A stretch of 64,000 nucleotides of DNA from NCBI GenBank assembly GCA_030272155.1, contig CP126191.1, positions 394,501 to 458,500 on the forward strand, written 5' to 3'. This DNA comes from Tetradesmus obliquus (lineage: Eukaryota; Chlorophyta; Chlorophyceae; Sphaeropleales; Scenedesmaceae). The notes beneath the pieces are model-generated. The model searched no databases. It saw nothing but the letters and a program-made list of their open reading frames with translations, and had not been told where the DNA came from. Each line of letters opens with the position of its first letter. Position 1 is the stretch's first letter. A program made the position numbers and the translations under genes. Of the stretch, positions 1 to 64,000 are shown piece by piece.

Positions 1-3000
1 AACAAGGATGCCCTGGCCAGCCACATCAATGAGGTGGTGGCCAAGAAGGCAGCAGCCATCGAGATGGGCGAGTTCGACACACCACGCAGCAACATCACAG
101 GCTTCACAGGTGCGGGCTGCAAGGACAACTGCCTGGCGCTGGCCATCCTTGCACATGCAGCTGATTGACTTCCACTCTGGTGTGCTGCACCGTATGCTTG
201 CGTTTGAAAAACTGAATGCTGGTTGGAGACACGATGGGAAGGTCCCAGGAAACCTCATGAGGTGATCAGCTGCTTGCTCTTGCTGCATCTGCTGTTGCTG
301 CTGCAGAATTTGTTGCTGGCGTGCAGGCGTCCGCAGCCAGTGCGCCTGCAGCAGGTGTCGCCTGGGTGACTGTTGCCCCTGCTGCTGACGCAGCACCGCA
401 GCCCTTAGCTGCCAGCGTCGGTGCTGCTGCCAGCCGCCCCTCTGCAGCAGCCCTGGCGTCAAACTCAGCTAAGCCGGTGCTGGAGAGGCAGATGAGCAAG
501 TGCGTATGCTGCAGAGCAGCTTGGGCTGCATTGATTGCGGAATGAATGCTGTGACAGCGGACAGTGCTGCCTGCATTTGTATTGCAGCCTCAGCTGCAGC
601 CATTCCCTATGTTGAGTGTTTGATGCTGGTAACCTGTCGCCACAGGGCAGCACACGCAAATCTGTCGCCTGCGCGTGGTAACCACGTGCTTGTGTTGTGA
701 TATACCGCCTGTGTTCCCAACTGCAGGAGCAGCATGGGCTCAGGCATGTCCGGCTACTCCGGGTACACCGGCGTGACAGGCGTCACCGGCACCAGCGGCA
801 TGAGCGGCACCTCGCAGTGCCTGCTGAGCATCGAGGAGTTTGACGAGAGCGTGGAGGTGGGCTGGCTGGTTCTGTGGCAGTTGGGTTGCCTGAGCTGGGT
901 GTTGTCCAACAGTCCAATCTATTAACCGCTAGGCAGCCTGCAGGAAAGGCAGAGATGTCTTGCACCACATCTGTGCAAGAAGCTTATGTGCCCATCAAGC
1001 GTTTCATTGCGAGGCAAGCTGCAGCGCTGACTGTGCATTTGCCGCTTGCAGGACCTGCCTGCCGCCAAGCGCTACGCCATGATGCTGCAGTACCGCATCC
1101 GCGTGCTGGTGACCAGCAGCATGTTCAACAACATCTTCCTGCTGGCGATCATCGCCAACACGGTGGCGCTGGCGCTCACGCACGAGGGCATGACCCACGA
1201 GTGAGGCGCTGCGACCCCTGATGTCCTGCCACATGCCTTGTTTCTGTAGTGCCTGCAGCTCACCTTGCTGTTGCTGTACCTGCTGCCGGGGTTCATGCTG
1301 CTCAAGCCCTGCTGATGCCTGTTGGAATGATTTCCACTTCCTTACTTTCTGGTCTTGGCCCATGCACTCGTCATGTCGTGGCTCATACCGTCTAAGCTGG
1401 TCCTGAAACCCACATGCAACCACCGTCTCTTTAACAACCTGCCATTTTTTGTGCCGCAGGTTCGAGGAGGGCCTGCATCAGGCCAACCTGGCCTTCACCA
1501 TCCTCTTCACAGTGGAGATGCTGGCTAAGATCGCAGGCTTGGGCCTGTTTGCCTATCTATCAGATGCCTGGTCGCTGTTTGATGCGCTGGTGGTGGCATT
1601 CAGCCTGGTGGAGATGGTAACGGAGCTCATGGCGCGCAGCAACGCGTCAGGGCTGACGGCGCTGAGGTGCGCATGCGCCAGTGCAGTGCAGCACTGCAGG
1701 CTGTGATGGATCAGGGACTGTACCCTTGCTGCTGTAGTGTGCATGTGATGTATACAGCTACCTGCTGGCGGCAGCATGCAATGGACCAGTGATAACAGTG
1801 GCAAATAGCATATTTCCAGCGATTAGATGGTCACAAATGGTAGGCAGGCCGCCATCACATGCTGCTGCTGCCGCCTTGGATGCGTCTGTGCTGCTGCAGG
1901 TCTGTGCGGTCGCTGCGCGTGCTGCGTTCGTTCCGCGTGCTGCGCGTCATGAAGATGTTCAAGTACCTAGACAGCCTCAAGATGATCGCTGCGGTGCGTA
2001 CTGCTGCGTGTTGAGGGCTCCAGCATGATCTGCTCATGCTGTGTCATGTTGTGCCAGCAGGACACCTGCATCTGGCGGCCTTGCAACACAGCATGCCTGG
2101 GCATTGTTGCACTCTGTTACAAGACCACCTAATCATCTACACCCACACAATGTGGTCACCTCGCCACCAAAGCTTGAGCGCTCAGGTCCGGCTGCATCCG
2201 TCACTCTCTGCTGTACACACAATAATGTTCCTGCAGGTGCTGATGTCGTGCATGAGCTCCTTTGCCTCCATCGTGGTGCTGCTGGTGCTGTTCTGGCTGG
2301 TCTTCTCCATCATGGGCCTGCACGTGTTTGGGGGGCTCAAGCTTGACGAGCCCTGGCCCAACCACGATGATTTGATCAACGCCCTCATCATGAACTTCAA
2401 CGTGAGTGGCAGGCGAGAGTGCGGTCCAAACCTCTGGCTTCGTGCAGGCGGGATACGGTGTGCCCTGTAGCTGCGCACAGGTAGGGTGGCGTGCTCTCTT
2501 CAGCTGTGGAGCAGCGTGCTGCCTGCACTGTCAGCAGTGAAGCAGTAGCTCAATCAGCTGGCGACTCGATCCCGCGGCAAAGGCAGCTGCTCTCAATGCA
2601 ATCCGCTGCACGTGCCGCACTGCGTTTCTGCCTTGCTGCAGACGCTCAACCTTGAGAACTTCCAGACACAGATGTATTCCGCCATCCGCGCCACCAACTA
2701 CGCCTCCAGCGCCTTCTGGCTGGCCTGGGTGATCATGGGCAAGTACATCCTGCTCATGCTCTTCCTGGCTGTTACGCTGGACGCGTTTGAGCGCAAGTAC
2801 GAGGTACGGACTTTATGCAGGTGATGTGCAGTGGTATGATAGGTGTTCTGCAACAGCAGCGACGGCGCATAAGAGAGGATGCCAGGCAGCTGCCACAGCA
2901 AGGTCATACCCCGTGTGCAACTGCAGCAGTTGAATTGACAGCGGTAACAATGCTGCTCTGCCGGCGGGGCTGTCATGCCACCAACTGTGTTTGCAACATG

Positions 3001-6000
3001 CTGGAGTCACGTCGGCCGATTTCCATTGCCAACATTATGTCACAGCTATGTGACGTGCCAGAACTGTTTTGCCATGATGCAGAACAGGCAAATGAATGCC
3101 CACGCTGCTGCTGATACGTGCGCTGCAGGCAGACATCAAGAAGGGTGTGCGCAGCCAGAGCATGGCCAGCAGCATGTTCAGCCGGCTCAAGGGCGCAGGC
3201 AAGAAGCTGCGCGGCATGGCCTCCAGCATTGCAGGCAGCGGCAGCGGCAAGAGTGCGTTTGGAGGCGTCTGGGGTGGCGGCAGCAAGTCGAAGGACGGCT
3301 GCTCCGGGGTGGGATCAGGCAAGGCAGCAGCTGGCGCGAAAGCATCTGCGGCTGGTGGCGATGCGGTGCAGCATGATGCGATCGCAGCATTCAGGCCGAC
3401 AGCGGAAGAGGCGCCTGGCGCGCAGCGGCGCAGCACCACAGAGCACCAGCGCAGGAGCGTGGATGGCGGCAAGCAGGGCTCACAGCAGCCGTATCACAGG
3501 AGGCGCAGCTCAGAAGCGGCAGGCAGTGAGATGCCACATCAGCCAGAAACGAAAGGCCCTGTTGCTGAGTCTGCATTCAACAGCCAGGGCAGCGGCAGCG
3601 GCAGCTGGGGCACAGGTCTGATCAGGCGGCGGCGCATGTTGGGGTTGCAGATGCAGTATGAGGTTGCTGTACCGCAGCAGTACCGCAGGTCCAGCAGTGC
3701 CAGCGCAGGTAGCAGCAACAATGGGGGCAGCAGGCGCACAAGTTTGGAGGCAGCAGGCAGTGGCCAGCTGGCACTGCAGCAGAGTGGAGCAGTGACAGAG
3801 AGTGCTGCAGGCATGTACAGCACTGGCTCAATGCGCAGGACCAGCAGTGGCGGTGCCAGTGCCATCTCCAGCAGCAGCAGCAGTGCGAGCCTATCAGTGA
3901 AGCGCGAGGCAGCAGCTGCGTTTGCTGCTGCAGCAGCCGCCAATGCGCTGCTGCCTCCTGAATTCATGTTTCCGGATCTGCTGCACTCCTCATCAGAAGA
4001 GGAGGGCCCAGCGAAGGTAAATGCACGGAGACGAAATGATGCTGCATCACCAGATGGGTGCGGCAGTGCGCTGTCAGCTGCGCTTGCAATTACTGGAGGT
4101 GCAGCTGCAGCCAGCAAAGCAGGCAGCAGGCCTGGCAGCAGCAGCAGGAAGAAGAAGAGCAGCAGCAGGCACGGGAACAGAGGCAGTAGCAGCAGCAGCG
4201 CAGAGGATGACGGGGATGCACCCTTCACCTGGCACGAGTTCCTGGCTACTGTCGCCGCAATTGATCACCCTGACATCGTCAGGCAACAGCGGCAGCAGCT
4301 GTTGCAGCAGCAGCAGGACGCAGCAGAGAGCTTAGTGGGGATGCTTGCGCTGGGGCCTATTGCTGAAGGTGTGGAGCCTGCACCTAGCCCTATTCCTGGC
4401 ATGCACAGCAGAACAGCACCAGGATACACACTGGCTTTGGAAGATGCCGGCACTGCCACCTTCTCAAATGGTGTGGCAGGTGCAGCAGCAGCAGCAGCAC
4501 TAGCAGGCAGAGCATCGCCGCCTGCCAGCTCGCGCCGCGTGCCGACACCACCTCTGGACCCGCGGCCAGCAGCAGCAGCAGCACCAGCAGCAGGGGCCAG
4601 AAGAATCATAGGTCAGCAGCCGCTGGCACTTGATGTGCTGGAAAATGAGCTGCAGAGCTTGGGGCTGGCTGCAGTAGACGCAGAACCCAAGACGCCATAT
4701 CTGCTGGTGCATGGTCCCAGCAGCAGCAGCGGCGCAGCAGCGCAGTGGCCGCCAGGAGAGGCAGCAGCAGCTAGCGCAGAGCGCAGCAGCAACCCCCGCA
4801 GCAGGTGGCCAGGCCTGCAAGATGAGCCGCGCCCAGCCTCCCCTCGCACAGCAAACGGAGTCAGTTGGGGTGCTCCCACAGAGCTCTCCCCTCGCACAGC
4901 AGCTGCTGCTGGCTCACCATCTGGTGTCAGGGCGCAGCCTGGTATACTAGTCACACCAAGGGAAGGGGAGCAGCAGGGCTCTGGCAGCGGTGGTTCACCT
5001 CCGCGACAGCAGCGCAGGGTCACTCTGTTCACAGAGAGCATGCGGCAGCGCGGCGAGAGCCCTGAGCCTGGCACCAAGTCCATCTACAACCACCAGCATA
5101 CAGCTGCAGCAGCAGGGCGCAAATCAGGCGGGCTAACCCAGCCAGATGCTGCAGAGGAGCTGCTTGACTTGCTGGGTGGTGCTCCTGCTGGCAGCAGCAC
5201 TGCTGCTGGGAGGATTTACGGCGGTGCTCAGGATGTGCTGGGAGCTGCTGTGCCTGGCAGCAGCGCTGCGGACATGCTGCTGCTGGCTGGCATGGGCAGC
5301 TCATGTGTGGAGCCGTCCATCACAGCCAAGGCGATCAAGCGGCGCAAGGCAGCAGGAGCTGTGCGTCAAATGCTGAAACAAGCATATACGGCATGCGCAG
5401 TAACCAAGAATGCACGTGTCTTGTGCTTTACAATGATACGCATAGCGCTGCAGCTACCAGGCAGAGCAATTGCTTGTCCCAGCCAAGGCTTACGAAAAAA
5501 GAGTTGTGTTTATGCTTAATGCTGCCGGTACCATGCCTCTTGCTCATGTGACAATAATGCTGACACCAATTTCTTATACTGCAATGTGCAGGTGAGCTTT
5601 GCAGCAGTCGACACCGCTGCTGCTGCTGCTGCTGCTGCGCCTGTGGCAGCTGAGCTGCCGGGTGGCATCGAGGATGGGTCATCAGGCATGCAGCAGCCAG
5701 GGCGCCAGGTGTCCTGTGGAGTGGTGAGCACTGCTAGCCACGTGCCTGCTGACAACCAGGCAGACTTCTGCATGTGGTTCTCGTGCTAGCCATGCTTCTG
5801 CACGTGTGTTTCGTGTGTAATTGCCGTTTTTGAGCTCACCTGAACTGTGTCCGCATCTGCTGCGTCTCGCTTGTTTTCCCTGCAGTCTGATGCTGCCAGC
5901 AGCGCAGCAGACACAATGGGTGCAGAGAGCTCTGCTGCAAGTGAGAGCCGCTCTCAAGGCGGTGCTGCTGCTGGCGGCGGCGCCAGGCAGCTGACACGCT

Positions 6001-9000
6001 CAGCATCAATGGGCAGCGAGGCAGCGCTGAGTGATGGCGGCCAGAGCTACATCAGCGGCGGGCAGGGCTCGCAGTCAGGTGGGGCGCTGGCTGCAGCGTG
6101 AACGACACGCTGTTAATGGCACGTGCGCATCAACCCGCAGCTATGCACAGCACGGACATTGTGTGACGAACGAAGCAAGAGAGTGGTACATGGAAGTCCC
6201 GCTTTGTGGAATGTAGCACCGAAATCAGCATGCTGAGCTGTCATTGAGGCTGCTTTGCATGACAGTTGCTGATTGTGCTCACCAGCTGATGCTGTGCTGC
6301 TTGCTGCTGTGCGGCCACGTGCATTCTGTGCGCAGGCGCATGGAGTGTGGGCAACTCCAGCCGCCGCTCGCGCACCTACCCAGACATGGCAGGCACCAGC
6401 CTATGGCTCTTCAAGGATGACAATGCGTTCCGGCTGCATCTGTACAGCATCGTGACTGCGCGCTGGTTTGACTACGTGATGTTCTTCTTCATTGTGCTCA
6501 ACTGCGTGGCGATGGCGTACGAGTACCCACACATGAGCAGGGACAACCTGGACGGCGCCATCCTGTTCTGGAGGTGGGTGGGTGGCTGAGCTGTGCACCA
6601 AGCTGTCATAGAGGTTGCAGATGTGCCTCACTGCTTGAAGGGGCGAGCATGGTCACATCAATGAACACGATCTGATGCTGCGATGTAAATTGCTTCTGCT
6701 GCTGCTGCTGCTACTGCTGCTGCTGCCGCAGCGACATGGTGTTCACCATCTGCTTCGCCATTGAGGCGCTGATGAAGGTCGTTGCATTCGGCTTCAAGCC
6801 CTACATCTCCTTCTTCCAGAACCAGGTGGACTTCACCATCGTGGTCACCAGCCTGGTCATGCTGGCGCTGGACACCATGAACCTCGAGATCATCAAAGTG
6901 AGGGGCAGCGCTGCTGCTGCTGCCGCTGCTGCTGCTGCTGCACAAGCAGTTCACAGCGCTACATTGTTGTGACCTTGGTTTGCTGGCCACCGTAAACTTG
7001 TCTGGCTTTCCTCCTGCTACATCTACTGCCACACCACCAAAGCAGTGTTAGCTTGGGCTGTTGTGGACCTGCATATGTCAGCATGCGCGTCTGCGTGGGC
7101 CGCAATAGTGGGCAGTATTCTGCATGTGCACTTGGAAGTGCTGTTTCATTCAGCTGACCATTCACCCGGCATGCTGCCACGCCGCCGTTCACCGCTGCAG
7201 GCGCTGAGGGTGCTGCGAGCCATCAAGCCGCTGCGCGCACTGACGCGCTCCGCCGGCATGCAGCTCATCTTCAAAAGCCTCACGCTGAGCCTGGCAGCCA
7301 TGGGCAATGTCAGCATTGTGGTGATGCTCTTCTTCCTCATCTTTGCCATCCTGGGGGTGCAGGTGCGGGGATGCTGCATAAGTGCTTGCCACGGCTGCTG
7401 CTGCTGCTTCTTTGTTGACACAGCTGGCATGTTGCCCACATGTAGCGCTCATGCGTTTGGTCAGAACGCAACTCCACAGTGCCTACCAAGTCAGCTGTGT
7501 CATCAGGCTTGGCGGATTTGCATGTAAAGTACTCTGTCCTTGCTTGATTGTGCTGCAGCTGTTCCACGGCAAGTTCTGGAGCTGCAACGACACCTCTGTG
7601 GCTGGCAAGGATGAGTGCTTTGGGACCTACATCACTGCTGATGGACTGGTGAGCCGCCAGAGCTTGCTGTGCATCCAGCTCAGATGTCAAGGGGATAGCT
7701 TCGCTTGTGTATTTATTATTGGTGGTTGTTTGGGGCACATCACTGCAGCTGGCTGAGCAGCGCTGTGCTTGAAAAGAGACTCCACATCCGTACGCTGTTG
7801 TGCATGTACAACAGATCGCCTGTCCAGCTAGCTGTGCTGGCCAAATCATAGGCTTGTCTTGCTCCTCTGCAGGAGGTGGCCCGCATGTGGTCAAACGCGC
7901 CGTACACCTTTGACCACCTGGGCATGGCCATGGTCAGCCTGTTCATCACTGCCACACTCAACGGCTACACAGGTGTGGTTGGGTATTAAAGGCAATGTCC
8001 TGCAAGCAACTGCCTTGATGTCCTGCCACATCCACTCAGCATCAGTGCTGGGCTTCAGCAGCGCACCCTGCGGCATCGTGTCCTGTGGCTGTAGCTCCCG
8101 ACTAAAGGCACTGCACAAAGCAACCTGCTTGCTGACTCAGCCCATGCTAGCACAAGTTACACATTGTTACAAGCTGGCCGTACTCATGTCTACTTATTGC
8201 TGTGCCCTGCAGAGATCATGTGGGCTGCCATGGCTGCACCTGAGGAGCCCGGCCTGCAGCCGAAGCCCATGAACAACTGGAGCTCGTTCTTCTTCTTCGC
8301 TGCCTTCGTGCTGGTGGTGGCATACACGCTACTCAACCTGTACATCGGTGAGTTACACTTGGTGCATCGCTTACAGGAAAGACGCACCCCAGCTTTGTAC
8401 ATTCATCGCAGCAGCCTGGTTGCCTGGCATGCACTGATTTTTCGCTTTGCCGACCTCTGCTGCTGCTGCTGCTGTCAATGCCCTACATCTGCTGCTGCTG
8501 CACCTGGCAGGTGTGGTGTTTTACCAGTTCAGCCGCATCCGCCTGCAGAGCCAGACTGGCAGCGCCTTCCTCACTGATGACCAGACGGAGTGGGTGGAGC
8601 TGAGCAGGCTAGTCTTCAGGCTCAAGCCACCAGAGAAGAGCCCCGTGCCAGTCAACAAGCTGCGCAAGTGAGGCTCGCTGCGCTGCCGCTGTGCGGTGCT
8701 GCTGTGTGATTGCAGCCAGCAGCGTGCCTACTGCAGGGGCAGGTAGATCGGCTGCTTGCTCAGCAGACAACTTCTCACGTGCCACGCTCTCCCGAACGAT
8801 GCTGCTGCTGCTGCGCAGGAAGCTGTACTACTTTGTGATGAGCAAGCAGTTTGGGGTGGGGCTGATGGTGGTCATCATCGCCAACAGCGCGCTCATGGCC
8901 ACCGTGCACTACAACGAGCCGCACGAGATGATTGTGGTAGTGGAGGCACTCAACTACGCGTTCACGTGCATGTACGTGCTGGAGTTCCTCATCAAGGTGC

Positions 9001-12000
9001 GGCTCTGGGTTTAACTTGCATATGCAGCTGTGTGCAGCCAGATGGCATGCACGCCATGGTCATGGACAGCTGCCTGTACGCAGCAGTGGATTGCAGCTGC
9101 TTCATTGGTCAGCACTGCTGCTAGCACTGCTGTATATCATTTAGCCACTAGAGCCACGCCAATCCTTGTGCTAACACTCACCCCCTGTCGTCATTACCTG
9201 CTGGCTGTTGCGTGCTTGGCTGCTTTGTGCCTTGCCTGCTGCAGCTGGGCGGCCTGGGCTGGGAGGGCTACTGGAAGAACAGCTGGAACAAGTTTGACCT
9301 GCTGCTGCTGGTGTCCAGCCTCGCGGACATGATTGTGGCACTGGTCATGGGTGAGTGTGCAGCTCCAGCGCTGCGCGTGCCAGGGAGCCATAGCAGGGAG
9401 TGCGGCAGGGATGAGCAGCATGAGCTAAGAAGTTGAGCACGATAACTGCACGCCAGAACCATGCTGTCTTGATCTTATCTGGCAATGTGACCAAGCTGGA
9501 ACTTGAAGCTCTGACCAGCTGCCGCCTGCACCTGGCCCGCTGTGCGGCCCTGCAGGCAGCCACGCCAGCTTCCTCAAGGTGCAGAAGATCATGCGGCTGC
9601 TGCGCCTGGCCCGCGTGGTCAAGCTCATGCGCAGCATGAAGGTGCGCAGAATGGGTTTCTTGAGCTGCAGTCCCTAGAGAACTGCCAATGCAGTGCGTGT
9701 GTGTGATGCATGCGATGCGGCTGGTCGTACAGCAAGGTTGCCATTAATTGGTGCTGCCGGCTGCTGCACTGCTGACGTGAAACCCAACTCCCTGCAGGGC
9801 CTGCGCAGCCTGTTTGGCACGCTGATCGTGTCTCTGCCCGCGTTCTGGAACGTGGGCGCACTGCTGGGGCTGCTGTTCTTCGTGTACGCCTACGTGGGCA
9901 TGCTGCTGCTGGGCAGCGTCAAGCACAACGGGTGAGGCAGCTGCTAGGCGCTCAGCACCGCGTTCAGTGTGCAGACTGCAGCATGCAGATGTGTGGGTTG
10001 ACTAGAGTGTATGCAGTGGTGCTCATGTGTCATGGATGTGGGCACTGTCAGCAGCTCCAGAGTAAACATGCATTGCACCCGCGCAGCCGCTGTGCAACTG
10101 CACCTGTAAACTGGTGCCTGCCTGATGTCCAACCAGCAGCTGTGGCTACTGTTTGTCTTGAGCTAGGAAAGCGTAGAACTCACTGCGGCGCAGGACGTGG
10201 TGGGGCTGCTGACTGTGCCGGGGTCCTTGTGCTGCTGCTGCTGCTGCCTGCAGGGGCTTGAACGAGCACACCAACTTTGAGCGCTTCTGGACGGCTGCGC
10301 TGACGCTGTTCAAGGTCGCCACCAACGACAACTGGACAGACGTCATGGTGGCGTGCATGATCAAGGTGGGCAGCAGGGGCAGCTTTTGGGGGTGTGACTT
10401 CCTGCACTGCCCTGGTGCGAGCTCTGGCTGTGTTCCGCAAAGATAGCAAGATGTTGTTGTGCAGGCGTTTGCAGACACACGTGTGAGCTTTACAGCAACA
10501 GAGCTGTGCATGGCGTGCACGGCTGCGTGGCCTGTGTCCTGCAAGCCTGCCATTGAGCACGTCATAAGCTTGTCATAACCTTTGTGACACCTATTCTCTG
10601 CTACGCCTGCTGCATCCCATCTCCTTTTTGCCCCTATGCTGCAGCCCCCGGACTGCGACCCGGCGCTGGGCGAGTGCGGCTCCTGGGTTGTGTACCCCTA
10701 CTTCATCAGCTTCGTGCTCATCGTGTCCATCATCATGCTCAACCTGTTCACGGCAGTCATCCTTGAGAGCTTTGAGGCACAGCAGGAGCAGGACGTGAGC
10801 GACGCGCTGGTTGGCAGCAGCTGGCACTGCGCAGCATTTGCATGGCCGGCATTAGTTGCTGCCAAATCTGGATGAAGGCTGATGAGGGCGCAACCACTGA
10901 AGTGATGCCGCTCCACAGCATCAACAGCATGCCTTTCCAAAGTGTTCTGAGGCGCTGTAGCTCATGTCTCTGCTGCTGCTGCTGCATCTGGGTGGCTGCT
11001 GCAGCGCTGGAAGCTGCGCCCGGACCACCTGGATGAGTTTGTGGACCTGTGGGCTGAGTATGATGACGGCAGCGGCACCATCGACCCCAAGGACCTGGAG
11101 GGCATGCTGCTGAGGTGAGAGCGCACACTCCTGCGGCAATGGCGTGGTCGGTGGTGTCAGCAGACGCTTAAACTTACTGTACACCACCTCAGTTACTCTT
11201 GTGAAACCGCCACGGTCGCAAGATGCTAACATCGTTGACAACTCCTAGCTAAGGACACTACAACACCACACACCACACAACAACTCCTTTGCTAGCTTCT
11301 GTCCCAAGGGTTCGGCTGACTCGCGCCTGCCCTCCCCCTCCCTCGCCACAACCACCACCATACACATACCGCCTGTCCTGCAGGCTGTCGCCCCCGCTGG
11401 GCCTGGGCCCCGGCGCCAGCAGCACCGACGTGCTGCGCTTCGTGTTTGACCTGGACATCCCGCTGCTGGCGGGGCGCGTGCCCTTCCAGCGCACCGCGTA
11501 CGAGCTGGTGCGGCGCTGCAGCGGCGCAGAAATCCCTGAGGGCATGCTGAAGGACCAGGTGCGTTTTCTCAACAGCCGGCAGCAACACGTAGTGCTTTGC
11601 AATGTTTTCACAAGAAGGCGCCAGCGGCGAGGAGATGGCTGAGGGCATGCTCAAGGACCAGGTGCGCACTGTGTCCTAAGCCGGCAGCAGCCTGACAGAT
11701 AGATATAGCCAGGTCCAGGGTGCATGAACACGAGGCTCGACCTGCCGCTGCTGACGATGGTGGCTGACCAGGCGTGGCAGAAGCCCTATTCAAGTAGCAA
11801 GCTTACACACGTGCTTGTTTTGGCTGAGCATGCACAAGGGCAGCAGCAGCGGTGGTCAATACAGTTCACAACGCACTTGTCTGCATTGCGCTGCTGCTGC
11901 TGCTGCCGCAGATCGACCGGCTGGTGAGCCGCGCGTTCCGCAACCTCAAGGCGGACGAGGTGCTCAACTTCAGCGTGGCGGTGACCGTGATGCGCGTGCA

Positions 12001-13160
12001 GCGCAAGTGGCGCGCGCGCATGCGGGCAGCCAAGCTGAAGCGCAAGCGCGAGGTGCGTGGAAGTTCACAATGCCATGCCATGCTTGGCAAGTGAAACACA
12101 GAGATACGAGGCAGAGCATGCACACATGGGATCCAACAAACATTGCTTAGCATCGCCCGACATGGGCAGTTGACAGTGGCGGAGTGTACGGGAGCCATGC
12201 TTGTTACAAGCTCGCGGCTGCTGCTTAGATTGATTTACAAACAATGGTGTTCATCTGCTGTGCTGCAGTTCCGTGCGGAGCGTGGCGTGGCGCCAGCCTA
12301 CTCTGACGTGGTGGCTGCGCGGCACGGAGTGCTCAAGTCGGCTCTGCAGAGGCGGCAGGTTGGTGGCTGGATGGATGTGTGCGCACCTGTGCATTTGCTT
12401 GGTGATAAAGAAATTCAGCAGCAAGACAACATACACTCTACTTGCACAGCTCCATTCGTACAGTGTGCATATGCAGCATACAGGCCTACATGAAAGTTGC
12501 AAGGTGGCAAATGTTGCTTGAATTTGTGGTGTGCCTGCTGTGGCAAGTTTTCTTATGCTGAACGGCTGGCTGCGTGGCTGCGGCGGTGGTGCGGTGTAGG
12601 GTGGTGACCTGCGCTGGCGGCCCAATGCGGCATACAGCCAGCAGTGGGCGGCTGCTGAGGCGGAGCTTGCAGCAGAGCAAGCCGCAGCAGCAGCGGCAGC
12701 GGCGCTCAACCGCAGCAGCAGCGGCGGCATGCGCAGGAGCAACAGCAGCAGCGGCGAGGTCAATGCGGATGCTCAGCACTGGAGCTCCCTGGCGCACTTC
12801 CGGGCTTCTGCGGATGGCTGGGTGCACAGGGTGACAGACGGCTTCCAGAAGCTGAAAGTGACGTCATTTTTCAGCGGCATGGCGGAGGGTGCTGTCAGCG
12901 GGCGCTCCTGGTTTGGCTCCAGGTCCAGCAGCAAGGCCATCCCCAGCAATGCGTGCAGTAGAGCAGTGAGCGAGGCAGCGAGCATGGCGACGAGTGTGGC
13001 AACTAGTGTAGCGAGCAAGGGCGGCAGGGCAGCAGGCAGCGATGACGGCTGCGACAGCTGCAGCATGGCAGTGAGCACAGTTGCAGCCGAGTCCAGCGGG
13101 GGCAGTGAGGCTGTGCAGGCACTGCAGAGCAACAGCCGGCCTCTTTCAAGGAAGCGGTGA
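1..13160 (+). CDS. Voltage-gated calcium channel alpha-1-like protein (partial, domains II-IV plus C-terminus)
   Basis: Pore-forming subunit of a four-domain cation channel; the 5' end and domain I lie before the window. Twenty-nine exons join in frame (about 2,210 residues here): 1-109, 307-499, 727-856, 1052-1200, 1460-1666, 1900-1993, 2237-2401, 2642-2803, 3129-5360, 5592-5708, 5886-6078, 6336-6573, 6732-6897, 7201-7362, 7559-7648, 7873-7972, 8213-8347, 8512-8668, 8819-8996, 9245-9350, 9556-9641, 9798-9931, 10254-10365, 10645-10794, 11005-11114, 11384-11558, 11912-12052, 12269-12358, 12600-13160. Domain II: S1 at 1052, S4 with repeated Arg (SVRSLRVLRSFRVLRVMK) at 1900, pore and S6 at 2237-2803. 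Domain III spans 6336-8668 and domain IV 8819-10794, each with an S4. A Cav-type EF-hand (LWAEYDDGSGTID) is at 11005 and an IQ-like basic helix (RVQRKWRARMRA) at 11912. The 744-residue II-III linker is Ser/Ala/Gln-rich. Pore residues read E, N, D for domains II-IV. Family assignment is firm; ion selectivity is inferred. Confidence 0.88.
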
Positions 13161-15027
13161 GGCGGGTTTGTTGAAGAGCAGTACTGCTGCAGCTACTCAT
13201 CAAGAAGTTTCAAACCAGGTGCATCCATTTTGCAGCTCCATCCAGATTTGGTTGCTATCTTACAAAATGCAGCGCTGGAAGTTGCGCTTGCTTACCCTGT
13301 GCTAAAAAGCCCAATATAAGCTGAACTGGGGCACAGACACGTCACACGGCACAACATGCTGTACAGCTGCAAGTCAAAGAATTTTAAGGCCGGGTAGTTG
13401 ACATTGTGCATCTCAGAGCTCAGGCTGATTGGCGATTGATTCTAAGCTCAGGAGCAGAATAAAAATTGCCTGACAGGTTTTGTGTAGGCAAGAAGAACAT
13501 CTTGTAGATTTGCTGCTGGTGCACCTTTTGAATGTAACAGCTGCAAGCGGTATGCGCACGACTTTGATTCAAGTTGCGGTTGGTGTTGGTCACACAGCAT
13601 CGTTCTGCGGTAGTGAATGCTACAGAGCCTACGTGAATAGCCTGCTAGCCTAGCACGGTGGGCCGCCCACCAGTGGCAGGTCACCTAGGTAGTGCTGGGC
13701 AGCCCGGCTGGGCAAACCGCCCAAAGGCTCTTCATCACTGCTGCTAGCGCTTGCAATTGATCATGCAACGATTATCGATTCAATAATGCTGCAGGCGCAG
13801 CCAGCACACTGCACAGTGCCACATGCCATGGGCCACTTCAGCAAAATGTGGACGCAGCGCACTGCGCTGCTGGCAGCACCACATCGCCGTTCACTGAAAC
13901 TGAGCTGCAGCTTTATGCTGACACAGCGCTGATGTAATGAACCGTTCAAACCATGCTCATGCATAGGATATGCTGGTGCAAAGCTATGCCGTATCAAAGC
14001 GCTGTGGTGGTACTGCATGCAGTCAACAGTCATGACAAGGCATTCGCGGTTTCAGGGTACCATGTGTCACACCAGATGTCGGAGCACTTGAAAACAATAA
14101 GGCCTGTGTGCCATAGTTGAGGCACCAGGTGCAGGGTTACGAAGGCTTTTGACTGCAACAGACTGCAACTATATGCAAAATCATCTTGCACGTCAAGCAA
14201 TTCTTGCTCAGCTTTACATCATCACACCGGCCGACAGAGTTTTGAGCATGACAAGTGCTGCTGCAAGCCGCTGAGTCGTCATCTGCATCCACGTGACACG
14301 GTGCAGCCCACAACGTTGGACGCGGCTTGATGGTATTTAATGTTGATGAGGAGGTGGACTGATGGCTTCTTTCTTTAGAATGGTTCCCAGTGAGCTGCTG
14401 GTGCTTGCAGTGTTTCTGGCTCACCTTCTTTGATCATCACCATGCTGGCCACTGGCCGCAGGCCACTGAGCAGCGGTGTAAAGCACGTTGGCTGTTCGCA
14501 TGCATGCTGCGCTTGGGGAGCACGGCGCCTGGCCTGATTGTTAGGCTGAAAAGTACACTGTCTGTCTCTTAACTTGAGGCTACAACCATAAAGGGACTGC
14601 ATGACAGAGAAGAATGGCTAGCAGCCCTGAAACCTTGGGTGTTACTGATCAGTCATGACCATCACCGGTGCAGGAGAATCAAGTGCGTACAGGGTAGTTA
14701 ACGCAGCATGAATGCAAGCGTTTTTGTCATGACATTTTCGTGAAATAACAAGTTGGCATGATTGCAATGTCGTTTGTACTGCACATGCTCAGCAGATGAA
14801 CCGCCCTATCTAAAAACAGGCTGCACCTGGACAGCACGGTGCACTGACTGCTCATAAGAATATTGCACAGCAATTACGCGACGTTCAGCAAGCATGATCA
14901 ACCGCTGCAGGACGACTGTTCCACAGCATCGCAACTGTCTGCTCCTGTCTGGTTAATTGCGTAGCATTGGGGCCGTGCGAGCTAGGACACACCAGATCAG
15001 CAGAACGAGCTTTATTAAACCTTTGTG
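13161..15027. other. Intergenic region, no gene seen
   Basis: Probable 3' UTR of the channel gene followed by the promoter region of the glycosyltransferase gene. Only short ORFs without recognisable motifs occur on either strand. The one local structure noticed is a short GC-rich palindrome near 13657-13675. Confidence 0.6.
13533..13537 (+). terminator. Candidate poly(A) signal TGTAA of the channel gene
   Basis: TGTAA, the usual green-algal polyadenylation motif, lies about 370 bases after the channel stop codon. Five bases occur often by chance, so this is only a candidate. Confidence 0.3.
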
Positions 15028-18000
15028 ATGGGCTCCAGGAAGCGAACGACATCGCTGGCTCGTGAGCAGCAGGACAAGGAGCAGCAGCACCAGCAGCAGC
15101 AGCATACAGCAGCAGCAGCAGCAGCCAGACCGGTAGCAGGAAGGCACGCCCTGCAGCAGAAGCACCGCTCAAGATGGCGACAAAGCTTTGCTGGCTTTGC
15201 CTGTGCAGCTGTGCTGCTGGCAGCAGCCAACCTGCTGTACCCGCAACTGCTGCAGCAGTTGCTTGATAGAAGCAGTAGCAGTGACTTTGCACCCATCAGC
15301 CAAGTGCACAGCACAGTGATAGGCAACAGAACGTTCAAGCCGGCGCTTGGCATCTTCCCTAGGGGCTGCAAGTGGCGGGACGTTGTTGAAAAGGGCAGTA
15401 CAGCAGTACAGTATGAGTACTGGCAGGAGGCTGAGCAGCAGTGGGTGCAGCAGCAGCCGCTTTCCTGCAAGCTGCAAGGAGAGCCTATACCTGGTGCGTC
15501 AGATCAGCAAACTAAACCCAGCAGCTGGCGCTTCCACAAAGGCAATCCTCGCACAGAGGTAGTGCCGTCCAAGCACCATGTCACGTACCGCAACTTGTGG
15601 TACAACAACGGCCGCTGGTATGCGCTGGTTGAGGGGCCTCGCCAGGTCAGCAGCTGGAAGTTCAGCAAGAACCAGGAAATAACAGCGCTACATGTGTTAG
15701 ATGCCAAGGCGTGGTCAAAGTCAACAAAGTGGCGAGCAGTGCGCGGCGACACGCTGCTGTTTGACTTTATCTTCTTTGTGCACCCCACAGCCATTGGCCA
15801 CTGGTGGGAGATGATGGGGCCGTTATATAGCGTGTTAATACAGCCAGGGGTGGATTTCAAACGGCCATGTGATCAAATGGTGCTGCTGCACCTGAAAAGG
15901 ACGCACCTAATGGAGTGGGTCCGGGCAGTGGTGGCAGTTGCGCTGGGGGTTGGCGTGCAGCAGGAGCTGCCGCCGATTCTGCTGCAGCAGGAGAGCAACG
16001 TGCCATGGCAGCAGCTAGGTGAGCTTCAGCATCGTTCAGCAACCAAGCAGGTGGTTTTGGTGTAGAGTGTGCAGAAATTGCAAGGCGTCTGTTTTACCCC
16101 AAACCTTCAGCAGCATTTATGTCCAACTGCACGACAGGTTTGCCTGCAATAAGCATTGACAGCCGCTTGCTATTTCTGCCTAGCCTGCTGTTGAGCAGCC
16201 GTGTCAATTGCAGGCGCACGTCTGCTGTCTGCAGCCTTCCCTACTGATTGAAACACATACATGTACAGCTCCGCAATGTGCTTGCCTGCCTGGCCGCCTG
16301 CTGCTGCTGCTGCTGCCGCTGCTGTGTTGTGCTGCAGGCATGCCGCTTGAAGGGGTGCCCGCTGATGAGTGGGTAGTTTTTGAGCGCGCGGTCATTGTGC
16401 GGGACCTGTTCACGGGCGGCACACGCACTTTCACAAACAGCGCCGATGCGCGCGCATTCAGGGCAGAGGTGTACAGGCAGTATGGTGAGCAGGAAGGCAG
16501 TACACACCCAACTGTAGTGCTTGTTGACATAACATACTACATGGCAGAGGTGTACAGGCAGTACGGTGAGCAGGCAGGCAGTACAATGCAAGAGCATAGT
16601 GTGCAATGCATTGTCACTGTGTGTTGTAAAGGGGCCGTCTAGTGCAGGCAGGACCGTGTCTGTTGGTGTATTGTCCTGTGCAACTAGCACAACAGTGCAA
16701 GGCAGCAGCGGCGGGGCAGGCATGTGTGCAGTGCTTCTGGCACTCTGGAAGTTGGAAGTTCCAACTGCTGCTGCTGCGTCTCTGCTGTGCTGGTCGTGCT
16801 GCAGGCCTGCCGCTGCCTGCAACGCGCAATCAAGATCTGCCCAGCTGGTTTGCTGCAGAGAGTCGCATTATAAACTGCCTTGTATGCTTTCTGTGCCCTG
16901 CCTGCAGGCCTGCCGCCTCCAGCAGCGCGCCGCCGCGTGCCCAGTGTGATCACCTTCCAGCGCAAGCGCGCCAACCGGCGCATCGTCAATGAGGATGGCC
17001 TGCTGGAGCTGCTGTCGCGCTACGGCAGCCTGCGGGTGGTGGAGTTCAACAGCAGCACCTCCTTTGCGGGTGCGTGCCCGGGTTGGGGTCGGTTGTGCTG
17101 CTGGCTGTGTGGCAGACACACTGTAGGCAGGGCTTGGTGATGCCTGCATTTGTTGGTGTTGACGCAGCAGTGCAGTACAGCGCGCTTGCTACAGCTGTTC
17201 TGCATGTAGCTGAGGACGGAGGTGTTCTGTTGCACAGCAGCAGCGCCTTGCATCCCTCGCAGCCGGCGCTCCTCACCTGTGCCTGATATGTCAAGCAGCC
17301 GTGACCCGCCCATAGCTGCAGTGACAGCATATCAACGGGCTGCAATGTCGCCGGTGTTTCTTTTCGATGCTGCTGCAGACCAGCTGGCCACGATGCGTGA
17401 CACGGGCGTGTTTGTGTCAGCGCACACCTCCAACCTAGCCAATGCTGTGCTGCTGCAGCCAGGCAGCGCAGTGGTGGAGATCATCCAGGTGGGCAGCTGC
17501 AGGTTTGACCAGTTATCTGTTGCGGCGTAGACGCATGAACGCACATATGTAACCCCAGTCTCTATTGTCCAGGTGAGCCAGATCACGCAAGGCTGCCGCA
17601 AAGCAAACACAGCAGCAGCAGTAGCAGCAGCAGCTAGCCTGTGCAGCAGCCAGGCAGCGCAGTGGTGGAGATCATCCAGGTGAGCCAGATCATGCAAGGC
17701 TGCCGCAAAGCACACACAGCAGCAGCAGCAGCAGCAGCAGCTGGCATGGTGCACTCTCTAGGCTCTGCTGTGGTGTGGAGATCATCCAAGTGAGGCGGGC
17801 CGTACGCTGTGACAGAAGGGCAAGCAAAACAAGCAATAGCACAGTTGCAGCAGCAGCAGCAGCTGGTGTGTACCATTGGATGGGACCTACTTTACTGTGC
17901 TGCATTGCATTTTTGCACATTATTCCCAGTGCATGCTGCAGCTCTGTGCATGTGTGTTGTGTCATGGCACGGCAGCAAGCACTGGTGCTGCTGTTGGCCA

Positions 18001-18739
18001 GCGTGTGCGCGCAGCACCCCTTGATGTGTGATCCCCTCAAAAGCGTTGCAGCCTCCCTGTCCTTGCTGGCACTATCTTGCACAAGCATCCTTCATTGTCA
18101 GCTGTGCCTCAAATGCTGTGTCGACTGCCTTCCTTGCATGCTCCCCCGTGCAGCGCCACTGGACGTGGAACCGCATGGACCAGAGCTTCAGACGTGCACA
18201 CACGTTGCTTTACCATCAATGGTGCCTCACACACAGTGTCCATTCCCTGCATTTCATGTGTTCACGCACCGCTGTGCAGCGCCACTGGACGTGGAACCGC
18301 ATGGACCAGAGCTTCCGCGACCACACCGCCATGCTGGGTGACATCCACCACTTTGCGTGGCGCGCCAGCCACGCCAACGAGACAGTGTACCAGTCGCAGC
18401 GCGACGAGATTCGGTGCGTGGGGACGCTGGATTTCTTTGTGTCTGGAAAGTAGCCATTGTTGCTGCTGCATGCATTTGAGCTCTTGTAGCGCTTGCGCCT
18501 CGCCAATGCATTGTCAAACGTGCTGCCTCTGCTGCTGCTGCTGTTGCTACTGCTGCTGCAGGTTTGCCAACTGGAGCAAGTCTGAGTGCCTCACGGAGGA
18601 CTGCACGGAGGCTGCCACGCGCGTTGACATTGTAGTTGACCTGGCAGCATTTAAAGCGCTGCTGGACAGCAGGCTGCCGCTGGTCTTTGCTGGAAAGTCA
18701 GTGCAGCAGGCGGCACTGCCGTGGCCAGAGGCCCTGTAA
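15028..18739 (+). CDS. GT61-family (DUF563) glycosyltransferase, type II membrane protein
   Basis: Probable Golgi glycosyltransferase of family GT61 (plant xylan arabinosyl/xylosyltransferases, animal EOGT and POMGNT2). Exons 15028-16018, 16338-16484, 16908-17069, 17379-17488, 18280-18413 and 18562-18739 join in frame to 573 residues. A Gln/Ala-rich cytoplasmic tail precedes a membrane anchor near residues 48-68 (AGFACAAVLLAAANLLYP), as expected for a type II Golgi enzyme. The family signature region reads HPTAIGHWWEMMGPLYSVL near residue 250. The conserved 'HGA.LTN..FL..GS.VVE' block appears as SAHTSNLANAVLLQPGSAVVE in exon 4. The ATG at 15028 follows an in-frame GTG and is the first ATG of a long exon. 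Substrate and linkage cannot be read from sequence. Exon-edge echoes lie in four of its introns and behind the stop codon. Confidence 0.75.
16541..16580 (+). repeat. Echo of GT61 exon 2 3' edge
   Basis: Repeats 16462-16501 (VYRQYG plus the gtgagc donor and first intron bases) with few changes, about 80 bases downstream inside the intron. Confidence 0.85.
17570..17795 (+). repeat. Two echoes of GT61 exon 4 3' edge with intron part
   Basis: The exon end at 17455-17488 (GSAVVEIIQ) is repeated at 17645-17677 almost exactly and at 17762-17790 in degraded form. Each copy is followed by a GT donor-like dinucleotide. The intron part after the donor is also duplicated: 17570-17640 resembles 17678-17745. 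Confidence 0.85.
18145..18192 (+). repeat. Upstream echo of GT61 exon 5 acceptor and first 39 coding bases
   Basis: 18154-18192 is identical to the start of the exon at 18280 (RHWTWNRMDQSF) and is also preceded by a gtgcag acceptor; the similarity then stops. Confidence 0.88.
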
Positions 18740-18779
18740 CATGCCCGTGCAACCGACAAGTTGTGGGCTGAACTGGCTG

Positions 18780-19276
18780 CATTCGAGGCGCTGCTGGACA
18801 GCAGGCTGCCGCTGGTGTTTGGGGGAAAATCAGTGCAGCAGGCGGCACTGCAGTGGCCGGAGGCACTGTGATACTGGGATAAAACCGGGTGTCCCACGGG
18901 ACTTAGGTGTGGTGTGGCGGTTCAAGGCTGCTGCTGGACAGCCGGCTGCCCCTGGTGTTCACAGGCAAATCAGTGCAGCAGGCAGCACTGCCGTGGCCGG
19001 AGGCCCTGTAACATGCCCGTGCAACATGCCAGTTGCCAGTGGTGGTGTTGCCTTTTTTAAGGGTGCTGCTGGACAGCCGGCTGCCGCTGGTGTTTGCAGG
19101 CAAATTCAGTGCAGCAGGCGGTACTGCCGTGGCCAGAGGCACTCTGATACTGGGACGCACCTGGTCTTGGTGGCGGCGTTGCGGTGCGGGGTGGTGCTGG
19201 ACAGCGGGCTGCCGCTGGGGTCTGCTGGAATTGTGGTGCAGCAGGCGGCGCTGCCATGGCCTGCGGCCCTGTGTAA
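18780..19276 (+). repeat. Four diverged copies of the GT61 C-terminal coding end
   Basis: The last about 80 coding bases (LLDSRLPLVFAGKSVQQAA...) recur at about 18794-18870, 18932-19009, 19064-19146 and 19195-19276, at spacings of roughly 130-150 bases. Two copies keep an in-frame stop at the same place; two carry indels. Linker sequences between copies are also partly shared, for example the text 'aacatgcccgtgcaac' after copies one and three. Confidence 0.85.
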
Positions 19277-19279
19277 CGC

Positions 19280-20911
19280 GTTCTTGTATGATATCTGTGA
19301 TGTTCAGGCTGACAACGGGTTCCGTGCGGAAATGTAGAGCATCTCAACAGTTGAATGCCATTAACTTCACGGCAGAGTTGACAACAGAGGGAGGCAGGAC
19401 TCCTGCTACTGCTGAGCAGTTACATGTGCGGCCAGGCATGCGCACCATCTGAAGAGGGTGTGAGCACACCAAAATGATGGCGTGGACTTAAACATGGAGA
19501 CACGGCTTGAGACCAGACTGGAAGAGCAGCAAAAAAAGCAGCACACTGTAGCACCGTGACTCAGCGCATGGATCAGATGCTGACTGGCAGCCAAGGCCCG
19601 TGCATATGCATGCATGCGCCTACTTAATGAACACAAGCAGGCACAGATACCAACAGCTAGCTAGCTCAAACAGTGCGCTTGCAGTGCTGCGGAGCTAGAG
19701 CCTCTTGATGCAGAACTTCTGCAGCTGCTGCATCACGACACGTGACTGTGTTGCTAACATGTTAGCCTTGTACTAGTGTTTAACAATAGTAATAGACATC
19801 ACTGCACACCATGCATGTGCATGCAAAGTGCCGCACTTCTTCAGAATGAGTGTAATCAATTAAGGCAGGCCCTATGAGCCTCTCGTTGGCTCCTGACTGG
19901 GGTTCCCACTCCTCGTTGAGTGGAGCATGTAATGTAATGTAATGTAATGCAGGGATGATCAGAACAGAACAGACAATACATGCCTCGTTTTATTCACACC
20001 CCGCTGCAATTGCCAAAGCACCTGTGCCATAGCACGAATATGCATGATAACACACAATGGGGCCAAGTGGAAGTGCGACAGCGGCTGCCAGCACCCCCCA
20101 CAGCACGCACATGCGCATTGTGCATGGCCCATGCCACCGGGTGGCTGCAACTGCAGTGACACACCATCCCAAGAGTCTCAGGTGCAGGTGCAGCACAGCG
20201 CATCAAGGAACACTAACAACAAAAGCACAGCACCTGCAGGCGTTTGCTTCTGAAATGTGCAGTAGTCATAATCAACAGCCATCCCTGTTTTTGCGCGGCA
20301 TCAGCAACCCTGATGTGACGGCAGCGCAGCAGCATTGCAGCAAGGCCGCTGTGAAAGCTGTTGGGCAGTGTACAGCCAAGCCACCTGCACCGCACGTTGT
20401 GGCGCAATCCACCACGTCTCAACCCTACATGTCGTGCCCAGCGGCTCTGCTGAGTGACTGCTGTAATCTGCTGCACTTCTCGGGGCCGCTGGCTGCTCAC
20501 TGCGCCTGCAGCTTATACATGCCCAGGCCGTGCACGCCAGCTGCTTGGCCTTCATATGACACCAGCAGCACCGGCACGCTGCCTGCATCACCCTGACTGT
20601 ACCTGCACAGCAGCACAACAGCACAGCAGCACGAAGTGGTCAGCCATGGCTAGAGCAAAACCAGAAAGCGAGCTGGTGATGTGCTCCGGCAAGTTCTGCA
20701 GCGACTGACAAACTTGTGACCATGCATGGTCCATATTGAGGCCCACCAGCCAGCATATACAGCAGTGCCGTGCGCAGCGCTGAGGTGATCAAGTCAGGTT
20801 TGCACAGCTGCTGTGCCTGCCTCTGAGAGCTGTTGCATCCACTGCTGCAACAACAGTTATGTGCTGCAGTGACTGCTGGATCAATCACACCACAGCAGCA
20901 GCACAGCCCGC
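19280..20911. other. Intergenic region between convergent genes
   Basis: Lies between the + strand glycosyltransferase and the - strand choice-of-anchor gene, so it should hold both 3' UTRs. Apart from the candidate retroelement end I see no convincing coding exon. The GTGAGC overlapping the neighbouring gene's stop at 20912 leaves open that this gene has a further exon here. Confidence 0.5.
19862..19949 (+). mobile_element. Candidate 3' end of a non-LTR retroelement or SINE with a TGTAA-repeat tail
   Basis: A segment containing GGGTTCCCACTCCTCG and GAGTGGA ends in about four tandem TGTAA units at 19927-19946. The same segment, inverted, occurs at 22436-22502 with its own short TGTAA-like tail. 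Shared body plus a short tandem tail in two unrelated places is typical of retrotransposed 3' ends. Only about 50 bases are comparable, so the class is inference. Confidence 0.45.
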
Positions 20912-23900
20912 TCACTTGGCATAGGCTATGCCGCTTTGTGCATCAAACGCTGAAGCCTCAGCCCCCGCTTTGGCCTTGGGAGGCAGCACCAGGCTCTGGA
21001 ACACCGGAGCTGCTGGATCGCTGATGTCATACACAAACACAGCTGCAATGCCCCGCACAGCCACAAACGCCCAGCGCCTAGCTGCTGCTGCTGCTGCATC
21101 ACCAGGGCAGTCCCCGACTGCAACGCCGGCACGGCCAGCTGCAGCTGCTGCTCCTTCAGCCACACCAGCTTCATTCGCAATGCTGCTGAGCTGTGTGCCG
21201 CTGTCAAACAGTGCAGTGAGCTGTGCAATGCGCTGCTCCAGGCCCTTGCGGGGGCTGCCAGGCATGCGGGCCTCAGGCGTGGCAGCAGCAGCAGCAGCAG
21301 CAGGCTCGTAGGCTGCGCGCAGCACAGAGAAGCTGCTGCCTGCTGCAATGAGCAGGTAGTCGGTGCCCTGTATATAGTAAAAGCAGCAACAGCAGCAGCA
21401 GCAGCGGCGGCGGCGGCGATCTCAGCAGTAGTCAGGCCATTCCATGGTTACAGTGTGCTGCACAACAGAATACTGGTGCAGTGCTGGTGCACGCGATTAA
21501 CTGGGACTTCCGTATTCTTTGCAGTGCTTGAAGGCGACAGCTCAACACTTGAGGTTGCGCACCTTGTCACTGAATGATGTGATGGCCTCTGGCGCCAGGG
21601 TACTGCTGTCTGCTGTCCCCAGGGCCTTGATGCTGCTGCTGGGCTTGCCCTGCTGCTGCTGGCTGGCCAGGGGGAAGATGCCTGTGATGCTCGCAGAGGC
21701 AACATGCAGCACAGCCACAGCAGAAGCCGCCTGCAAGATACAGTGAAACCAGTGTGAGGACAGCCAGCAAAAGTGAGTGTCAGCAACCTGACAAACCCGC
21801 ATGTGCTTGCTTGGCACAGTCAGCAGCAGCTTGTCACGATGCATTTTCTCCTATCGTGCGCATAGCCACAGCTGCTTTTCTAGCCATGCCTTGAGCACAT
21901 CATGACCTCTGCAACAGCAGTAAGCCGCATCTGCAAACGTTTGGCATGTGCATGCTGCCAGCCTACACAGCTGCATTGATCCATTGTCACGCAGCTCACC
22001 TTGAGCGCCACAAAAGCAACGGCCTCGTCCTCTGAAAAGGTGACGTGCTCTGGGATTAGCTCCTGCAGTAGCAGCAGCAGCAGCAGCAGCAGCAGCGCCA
22101 TGTCAGCACATCGTTGGCAGGCAGTTCTTACGAGAACCCGGCAATTCAGCAGAGGGGCCTAGCGTAACACGGCAGCACCAGCCGCAGCTTGCTGACACGG
22201 CACACACAGGCTGTTTAAGCAAGTGCGGCAGTTGCACAGCATGCATGCCCCTTGCACTCGCCTGTAACACCTTGACAGCAGCAGCAAGCCTCTCGTCAGC
22301 TGTCCGCCAATAAACAGAGTAAGCGCTGGCAGTAGCTGGAAATACATTACATTGCGCCGGGGGACCTTGGGCGGGAGGTCTCCTGGACAAGCAATGCTTG
22401 AAGGTGCTCAGCTTTGCATTTTTCATGCTAGACTGTCCATCTTTACATTACCTTACATTAGCATTTTCCACTCAAACGAGGAGTGGGAACCCCAGTAAAC
22501 AGTGCATAAAAGTCTGCAGCAAGTGCACCAAGTGTGCAGCATGCATGCCATTCCCACTTGCCTGCGACACCTTGGAAGCAGCATCCAGCCTCACGCCAGC
22601 TTGCAGCAGCGCCTCCCTCTTGTCATCCCATGCAGCAAAACCTGCCGTGAGCACCTTGTACCTGAGCCGTGACTCGCCACAAGGCGCGGCTTGTGCAGGG
22701 TCGGGGCAGTACCTGGCGGCAGCAGCAGCAGCAGCAGCAACAGCAGCACCGGAGGCATAACAACGGTACCTGACAAGAAGGATGTGTCTCATACTGACAG
22801 ACTGGCCCTTCTTTCTCGTGATGGCAGCTGTATTTTCTGTATACAACAGAGCACCTGCACGTGCATTGACCAGCAATGTTTTCACCTAGCAGCAGGCGAC
22901 ACACTACATGCTGCAGGCTGCAGTGCTTTTGTCACAACTCTGCATCTTGGTGTGCTGTATCCTTACCTGATGATCACCACACTCACGGAGCCCTCAGGGT
23001 CTGGCAAAGCATGCATGCTGCAGGCTGCATTGCTCCTGCCGCAACGTTGGGTCTACCTCTGCTCATGCTACATCTGTTTTCGCCCTACCTGATGATGACC
23101 ACGCTCACTGAGCCCTCAGGGTCGCTGCAGCCAGCTGCCCCTGCTGCGCAGTCTGCCTGGCCGCCATTGGCCACCAGCAGCGTCTGGCAGTCCCTGCTGA
23201 AGGCGGCGGATGCAGGGGAGGCGCCTGCAGACACCACAGGACACGCATGGCAGTAGGCACATGTGTGAGGATGAGCTGTATCTAATGGCCAATGGGTGGT
23301 GGACAACTGTCAGCATAGGGGTTGCCTGGGGGCCCAGAAGCAGCATGCCTCATGTGACACTGTTGTTGAGGGCAGCAAGGCCTTGCAGAAGGCCTTGATG
23401 ATCAACCTCAAGAAGCTGAAATACAGATGCAAACTCACCAACTGTGATGTTTGCCAGTATGGACAGCCCCTTGCCCTCCTCCTCACTATCAGCAGCAGCT
23501 GCTGCTGCATTCTTGTCGTATGCGGCAAACAGCAGCAGCTGCCCTGGCGCTGCCTTGCCCCCCACACCCTCAGCAGCAACAGCAACCAGGCCACCACACA
23601 CTGCCACATCAGCTACAGCAGCTGGCAACTGCTGCTGTGACAGCAGCGGCAGGGCTGCTGCTGCCAGGCTGCTGCTGCTGCTGCTGCTGAGGCCTGGCAG
23701 GGAACCTGCTGATGCATCCAGCGCAGACAGCTGGCTGCTGCTTGCAAGGTAGACGACCTTGTGCTGGTCATCAAAGGCCACCTGTGGGTGCAAAGTGTTA
23801 AGATACAGTGCTGAGTTGGTTGCAAGCAAAAGGTTGCAACATGCACATGGCTGTCAAGTGGCTGTCATTACACACAGCATGCACTGTGGCGGGGACACCT

Positions 23901-24252
23901 GCAGCTGGCTATGGCAGGCATGCATTCACTGTGACAGGGCAGGTGATGTGATGTGTAATGCCGCTTTAAGTATCTTCATGCTAGCATCAATAGAAATGCT
24001 TGCACAGACAGGTGGTGCAAGCAATGCAGGCTGTAGCTTGTCGCACTGCAGCGCTTCTGGGGAGGGATGCTCTGCATGCCATACAGCTGGGCCAGCTACA
24101 GCTCTGCTACGCACCTTCTCTGTTGCGCTGCTGATTGTGTCAGGGGCAGCATATCCGACCATTTGCAGCCCCACAGTTGGAGCTCCATATACTGCGGTTG
24201 ACGCCGCAAGGCCTGCCAGAAGGCCAAGCAGCAGGAGCTGTTGCCGTGCCAT
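20912..24252 (-). CDS. Secreted choice-of-anchor I domain protein (alkaline-phosphatase/MSCSG-like beta propeller)
   Basis: Seven exons, 24252-24115, 23781-23439, 23224-23089, 22769-22571, 22062-22000, 21730-21563 and 21367-20912, join in frame to 500 residues. The start ATG opens a clear signal peptide (MARQQLLLLGLLAGLAAS). Family landmarks in order: a propeller strand VAFDDQHKVVYLASS, LLVANGGQADC followed by DPEGSVSVV (family 'LVANEGEP..DPEGSVSV'), ALLQAGVRLD, ELIPEHVTFSEDEAVAFVAL (family 'EPEYIAVSPDGKTAYVAL'), and AVLHVASASITGIFPL. The later 'ANEGD' motif is replaced by AAGSS, and the end is short: after a VFVYDISDPAAP strand the protein stops at GIAYAK. The stop overlaps GTGAGC, a good splice donor, so a missed last exon is possible. 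Biochemical role of the family is poorly known. Confidence 0.72.
22228..23003 (-). repeat. Two echoes of choice-of-anchor exon 3' edges
   Basis: 22962-23003 repeats the exon end at 23080-23123 (DPEGSVSVVIIR with the donor). 22228-22300 repeats 22540-22606 (end of the ALLQAGVRLDAASK exon plus following intron bases). Both lie downstream of their parent exon in transcript direction. Confidence 0.75.
22436..22502 (-). mobile_element. Second copy of the TGTAA-tailed dispersed repeat, intronic
   Basis: Reverse complement matches 19895-19946: the GGGTTCCCACTCCTCG core, then GAGTGGA and spaced TGTAA-like units. It sits inside an intron of the choice-of-anchor gene, in the sense orientation of that gene. 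Confidence 0.45.
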
Positions 24253-26005
24253 GAGACAGATGCTGCTCACAGCCTGTCACAGCACCTGCACCGCCAGTGC
24301 AGCAGCAGCATGCACGCGTTGAGTTGACAGCACAATGCCATTTGATTGAATTCGATACAAAAAAGGGTTGGCAGGAGTTGCTACGTGCATCAGCGCATTC
24401 CGTGTGAATGCAACGTACGTGCTCTGCGTGCTCAGGACGTGCTAATCTGGATGTTCAACCCACGTGAAAGAGCTTGTTACTTGCTGTAGGATTATTGAGG
24501 AACCTCAAATCTCACGGCAAATTCTGAAGGCTGAGGGCACATTGAGGATGTGTCGAGGATCAAACAAGTACGCCGGCGCGGACTTCCCGAGGTGCGTACT
24601 TCCGAGGCAGGGAGAGCACCACCCCCCGGCGCCAACATGCCTCGTGTAAGGACAATAATGTCAAACCAACGTGTCTATTAATTCCCAGGCATCTGTGATG
24701 CAGCGTTGCTGCTGGCCTGTCTGACAGACACATCAGCTGGATGTCAGTCCAGGACGATTGTTTGGACGCACCCGGCGCTCTTGAGCAAACTCATAAAATA
24801 ACATGAGTATAACTCTTCCTGCATTCAGGTTACGAACAGTCATTCGCTGTATCCAGCCTTACGAGGGGCTTGCTCCTTTGCAAGCAGCAGCTACTCTGCC
24901 TGCCACGAGATGCAGTGCTGCGCTAGCAATTTGTGCATCCATGGCTCCATGATGCTGATGCAGCGCTGCCTCACCTCACATGTCTGACATTCAGACAACG
25001 CGACTAGCAACTCTATGTTGACAACAAACAAAGCAACAGTTGTGTCTTGTTACAGGAACATGGTTTGGTCCATGCAGGCGTGCATGCCGCAGCTGCTGCT
25101 GTTTGCAAGGCTGCCATGTCTGCCCTGTTCTTCTGAGCTGCAGGAAACATGTGTTGAGCAGCATCAGCAAGCACTCAGCACAATATGTTGCTTCGTGCAT
25201 TCAGCACGGGTGCTTTTTTGCATTCGGTCATCATGACCGGTCATGGTACCATGCACGCATGCACGCCAAGCCACTGCCATGCCAAGTTCTGACATTGCTG
25301 GTTTGAAAGTTGACCTTGAAAACATATCTTCCGGTTATGTCTCCATCTGCCATATCTAAAGCAAAACCAGGGGTGGGTCAACCAACAGCACCGACCCGAT
25401 GCTCTATAGTTCACTGTACTTCACTTCAGCACTGCTCACGTCTGAGACGTCTGCAGTGGCAGCAGTAGCTAAGTGGCAGTGGTAGCAGCAACAGCAGCAG
25501 CTGCAGCTGGAAAACTGAACTCATTTATCGGTTATATAGTAAGTAGCCAGCCGAACCAAGCAAGAGTAAACGCATGCTACAGGCGTTCAAAGGTGGACAG
25601 TTGCGATGGCAGCTGTCAGCGACAGAACATTCACAGCAGCGGCGTACTCACAACATAGCGTTTCTGATGATGATAGTATACCAACGTGAAATTGCGCAAC
25701 CAGCGTCACAGGTGCTTTGGATGACAGCCGGGCCCGCGATACAAAAGGCGCGCAACACGTGAGCGCGTCCGACCAACAAGACACGTTTGCTGCTGCCACA
25801 ACAGCATGTTTGAACAGCGAAACTGAAACACCAACATAATTCATTTCATTTGTAGTTTCGTGCTCAATCACGGTTGCGGTTAATGCGGGCAGGAAACGTG
25901 GCGCTTTGCCCGCTTTCAATAGCTCGAGCTTGCTGTCGCTCTCAGCATCTTAACTAGAAAAAGAAAACGCATGCAGTGCATGATAACTTCCTGCAGAGAG
26001 AAAGA
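24253..26005. promoter_or_regulatory. Divergent intergenic region (probable bidirectional promoter space)
   Basis: The - strand choice-of-anchor gene and the + strand TPR gene start at its two ends, so both promoters must lie here. No coding exon or RNA gene was recognised, and I cannot assign specific promoter elements. Confidence 0.5.
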
Positions 26006-26354
26006 ATGAGTACTGGAAGAGATGCAGCAGAGGCGTTCAACAAGGCAGCTAACGAAGCATACAAGCAAGGGGACTTCAGGAAGGCAGTAGACTGCTTCAC
26101 ACTAGCCATATCAGCATACCCAAGCAGGGCAAAGCGTTACCTCACCAACAGGGCCAATGTGCACATCAGGTGAAGCCTGGCTGGATGCAGCCCTGCAGTG
26201 CTGAATGCTGAACACACAGCCTACTGCCAATCTTGAGCTATGGCAGGGTCATTCGCTCCAATCACACCTTCAACTGCCTACTAGCAAAGTTGGCAGCAGT
26301 TGTAACACCAGACATATCAGTGTTAGCAGCAGCTGCAGCAGCAGCAGCAGCAAC

Positions 26355-26446
<92 letters not shown>

Positions 26447-26474
26447 GCCGATGGCGGCAATGCCAGTGGCATGC

Positions 26475-26541
<67 letters not shown>

Positions 26542-29500
26542 CAAAGGGGTCGACAGCTACAACCCACAGCGCTTCACAGCACTCACCGCGCAGCTCATGT
26601 GGAACCGCCTGCCATGCGTGTGTGTGCAGGCTGGGCGACCCGCACTCTGCGCTGCTAGATGCAGAGGCATCACTGCAGCGGGACGACAAATGGATCAAAG
26701 GGTACTACTACAAGTGAGGCCCTCCTCGCATGTCAAACACGGAGTTGTGTCACTGCAGCTGCAGCAGTGCCGTTTGGCTGTGCACTGCTAAGCATCAAAT
26801 ACAGCAAGGTTGGCATCATCAGTGTGACCTGCACATCGCTGCTGCCTGCTCGCTGCATCGCCCACAAGTGCCTAACCAGCAGCTGGTCTCAGCAGCTGCA
26901 GCAACAGCCTAGCAGCAGCAGAAGCAGCTCAGCAGTAGTAGCTGCTCAGCAGCAGCAGTAGTAGCGGCAGCAGCTTGGCTGAGCACCAACAGCCAGCAAC
27001 TCTGTTGGCTGGCAATGGCTTACGTGTGCGATTGGCACAGCAGCAGAGCTCACACTAGCCTCATGTATATCTTGCAACTTCCCGCAGGGGCGTGGCGCTG
27101 GAGGCGCTGGGTCGTCTGCTTGACGCGAAGCAGGTGCTGCTGGTGGGGCTGGCGCTGGACCCGGGCGGGGTGCATGCACTGGACCTGCAGGACGCCATCT
27201 ACAGGTGCGGTGCGGTGGGGGGGGGGAGAGAGATGCCGACCACTGCGCAGTTGCAATGGCAGCAGCAGCAGCAGCAGCAGCGCTCAGCAGCAGCAGCAGC
27301 GCTCACACACACTTCACTTATATTCAGCAGCGGCAGCGGCAGTACGGTGGCGGCAGCACTGCGCCTTGTAGTTCAATAGTGGCACGCAGTAGTGGGGCGA
27401 CCGCCTGTGCCGCACCTGGCGCATATCACCAGATGATTGAGATGCATACACCCGGGCGGGGTGCACGCACTGGACCTGCAGGGCGCCATCTACAGGTAGG
27501 GCGCCAGCTGCCAGCTATTATCTGCATGTGTGGAAGCAGCAACAGCAGCAGTGGGCAGGAGCAGCCGCCGCAGGAGCAGCAGCTGTTGCAAATGCTCACA
27601 GGCAGGTTTGTTTGTATGCTGCCGCTGCTGCAGGTGTGGTGCTGCCATTGACGAAGAAGTGGCCAAGGGCACACTGCAGCCGGAAGATGGGCCGGAAAAT
27701 GCGGAGATGCGCTACCAGGCAGCCATGCGCCAGGTGCGGCACAGGCGGCAGCAGCAGCAGCAGCAGTGTTGGTGCAGAAGCGCATGACCTGGCTGCTGCG
27801 GAGCATACAGCCAAAGGCAGTGTTTGCAGCAGCAGCAGCAGCAGCAGCAGCAGAGAAGATGTGGTGCAGCAGCACACCCACCACCCTGAAATACTATTTC
27901 TCGCCTGTGGCGAAAGCCCTGCAGTCCTTCATCAGCCAGATTCGGTGTAACAGGGTATGTTGTAAAAAAAAAATATTCGGTGACCAAAAACAACGGCAAT
28001 AAGTGAAATTAATGATGTCCCCCGCTGTGCCCCCGCAGGTCATGGCGCAGGTGCGCCGCCAGTCCCAGGCAGCAGCAGCAGCCAGCAAGGCCCGCGACTA
28101 CAGCATCAAGCAGCTGCTGCGCTACCGCGGTGTGCCGGGTGCGCGGCCGTTTGTGAAGGCGCGGCTGCTGCGGGAGGACGGGCACAACGCGCTGGCTGAG
28201 GGGGACACGGAGCGTGGCGTGGTCAAGCTGGCGGAAGGTGCGGCTGCGGGTTTGTTGTCTGAACGTGTGGTCCTTGCAGCCATGTGTTGGTTGCGTTTGC
28301 ACACAACCTGCATCATGCTGTGGTGTGTAGGTGTCTGTACAACTGCAGCAACCCTGCTACAATAGTGCTCCTGATCCAATCACACTGCCCTTCACCAAAC
28401 GCCCTGTTGCAGGCTACCTGGTGCAGCCGGAGGCCATGGGCCGCACCACCAGCCGCACTGTGTGAATGCAACTGCAGTAACCCCTGCTACAACAGTACTA
28501 AAACATATCCGAGTACATTACATTGCCCTCCTCTGACTCCCTCATGCAGGCTATCTGGTACAAGCAGAGGCCATGGGCCGCCCCAGCAACCGTACCGTGC
28601 AGCTGCTCGTGCAGCGCCTGGACGCCTTCTCACGCACCCAGCCGCAGCACTCTGCAGTCCCCCTGGTGCTGGCCTTCCTGCGGGCACCCTGCCAGAGCAG
28701 TGACACTAACAGCATTCTGTTGCAACTGATCATCTGCTGTACCTCTTCATCACCTGCTTTGCCTCCAGGCTACCTGGTGCAGGCGGAAGCCATGGGCCGG
28801 CCAACCAACCGCACCGTGCAACTACTAGTGCAGCGCCTGGACGCCTTCTCACGCACCCAGCCGCAGCACTCTGCAGCCCCCCTGGTGCTGGCCTTCCTGC
28901 GGGCACCCTGCCAGAGCAGTGACACTAACAGCATTCTGTTGCAACTGATCATCTGCTGTACCTCTTCATCACCTGCTTTGCCTCCAGGCTACCTGGTGCA
29001 GGCGGAAGCCATGGGCCGGCCAACCAACCGCACCGTGCAACTACTAGTGCAGCGCCTGGACGCCTTCTCACGCACCCAGCCGCAGCACTCTGCAGCCCCC
29101 CTGGTGCTGGCCTTCCTGCGGGCACCCTGCCAGAGCAGTGACACTAACAGCATTCTGTTGCAACTGATCATCTGCTGTACCTCTTCATCACCTGCTTTGC
29201 CTCCAGGTTACCTGGTGCAGGCGGAAGCCATGGGCCGGCCAACCAACCGCACCGTGCAGCTGCTGGTGACGCGCCTGGACGCCTTCTCACGCACACAGCC
29301 GCAGCACCCGGCTGCCCCGCTAGTGCTGGCCTTCCTGCGGGCGCCCTGCCAGAGCGGGGCCTGGCTGGCGCAGCAGCTGAGAGGGCTGGAGGGGCGCGTG
29401 CCTGATGGCTGGCGGCCAGGGCTTTTGAGGGAGCTTGCTGGCATCTGTATTCGGGACGATGTGGCGGACTATGAAGGTGTGTTGATGGTAGATGTGGGGT

Positions 29501-32113
29501 GGGGTTTACGGCGGAGCCTGGAGGACGCGTTCCGGACGGCTGGTGGCCGGGGCTTTTGAGGGAGCTGGCAGGCATCTGTATACGGGGACGATGTGGCAGA
29601 TTATGAAGGGGTGCGGGTAGTGTGGACTACGTGCTTTAGGTTGGGGTCCGGGGTGAGTTGCGAGGATGGCTGGCAGCTGGGGCTGCTGCGTTGATTGGCA
29701 GGCATCCGTGATGTTGTGGCAGATTACGATGGCGTTGTGAGTGGTGTTGTGTATGGTTGTAGGTCTTGAGTTGGTGGGGGTGGGCGCTGGAGGGGCGTGT
29801 GCCTGATGGCTGGCGGCCGGGGCTGCTGCGGGAGCTTGCAGGCATATGCATCCCGGGTGATGTGGCAAATGATAAAGTGGGCGGCTGGTTGCAATAATAG
29901 TGTTGGTGGCCATTGGCAGGGCCTGCATGAGGACGGCTGCCATGCGTGCCACACATCCTCGGCCGTCAAACTGTGCTGCTGCTGCTGCTGCTGTTTCATT
30001 CCTTGCTGCAGGTGCTTACCAGGCAGCTGTGCAGGGCCTTGCAATCAAGCCGCGCAACGCTGACCTGCTCTTCTACAAAGCATGGGCGTACAAGGTAACA
30101 GCAGCATGGCCATGGCGTTGTAAAGCCTGCTGTGCTGCGTTCATGCTGTATGTTGTGCAACACACCAAAACTATCAAACAACCTGTTGTACACACTGCAT
30201 ACATTGTCGCTTATGTTCTGCCCTCATGGTATGTTGTCGCGACACTGCACCGCACCCACTATGCCTGATATGGATGGTACACCATGCAGCAGCTGCATCA
30301 TCTGTGGTGCTTCGACCTGCTGGTTACGTGTCTCATTGCTTCTGTCCCGCAACTACGCTGCTGCCGTGTCGCTGTTGATGGGCAACAGGCGCCTGGGCAG
30401 CAGACAGCAGCAGTTGCGCCACAGCAGCAGTTGTGTGTGTCTGACCTGGCTGTGCATCTGCACTTTGTCATTCGCGCTGCCCTGCGCTGCAGCTGATGGG
30501 CAACAGGCGCCTGGGCAGTGAGGAGTGCCCCGCCCTGGGCAGCCCCGGCTTCTGCGTGTGGGTGCAGAAGCGCATCGACGACACAGCAGCAGTCAACAAG
30601 CTCTTCCAGGACTTCATCGATGCGGCGCCACCACAGCACCCCAAGGTGGGTTGTACGGGTTGCTTCTTAGGGTTTGGATGTTAGCATTGTTGGATTGGGG
30701 TGCTTTTTTCACGCCGCAGTCAACAAGCTCTTCCAGGACTTCATCGACGCGGCGCCACCACAGCACCCCAAGGTAGGTGTTACGAATTGGTGCTAGAGTC
30801 ATGGGTCGGGGTGTTGTTGGGTTGATGCTGCAGACGACGAGCTCTTGCCTTCATCAGGGTGCTGCAGGGCTGATCCCACAGCAACGGTCAACCAGCTCTT
30901 CCAGGACAGCGCTGATGCAGCGCCACCGCAGCACCCCAGGCGGACCGCCGGGAGGTGATGCTGTAAGTGTCACTGGCTTCACTAGTGTCAGTAGTGACAC
31001 TAGTAGATGCTTAAAGTGTCACTGGCTTCACTAGGACCACTAGTGACATTACTCACACTCGTGACATGCAGGACTCCATCATCAACATCATCACAGCAGA
31101 GACACCCAGTTGCAACGCAGTTCGGCTGACCGGATGCTTGTCAACAGCCAGTGGCTCATGGCTAACTTACAGTACACTGCTGCTTGCTGCAGGTGCCCAA
31201 TGCCTACTACTACATGGCTGAGCGCGTGCTGGTCAACACTCAACGTCCCACAGCTGACCGCTGCTGCCTCAACTGTCACCATGCCCTCTGCAGGTGCCCA
31301 ATGCTTACTACTACATGGCTGAGCGCGATATGTATCCTACACGGCAGTGTGATATGGTCTTTGCCACTTCACGGAACGCCGCTGCTGTCACCGCAGGTGC
31401 CCAACGCATACTACTACATGGCTGAGCGCGTGCTGGTCAACCGCATCATCAGCCGGGTGCCCATGTCCCGCTGCATCCCGGGTGACGCCGCAGTGGCAGA
31501 GGAAACCATGCGGCTGTATGATGCAGGCATGGCAGCTGAGAAGGAGCTGCCGCCGTTCTACCTACCAATTGTTTGTGCCAGCCGAGAGAGCACACCCATC
31601 TTCCTAGAGGCACACATGCCGGGGTACCTAGCCAGCAGGAGCAGCAGGCACAGGGTGCCTAGCAAGGGCAGCGCTGACGGCAGCAGCGATGGCAGCAGCA
31701 GCAGCAGCAGCAGCCCCAGCAAGAGTGGCATTGGCAGCTGTGTGAGGAGGAGTGCCGAGGAGCTGCAGGTCCGCAAGAGCCTGCTGAAGCCAAACAGCCC
31801 TAGCAGCCACCTGGGAGACAGCAACAGCAGCAGCAGCAGCAGCAGCCCGGTCGCATGCAGCCATAAGGACGGCAGCAGCAGTCAAGGCACGGGCAGCTGC
31901 CGCAAAGGGCGTGTTGCGGCGGCTGTTGCAGCAGCAGCTGCTGGCGTGCACAGCTGCAGCCGCTGCAGCGTGCAGGCTTCCAACATGAAGCAGTGCTCCG
32001 GCTGCAGCGCGCGCTACTGCTGCATCGACTGCCAGATGGCAGACTGGCATGCAGGCCACAAGAAGTCCTGCGAGCGCTCCTTCCTGGGCAGATGGCTACA
32101 CAAGTTCTTCTGA
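26006..32113 (+). CDS. TPR-repeat protein with C-terminal MYND zinc finger
   Basis: Ten exons join in frame to 644 residues: 26006-26169, 26630-26713, 27088-27204, 27634-27733, 28039-28237, 29207-29476, 30012-30094, 30493-30645, 31072-31119 (weak donor) and 31397-32113. Residues 1-120 are tetratricopeptide-like (AAEAFNKAANEAYKQGDFRKAVDCFTLAI cut here as AAEAFNKAANEAYKQGDF; then SALLDAEASLQRDDKWIKGY, GVALEALGRLLDAKQVL). Another TPR-like unit, GAYQAAVQGLAIKPRNADL, follows from 30012. After a Ser-rich stretch the C-terminus holds a MYND finger at 31950-32076 with the full pattern C-x2-C, C-x2-C, C-x3-C, H-x3-C (CSRCSVQ...CSGCSARYCCIDC...HKKSC). MYND fingers bind proline-rich partners; TPRs are scaffolds, so an adaptor role is inferred. 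The middle (29207-29476) matches no family I know. The gene is full of exon-edge echoes; alternative exon choice is possible. Confidence 0.7.
26326..26540 (+). repeat. Two long CAG microsatellites in a TPR-gene intron
   Basis: Near-pure CAG runs at about 26326-26444 and 26476-26540, separated by about 30 unique bases. They lie in intron 1 and are read CAG, not CTG, in the sense strand, unlike the CTG runs next to acceptors. Confidence 0.9.
27450..27506 (+). repeat. Echo of TPR exon 3 3' edge
   Basis: Repeats 27160-27210 (PGGVHALDLQDAIYR plus a GT donor), about 290 bases downstream in the same intron. Confidence 0.85.
28413..29206 (+). repeat. Tandem array of 219-bp exon-plus-intron units upstream of the TPR exon at 29207
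   Basis: Units start at 28550, 28769 and 28988, exactly 219 bases apart, before the parent exon at 29207. The copies at 28769 and 28988 look identical. Each holds the acceptor, the exon start GYLVQAEAMGRPTNRTVQLL and onward to APCQS, then about 70 bases of intron. A shorter degraded copy starts at 28413 and ends in a stop. Because 219 is a multiple of three and no stop occurs, 28573-29559 is one open frame through all copies. Confidence 0.92.
29510..29880 (+). repeat. Three echoes of the TPR exon 6 3' edge
   Basis: The exon end at 29382-29476 (GLEGRVPDGWRPGLLRELAG and DDVADYEG) recurs at about 29515-29615, 29655-29738 and 29788-29880 with small deletions, all downstream of the parent exon. 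Confidence 0.85.
30365..30945 (+). repeat. Echoes on both sides of the TPR exon 30493-30645
   Basis: Upstream, 30376-30402 repeats the exon start (LMGNRRLGS). Downstream, 30716-30776 repeats the exon end VNKLFQDFIDAAPPQHPK with a GT donor, and 30886-30945 is a more diverged copy. The upstream copy repeats the 5' edge and the downstream copies the 3' edge. Confidence 0.88.
30981..31004 (+). repeat. Perfect 10-bp inverted repeat with 4-base loop, within a 48-bp tandem repeat
   Basis: ACTAGTGTCA at 30981-30990 and TGACACTAGT at 30995-31004 are separated by GTAG. The flanking text AGTGTCACTGGCTTCACTAG occurs at 30966-30985 and again at about 31014-31033. It lies in a TPR-gene intron just before the small exon at 31072. 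Confidence 0.85.
31187..31332 (+). repeat. Two upstream echoes of the last TPR-gene exon
   Basis: 31194-31238 and 31293-31330 repeat the start of the exon at 31397 (VPNAYYYMAERVLVN), each preceded by its own gcag acceptor. Confidence 0.9.
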
Positions 32114-32422
32114 TCTGTGTTGAGATCAGACGCCACAGAACTAACATTTGGGGCTCTTTAAAGCCTGAGAAGCCCCATGCCTTTAGACTGCAGTCACCTG
32201 CTGGGAGGTTGATCAATCTGTCAGGCTGATTGTGTACTACTGCTGCTTCTGCACAGATGCGGCACAGCTGCCACAGATCTGGCTTGACTGCCAGGTGGCA
32301 CGTGCAGCACCTGCACCTTCACCCTGCTATTGGTTTTGTGGTGCCAAGAGTTGGGGCAACAGCTGGCAGCAGCCACTACGCTTGTGTGGTGTTCTGAGGC
32401 AGCACAGCTTGCAAGCCCCTCA

Positions 32423-33094
32423 ATGTCCAGCAAATCTCCTGCGGCGCTGTTGGCCACGCACATGCTCCGGCTGCTGCAGGTGAGATTGCGCGTTCAGCCA
32501 GTCGACTTTGTTCTTGCGCTGGATCAACCTGCATCTTCTCAATTGCAAGCCTTAGTGGTGCCACTCTGGAGGAGCTTTGCACACGACAACGCATCCACGC
32601 TTGCAAGCATTGGCGATTACTGCACACCCAAAAAATTGGTGATGCTGCAAGCTCCTGCAACACCATGCCTGGTTTTGTGTTGCCGCCATGCTTGCAGGCG
32701 CAGTTTGTGCATCGCCATGCTCGGACCATGCAGTGGCTCAACACACCAGCAGCCAAACACCCCGCCAGGTGAGCTGCATTGAAGAATGTGTGCGGCCAGC
32801 AAAGGCTTGTGCATCACATACAACCAACCTACTGGTATGTGTGAACTCCTCTGTCTGCTAATTCCGCTATTGTTGCATCAGCACACTGCAGCAAAGACAC
32901 ACGGCTAATAAAAACAGCCTGGCCCCTTCCTTCACACCCTGGCATCTGCATATGCCGCCTTGCGTCGCGTTGTCTGCAGGGCTCGCCTGATGGTGCTGCT
33001 GCAGCGGAGTGGCAAGCAACGGCCTGGTTTCCTAGCTTTGGCTGGTGAACCAACAGTGGCGACAGCAGCAGCCCGCAGACGTCACATCTGCTAG
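32423..33094 (+). CDS. Tentative small hypothetical protein, three exons
   Basis: Exons 32423-32479, 32698-32768 and 32980-33094 have canonical GT-AG borders and join in frame to 80 residues, starting MSSKSPAALLATHMLRLLQ and ending in an Arg/Ala-rich ATAAARRRHIC. The sequence AQFVHRHARTMQWL then LMVLLQRSGKQRPGFLALAG looks protein-like rather than random, and is short and basic. No family recognised. It starts 310 bases after the TPR-MYND stop and could instead be part of a long 3' UTR. Confidence 0.35.
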
Positions 33095-34571
33095 CGCTGC
33101 ACAGCAATATGGTCCGTTTAGGTATTGCTTGCTGCTGCTCAGATGCTTTAGCTAATCTTTCATGCATTTAGTGTTGTCATGCGCTTCAGTGCTGGTGAGG
33201 TGATCAGTAAGACTGCACATGGTGTGCTAGTTGCAGAGGACAGGAAATGAGATGGTGATTGCATATAATATGGTTGGGGAGAGGTTTCCAAACACTTTGT
33301 AAACCAGTTGCAGCTCATCAGCATGTACGGCTGAGCTGGCACACACTGGGCAGGCATGCTGGTATGATTACACTGCATGTGCACATTTGCTGTCATATGT
33401 GTATGCAGCATCCATTTGTGATTTAGTTTCTTTCATAATACTTGCTTGTTGCTGCATGTTGTACATGTACTATGGTGCTCTGTTGATTGGTGTTGCATTG
33501 GTTTGAAAAACCTGCATTGGTTTGAAAAACCTGCATTGGTTTGAAAAAACTGCAAGCAGAGGCATCCAGTGTGCTTGGTCAGTGGCGACGCGTTCACCAA
33601 CGCTTGGGGCGGCCATGTGACTTCATGCTGGCAAGCAGTGCACCCTGATGTTTGATGCATGGACCTGAGTACTGTCTAATACAGCGGAGGCTGCCAGCTG
33701 CTGCTGTCGGCGCCTGAGCCCAGCGTGCATTGTGGCAGGTGTGCCGAAGAACGGGCCAATTCTGTGCCTCAAAAAAAGCCATGTTGGCAATATATCTGTT
33801 GTCTGTTTGGCGTCGATTGGTTCTAGATGGTTTCAAGGTTTCAAAGCTTGCAGTTTGATGACACATGAGCAGGCTGCTGCTGTGCTGCTGCTGTCTGAAT
33901 CTCTAGCAGCCACTGCAGCGCTCGCCTGCATGCATGCAGATCTGGCGCGGGTGTAATGTGTTGTGCCACATCACCCAGGCCCTGCTGTCGCATGCATTAC
34001 ATGCTGCTCCTGGCCGACGCGCTAGTGAAGCAGCGCTGCCATGCTACGCCTGAGTCATTAGCAATGTCGGCGATTTGTGGAATGCTTTGGTAGTGCTTGC
34101 CACAGAGCACCACTGCGTTGCTTTGCTCACACTGGTTGGTAGCCTAGAGCAAGCAAGTTGCGGTGTGCGCCTGCCTGCCAGTACTGTGTAGCAGCGCCGC
34201 GCTGCGGTGGGTCGCCGCACATGGTGTTGCCCCGTGGCTGCATGTTGCGTACGTTGCCGGCTTGGCACACAGGAAGGCATAGCTGTTGCTACTAGGCCAG
34301 TAGCCCAAACGCCTCGTAGCTAAGCTGATGGATCGGCTGCGCTGGGATGCGGCATAGCGAATGTCATAGTTGCGGCGCTCCACCAGCTCAATTGGGGCGC
34401 GTGTTGTGAGTGCTGTGCGCAGCACAGCGTGGGTTGTTCATTGATTTGTAAATGCCAGTGGTAGCATGCTGGGACATGGTGACACATGGGGGCACATATC
34501 CGGCGCTGTACCATGAGGCATTTGACAGAGATAAGGTTACACACAGGGCTGCAGCTTGTAACACGTACGTT
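33095..34571. other. Intergenic region between convergent genes, with a 19-bp x3 repeat
   Basis: No convincing exon on either strand. Three consecutive 19-base units GCATTGGTTTGAAAAACCT occupy 33495-33551 (the last with one change). TGTAA occurs near 33298 and 33954 and could serve + strand transcripts. Confidence 0.55.
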
Positions 34572-35167
34572 TCACTGCTGCTGCAACCCTGCCACTCGCA
34601 GCAGCGAGAACTCGCTGCAGCATTCAGGAGCCCCCGTGTTGATATCCATACTGTACACACCATACCCAAGTTCAGCAAGCGACAAAAAGAACAGCCCCAT
34701 GCCCGGCAGTGCATGCGGGATGTCTTTCGGCAGCTTGGCCAGCCAGGTTATAAGCCACGGCCGTGCCGAGGGTTTAGGCTTGATCATCATGTGCACCTCC
34801 ATTGCGATCTCATCTGGCAGCACCAGCTTGCTGCTTCTACTGCTGCTGCCATCCGCTGCTGCCGCTGCTGCTGCTGCTGCTGCCCCTGTTGCTGCATACT
34901 CCCGCCCCCAGTCCCCAACTATCTCATACTCATAGCCGTCCACATCTATCTTCAAAATATCAATTTTTCTGTGGCCCAGCTTCTGTGTGATCTGCATCCA
35001 GCTGAAGTAAGGAGGTCCACGCTTTGCTGCTGTTGCTGCTGATGCCACACACCACTTGTGGTAGCTGTGCCGCGGCCCCTGAGAGGTGCCGTTGTAGGTG
35101 CAGTCCAGGGTGAACAGCCTGCAGCTGGTTTTTGACAGCACCTCCTGCTCATACTTGAAGTCACCCT

Positions 35168-35204
<37 letters not shown>

Positions 35205-35255
35205 GCGGTCCTCTGAGCTACACATCACTTGGTGCAGCTATGAACGTGCATAAGC

Positions 35256-35315
<60 letters not shown>

Positions 35316-36454
35316 AACGCCTTTGCAGGCGGCGGCAATGATGCAGTGAAGGTACGGCTGCCTGCATGTTCACAGCTGCAGCTGCTAGCTTTTGACATGC
35401 CAACACAAACCTGCTGCACCTGCTAGTCATGCCTGCATCGCCGCTGCAATCCAAACAGCAGTTTCCCAGCAGCTGCTTGCTAAGCAGTGGCAAGCCCTCA
35501 CGTTGCTGCCCAGTGAGTAGATGAGTAGATGAGGTGGCCCGATGAGGTGGCCCACCCTGCTACTCCACTGCAATCAGCCAGCAGCTGCTGGTCCTGCACT
35601 CACGTTGCTGCCCAGTGAGTAGATGATGCAGTCCTTGCGCAGCTGGCCAGCCTGGTGCACCGCGCACAGGTACTTGGAGCCGTCCTCCTCCCCAGCATAC
35701 TTTGTGAGCGGCCTGGGGGATAAAACATGCATGTGTGTATGTTGCGTCAGCAGGTGAGGGGAGCAAAAACAACCCAAGGTGGTTAGGTGGTGCGGCAGCG
35801 GTCTGTAAAATCTGCTATTGAGCTGCACAGGGCCTCGCATGAAGCATGAAGGGGCTGCAGACCTGCTCACAGAGTACGGCAGATTTTGGCTGGCAGTTAC
35901 ACCGCAGGTGCAACCAGCAGCACACCAGGCTCACGCACAGCCCTGCTTGCCTTGTGCAGCCACCGCTTTGCTGCTGCTGCTGCTGCTGCTGCTGTTGCTG
36001 CTGTCGTATTGTCTGGTGTTATCATGCTCATCCTGGGGTGGCATACTCCTCCTCATACAAGGCACGTCACGCTCATTGCGTGATGCTGAACCCACACACC
36101 TGCAACTAAATCATCGCATCTGCAGTCTCACCTGTTCGGTGGGCAGCTGATGAAGGGCCTAAACAGCTGCCAGTCCTTGTCAGTGAGCCCATAACCAGGC
36201 AGGGAGGCGTTGTTCTGCTTGGCAAAGTGCGGCACCATGCCCGCCAGCAGCTGCTGCTTGAAGCGAGTTATGTTGGCAGCAGCAGCAGAAGCATATCTGC
36301 TTTCACTGCTGCTGCTGCCGCTTTGAATTACCAATGGTCTGGTTTGGGGCTGCTGCCTGCTAAAGGCAGCATTGTACAGCAGCACCACAGAGAACACTGC
36401 AGCAGTGACAAGCAGCACCCGGTGGGTGGTGCTGCTGTGTCTCTGCTGTGACAT
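34572..36454 (-). CDS. Membrane-anchored methyltransferase-like protein (Methyltransf_22 / METTL24-like)
   Basis: Exons 36454-36132, 35712-35604 and 35165-34572 join in frame to 341 residues. Residues 12-32 form a hydrophobic anchor (VLLVTAAVFSVVLLYNAAFS), giving a type II topology. The catalytic half shows the family blocks in order: DCIIYSLGSNGDFKYEQEVL (SAM-binding 'GSNGDFSFE'), CRLFTLDCTYNG, HKWCVAS, ITQKLGHRKIDILKIDVDGYE (family 'LGH..IDILKIDIEG.E'), LPDEIAMEVHM and CCSEFSLLRV. The GSN/GD motif is created by joining exons 2 and 3, which supports the splice model. Family members are SAM-dependent methyltransferases, many without known substrate; a role on secreted glycans or glycoproteins is inference from the anchor. 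A poly-Ala run interrupts the domain after GDWGREYA. Confidence 0.8.
35165..35314 (-). repeat. CTG (sense) microsatellites before a 3' splice site
   Basis: On the + strand CAG at 35167-35203 and CTG at 35256-35314. In transcript direction the first is a CTG run ending exactly at the acceptor of the methyltransferase's last exon. Confidence 0.85.
35495..35527 (-). repeat. Echo of methyltransferase exon 2 3' edge
   Basis: Repeats 35598-35628 (reverse complement encodes YSLGSN followed by the gtgag donor), about 100 bases downstream in the intron. Confidence 0.85.
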
Positions 36455-37120
36455 GCCGCCGGTCAAAGACTTTCGTGTTTTTGATGAGAAGTGATGCGAC
36501 CCATTCCAGCAGTTTTGACCTGGCTTGCGGGTGTTTTGCTGTTGGAGTGTTCAGTTGGTGCAGCAGCAGGGTTGGTGATGGTTGCCCGCAGCCAACCTAT
36601 ATTCGTGGCCGATACACGCAGCTATAGGTCGACTTGGTATAAAACGAGCCTGTTTCACCGTACAGGGCGTGCAGCGGGCGTGGGTTACATGGACGGAGTG
36701 CTACGCTCAGCCTGCTAGGAAAAGCACGAGTCGCACGAAAGGTACCAACAACAACATTCGACCGGATAGAAACCGAAATGGTCAGCATAGTTCACATGAC
36801 CGTACCTCTCCAGTCACTAACAGTTCATCCAGGGTTTGCAGCAGCTGGCAGCTCTAGCCAGCTGGCATGCAGCAGGCCATGTTCAGCCCACTTCAAATGC
36901 ACTGTACCACATTGCAGGTTGTAGCTGATGCAGACGTGACAGGTATCATCTGCAAGAAACAAAACACGCCACGCACAGCTCTGTGCCAAAGATGCCTAGC
37001 CTGCGTCTGCCGCAAAGTCTCCGAGCCACATGCCGCCTCGGAAGCCCCTTGCGGGCTGCTGCACAGCTGCTGACCTCTGCGCCTGTCTTCTATGCTTGCT
37101 GCACAGAGCAGATGTCGCTG
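36455..37120. other. Intergenic region upstream of the methyltransferase
   Basis: Contains the methyltransferase promoter and the 3' UTR of the - strand zinc protein. No exon recognised. Confidence 0.5.
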
Positions 37121-38214
37121 TCACCGCCAGCCCTTTGCGTCGTTGAGCTCGTCATCAAATGAAACATGGAAGCCCACGCAGCAGCCGGGAGTGCCCTCGT
37201 CCTCGCTGCCGCAGCAGTCCCAGAACCTGCAAGCGTTCACGGCAGCCGCACAGGGATGCAGGAACTCCATGTCACTGTGCAGCAATACGCCAGAATGGGC
37301 CACAGTGATGTGGTGTGTTCCAGTTCTGGTATTTAACTGCTGCTTGTGACCGCAGGTGAGCCGCCAGCCACTGCTTGCCGCCACCTTCCCATGTGCACCG
37401 CAGCTTGTAAGCAAGTTGCAACCAAAAGCACCCAGTTGCCAGCCTACATTCAGAGGAAGCGCACCGCATGTAACTGCTGTGCCCTAATGCTCCAGCTGCC
37501 ACTGCTCCCCTCTGCTCTATTCTAGATTGGCAGCAGCTATATTCCACCACTGCCTCACCGCATGAGCCCCGTGCGCCCCAGCCCCACTGCTGCCAGCAGT
37601 GCTCGTAAGTTGGGGTGACAATCCCCCAGCTGCTGTTAAAAACCACGACACCCAGCCTCACCGCATGAGCCCTTTGCGCCCCACCACTGCTTCAAGCTGG
37701 TCCTGCGGCGCGTCACTGGCACGCACAAAGCCGATCGCCTGCAGGACGAGGTGCACAGCAGCTCACGTAATGACAGCTCGCACTCTGACAGCAGCTACAT
37801 TGTCGTCATGTTTTGCTGCGGCTGCGTGAATCTTGCAGCACAGACAATGCAGGCAGATGTGAAGGTGCCGTATGTCTGTGATGCTGCTGCTGCTGCATTG
37901 CGCACCTTTGCTACCTCTCCTCCAGAGTACAGCGCTGGGTGGTACCTGCATGCGTCTCTGCTGTTGCTGGCCTCATTGAAGCGCTGCTTGCAGCGCCTGC
38001 ATGTTATCAGCGATGTCGATGCAGCAGCTTGTGGTGTGGAGCTGCTATTTGCTGCTAATGTTGATGCAAGCCGCTTGCTAGCTATGCGCGGGCATGCTGT
38101 GCTGCTGTAGCCCCGACGATTCAAGTGCAGCAGCTGAGATGGCCAACACGTAGAGAGAGCTGGTACATCCGTCCTTCGAGCATGCCCAGCGCAACGAAGC
38201 TGGCATTTCAGCAT
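37121..38214 (-). CDS. Cys/His-rich putative zinc-binding protein, probably organelle-targeted
   Basis: Exons 38214-37906, 37738-37662, 37443-37351 and 37226-37121 join in frame to 194 residues; the third has a weak donor. The first about 55 residues are basic and hydroxylated with little acid (NRRGYSSTACPRIASKR), like a mitochondrial or plastid transit peptide. The mature part has a metal-site pattern: CRRCKQRFNEASNS then ACRYHP and GGEVAKAIGF, later FWDCCGSEDEGTPGCCVGFH. The series C-x2-C, C-x2-H, W-x-CC, GCC-x3-H recalls CHORD-type zinc modules (C..HPG, W.CC, GC..GKH), but I do not claim CHORD membership. Ends DELNDAKGWR. Function unknown. An echo of exon 2's 3' edge is at 37546-37592. Confidence 0.62.
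37546..37592 (-). repeat. Echo of zinc-protein exon 2 3' edge
   Basis: Resembles 37655-37697, which encodes the end of exon 2 (VVGRKGLMR) and its gtgag donor; lies downstream in transcript direction. Confidence 0.75.
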
Positions 38215-38894
38215 AGCTGCAGATGCCGTTGAGTGTTGACAATGCTGCCCACCACTCCAGCAGCAGCAAGTGCTTGATGTGGATCAGCAGTCGGGAAGTA
38301 CTAAATCAACGTACTGCTGGTAAGATGAAGTCAATGCGCTACTACCTGCACGATTTCGACGGGTGTTGCCGTGAAAATTCGCTTGTGTTCTTGTCACTAG
38401 GGCTTCATAATCTTTAGGCCCGCCACGTACAGGTTGTTGCGAAGTTGATGCTTCCAAGCCTCTCAATTATATAACCTAACTCTGTTTCCTGGCGCAAGGA
38501 GTGCCTTGCTGTCCTCGTCAAACGGTGAGCCTCTGCATGTTCGCACAGGTGCAGCTTGGCGGAGCGACACTGGAAGATAATCTTTCAGTTAGACTGAAGT
38601 TGATGTATAATGAGCATCTTTGTTACTGCCTGCAGCTGGTTGGGTGGCAGCTGCACTCACTCCTTTACCGTCTGCATCTGTGTCCACGTGAACTGTCTGT
38701 ATGCTGAACTAGGCGCGTCCTAAGCTCATCATTACTGTCCCTTGTCCCCTTGCAACCGCATGCACGACCATGCACCGCATGTGCACAGCACACTAAACCT
38801 TTCCAACCTGTTGCTGTCCTGGTGTCCATGCTTTGCCATGCAGGCAGCAGCCAACAGCCTGTCTCAGCAGAGCAGGCAGCAGCAGGCAGGAGCA
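38215..38894. promoter_or_regulatory. Divergent promoter region between zinc protein and ALDH10
   Basis: The two genes are transcribed away from each other from this about 0.6-kb space. An in-frame upstream ATG at 38838 extends ALDH10 by 19 Ser/Gln/Ala-rich residues. No specific promoter motif assigned. Confidence 0.5.
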
Positions 38895-39722
38895 ATGGCA
38901 GCGCTGCCTATCCCTGCCCGTGAGCTGTTCATCAATGGCCGCTGGGTTGCCCCCGTCAGGGGCAAGTACCTGGACGTGGTGTGCCCTGCCACAGAAGCAG
39001 TGATAGGCCGCATCCCTGCAGGTGCGTTGCACAGCTGCACACCTGGATTGTATCTGCAGCAATTTAGTGCAGCAATTGCTTCACTGCAACTGTTCTTGCA
39101 GCCAGCCAGCGGCACCAAGGAGGCTGGGCATGCAGAGCAGGTTTCAACTGCGACTCCTGCACGGCTGCCAGCTGCAACGCCCTAGATGACACCACCAACC
39201 ACAGCAGTGGTTGCGGGAAACACCGGCAGTAGTGCGTATGTGTGATGAGTGCTGCGGCTGATGGGGCCCTGCTGCAACTGCTGCTGCCGCCGTTGATTTG
39301 TTGACCTGTCCTGCAGGCACCAGGGAGGATGTGGAGGCAGCAGTGGCAGCAGCAGTAGCAGCACACAAATCTGGCGTGTGGGCAAAGACCACTGGTGCGC
39401 AGCGTGCAGTGGTGCTGCGAGCCATAGCACAGAAGGTGAGCAAAGTTTTGGCTGAACGGGCAAAGCAAGCGCAGTGTACATGGCGTAAGCTGGTGGCAGC
39501 TGGCACAGCTGGTGCCGGCAGTTGCAGCAAGCAGCTGCTGAAGTCCATGTGCACTCGGCGCATGTCTCTGTATCGCGCTGTTGTCAGCGACATTCCCTGT
39601 TGCGCGAGTAGCGGCGGCAAAGGCAAGCAGTACTACTAGCAACCACACCGACGCGCTTGCTGTCGACTGAAAGCACGCACGCCGCCGCTCCCCGCGTGTA
39701 GCATGTGTCAGCTGGGTGACAG

Positions 39723-39754
<32 letters not shown>

Positions 39755-42214
39755 GCCTGCTGCAGGTGCGTGCCAACAAGACCGCGCTGGCCAGCTATGA
39801 GACGCAGGACATGGGCAAGCCCATCGATGAGGCGGAGTGGGACATGGTGAGCCGGCCAGGCAGCAGCCAGGGTTTGCTAGGGTGGAGCCTGTGATGAATG
39901 GGGAAAGCTCAGGTCCATGCTGAAATCGTGCAGCGCAGCCTCTCCATATATATCATTGTTTCACAATGCACTTTGCAGGATGACGCTGCATGCTGGGATG
40001 AGCAGTGATTTCAGAGGGCAGCCCTTGCACACAGCAAGCCCTGTCCTGCAAGCACTGTATGGCAGCCCCTTGTTGGCCTGCACACCTGATGATGTCTCTC
40101 TGTGGCACTGCCAACACTGCTGCTGCTGCTGCTGCTGCTGCTGTCAGGATGACGTGGCGGGCTGCTTGGACTACTACGCAGACCTGGCTGAGAAGCTGGA
40201 CGCGCGCCAGGGCAGCGCCATCGACGTGGGCATGGAGGAGTTCAGCGTCACGGTGCGGCGGGAGCCGCTGGGCGTGGTGGGGCTCATTACGCCCTGGAAC
40301 TACCCGCTGCTCATGGCCACGGTGCGTGTGGCTCTGTTACATGGTGGGATGACCGACGTTGCATCATGACGCAGCAGTTGATGCAGTTGACGAGGTCTAT
40401 CAGACGGGCTGAGGCGCCGAATGAGCGCTGGACAACCTGTCCTGCCAGCAGCAGCTGCTCCCCAGCGCTGCGCAGCATGCTGCCAGCACTTGGTTGATGC
40501 TCAGGTGAATGATTTGTTGTCTGTTACCGCACCCTCCTCTCCTGCATCTATCTTCCCTGCAGTGGAAGGTGGCTCCCGCGCTGGCAGCCGGCAACTGCTG
40601 CGTGCTCAAGCCCAGCGAGCTGGCCAGCGTGACCTGCCTGGAGCTGGCGGGCCTGGCTGGCGAGGCGGGGCTGCCTGCTGGGGTGCTCAACGTGGTGACA
40701 GGGCTGGGCGCTGATGCGGGCGCACCGCTCAGGTGCGGGTTCGCCGGCGCGGGTCATGCTCATGCTCTGCTGCCGCAACTTGCAATCGTTGTGACACTTG
40801 TGTCAGCTCCAGTCGCAGCAGGCGTGCTCTGTCTGCCTTCTTGAAAGAGACCCTGCTGCTCATTGCTTTGATGAGTGAACATGTGCTGTGCTCACCTGAT
40901 GTTGCTGCTGCCGCAGCTCCCATCCAGCACTGGCCAAGGTGGCATTCACCGGTAGCACAGCCACAGGGCAGCGAGTAGCACAGGTGAGCGCTGCACACCC
41001 TCGCAGCAACAGGCGCAGCGCCTGTGTGTCGCACGTTGGGGTCTGTCTGAATCCTCCTGGGCTGGTTATATGCACAACACATGTATGCACCCTGTAGTTT
41101 GTGATACCCATGAAGCTCTGAAGAGTGCAGGAGGCTTTCTGCTGCCAGCGAGCGTTTTCCGCTGTTGGTTGTCCCTGCAGGCAGCCATCGCCAACCTGCG
41201 GCCTGCCACCATGGAGCTGGGGGGCAAGAGCTGCCTCATCATCTTTGATGATGCAGGTGGGCGGGATGGCTGGGTTGTACAGGTGCAGAGCGCTTGTCGT
41301 GCATGTGCCAGTGATGCTAGCAGTGGAATGGCTGCAGCTGGGCTGTTGGGCGTGGATGCCGTGGCAGCGCAGCGAAGGTTGTGGTTGTAGGGTGTGCATA
41401 CACAACATTGTTGCGGCTGTGGCAGGAACATGACCTAATATGTTGTACTTGCATCCACTGCCGGCCTGCTGATCTGTTGCTGCTGCTAAGACCTGGACAA
41501 GGCGGTGGAGTGGGTCATGTTTGGCGCCTTCTGGACCAACGGCCAGATCTGCAGCAGCACCAGCCGCATCCTCATCCAGGAGCGGTGAGCACACGGCAAC
41601 AGGATGCTGCAGGGGCAGACGTGACTGCACTGTGGCCAGCAGTAGCAAGCGGCCAGCGCCCGGCTGTTGTCAAAACTGATCGGTCACTGCATCTGATTCT
41701 GCGTCCCAGCACGCCATGTGCACACCCGCCAGTGGGCCAAGCAGCGAGCGTCTCCAGCCTGCCTTCCTTGATCCCACTCCCATTGCAACATATCACAAAC
41801 ATCTCATTGTCTCGATGTTCTGTGCACTTCACCTTGCGCTGCAGCGTGGCTGACGCGTTCTACGCCAAGCTGAAGCAGCGCGCGCAGTCCATCAACATCG
41901 GCGACCCGCTGCAGCCCGGCTGCCGCATGGGGCCCATCGTGAGCGCGGCGCAGTACGAGCGCGTACGCAGCTACGTGCAGGTGCGTGCGGCGCCTGGCTC
42001 ATTGCTGCTGCAGCCGCTAACCCTTGCCGCCAGCACCGGCAGATGTATTGGCATTTGTTGCTTGGGGCCTGGCTGTGTCGCAGTTCAGAGTGCAGCCAGC
42101 AGCTATACTCGGCACTACTGGGTTGCTGATGGCGGCACCTCTCCCTTTGCCATACCTGTACCCGTACCTACAGCTGATGTACTTCTCATGACATGGCTGG
42201 TGTAGTGAGCATCA

Positions 42215-42277
<63 letters not shown>

Positions 42278-43321
42278 AGATCGGGCTGGACGAGGGCGCC
42301 ACGCTGCTGACTGGCGGGCGGCGGCCGCCCAGCTGCCCCCGCGGCCACTTCCTGGAGCCGACCGTGTTCATCAATGTGGCGCCACACATGCGGCTGTGGA
42401 AGGAGGAGATCTTTGGGCCGGTGCTGTCAGGTGCGTGGCGCTTGTATGAGACAGGAATTTATGAGTGAATTGCATTGCTGCACGTGCAGCGGTGTTGCGT
42501 TTGCTTGTGGCTGTGGAAGGAGGAGATCTTCGGGCCGGTGCTGTCAGGTGCGTCATGTCGTTCCAACATCAGAGAGCTTTTGGTTTGCCTGTTCCTCCTG
42601 AAACGTTGCAGGTACAGGGTTATGCTGCCGTCTTTGTGCACGCAGCTGTTTTCAACAACACTTGCATAGCAGCAGTGCTGCCATCCTTGCTGAGCCACCC
42701 ACCTACAGTGCTTCCCTCTGCCGCATTGCCACACTGCCCCACGCATATTGATATCAACAGTGTCCACCTTCAGCAGCGAGCAGCAGGCCCTGCAGCTGGC
42801 CAACGACAGCGAGTACGGTCTGGGCGGCGCCGTGATCAGCGCCGACGCGGAGCGCTGCCGGCGCGTGGCTGAGGGCCTGGAGTGCGGCATCGTGTGGGTC
42901 AACTGCAGCCAGCCCTGCTTCTGCCAGGTGAGGGGAGAGGGGGCTGTTGCTTTGGGATAACAACAAATTGTGCTATTGGGGGCTGCTGCTGCTGCAATGG
43001 TGTTGCAACTGCAGCCAGTGTTGCTTTTGTCATTGGACGTGTTTTGGCAATTCAATGGCTGCTGTCAGGCATGGCTGTGTTGTACGCGCCGTTGGCAGCT
43101 AGGCTCCGTCTTTAGCGCCAAGAGTAACAGCAAGTCACGTGTTTACATCATCACTGCTGTTGCTGGTACTGCGTCAGGCTCCTTGGGGTGGCGTGAAGAG
43201 CAGCGGCTTTGGCCGTGAGCTGGGCGAGTGGGGGCTGGAGAACTTCCTGAGCGTGAAGCAGGTGACGACTTACGTGAGCGACAAGCCCTGGGACTGGTAC
43301 AGCCCGCAGAGCAAGCTGTGA
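38895..43321 (+). CDS. Betaine-aldehyde dehydrogenase / aminoaldehyde dehydrogenase, ALDH10 family
   Basis: NAD-dependent oxidation of betaine aldehyde or omega-aminoaldehydes (glycine betaine and polyamine metabolism). Exons 38895-39021, 39317-39435, 39766-39846, 40148-40321, 40563-40732, 40917-40983, 41181-41256, 41491-41584, 41845-41980, 42280-42430, 42761-42927 and 43178-43321 join in frame to 501 residues, the usual ALDH10 length. It opens [15 protein letters not shown]. Catalytic features are intact: TPWNYP (oxyanion Asn), KPSELAS, FTGST cofactor motif, MELGGKS (general base Glu) and [11 protein letters not shown] (nucleophile Cys). The end [12 protein letters not shown] is the ALDH10 hallmark and finishes with SKL, a type 1 peroxisomal targeting signal. 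Start: 38895 matches family length; the in-frame ATG at 38838 would add 19 residues. Echoes occur after exon 10 and after the stop. Confidence 0.93.
42214..42279 (+). repeat. CTG run ending at the ALDH10 exon 10 acceptor
   Basis: About twenty CTG triplets lead straight into the CAG of the 3' splice site at 42279; no other pyrimidine tract is present. Confidence 0.9.
42505..42555 (+). repeat. Echo of ALDH10 exon 10 3' edge
   Basis: Repeats 42388-42438 ([13 protein letters not shown] plus gtgcgt donor) with one silent change, about 115 bases downstream. Confidence 0.92.
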
Positions 43322-43439
43322 CTGCTGATAGCTGTGTACATCAACGTCAGTAGTCAGCCTCAGGAGCAGAGTAGCAATCCGTTGGGCTAGTTCCAGGCTG
43401 CCGGTCTTGATCATGTCTTGTATTGTGTGTTAGGGAGGA

Positions 43440-43490
43440 TGCGGGGATGAGCCCTGGAACTGGTGCAGCCTGCAGAGCAAGCTGTGACAG
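43440..43490 (+). repeat. Echo of the ALDH10 C-terminal coding end behind the stop
   Basis: Resembles 43274-43324 including the QSKL codons and the TGA stop, with several changes. Confidence 0.85.
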
Positions 43491-44317
43491 GGCAAGGCTG
43501 CCCTTGCATGTTTCATATGGAACCTGTTTGTGCCTCATTGGGGCCAGGACTGTGTGATGACCCTCATGGCGGAGTCACAGCTCGCTGGGCTGGTACCTGA
43601 GGCAGGTTCCCAGTCCTGAGAGGATGTACAGTATCGTGTTGGGAAGGTGTGGGCTACGCTGAGAGCAGGCAGCGTGGGCTGGTCAGCAGCAGTGCTTTGC
43701 CTTTCTGCTTCTCTTTGTCACTCATTAGGCGGCCAGAAACTGTTGTGATGCTTAGTCTTCCAATTGCAACATATCGACATGTGACTGGCAAGGCGATTTT
43801 GAGAGGCTGGGGAGGTGTAGAGCCATTGTAGGATGCATGACGCGAGCAGAGCTCGAAGGGGCCCCTGCTGGTGGTGCTGTTGCAAGACAGCAACTACACG
43901 TAGCTGTTATTGGATTTGATGAGACACGGGGTACCTCAGTCATCTACAGCCGGCAACATGCAGTAAAGCCAGAGATCCTCACTTGTCCAAGGTTGCAAGC
44001 TGCGCACAAAGAAAATTGCAAGTTTGTTCTATCACCAGCTGACCACACCACTGTGTAGCTGTGTTGACAAAACTACTCAGGTGTCATCAATAACATATGA
44101 GATCTTCAACAGCGTGGGAAATGGATGGGCAATGGATGGGCAAGGGAGGGGTTCTAACAGTTTGACTGCACAGCTGTAGAACAGCCGCAAACAACCCAAA
44201 GCCACAACACGCATGACCTACAAAAGAACAACCTCGATACTGTACAAAAGCTCCCTTACAAATCAACAGAGCAGACACCCTTTGATTGGGTTTGCAAACA
44301 TGCCACTCCGCCTGCCA
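43491..44317. other. Intergenic region between convergent genes
   Basis: Between ALDH10 (+) and the lipid kinase (-). TTACA at 44256-44260 is TGTAA on the - strand, about 60 bases after the kinase stop, a plausible poly(A) signal. No exon recognised. Confidence 0.5.
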
Positions 44318-45017
44318 TCACAGCTCTTCGTGCACAGCAGCAGCCCTAGGCAGCAGCTGCTGCGCCTGCAGGCCTGCCGCGAAGCCAACCGTCAGCAGCG
44401 CGCCCCACAGCAGCGTCCTGCCCAGGGCACGCCGCAGGCCGGGCAGCAGCCTGGACAGCCTGCCTGGCGGCTGCTGCGCCCCCCACAGGTCCAGCAGCAG
44501 GCGCGGGCGCGGCTTGTGGCCTGCGGGCAAGCACAGAACTTGGCTTTGAAAGCAAGCAGAGCGTTGCAGCCAGTGGGCCCAGGGTGGCAGATTGACTGCC
44601 TGTGGGTAGCATGCCCACCGCCTAAGGTGCTGCAAGGCAAAGGGTGACACACTGCTTCTGCAAGGCTAGCTGAATGTGGCGTGCTGATGGTGCAAGGGGC
44701 AGATGTGTCTCAGCAGCTACACTGGTTTGTCCTGCTGGACTGGCCAGCTGCCACTGCTGCTTTGTTCCAGTCGACATGCACGGCATAGTGCCAGCCACAC
44801 ACCACAGCACACAACGCATTCTACCCAACAATGCACTGCCGCACCTGTCCTCATAGCCTGTTTGCGCAGCTTGCGCCACCAGCGCTGCCGCTGCTTGGCC
44901 GGCCCTGCCGCTGCATCCTCCGCTGCTGCCGCCTGGCCCTCCAGCAGCAGCCTGCTGTCGGGCAGGTGCAGCTGGATGCGGCGCGGAAGTACCTCAAATA
45001 CAAGCCTGCAGGCAGCA

Positions 45018-45052
<35 letters not shown>

Positions 45053-48000
45053 TAAGTGAGACAGTACTTGTCACAACCATGTCACAACCATGTCACAACT
45101 ATGTCACAATATGCAGCACGGATAACTGCCTCTTTCAACAGCATGCTTCTTGAGCCCTGAGCCAGTGCTGTGCTGCAAGGCCCCTGCCACAGCAGTTCAA
45201 TGTACCCAGCTTACTTGTTTGCGGGTGGTGACGGCTCTCCATCCCTGTTGCACTTGAGGTCCTGGTCTGCCTCCACCACCAGCCAGGGCAGCCGCAGCAG
45301 CTGCATGCCGCCCTGAGCCTTGCTGAGGCCTAACGACAGCACATCGGACGCCAGCGATGCAGCCTGCAATATGGCAGCAGGCAGTAAGGCTTGTAAGTGA
45401 ATTATAACTCAACATGCCGCCCCGCGCGCGGTTAAGGCCGGACGACAGCACATCCGTCGCCAGCGCTGCCGTCCGCAGGGTGGCAGAAGGGCAACTGGGC
45501 TTGCTGGTGGGTGAAATCCAGCTGCACGCTGTCTGGTGCGCAATTGAGGCTGCGGACAGCTCATCAGAGCATGATCTGGACATGATGATATCCGTACAGC
45601 CCTGGAGCCTTACCTACAGCATCGCGTGCCGTCCCGAGGACCCAACTAGCAGAAGAGCTGAACACACCGATAACTGTTGGCCCGCCTCACCTGCCGCCCT
45701 GGGCTGCCAAACAGCAGCGTGAAGTCCAGCAGCCCGTCATCCAGCAGTGCATCAGGGCACACGTTGAGCATGCGGCCCATCTGGCGCGCCTGCCCGGCAG
45801 CCAGCACCAGCAGGTCGCCAGACATGCGCGACACCTGCAGCAGCAGCAGCAGCAGCAGCAGCATTTACAGCAGCAGCAATAGCAACAGCAGCACGGTGTG
45901 TCCCTTTCTCGACAGCAGACGCAACTCAACTCCTGCACAAGCTGCGGGCAGTCTGCTGCACAGCAGGCATCAGCTGTGACTCGCAGCAGCACAGCAGCAC
46001 AGCAGCAGCACAGGCACTTGTAGTCCACAGCGCGCACCTGGTCAGGGCTGTAGCTGTCACGCCTGCAGTCTGCTGCCCCAGGCAGTGTCACACGCAACTG
46101 GATAGACACGGGCCGCCAAATAACTTACTTGGTCTGGGGAGTAGCTGTCGTGCCTGCAGTCTGGCGAGGTGGGCAGTGTCACTTTCACACAAAAGGACGG
46201 AAAAGGATCCATTCATCATCGAAGACATTTACCTGGTCGGGGCTGTAGCTGTCGTGCCTGCAGTCTGGCGAGGTGGGCAGTGTCAGCCTGACGCCCCTGA
46301 TGGGCTTGAGCCCAGTGATGAACAGCTGGCGGAAGCCTGCAAGCAAGATGAAGCAGCATGAGGCACCATGGTGCGGCGTCAGCACAGCATGCTGCTGTCT
46401 CACACACACCGCACTGTCAGCGCCAACTAGTTATATGGCACTGGTTTCCATGAGCTGTGCTCACATTTGCATGGCAGTCATGTTTGTTATGCTAACAAGG
46501 GTAATCACTACGCCCCTGATGGGTTGCCAGGGATGAACAGCTGGTGGAAGCCTGCACACGACACATCAGCACAACACATGTTCCGGCCAACGCTTGTATG
46601 CACAGGATGCTGCATCGGGCAGCATGGTGCGGCATCAGCACAGCACATGTTGCTGTCTGCACTCTGCGCTACCAGCACTGGCAGTCATGCAACACTGGTT
46701 GCCACCGACGTTTAATTTGTAAGTTGCATGGCACTGCCATGAGTGGCGCTCATGCTTAAAGCTACAAGGGCATACACTGCAAGCATTCAATGCTCTCCTT
46801 TTGAACATGGCAGGGACAGCAGTCGCAGTTGCTAGACGCCAGCTCTGCATGCTTGCTCACATACCGCCCGGCCTCTGCTGCTGCAGCTGTTGCTGGTTCT
46901 CACCTGCCACCGCCACAGCCGCAGGTCCCAGCAGCTTCTTCAGCGCGTCGCTTATGCCCTTGCTGCTGACCTGCTGGCCGGGTGCATAAGGACTGCTCCA
47001 TCAAAAGAACCAGCCAAACGTCTTGCGGCACTTTCTTGTAAGCGCAAGTCCCCTGCCACAGCACTGCTTTTACGCTGTCTCCTGCAAGCTGCCTCTCTCA
47101 CCTGCAACGGCCACGGCCGCGGGTCCCAGCAGCTTCTTCAGCGCATCGCTCATGCCCTTGCTGCTGACCTCACTCACAGGCCCTGCCGTAGCCAGGTTCA
47201 TGAAGACCGCTCCAGCAACAAACAAGACACAAACCTTGTAGCTGTCCCGTAAACACAAGTCACCTACCACAGCCCCGCTTCTGCGCGTTTCCTGCAAGCT
47301 GCCAATCTCACCTGCCACCGCACTGCTCGTGCTGTTCTTTGCAAGCTGCCCCTCTCACCTGCAACGGCCACAGCCGCGGGCCCCAGCAGCTTCTTCAGCG
47401 CATCGCTCATGCCCTTGCTGCTGACAGGCCCTGCTGGCGCCACGTGCATAACTGCCAAAGTCTTGTGGCGCATTCTTGTAGAGGCAAGTCACTTGCCACA
47501 GCGCATGTAATCTTGATGTCTACAGCGCCGCTTCTGCGCCGTTTCCTGCAAGCTGTTGGTCCTAACCTGCCACTGCACTGCTTGTACTGTTTCCTGCAGC
47601 TGCCGTCTCTCACCTGCCACCGCCACAGCCGCGGGCCCCAGCAGCTTCTTCATCGCGTCGCTCATGCCCTTGCTGCTGACCTCACTGACCGGCCCTGCTG
47701 TGGCCAGGTTCATGAAGACCGCTCCAGCAACAAACAAGACACAAACCTTGTGGCTGTCCCGTAAACACAAGTCACCTACCACAACCCCGCTTCTGCGCCG
47801 TTTCCTGCAAGATGGCCAATCCCACCTGCCACCGCACTGCCCGTGCTGTTTCCTGAAAGTTGCCTCTCTCACCTGCCACCGCCACAGCCGCAGGTCCCAG
47901 CAGCTTCTTCAGCGCGTCGCTCATGCCCTTGCTGCTGACCTCACTGACCGGCCCTGCCGTGGCTAGGTTCATGAAGACCTCGCCGTTCACCAGCGCCACA

Positions 48001-48235
48001 TCGATCGGGTGAATTGTACTTGGGTCGAGGGCGAGGCGCAACGCCTCGAGGGGCGCCTGCAGCAGCAGCAGCAGCAGCAGCAGCGGAAGCAGCAGTGGCA
48101 GCAGATCATGGAATCTTCATCATTCACCAGCGCCACATCGATGGTTCACAGAGACCTCCCCGTTCACCAGCGCCACATCAATCAGGTGGATTGTTGAGGG
48201 GTCTAGGGCGAGGCGCAGCGCCTCCAGTGGGGCCT

Positions 48236-48291
<56 letters not shown>

Positions 48292-48883
48292 CGTTGCAAT
48301 CACATGCGGCAGCAGCAGAGTTGACGAGCACTTCGCCGTTCACCAGTGCCACATCAATGGGGTGGATTGTGGAGGGGTCGAGGGCGAGGCGCAGCGCCTC
48401 CAGCGGGGCCTGCAGCAGCGGCAGCATGCAGGCGTTGCATTCATAGGCGGCAGCAGCAGAGTTGATGAGCACTTCGCCGTTCACCAGCGCTAGCCGTTCA
48501 CCAGCGCTAAATAATGGGGTGGATAGTGGAGGGGTCAAGGGCAAGGCGCAGCGCCTCCAGGGGCGCCTGGTGCAGCAAAATGAGGCATTGGTATATTGTT
48601 TTTATTCCATGTGGTTACGGCAGCAGGAGGGGGCGGCAGTGCTACCTGCGATGCCTGATGCTGAAACCTAATGCAACTGTTTTCTTACGGTGCTGCCATA
48701 TATGGCGCTGCAGTGCAGCGCCTGCAGCGCATGGCTGTCCCACTTGGGCTGCTACTACTAGCAAAAGCAGTACTTCTGCTGCTGCTGCTCACCAGAGAGA
48801 TGCCTGACGCGGATGCCAGGTCACTGGCCGTTCCCACGGCGGCTGCGCTAGCTGCTGCTGCTGCTGCTGCTGCTACTCGCAGC

Positions 48884-48921
<38 letters not shown>

Positions 48922-49426
48922 AGCTCACCAGGGAGATGCCTGAGGCCGAGGCCAAGTCATTGGCAGTGCCCAGCGGCAGCTGCGCAATGCTGATGTGGCG
49001 TGGTGCATCATGCTTCAGCAGCGCAGCCACAAGCTCGTTGAGAGTGCCGTCACCACCACCAGCAACCAGCGTGTCATACCTGCGGCATAATCAACAGGAC
49101 AGAGTATGTATAATAACAAATTTACACAAGAGTGTGCACAAGAACGAATTTACACATCCTCCGAGTCCTCACGGACCGCAGTGGATGCGAAACTGCGCAT
49201 TCAAGCAAAGTATGTGTGTAAAATGTGGCGCGGCGCGGCGCGGCGTGCTTCAGCAGCGCAGCCACCAGCTCAGTGAGGGTGCCGTCGCCGCCACCAGCTA
49301 CTACCGTCATCATCATCATGTTGCCAGTGTGTCATACTTGCGGTGCCAGGAGGATTTACGCAAGCATTAGTGCATTACTGTTGTGAAGAGGAACATGAGG
49401 CCGGCAGGCTGCTGCAGCGCGATGAT

Positions 49427-49473
<47 letters not shown>

Positions 49474-50005
49474 CCTCACCGCTGGCTGTCCCACAGCTCC
49501 ACCGCCTCCCTCACAAACTGATCCACATCGCCAGAGTCCCACGTCACACGCACCACCACCTGCAGCAGCAGAGTGCGGCAATAGCGGCAGGGGAGGCAGC
49601 TGAATGCTCACCAACATATGCCGATGATGGAACGAAGCAACTTGTAGTGCTGTGGTATTGTACACGTGACTTGGCCCCTCCCAGGTTGCACTTTTAGGTC
49701 CAATGTCCAAAGCATTGAAAGTTGATTGTGTAGGGCAACAGCAGACAGCCAAGCTGGCAGCTGCTGCTCAAAGCCACGTGCATCACCTCATGGCCTTCCT
49801 CCTTCAGCTGCTTGATAGCATCTCTGACTTGGTCGTCTTCAATCCGCTTTCCATGCAGAATCAGCAGCAGCTTGCGTGGGGCGACCTGCTGCTGCTTGTC
49901 CTGCTGGTCCTGGCCTACTGACGTAGCAGGCACAGTCTGCTGCTGCTTCTTAGACGTGTTGAATTCAGTCTTTTGTGCCTGGTCGCGAGCAACTGCGGCG
50001 TCCAT
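44318..50005 (-). CDS. YegS/BmrU-type lipid kinase (diacylglycerol-kinase catalytic domain)
   Basis: ATP-dependent phosphorylation of a lipid such as diacylglycerol or phosphatidylglycerol. Exons 50005-49778, 49559-49480, 49079-48929, 48056-47873, 46336-46233, 45834-45691, 45363-45215, 45005-44845 and 44520-44318 join in frame to 467 residues. After a Gln-rich lead comes LLLILHGKRIEDDQVRDAI and HEVMHVVVRVTWDSGDVDQF, closely following bacterial YegS. The nucleotide loop AGGGDGTLNELVAAL and PLGTANDLASASGI are intact. The C-terminal lobe gives FITGLKPIRGVRLTL, RQMGRMLNVCPDALLDDGLLD, DGEPS and FEVLPRRIQLHLPDSRLLL. A basic stretch and one hydrophobic segment (TLLWGALLTVGFAAGLQA) end the protein, so a C-terminal membrane anchor is likely; bacterial YegS lacks this. 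Substrate unknown. This gene carries the largest set of exon echoes in the window. Confidence 0.85.
45410..45482 (-). repeat. Upstream echo of lipid-kinase exon 7 5' edge
   Basis: The reverse complement reads ALATDVLSSGLNRARGGM, a diverged copy of the exon 7 start (SLASDVLSLGLSKAQGGM) at 45363. Confidence 0.75.
46028..46185 (-). repeat. Two downstream echoes of lipid-kinase exon 5 3' edge
   Basis: 46130-46185 and 46028-46095 repeat 46225-46290 (LTLPTSPDCRHDSYSPDQ with the donor). Each keeps a GT after the last CAG or AAG. Confidence 0.88.
46505..46562 (-). repeat. Upstream echo of lipid-kinase exon 5 5' edge
   Basis: Resembles 46290-46345, the acceptor region and first codons of the exon (GFRQLFITG). 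Confidence 0.75.
46905..47720 (-). repeat. Four downstream copies of lipid-kinase exon 4 3' half
   Basis: The segment GPVSEVSSKGMSDALKKLLG to AVAVAG with its gtgag donor, in the parent at 47873-47965, recurs at about 47620-47712, 47362-47440, 47098-47200 and 46905-46980. Intron text between copies is shared too. The copies at 47620 and 47098 keep the longer stretch starting VFMNLATAGPVSE. Confidence 0.92.
48118..48575 (-). repeat. Three upstream copies of lipid-kinase exon 4 5' half
   Basis: The acceptor and exon start APLEALRLALDPSTIHPIDV to ALVNGEV, parent at 48056, recur at about 48120-48237, 48325-48415 and 48460-48572. The outermost copy has a deletion and a short internal repeat. Only the parent joins 5' and 3' halves into an intact exon. 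Confidence 0.92.
48788..48846 (-). repeat. Downstream echo of lipid-kinase exon 3 3' edge
   Basis: The reverse complement reads GTASDLASASGISL with a gtgagc donor, copying GTANDLASASGISL of the exon ending at 48929. Confidence 0.88.
49228..49343 (-). repeat. Upstream echo of lipid-kinase exon 3 5' edge (ATP-loop exon)
   Basis: The reverse complement copies the exon start YDTL, then AGGGDGTLTELVAALLKH. The acceptor CAG has become CAA and a short insertion breaks the start, so it looks like a decaying copy of 49079. Confidence 0.85.
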
Positions 50006-50376
50006 CGCGTGCTGACGGTTCTGTTGCCCAGTGTTCTCAATGTGAGTTTCAAGGCTTCACGACCCTTATGACCCGAGCTACACAATCGAAGTACTCTCAC
50101 ATATATGCGTCCAGGTAGAGCCGTGACCATACACGAGCCAGCGATCCTGTCGGAGTAGGCTACGTCATCACCCTCAACTCAGGAACGGCTGCTGTTGTCA
50201 GCATGCCGTCGGTTTCTTAATCCTTGTCTATCACATATCATTTAGCTACACGTCGAGTGTTCCTGGCAGTCTGAGGCGTAGCCTGGGGGCAGCTGATGAA
50301 CTAGGGTTGCTGGTTGGCAGCAGCAGGAGCAGCAGGAGCAGCAGGAGCAGCTCGCGAGTTCGCCAGGACGGGCAGC
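50006..50376. promoter_or_regulatory. Short divergent promoter region, lipid kinase / CorA
   Basis: Only 371 bases separate the two start codons, which point away from each other, so the promoters must be shared or overlapping. Confidence 0.5.
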
Positions 50377-52078
50377 ATGTCTGCTGTCACGGAGCACTCC
50401 GACACCTGGTTCACGCAAGATGTTGTTGTGCCGGATCAGCTCAAGCTGCGGCGCTACTCCAGCTCCAGCAGCAAGAGCAGCGGGAACAGCAGCACCAGCA
50501 GCCTAGGTATGCTTGAAGAGGCCATAACGTTGCCTCGACATCAGCGCGTGTGACAATTATCGTGCTGAATTTGCATTTTTGGCAGCGTCTGTCAGCAGCT
50601 ATCGTCCTCACTATGACGTTTTCTGGGAGTTAGCTGTGCCACGAGACACTCTGTCCATTTCGTTGCGGAACCCCTATGGTTGCGGCAACCTACCTCTGCT
50701 GCAGCATGGGCCGCTGCCCAGCCATTCCATCGAAACATGTATACATTGCACACACCTGACCAGCATGCATGACCTGGCTTACTAACAGTTGCAACACGGC
50801 AATACAGCTACGCAGCAGCGCAGGTCAATCCAACCTGCACCTTGCAACCGGGCCTCCTGCTGCAGCTGGTGATGCCAGCACACATCCTGCGCATACCTCA
50901 AGTTCAACAGTAGCCGCACCTCTGCTTACCTCCGCACTGCCCTGCTGCTGCTGCATTGCTGTATGTCATGCCTCATCAGAGCTGGAGGTGTCGCGTCTGG
51001 CGCAGGCGCTGCGGCGCATCACGGCGCCCTGCAACATCACGGCAGTCGACTACAGCAGGAGCCGCGCACGCTTCTACTCAGGTGGCTGGTGCCTGGCACA
51101 CGCGACAGTGAATGTTTTGTAGCACAACAGCAATGTCGCACAAGCGGCAGGCGCTACACCTGCATCCTGCTTGCAGCAGCTGTCGCGCGGATCATCCTGC
51201 AGCTGCATGCACGGCGTTGCATGGTTCTACACCGAGCTGCAACTCCTCACACTCTGCTGCTATGCTGCTGCTGCTGCTGCCTCAGACCTGGATGGCAGCA
51301 ACCTGCCGTCCTTCCTGGCTGCTGGGCGGCCCGGCTGGTCTGCTGTGCGCTGGATCGTGGTGGACGGCGTGTCGGGGGACGTGCTGCAGGTGCATGGATG
51401 GCAGGCAGCAGGCTATGTACGGGCTGTAGCTGCAGCAGACAGTGAATTCAACTATAGTCGACAGGCTACAACATCGCTCTGCACCCAGGTTTAACCAGCT
51501 TCAGCAATTGCACTGCAATGGTAGCAGCAGCGGCGCGGTGGCAGGGTGCGCATAAATGCATCAGCCGCTGGTGCCAGCAGAGCCACGCCACAGCACAAAC
51601 CATAGAGATACCACGTGGTATGTATGTTGGTGCTGCTGCTGCTGCTGCTGGCACCAGACGCTTGCTGAGCACTACGACCTGCACCCGCTGGCCATTGAGG
51701 ATGTCATCAACTTCCAGCGCATCAAGTGCATCAGGTGACACCCTGGTGCTGCTGCTGCTGCTGCTGTCCCCGTGTGTGATCGCAGTTGTCCTTGGGCACA
51801 ATTAGTGGGACTTCAGGTTGTCTGTGATGGTGTTGGGAAGGTATGCCATGCACTTCATGTCCTCTGCTTGGAACTATGCAGGCTGACTAAAACTGCATGC
51901 AGTGGGGGGCAGTCTGCAGTGTGTGCACCTGCTGTACTGCTGTATCAACTGGCTATGCTGCCGCCACTGCTGCCGCTGCTGCTGCTGCTGCTGCCGCTGT
52001 TCATACTGCAGCTACCCTGGGCACATGTATGTGGCTGCGCACATATGGCAGCTGCAGAAGGTCAAGGGCTTCGCTTCT

Positions 52079-52122
<44 letters not shown>

Positions 52123-53360
52123 CAGCGGCTTCAACACCTCAGCGCCGCATGGAGTGCACAATCACCCGATGCCACCGCAGCAGCAGCAGCCACAGACAGC
52201 TGCCAGCCCACAACCCTCACGAGCAGCAGCAGCAGGAGGGCAGCCAGGAAGCAGCAGCCATGTTGGGTCGCGGCAGCAGCAGCAGGACGGGGCGGATGAG
52301 TTTCGGCTGTATGTTGGTCCTGGCAGCTCAGCAGCCGATTTGAAAAGTAACAACATCAGCCGCCGCCCTGCTGCAGCCGACGCGTCACCTAACGCCACAG
52401 AAGATCTGGCGGCTGAGCTGTTGGATACAGAAAGTGACACGTCATCACTTGTCAGCAGCCTCGACAGCGAGGAGGCACTTCACGGCGGCAGGGATGAACT
52501 TGTGTATGAATCTGACGATGAAGATGAAGATAAGCGGGTGACGGCGCGTGAGAAGATGGGAGGGGCGGTGTTTGCAACACACCCGCATGCAACGTGGATG
52601 GCCGGGTTCCGGGGCAAGGGCGCAGCAGAGCAACAGCAGCAGCAGCAGCAGCAGCAGCAAGATAAGAAGCAGCAGCAGCAGGGGTCAGTTCGGTTGAACA
52701 AGAAGCTGCTAGAGAAGCATGAGCAGCTGCAGCAGCAGCAGCAGGGGCCAGTGGGGCTAGGAGAGCAGCACCAGCAGCTGCAGCAGCCGCTGCTTGGCAC
52801 AGAGATGCCTGCTGAGGCAGCAGCAGCAGCTGGCGACTCAGCAGGCGTCCAAAGTGCAGCAGACGCAGCAGACGAGCCAGATGCAGCACAAGCACAAGCA
52901 GACGGTGTCACCACATCTGCTCAGCAGCAGCAAGTGCAGCAGCAGCAGCTGCTGGGGATTGATGCTGCCATGGAGGCAGCCACAGGCGCAGGCACCCTCA
53001 GCGGCCACTTTGCTGGCTGCGCGGCTTGTACCGCATGTGCCAGCAGTGTGCGGCTGGTGGTGCCGCTGCACAGCAGCGCCTTCAACTATCGGCCGACACG
53101 CTCCGTGATGCGGCGGCGGCGACTGATGATGCAGCAGGTGATGCTGGCCACGCGGGCTGCTGGTGTGACCTGGCTGCCACGTTGCAGCAGGATGTTGATG
53201 CTGCTGGGTTTCCGCTGTGCTAACGCATCACTTCTGCAGCGTTTGCCGGCTGGTTGATCACACCGGCTGCAGCAGCTAGTTAGGGCCTAAACAGTTTACG
53301 GCTGTGGCTAACACAAACATGCTGCGTTTTACAAGATGCTGCGCGCCATGCTGTGCCTTG

Positions 53361-53391
<31 letters not shown>

Positions 53392-55303
53392 GCTGCCAGG
53401 TGTCCATGTTCCTGCACTCCACTGGTGTGCTCATCACCATCTTCCCTGGCAGGGCGGCAGGGGGTGGCTCCGCGGCAGCAAAGGTGCGGGGGCACGGGCA
53501 GGCAGGGCGCAACACGGCCAGTTGACGCATGATTTAAGCAGCAGATAATGTATTGTTCAATTGTTAGTTGGCCAGCGGTGGGATCTGCCAGCAAGCATGC
53601 CAAATTGCAAACATTAACACGGCTGCTTGGCTGCAGCATGGTCTGCGTGCTCTCTTGCTGGCCACCTGCTCAGCAGCTTTGCAACACCAGCAAGCAGCAA
53701 CACAGCCTTTGTCCTGCCATGTGCAAGTAATCAATGCCAAACTCAGGCAGCTGCTGCTACTGCTGCTGCTGCTGCTGCTTGCACTGCTGGGCCAGATTGC
53801 TGGCCCTATCATGCGTGGCATCCGCGGCATGAGCAGCCTGCTGCTGGAGAGTGAGGACGCTGGCTTCCTGCTGCAGGTGGGCGTTGATGACACACACGGG
53901 TGGGGGCAGGGGAGGGTGGGGTGTTATAACCCACTCTGGCACACCTGCCATAGTTAGGGCAGGTGTGCCAGAGACGCTCCAGTCATTGTGGTGCATGCAG
54001 GGTGGAGGACGAGGGCGCCGGACTCCTGCTGCAGGTGCGCCAGCTGTGCTGTGTGGGCTTTCGGATGCCGCAGGGATAGCATTAGTGTTCAATCAGCATT
54101 TCCCACGCCCCTTCTGCTGCTGCTGCTGCCGCCCCTCGCCCACCAGGCGCTGCTGCGCAGCTGCATGTCGTACAGCCTGCCGGTGTTTGGCCGCCTGGCT
54201 GACGTGCTGTCACGGCTGGACGCGCGCGTGCTTGAGGGCAGGGCAGCCATGAAGCTGACACGGCGGCTGCACGTGCTGCTGATTGATCTCAGCATACTGG
54301 CGCGCAGGTGCGCTTGCCGTCGTGGCGGTCCGTTGTAGCTTGTATGTCGAGGCCGGTGTTGTGATCGTGGGGTAATGCATTGACTTGAGCATACTGGCGC
54401 ACGGTTGCAGCTTTTCAAGTTATGTTGTGGCAGCTGGGTCATGGTTCGGTTGTTGGTGATGGTGGGTCACGTGCTGCTCATCAACCTCAGCATACTGGCG
54501 CGCAGGTGCGCTTGCTGTTGTGTTCGTTTGTTTTTGCGGTGGTGTCATGGTAGTTATGGTGGTTGTGGCTCAATCTTGCTGCTCGTACATATCTGCCGCC
54601 TGCAGAATGCCAGCTGCGTACAACACTGCACAATCAGGGCAATTCCATGCATCACACGAAGCCGCCCCCAACAGCCCTGCTGGCGCAGCTTCCAGCCCAT
54701 GCAACCGCATTCTGAACATGCAGCCTCCGTTTGCCCTGCCACATGCTGCAACTTCCAGCCCATGGAGTCGCTGCTGCAGACCAGCCTGGTCAACAAAATC
54801 CCGCCACCCTGTCACCAGCATACCACAGCATGCACCGGCATTCTGAACATGCCGCCGCCGTTTGCCCTGCTGCCACATGCTGCAGCTTCCAGCCCATGGA
54901 GTCACTGCTGCAGACCAGCCTGGTCAGCAAAACCCTGCCACCCTGTCATCAGCATGCCATAGCATGCAACCGCATTTTGAACTTGCCGCCGCTGTTTGCC
55001 CTGCTGCTGCTGCTGCAGCTTCCAGCCCATGGAGTCGCTGCTGCAGGCGCTGGCCACCTCCAGCAGCAGCATACACCACATCTGGCCGGGAGGGCCGGCA
55101 GCAGCAGGCAACCGCACACTGCGCGGCAGCAGCAGCAGCAGCAGCAGTGACACTGACAAAGATGACAGGGATTGTGTGGCTGGTAGGAGCAGCAGCAGCA
55201 GCAGGCTGCGCAGGAGGGGTTCAGAGCACCACAGGGCACTTGAAGCCTCTGCTGCTGTCAGCCCGGCTGCTATCAGGCCAGCAGCAGCTGGCAGTGCAGT
55301 GCC

Positions 55304-55353
<50 letters not shown>

Positions 55354-56380
55354 CACCGCAGCATGATGGGCTTCAGCAGCAAGGGCAGCAGCATGCACAG
55401 CATGATGGTGAGCTTCAGCACCAGCAGCACCAGCACCAGCAGCAGCAGCAGCAGCAGCATGCACAGCACTATGGTGGGCTTCAGCAGCAAGGGCAGCACC
55501 AGATTCCGCAGTACGGTGGACTTCACCACCAGCAGCAGCAGCAGCAGCAGGCACAGCAGTATGGCGGGCTTCACCAGCAGCAGCAGGTGCAGCAGCAGCA
55601 GGGTGTTGCCACAGACCAGCCTGGACTTGTTCTGGATGGCAGCAGCAGGCGGCGCAAGCCCAGCAGCAGCAAGAAAAGCAGCAGCAAGAGCAGCAGCAGC
55701 AGCAGTGGCAGCAGTGGCGGCAGCGCACCCGTCATCATCAGCGGGCTTGCTGTGACGTACCTGGAAGACCTGCTGGACCAGGTGGGGCTTTGCGGGCTGC
55801 AAGGGGATAGGGTTTTGTCAGGGTGCAACAGGCTAGGGTTTGGCTGCTGGAAGGTCGAGCAAGACCTGCTGGACCAATTGGGGGGTCTGGTGGGAGCAAG
55901 ATTGTTATGTACAGCCACCCTTCGAGAGTCTAGGGTGCAGCGGGGGTTGCTAAGGGCGTGAGCCTTCTGGGCCGTGTACAGGGATGAGCAACTCAAGGGC
56001 TGCCAGATGTCACGTTGAGTTCTGACCAGCTGCTTGTTTATGTTCTCGCATAGCGCCGTGCGTCTGGCTTGACTTTCACCTCCCGTCACTGCGTACGCCA
56101 CACACTCCGGTGTACGCCCTGCTGCCTGCTTGTCTCAGGCCGTTGCTGCGACTGGCGATCTGTCAGCCGCGCCTGACCATGTGATGCAGCTTCAAGCCGG
56201 TGGTCACCAGCCTTGTCGTTTGCAACAACCAAACATTGCAGTGCATCTGTGACTGCCTGTTGCAGGTCGTTGCTGTGCCAGGTGGCCTGTCAGCCATGGC
56301 GGATCACGTGACGCGGCTCAACGAGCTGCAGCTGGTGGTCACGTGCACTTCTCTGCTTGTGCTGTTCATCAACATCTATG

Positions 56381-56411
<31 letters not shown>

Positions 56412-57896
56412 TGCCACAGGCTGTGGCCGTGACTGGCGACCTGTCAGCCATGGCTGATCACGTGACACGGCTCAATGAGCTTGTGGTCACAACTGTCGGC
56501 CACGCCAACAACAACGCCAACCTCACGCTGGCACTGCTGGGCACAATATTCCTGCCGCTGACCTGGATCGCAGGTGGGCGGATGTGTTACTTTGTTAGGT
56601 TGTCATCTTGTTATGTAGCACGCACAGTGTTCTGGGTCGCGCACCAACAACGCCAACCTCACGCTGGCCCTGCTGGGACCGTATACCTGCTGCTGAAATG
56701 GATCGCAGGTGGGTGGTCGTGTTATTATTGTGGTGTTGTTGTATCATGCTGCATGTAAAGTTTGCCCAGCCACGCCAACAGCAATGCCAACCTCACACTA
56801 GCGATGCTGAGCATCCCTGACAGTGACGCAGCAAAGCAACGTGACGGCGCTGCTGCTCTTGGAACCCCTGCCTTCGTTCTCACTGCTGCCCCTGCTCTGT
56901 CTGCCGTAACGCTTCACTGCCGCCTGCTTTGCGTCACTGGCTGCTGCGCTGGCCCTACCACAGGCATCTACGGCATGAAGTGAGTGGATGCCAGCTGCCA
57001 GCAGATGCTGTGTGCACTGATAGCGTCCAAACAGGCACGCCTGCCTGCAGCTGCCAGCATGTGCTACTGTATGACTTGCTTAGCCCGCCAGCATTCCAGC
57101 TGAGCCATGCCAGTGTGGGGCGCAGCTCTCAGCATGCCGTCTGATTAGTCGCGGACACCATGTGCATTGAAAGAGGATAGACACATGTGGGTCCTGGCAC
57201 CATCTTAAGTATGAGCCGCAACAGGGTGAACACATGGTCTGAGACCAGACCAGGATTGATGCAAAGAGCAATGCTCTGCCTCGTCCCCAGTCAGCTGCAA
57301 GTACTGCAGTGTTGCCGCCCTGCTCACGGATGTCGTGCAAAGTCTGGTCTGCGCCCAACCCTGCTGCTGCTGGGGCTGCTGCTGTTGCTGCCGCCGCCGC
57401 TGCTGCTGCATCAGCTTTGACGACCTCCCGGAGCTGCACTGGCGCTTCGGCTACCCCTACTTCTACCTTCTGAGCGCAGGCGTGGTGGTGCTGGCGCTGC
57501 TGCTCATGGTGCACATGCGCCTCATCAAGGTGGCTTGTCATGGGGAAGGGAACGGACCTGCACAATGCTGGTTGCCTGCGTGCGGCTGACAACCTTGCTG
57601 CTTGTATTCGGAGAGCTCTGTTCGTTGCTGAGGTTGAGTTTGTTCTGCAAGTCATGCATGGCGTACCTCTGTGTCCGCAGGGTAGACACCGGTAGCTGTG
57701 CCAGTGTTTGCTGCTGCTGCTGCTGCTGCCGCTGCTACTACTGCTTCAGGTGAAGGAGCCTGACTGGCTGCGCAGTGTGCGGCATGCACTGAAGCGGCTC
57801 AAGCGCAGGCTGCTGCCAGGCAGGCACGCCTACGGCCTGCACTTCATGCTGGGCAGCACTGCCAGCGCAGCCGGGCGCCGCAAGAAGGCCAAATAG
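50377..57896 (+). CDS. CorA/MRS2-type Mg2+ transporter with very long low-complexity insertions
   Basis: Pentameric Mg2+ channel family. Exons 50377-50506, 50980-51081, 51286-51389, 51658-51734, 52012-53137, 53400-53483, 53796-53876, 54147-54307, 55019-55781, 56420-56573, 56964-56979, 57415-57529 and 57750-57896 join in frame to 1,019 residues; typical CorA proteins have 300-450. Core blocks: DLHPLAIEDVINFQRIKCI, FLHSTGVLITIFPG, MKLTRRLHVLLIDLSILARR, LAVTYLEDLLDQ, DHVTRLNELVV, ANNNANLTLALLGTIFLPLT and AGIYGMNFDDLPEL with the GMN selectivity signature intact, then a second membrane helix GVVVLALLLMVHMRLI and a basic tail. About 340 residues (from 52070) and 230 residues (from 55050) of Ala/Ser/Gln-rich sequence are inserted in the cytosolic part. 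An optional further exon near 50586-50680 is also in phase. Start is the first ATG of the open frame. Confidence 0.85.
53998..54512 (+). repeat. Echoes of CorA exon 7 and exon 8 3' edges
   Basis: 53999-54034 (VEDEGAGLLLQ, gtgcgc donor) copies the end of the exon at 53876 (LESEDAGFLLQ). 54376-54405 and 54475-54510 copy the end of exon 8 (LLIDLSILARR plus donor) ending at 54307. Confidence 0.82.
54672..54936 (+). repeat. Three upstream echoes of CorA exon 9 5' edge
   Basis: CTTCCAGCCCATG with its preceding acceptor region, the exon start at 55019 (FQPMESLLQ), recurs at about 54690, 54750 and 54888, with shared intron text of about 130 bases between copies. Confidence 0.88.
55850..56345 (+). 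repeat. Echoes flanking the CorA intron 9
   Basis: 55862-55888 copies the end of exon 9 (EDLLDQ). 56139-56207 and 56265-56345 are upstream copies of the start of exon 10 (AVAVTGDLSAMADHVTRLNE), the second very close. Confidence 0.85.
56636..56815 (+). repeat. Two downstream echoes of CorA exon 10 3' edge
   Basis: 56645-56712 and 56770-56812 copy the exon end encoding NNNANLTLALLGT up to WIAG with donor. The first has a frameshift, the second is truncated. Confidence 0.85.
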
Positions 57897-58342
57897 GGTT
57901 GTTTAGCTGCGTGATTTCATGCGGCATGTTTTGTTTGACAGCAGCAGCCAGCCAGGGCAGCAGCACATTGCTGAGCAGCTTGCCCCTGGTCCATCGACAG
58001 TGTCCATAGGTACGGTGCGCAGCTGGAGTTGGGGTGATTGCATAATTTATTTGCGCACAGGAATTGGGTTTGACAGGAAGCTGATGTCTTTTGGTATGCT
58101 CAAGGGCTGCATGGCTGCCGGCCATTCATGAGCTGGACTGCGTCATGTCAGTGCCGGCCTGGTTGTGACCTGAGCCCTGACAGTTGTTGGACTTCAAGTG
58201 TGCCTGAAGTGCAGTGGCACATGAGGGCAGTTGCTTGACATCTGTGGTGTTACAAGTATGTGACTTGTTGACACAACGTTCCCTGCTTCTCTGTTTCTGG
58301 CTACTGCCACAGCATCGTCTGCAGCACACTGACCCTGAGCAC
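57897..58342. other. Short intergenic region, CorA to Dus
   Basis: 446 bases holding the CorA 3' UTR and the dihydrouridine synthase promoter; same-strand neighbours. No separate gene seen. Confidence 0.45.
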
Positions 58343-60661
58343 ATGCAGTATGCTGTTCGCATGTTACGACTAGATAGAAACGTTTTGGGCGGCAAATTAG
58401 GAACACCGCAGGCTCTCTTTAGCAGGCGCATCGGAGCTTTTAGGGCGTTGGCCACCAGCAGCAGCATGGAATGCGAAAGTAGCCAGCCCTCGACTGCACG
58501 TGGTGTTGACTACGGCAAACATGGAAGGCCTCTGCTAAGCATCGCCCCCATGTAAGCATGTCAGATGTTGAGCAGCAGCAGCAGCGAACCCGCGCCCACC
58601 ACTTTGTGTGTTGTTTCAGCCTCCAACTCGTTTGAGCATCACAATATCGTTACTGCATCACATGCCTATTTGTTTGCATGATGCAGCAGCATAGCTGTCA
58701 CCACTGGTGCTACTGGTGCTGGTGCTGCTGGCTGACGCTGTTGTAGCTCTCCCACACACGCTTTCATGTGCTTGGCTTTTGCATCTGCACAAAACTTTGG
58801 CACACTCTCAAGCTGGCCGCCAACCTCTGTGCCTGTTGACTTGCTGCCTGATTGGCCGCTGCTCAGTTTTTCACACCGTTTTCAAATCCGCTCACTCGCA
58901 CTGTCTCCCTGCCTGCAGGATGGAGTGGACAGACGTGCACTACCGCCAGCTGGCCCGCCTGCTCAGCAAGCACACCTGGCTCTGGACAGAAATGGTGGTG
59001 GACAAAACCATCATCCACACCCCACTGCTGGACAAGCACCTCTGGTTCCCTCCAGAGCAGCACCCCATCGTGCTGCAGCTGGGCGGCAGCGACCCGGCAC
59101 TTCTCCTGCAAGCAGCCAAAGTAGCAGCCACGTACGGCTATGACGAAATCAACCTCAACTGCGGCTGCCCCAGCGACAGGGTGGCTGGCGCAGGCTGCTT
59201 CGGAGCAGCACTCATGCTGCAGCCAGAGCTAGTGGCTGACTGCATGGCAGCGATTCAGCAGGGGTTAGGGCACAGCACACCAGTCAGTGTGAAGATCAGG
59301 CTAGGAGTAGATGATGATGACAGTTACGAGCAGCTGGCCAACTTTGTGCGGGTGGTGTCGGAGCGCGGCGGGGTCAGCCGCTTCGTCATCCACTCGCGCA
59401 AGTGCCTGCTGCGCGGTTTAAGCCCCTCGCAGAACCGCAGCGTGCCGCCGCTGCGCCCTGACTGGGTGTGGGCGCTCAAGCGGGACTTCCCGCACCTCTC
59501 ATTCCAGCTGAATGGCGGCGTGCTGAGCAGCTATGCAGTGAATGCAGCAATCAACATAGATGGATCTGCGCAGCACGCCGCACTGGGGCCTGGCTCGATC
59601 GACGGCGTGATGGTGGGCCGGGCCGGTTATAACGACCCCTGGGGCGTGCTGAGTGACGCTGACGTGGCGGTGTTTGGCGCTGCCAGCAACCCGGCGGTCA
59701 GCAGGCGCCAGGTCATTGCTGACTACTGCAAATATGCAGATGGCATCGTCGGCAGGTGCGTGATGCCAGCAGTAGTCTTGGGCTGGTGGATGACAGCTGT
59801 AGGCAGATAGCAGTGTCATTGGCAGCTGGTTTGGGGGACACAGGAGCAGCAGCAGCTGCTGGAGCCTGCCAGCAGCTGCCCACTGTTCCTGCAAGGATGT
59901 GTCACTGCCACTGCAGCAGCTGCTGCAGCATCTGCCATGCTCAGCTAGCTATGAACTCTACACTGTTTGTCGCCTTCCACTTTGTGGCTGTGCTGAGTTG
60001 TTAGCCTATAATCTGCTGTGTTTTGTTATGATCCTTGGGATGTGGCTGCAGGTGGCAGGTGAAGGATGACGGCTACCACGACCCCAACATCCGCGTGCTG
60101 GTGCGCCCCATCCTCAACCTCTTCCATGGCGACCGCGGCGGCAAGAAGTGGAAGAACGCCGTCGACGGCGCCCTCAAGGCCGGCGGTTTAGCCAGCTTCA
60201 GCGACCTCATGGCCAAAACCCTAGGCGAGATCCCGGATGAGGTTTTAGACGCGCCGCCGCGCAGCTCGCGCGAGGCGGCGCTGATACTAGGCAACGGGGA
60301 GCTGCATCCGTGCTTTGATGCACTGCCGGGGGTGCTGGCGCAGCCGGGGGATAGAGCCCGGGCTGATAATGAGCGGCGGCGTGGCGGCTCCTCACCCACC
60401 CGCAAGGAGCTGCGCAAGGAGCAGCGGCGCCAGCAGCAGCAGCACCAGGTGGATGCGGTGGCGGAGGCAGCAGCAGCAGCAGAGCAGCAGCGGCGGCAGC
60501 AGGAGCTGCTGCAGGGCAGCTGCTGCGGGTGTGGTGATGAAGCAGCTGCAGAAGCAGCAGCAGAAGCTGATAGGGAGCAGGCTGATAGTATAGGTGGCAG
60601 CAGCGAAGCGCAGGCAGCGGCTGAGCAAAAGCAAGCAGTTGTCGCGGCTGTGGGCGCATGA
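58343..60661 (+). CDS. dusA-like: tRNA-dihydrouridine(20/20a) synthase, DusA type
   Basis: FMN-dependent reduction of uridine in the tRNA D-loop. Exons 58343-58551, 58919-59755 and 60052-60661 join in frame to 551 residues. The first splice rebuilds the family start LLSIAPMMEWTDVHYRQLAR across the intron, which fixes the model. Further blocks: PIVLQLGGSDP, YDEINLNCGCPSDRVAGAGC, FGAALMLQPELVADC, PVSVKIRLGVDDDDSYEQL, FVIHSRKCLLRGLSP, FPHLSFQLNGGVLS and DGVMVGRAGYNDPW (FMN phosphate site). The N-terminal about 60 residues are basic and Ser-rich, compatible with organelle targeting. A C-terminal extension of about 100 residues is Gln/Ala-rich coiled-coil-like with Arg/Glu. Bacterial DusA has Cys in 'FGACLM'; here that residue is Ala and a Cys stands four residues before it. 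No exon echoes were seen in this gene. The start could also be the in-frame ATG at 58361. Confidence 0.9.
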
Positions 60662-62504
60662 CGACTAGCACGCTTCTGCATGCGCATCATGCATAGCCGG
60701 CAAGGCTCATATGCTGACTTTGCTGTCCTACCAGATAGATACGTTATATAGTACTATATAGAGCATTCGACAGCCTTTGTGCCCGTGGCTGCACAGGTGA
60801 ATAGTATGACTGTGATTGGTGTACCAGCGCTTGGTGCAGCAGCCATGCTCTGCACCAAGTCGTGCAGCATGTGTTTCCACGAATGTTGCTGTGACATGCG
60901 CATGCATCAGCAGCAGTGACCGCAGTTATGGGCTTTATTGAGGCTTATACTCCAGCGCTGCAGGCCCCGCAGTGGGCCACCCTATCATGCTACGTATGGT
61001 AGTATATGGTCAATCTGGCGCCAAGTCTGCAGCTGCTGCTTGGATCTTGAGCGCTGTAGTTGGTTTATTGCGGCACTGGAACCAGACCGGGGGCGCTGAA
61101 CAAGCAGTACAATGCGACAATATACTGTAAGCCGCAAGGCTTCTGCTCCAGCTCCTGCCTTGAGGACTTGGCGTATGCACGACATATGCTTTGTAAAGGG
61201 TGAGTTTTCATTCTACAACAAGTAAGCAGGGCTTTGTGTGCAGCATGTGTGCAATGCCGGTGCTGCTTTGGCTCACATATGTCACTTGGTCTTATTATGC
61301 TGCCGTCATAGTATGGCACACTGCGGCTCCCAGAAGCCAGGCTGGGCAGCGGCTGGACATGGAATCTAGTTTTTTTCTTGCGCTTGGCCTTGCAGCAGCT
61401 GCAAAGCTGTAGAAAGCCGTTGGTTCGTTTGTAATGACATCGTTACACCAAGGCACTGCGGTAATACAGCAAATCCACAAAGCGTGTGGACGGATATGTA
61501 AAGCAAGCCAGGTCTATCACAACGGCCACCACATGTGGTAGAAGTGGCTGGCCAGAAACAGGGTCAAAAAAAGCAGACAGCATGCACGCATTGTCCCTGA
61601 AGGCAACAATGCACAGGCAGTGACTGATCACCAAAAACATCACAGTGGATGTGAATGATTGTCCCTGTGACTCAGCAGCACCAGTTGCAATACTTGTTTC
61701 ACAGTAAGACATACAGAAAACACATAGGCAAGCACAGCATACCGGTACACACAACCTAATCTCTCTGTCAACACACATCACACATCTCAAGTTTTTCACC
61801 TAACCTAGACACAGCACTTCACATTTCAAAGCAAACCAGTCAAAGCTGGGCGCAGCAGCCTTGAAAGCCACAAGGTGGCCAGCATCAGATGTTATCATGC
61901 CACTGTCAATGCAATCTTGCACGGAGCCTTCCATGCTGACCACATTGGCATAAATTACAACGTGGCCATATGCAGGCTACGCTACATGCATGTTTGTGCT
62001 GAGCCTGCCTTGCAGCAGCGTCAGCCAGTGGTTGCCCAGCGCTTATACAGCCAAGGCACAAGCGTCAGCCAAACAAAGCTTGCTGACAAGAGCACCACCC
62101 TGTTGTTTGAGCCGTCACAGGACAGTCTGCTGTCACATGCACGGTCGCAAGCCAGCGTGGACAGTCTGCTGCCACTTGTATAGTTGCATCAAGGCAACTG
62201 CTGCCTTTGCGGCAGGTACATACCCTCTTTAGTCATTGTGAGGTAACAGGAAATATAGTAACAGAACATTGGCAGAGCAACGCATGCTTACGGGTCACAG
62301 CGTGAGCAGCACTCATATGCAGCGATCATTCACACGGTGAGGCTCTGGCCAACACCTGACCTGACAAGCAAGTAATAAGTCCTGGCTATTCATCGCAGTG
62401 ACCGGGGAAACCATTGAGTTCTGCTTGATCATTTAGGATGCATTGAGGCCAGGTCATTTAAATACGTGCAGCACACAGACACCAACAGAGCACACTATGT
62501 TTCT
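60662..62504. other. Intergenic region between convergent genes
   Basis: 3' sides of the Dus and expansin genes. Small ORFs on both strands have no recognisable motif. TGTAA occurs near 61191 on the + strand and TTACA near 61953 for the - strand. Confidence 0.5.
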
Positions 62505-63795
62505 TCACACGCTCAACAGGCGCCTGGCTCCTAGCCCAGTGGTGAGGGTTCTGCTTGAGGGCACTGCCTTGGTGGTGACGGCAGGGGTAGCTTTGTGGGC
62601 TGCAGTGGGCACAGCTTTGGCAGGTGTTGCAGGGCGTGCTGCTGGACGTGCTGCGGGAGCTGCTGCTGGACGTGCTGCTGTGGCTGCTGCAGGACGCGTT
62701 GCAGGACGCGTTGCTGGACGTGCTGCTGGGGCTGCTGCTGGACGTGCTGCTGGAGCTGCTGCAGGGCGCGCTGCTGGCTTAGCAACACGTGTTGGTACCA
62801 CTGCGGTGCTGGGTGTGGCGCTGGTAGGCTGTTTGCCAGCACGTTCAAGCTGGTGGGGTGGATGTGAGAGCAGCATCAGCAGTAAGGATGATGCAGGGAC
62901 AGGTTAGCAGTCGATCCAAAGCTCACAGAGTCATGCTGAGCTCTGCCTGTTCCAAAGCTAGACACAGACAGCACAATCGCTTGTCAGGCATCAATTCCGC
63001 AGCAAAAGCATCAGTACCAGCCCATGATTGGCGCTGCGGAGACTTCTCACCTGCTGGCTGTAGCGGCGGACAGCGAACTGCTTCTGTGGTGCCTGCGGCA
63101 GTGCCAGGCCCACCCCAACAAAGCGGCCTGCACTCTCACTGACTGCAGTCATCGCTTGCTGGCGCAGCACAGCAGCCTCTGGAAGAGGAAGTGGATGCAC
63201 TGCCAGTGCTGTCCTGTTGGTCCTGGGTGTCCGGATGCGTGCTGTCCTGTTTCCCTTGGTGCCATTGATGCCCAGTGTGGCATTTGGGTTGATGCCTTCT
63301 GTGATCTTGTAGTTGGTGACAGGGAACTGGGGTGTGGTCTCAATGTCGCCCACAATGCCAGGCACTGCGATGGCGTTCTTGATCACCACCTGCATTTGAG
63401 AATAGGAGCAGTGAAGTGAGCACAGCAGCAGTCGCATATCAGCCAGCCTGACCATAAGCGGAGTGCAGCAGGTGGTGCACCTGTCCTGCAACAATGACCA
63501 CCACCAGCAAATACGGCTGCATGCTGCACAAGTGATCAGCGGAGAAGCAGCAGCCACAGCACGGGCGAACAGGCAACAACCAGCCAAACAGGCGATTGTG
63601 CTTGCCGAACAACAGATAGCAATCATACACAGACACCTTCGCAAGACAGAGGCACAGACAAACACACACCTTCTCTCCTACACTGTTCGTGATGCGGATG
63701 TCAAGAGGGGGCTCTGGCAGCTGGCTTGCCTCCCACACAGCTCCAAATGAGTTGGCCATAGACAGCCATGGCGAGCTGGCGTTCAACACGCGCGC
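62505..63795 (-). CDS. Expansin-like protein, C-terminal part (5' end outside window)
   Basis: Cell-wall loosening protein family. Exons 63795-63670, 63389-63051 and 62849-62505 join in frame (269 residues here). The first encodes RVLNASSPWLSMANSFGAVW then LPEPPLDIRITNSVGEKVVI, which follows the expansin C-terminal domain (CBM63: V..S..W..M.RN.GA.W, PLS.RVT.S.G..V), followed by VPGIVGDIETTPQFPV. After it comes about 100 residues with NGT/NRT N-glycosylation sites, then a tail of about 115 residues dominated by Ala, Pro and Arg (RPAAAPAARPA-type repeats), with the stop at 62505. The N-terminal double-psi barrel must lie upstream; sequence above 63795 did not give a certain exon. Such tails in algal wall proteins are often hydroxyproline-rich modules; that is inference. 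Confidence 0.68.
62610..62790 (-). repeat. Internal PAARPAA-type coding repeat of the expansin tail
   Basis: Degenerate 12-24 base units, GC-rich, encode alternating Ala-Ala-Arg-Pro and Ala-Pro-Ala in the - frame. The + strand frame is also open (AAGRAAG repeats) but is taken as a shadow because the - strand exon has splice and domain support. Confidence 0.8.
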
Positions 63796-64000
63796 CTGTC
63801 GCACAATGACACAAAGCAGCAGCATAAGCGTTTACTTACGAGTTGGCATAGTGTGTTGCAGGCTTTGCAAGTAAGTCGTGTGTTGCTGCTGAATGTGGCA
63901 GCCAAGCCTACTGTGGGCCCCGCTGCTGTTGGCAACAAAGTTCGCTGGCTGCAGGAAGCATGCTGTCCAGATCGTGTTGCTCTGTATTAAGCCTTGCGCT

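Follow-up and report, generated by a model that had tools for sequence, protein, structure and literature searches.

Partial copies of exon edges in the adjoining introns of Tetradesmus obliquus genes and their probable origin in local tandem duplication

Introduction

Why would an intron carry partial copies of the very exon border that it adjoins, and why would these copies keep to one side of the exon? This question is raised by a 64,000-nt stretch of the Tetradesmus obliquus genome (hereafter, the window), in which such copies, here named exon-edge echoes, recur in neighboring genes on both strands. A literature search that covered few subscription papers found no description of exon-edge echoes in this alga. 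In the following sections, we describe the echoes, their splice sites and their geometry, and weigh the explanations that could account for them.

Materials and Methods

Genes in the window and in a 200-kb comparison region (C2) were modeled with a purpose-written, purpose-trained hidden-Markov gene finder. Hand correction was applied in the window only, using the proteins P0002 and P0121 where they were available and local logic elsewhere; the C2 models are gene-finder output as is. Merged or split models, namely model 0 and the aldehyde dehydrogenase (ALDH) gene, which is spread over models 5 and 6, are only partly repaired. The uncurated echo test compared 50-bp exon edges with introns of up to 1,500 bases at a score of at least 34, in the window and C2. 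The curated test used 60-bp edges and left out introns longer than 1,500 bases, and therefore misses intron 46337-47872.

Results

Exon edges are copied into the adjoining intron on the matching side

In the curated models, the adjoining intron repeats the exon edge at 23 of the 180 window exon borders: 14 of 88 3' edges (17 copies) and 9 of 92 5' edges (17 copies). All 34 intron copies counted lie on the predicted side, and wrong-side matches were found at 0 of the 180 borders, which bears out the strict side rule proposed in an earlier sequence-only reading of this DNA. Intron 46337-47872 holds five more copies outside this count (four 3'-edge and one 5'-edge). That reading had also placed copies of last exons after the stop, and five were found there, four behind the exon ending at 18739 and one behind the exon ending at 43321. 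In all, 44 copies are spread over 8 of the 10 gene models predicted, one of which merges two genes. This is in line with its claim of more than 35 partial exon copies in introns of nine genes, and the observation as such is confirmed. Exon and echo are 77-100% identical, and decay of the copies is evident. The features are as follows:

11384..11558, + strand: echoed exon (3' edge), from the gene finder and echo test
11617..11661, + strand: 3'-edge echo of exon 11384-11558, donor GTGCGC
16540..16585, + strand: 3'-edge echo of exon 16338-16484, donor included
17642..17685, + strand: 3'-edge echo of exon 17379-17488
18137..18189, + strand: 5'-edge echo of exon 18280-18413, acceptor included
18769..19272, + strand: four post-stop copies of the end of last exon 18562-18739
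22967..23001, - strand: 3'-edge echo of exon 23089-23224
22218..22301, - strand: 3'-edge echo of exon 22571-22712, weaker than the others and outside the counts (score 32 against a cut of 34)
27450..27497, + strand: 3'-edge echo of exon 27088-27204
28413..29137, + strand: array of 5'-edge echoes from exon 29207-29476, with three copies of a 219-bp unit and one partial copy; P0121 skips the array
29523..29866, + strand: 3'-edge echo copies of exon 29207-29476
30376..30400, + strand: 5'-edge echo of exon 30493-30645
30713..30938, + strand: two 3'-edge echoes of exon 30493-30645 (30713-30772, 30877-30938)
31189..31327, + strand: two 5'-edge echoes of exon 31397-32113 (31189-31237, 31288-31327)
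35502..35524, - strand: 3'-edge echo of exon 35604-35712
37559..37597, - strand: 3'-edge echo of exon 37662-37738
42506..42553, + strand: 3'-edge echo of ALDH exon 42280-42430, terminal donor GTGCGT; exon border placed by hand from an ALDH motif
43450..43487, + strand: post-stop copy of the end of last ALDH exon 43178-43321
45413..45490, - strand: 5'-edge echo of lipid-kinase exon 45215-45363
46038..46181, - strand: two 3'-edge echoes of exon 46233-46336 (46130-46181, 46038-46097)
46510..46556, - strand: 5'-edge echo of exon 46233-46336, inside the long intron outside the curated count
46898..47721, - strand: four 3'-edge echoes of exon 47873-48056, alternating unit types, same long intron; absent from P0002
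48143..48577, - strand: three 5'-edge echoes of exon 47873-48056
48797..48844, - strand: 3'-edge echo of exon 48929-49079
49232..49297, - strand: 5'-edge echo of exon 48929-49079
54468..54522, + strand: 3'-edge echo of exon 54147-54307
54698..54997, + strand: 131-bp unit array running up to the 5' edge of exon 55019-55146
56136..56327, + strand: two 5'-edge echoes of exon 56420-56573
56642..56813, + strand: two 3'-edge echoes of exon 56420-56573

The controls agree with this picture. In the uncurated models of the window and C2, 3' edges matched the downstream intron in 16/276 cases and 5' edges the upstream intron in 13/287, against 2/287 and 0/276, respectively, on the wrong side. At the same score of 34, matches were found in 2 of 2,890 comparisons with sampled non-adjacent introns of the same gene, in 0 of 5,622 with sampled introns of other genes (window and C2) and in 0 of 1,126 with reverse complements of the edges' own introns. 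A looser score of 30 gave five matches in the 5,622 other-gene comparisons and wrong-side matches in the window (three) and C2 (one), and the three window exons behind such matches were later removed from the models as echoes.

Duplications in the window concentrate on exon borders

In C2, echoes were found at 6 of 407 borders (3/202 3' edges and 3/205 5' edges; wrong side 2/407), and four 10-kb samples gave 0 of 17. Echo density in the window is high relative to C2, but the contrast is biased, because the window was chosen for looking odd. Within it, 25 of 30 duplication loci lie on borders in the curated models, which makes uniform duplication an insufficient explanation. Intron-only duplicates are rare in the window (3 of 30 loci). 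The uncurated models already place 20 of 30 loci on borders, where 10.2 would be expected, and contain a single non-coding pair, where 11.6 would be expected. CAG/CTG runs were considered as a driver but are not supported: by counts derived from fractions, they occur in 13/19 echo introns versus 38/73 others in the window, where echo introns are longer, and in 0/5 versus 76/206 in C2.

Echoes carry near-intact splice sites and differ from their exons mainly at third codon positions

The border itself is reached by 32 of the 34 copies. As had been supposed, they supply strong decoy splice sites: GT is present in 14 of 16 echo donors and AG in 13 of 16 echo acceptors, with median site scores close to those of the real sites (6.0 versus 6.6 for donors, 6.7 versus 7.2 for acceptors). 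For 16 of the 32 copies, the real and the echo site lie a multiple of three apart. If the echo sites were used to extend the exon, 25 of the 32 extensions would bring in a frameshift and/or stop, and 7 would be in-frame and stop-free.

Differences between exon and echo fall on third codon positions in 57 of 88 cases (65%; bootstrap by border 55-75%), compared with 45% in a simulation of neutral echoes, and this excess is unexplained by a neutral echo. Without the lipid-kinase gene, the differences by codon position are 5, 10 and 35. Among 75 changed codons, 50 are synonymous and none is a stop (probability under neutrality 0.17). The post-stop copy 18930-19011, which is untranslatable in the gene model, has 8 of 9 changed codons synonymous. 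Outside CpG sites, third positions account for 28 of 51 differences, and the excess is not significant. Pure CpG hypermutation is nevertheless not supported as the cause, because CpG sites at first and second positions changed little (3/58 and 5/45, against 29/66 at third positions).

Most copies are local, direct and short-spaced

The self-alignment that had been suggested as a check returned 61 matches in the window, 60 direct and 1 inverted, all 60 direct ones within 1.5 kb. Offsets at the 30 window loci have a median of 131.5 bp, with 28 between 81 and 300 bp, and the offsets of duplications outside predicted genes in the four 10-kb samples are much alike (108, 111, 121, 126, 142 and 144, among 9). 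With the 8 nt at the splice site omitted, homology of spacer and flank is significant (p<0.05) for 16 of the 37 echoes that entered this test (window share 14/30; 4 skipped, 2 not reaching the border), and for 27 of 38 when the splice site is included in uncurated models; the other 21 of 37 lack significant intron-part homology. In several high-identity pairs (42389/42506, 27159/27450, 35494/35596), the match ends near the splice site, which is contrary evidence, because tandem duplication predicts a near-identical spacer. Simple tandem duplication was doubted on these sharp ends and partly reinstated by the intron-part homology.

Whole-unit arrays are found at 28.3-29.4 kb and in C15, a homologous gene outside the window. 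Minisatellite-type structure, with several adjacent copies, is confined to the larger arrays (47.0-48.6, 18.6-19.3 and 28.5-29.4 kb, and C15). Judged by eye, both the lipid-kinase array and the one at 18.6 kb alternate between unit types, which suggests dimer duplication. In the C15 array, a 110-120 bp unit is present five times, with similar identity between echoes in the exon-derived (80.7%) and intron-derived (79.5%) parts. Two arrays in the window differ from C15 and speak against simple tandem duplication: even between echoes, identity is 89% in the exon-derived part versus 59% in the intron or downstream part, and 83% versus 47%; mixed unit types and length changes explain part of this gap.

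Paralogous lipid-kinase genes are also rich in echoes

Two homologs of the lipid-kinase gene outside the window, C15 and L027, are echo-rich as well. The OEZ86 protein P0002 skips all lipid-kinase echoes, and the proteins of relatives (P0004, P0005, P0007 and P0009) have a single copy of the segment. Translated echo copies are present in two other T. obliquus records, P0001 and P0003, where they differ in residues (for example SEV/SKV and D/H), so that 2 of 3 T. obliquus records of this gene annotate them as exons. The C15 array copies carry frameshifting indels, as seen by eye.

Paralog echoes mostly resemble the exon of their own gene. For the exon ending in AVAVAG, identity between an echo and its own exon is 91-98% in the window gene and 89% in C15, and identity between the window gene and C15 is 80-85%; the L027 pair reaches 60% in an ungapped comparison in which the projected border is off, its second copy ending about 25 nt short of the border. 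One ancestral event is therefore unsupported at this exon, and the greater closeness to the own exon points to separate origin or homogenization. By a rough hand estimate, echo borders shared among the paralogs show no clear excess over chance. A bolder reading, which we regard as tentative and rather doubtful, is that junctions are a preferred target of tandem duplication in some genes, that the 3' ends of the same two lipid-kinase exons (ending in GISL and AVAVAG in the window gene) were hit separately in three paralogs, and that splicing copes with almost perfect decoys by selecting whichever copy adjoins the exon body, which would be exon definition in a single-celled alga.

Discussion

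The echoes are probably best explained by recurrent local tandem duplication of segments straddling exon borders, as the direct orientation, the intron-part homology and the whole-unit arrays argue and as the sequence-only reading had proposed for their geometry. A duplication, mostly of 81-300 bp offset, would take in a segment across an exon-intron border. Over an exon 3' end, this would leave exon tail, donor and intron head present twice; an intact protein would require the first donor, and the second copy would become part of the downstream intron, forming a 3'-edge echo. In mirror fashion, duplication at a 5' end would yield a 5'-edge echo in the upstream intron, and a unit spanning the stop codon would place a copy after the stop. 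Echoes would decay afterwards, and some arrays may expand by further duplication or unequal exchange. The strict side rule poses no separate puzzle, because tandem geometry and purifying selection force it. We infer that tandem duplication lies behind every single case and that splicing picks the copy adjoining the exon body, giving the longest intron and shortest exon.

Three other origins can be weighed against this one. Edge pieces of 30-80 bp might have been inserted into the nearby intron by slippage or template-switch repair, with the whole offset not duplicated, which would suit the several near-identical pairs that end sharply at the splice site or close to it and have an unrelated spacer. 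We consider this unlikely, given the intron-part homology and whole-unit arrays, the almost exclusively direct orientation, and the rarity of the intron-only pieces that random templates should give. It is similarly improbable that duplication is uniform and that the border association reflects detection bias, with the coding copy constrained and intron-intron pairs decaying faster. Such bias would fit C2, where no border enrichment was found (5 echo loci of 23 versus 5.8 expected), and the echo-aware hand edits, made in the window only, did raise the border loci from 20 to 25. The uncurated excess precedes these edits, however, and a simulation that included constraint and used a local aligner, but omitted units confined to an exon or spanning more than one border, yielded only 41-47% border loci among those detected. 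Window duplications favor borders beyond both random placement and simulated detection bias. An assembly artifact, for which no support was found, is next to inconceivable, since the copies are diverged and recur in P0001 and P0003.

A further proposal is that echoes are mostly functional parts of alternative or cassette exons, retained under selection after partial tandem exon duplication. It draws on the third-position and synonymous excess, which persists without the lipid-kinase gene, on the lack of stops, the near-real site scores and the frequent multiples of three, and on the records that take echoes as exons. The proteins P0002 and P0121 skip them, however; relatives are single-copy, most echo sites would bring in a frameshift and/or stop, the C15 copies have frameshifting indels, and the untranslatable post-stop copy has the same synonymous excess. 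On balance, we regard this proposal as quite unlikely. The sequence-only reading also took echoes to be raw material for alternative exons or new introns, a role that stays hypothetical beside the many disruptive sites and the skipping in P0002.

Several known systems resemble the echoes in part. Tandem exon duplication, as in mutually exclusive exons, likewise places exon sequence and splice sites in a neighboring intron, but the echoes are mostly partial, limited to one edge and mostly out of frame as extensions. Single-edge partial copies prevail at most loci, and a complete exon copy with both splice sites was not found; the closest is the 219-bp array at 28.5-29.1 kb, where 150 of 270 exon bases are called copied. 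Introners would also place repeated sequence in introns. Unlike them, or transposon-derived introns, the echoes match their own adjoining exon, and similar sequence is not spread over the introns of many genes, with no match in the 5,622 other-gene comparisons at score 34 and five at score 30.

The nearest precedent is a border-crossing tandem duplication with intron gain in a potato RdRp gene, whose copies have ten nucleotide differences (Ma, Lan and Niu, 2016, PMC4974935). The echoes share its form, a local direct repeat of exon part, splice site and, in the fraction given above, intron part beyond the site, and their copies can likewise be told apart, by divergence and by other records. The potato case is a single event in a single gene, and its new intron is proven by RNA; the echoes comprise 44 copies in about nine neighboring genes, at both edges, with multi-copy arrays, and apparently left inside introns. 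In the model of Rogers (1989) and Hellsten (2011), as described in PMC4974935, an exonic AGGT segment is tandemly duplicated inside an exon. Local direct duplication brings splice signals in both, but echoes duplicate existing splice junctions and lengthen the intron. Direct repeats at intron-exon borders also link the echoes to the cases of Rogers and Bendich (2025, PMC11782384), who report repeats of 4-30 bp within 80 bp of intron borders and interpret them as footprints of insertion. Most echoes exceed that length, and they match one exon edge.

Introns that hold duplicates with near-intact splice sites require the real border to be told from its copies, both by the cell and by gene-finding software. 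Echoes mislead gene predictors, as the lipid-kinase records illustrate. They also make echo introns natural experiments on splice-site choice, in which nearly the same context is present twice and usually only one site can be used without damage. If the preference for borders were genome-wide, it would indicate that some mutational process is tied to exon-intron junctions, and would provide a ready stock of duplicated splice sites from which introns could lengthen and new introns and exons arise.

Gene models

Genes were predicted with a gene finder trained on the window and a 200-kb comparison region (C2:1.0-1.2 Mb), which settled on the donors CAG/GTGAG or GTGCG and the acceptor CTGCAG/G; the surrounding genome comprises 104.66 Mb in 17 contigs. 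Pfam searches with nine sequences returned aldehyde dehydrogenase, diacylglycerol-kinase/YegS, MYND finger, CorA, Dus and other domains. With its echoes (partial copies of an exon edge in the adjoining intron or past the stop codon) left out, the YegS-like lipid kinase of the window matches OEZ86_010643 of T. obliquus at 100% identity and coverage; one residue is F in the window and OEZ86 and V in P0001, the OEZ85 record. Window models were curated by dropping exons that are echoes according to P0002 (the OEZ86 lipid kinase) or P0121 (a protein that skips the echoes of exon 29207-29476), or by local logic, while C2 models were left as predicted. Curated models underlie the edge-copy counts, splice-site scoring, curated border-locus counts and codon-position analysis; uncurated models underlie the controls against introns of other genes, the self-match orientation (60/61), the after-stop copies, the 27/38 homology count and the 20/30 loci.

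Exon-edge copies and their distribution

The sequence-only reading had claimed that introns carry copies of the adjoining exon border under a strict side rule, and both parts were borne out. In the curated window, an exon's own edge is copied at 14 of 88 donors and 9 of 92 acceptors, with 34 copies in total, and none of 180 wrong-side tests was positive. Introns above 1,500 bases were excluded from this test, which thereby missed five further copies in intron 46337-47872. Copies of last exons past the stop codon, also proposed, number five. The copies are commoner than chance: sampled introns of other genes gave 0 matches in 5,622 at alignment score 34 and five at score 30, and a chance origin is negligible.

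Echoes are rarer in C2, where edge copies occur in 3/202 and 3/205 tests (wrong-side 2/407) and are confined to two of 29 gene models; a further four stretches of 10 kb, in two of which no gene was predicted, had an echo at 0 of 17 borders. The contrast between window and C2 (Fisher p 4e-8) exaggerates the specialness of the window, because the window was picked for its odd look. The gene at 64-11114, which we take to be ion-channel-like, has 28 predicted exons and no echo occurs before 11.5 kb; echo density therefore shifts sharply along the window.

Preference for exon borders

Among 30 non-redundant duplication loci in the uncurated window, 20 consist of an exon edge matched to a non-coding copy, against 10.2 expected from rotating the annotation; the remainder are one non-coding pair (expected 11.6) and nine exon pairs. 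The curated models gave 25 edge/non-coding loci (expected 10.0, SD 2.3), three non-coding pairs (12.5), which by our own reading sit inside or next to border arrays, and two exon pairs (6.2), but the uncurated count is the more cautious because curation was made with the echoes known. A simulation with coding constraint placed 41-47% of detected loci at borders; set against the window counts, detection alone therefore does not account for the preference. The preference in the window exceeds the simulated detection bias but is absent in C2, where 5 of 23 loci are echoes (expected 5.8).

Probable origin by tandem duplication

Local duplication, as originally proposed, agrees with the self-matches in the window, which are local and direct in 60 cases versus one inverted. 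A tandem unit lying across a border would be expected to leave homology past the splice site. Such homology was significant in 27/38 pairs with the site included and in 16/37 with 8 nt at the site omitted and other introns as the null. Whole-unit arrays were found, and echo offsets of ~130 bp resemble those of the tandem duplications that the 10-kb samples hold outside their predicted genes. In some recent-looking pairs, such as 42389-42436 versus 42506-42553, the match stops at the donor with no clear spacer in common, which fits either templated insertion or later loss of spacer homology. When echoes within two window arrays are compared with one another, the exon-derived portions agree at 89% and 83% and the other portions at 59% and 47%, an imbalance for which alternating unit types partly account. 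In an array on contig C15, echo-echo divergence is the same in exon-derived and intron-derived parts, as would be expected of neutral repeats. Taken together, echoes are a real, strong and mostly tandem-duplication phenomenon. The precedent is a single potato gene (PMC4974935), whereas here both edges are copied in many genes at high density. As far as the surveyed literature shows, this density, the copying of both edges across many genes, the border preference and the coding signature are novel.

Other repeats were also observed:
L029:7337-9898 and L031:2937-3731, tandem arrays outside predicted genes, offsets ~70 to 150 bp, the size class of echo units
19896-19947 / 22443-22496, sole inverted repeat in the window self-comparison, 54 bp, ~91% identical, one end bearing TAATG repeats; may be a small dispersed element
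L028:2007-2148 / 8139-8280 (right flank, no gene predicted), 142 bp, 100% identical, 6.1 kb between
L028:8033-8138 / 8361-8466, 106 bp, 100% identical, 328 bp between; the L028 repeats may be a recent mobile element

Lipid-kinase paralogues

Echoes are not confined to the window. In two paralogues picked by homology rather than randomly, we found one exon with five copies of its 5' edge (110-120 bp units), two 3' edges with a single echo each and another exon echoed at both edges (L026, on C15), and the 3' ends of three exons echoed (L027, ~60 kb left, a model with 11 introns). The gene finder called no gene at L026, and its echoes were read by eye from the sequence, with protein matches and self-matches. 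For the most part an echo looks like the exon of the gene that carries it, which places the origin of the echoes, or their homogenisation, after the divergence of the paralogues.

Coding signature

When a single echo is taken for each of 23 borders (998 bp), exon-echo differences number 12, 19 and 57 at codon positions 1-3, and changed codons comprise 50 synonymous, 25 non-synonymous and no stops. A simulated neutral echo beside a constrained exon gives ~45% third-position and ~40% synonymous changes, against a bootstrap interval for the third-position share of 55-75% (42-68% outside CpG sites). This points either to a period in which some echoes were translated or to differences between diverged alleles that the echoes carry. 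A third-position excess is also seen in the post-stop copy 18930-19011.

Side rule and splice-site choice

The side rule arises because a partial border-spanning unit can place the matching edge only in the matching intron, and because splicing at the distant copy would in most cases damage the protein, adding a frameshift and/or stop in 25 of 32. Splicing would therefore have to favour the copy beside the exon body, even though echo splice sites are almost as strong as real ones, and the echo-skipping proteins P0002 and P0121 point to such an exon-proximal preference. Two T. obliquus lipid-kinase records, P0001 and P0003 (window 44318-50000), treat echoes that lie in introns as exons. P0122 (window 28500-32113) was seen by eye to run through part of the 219-bp array. 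Echoes of exon edges mislead gene prediction.
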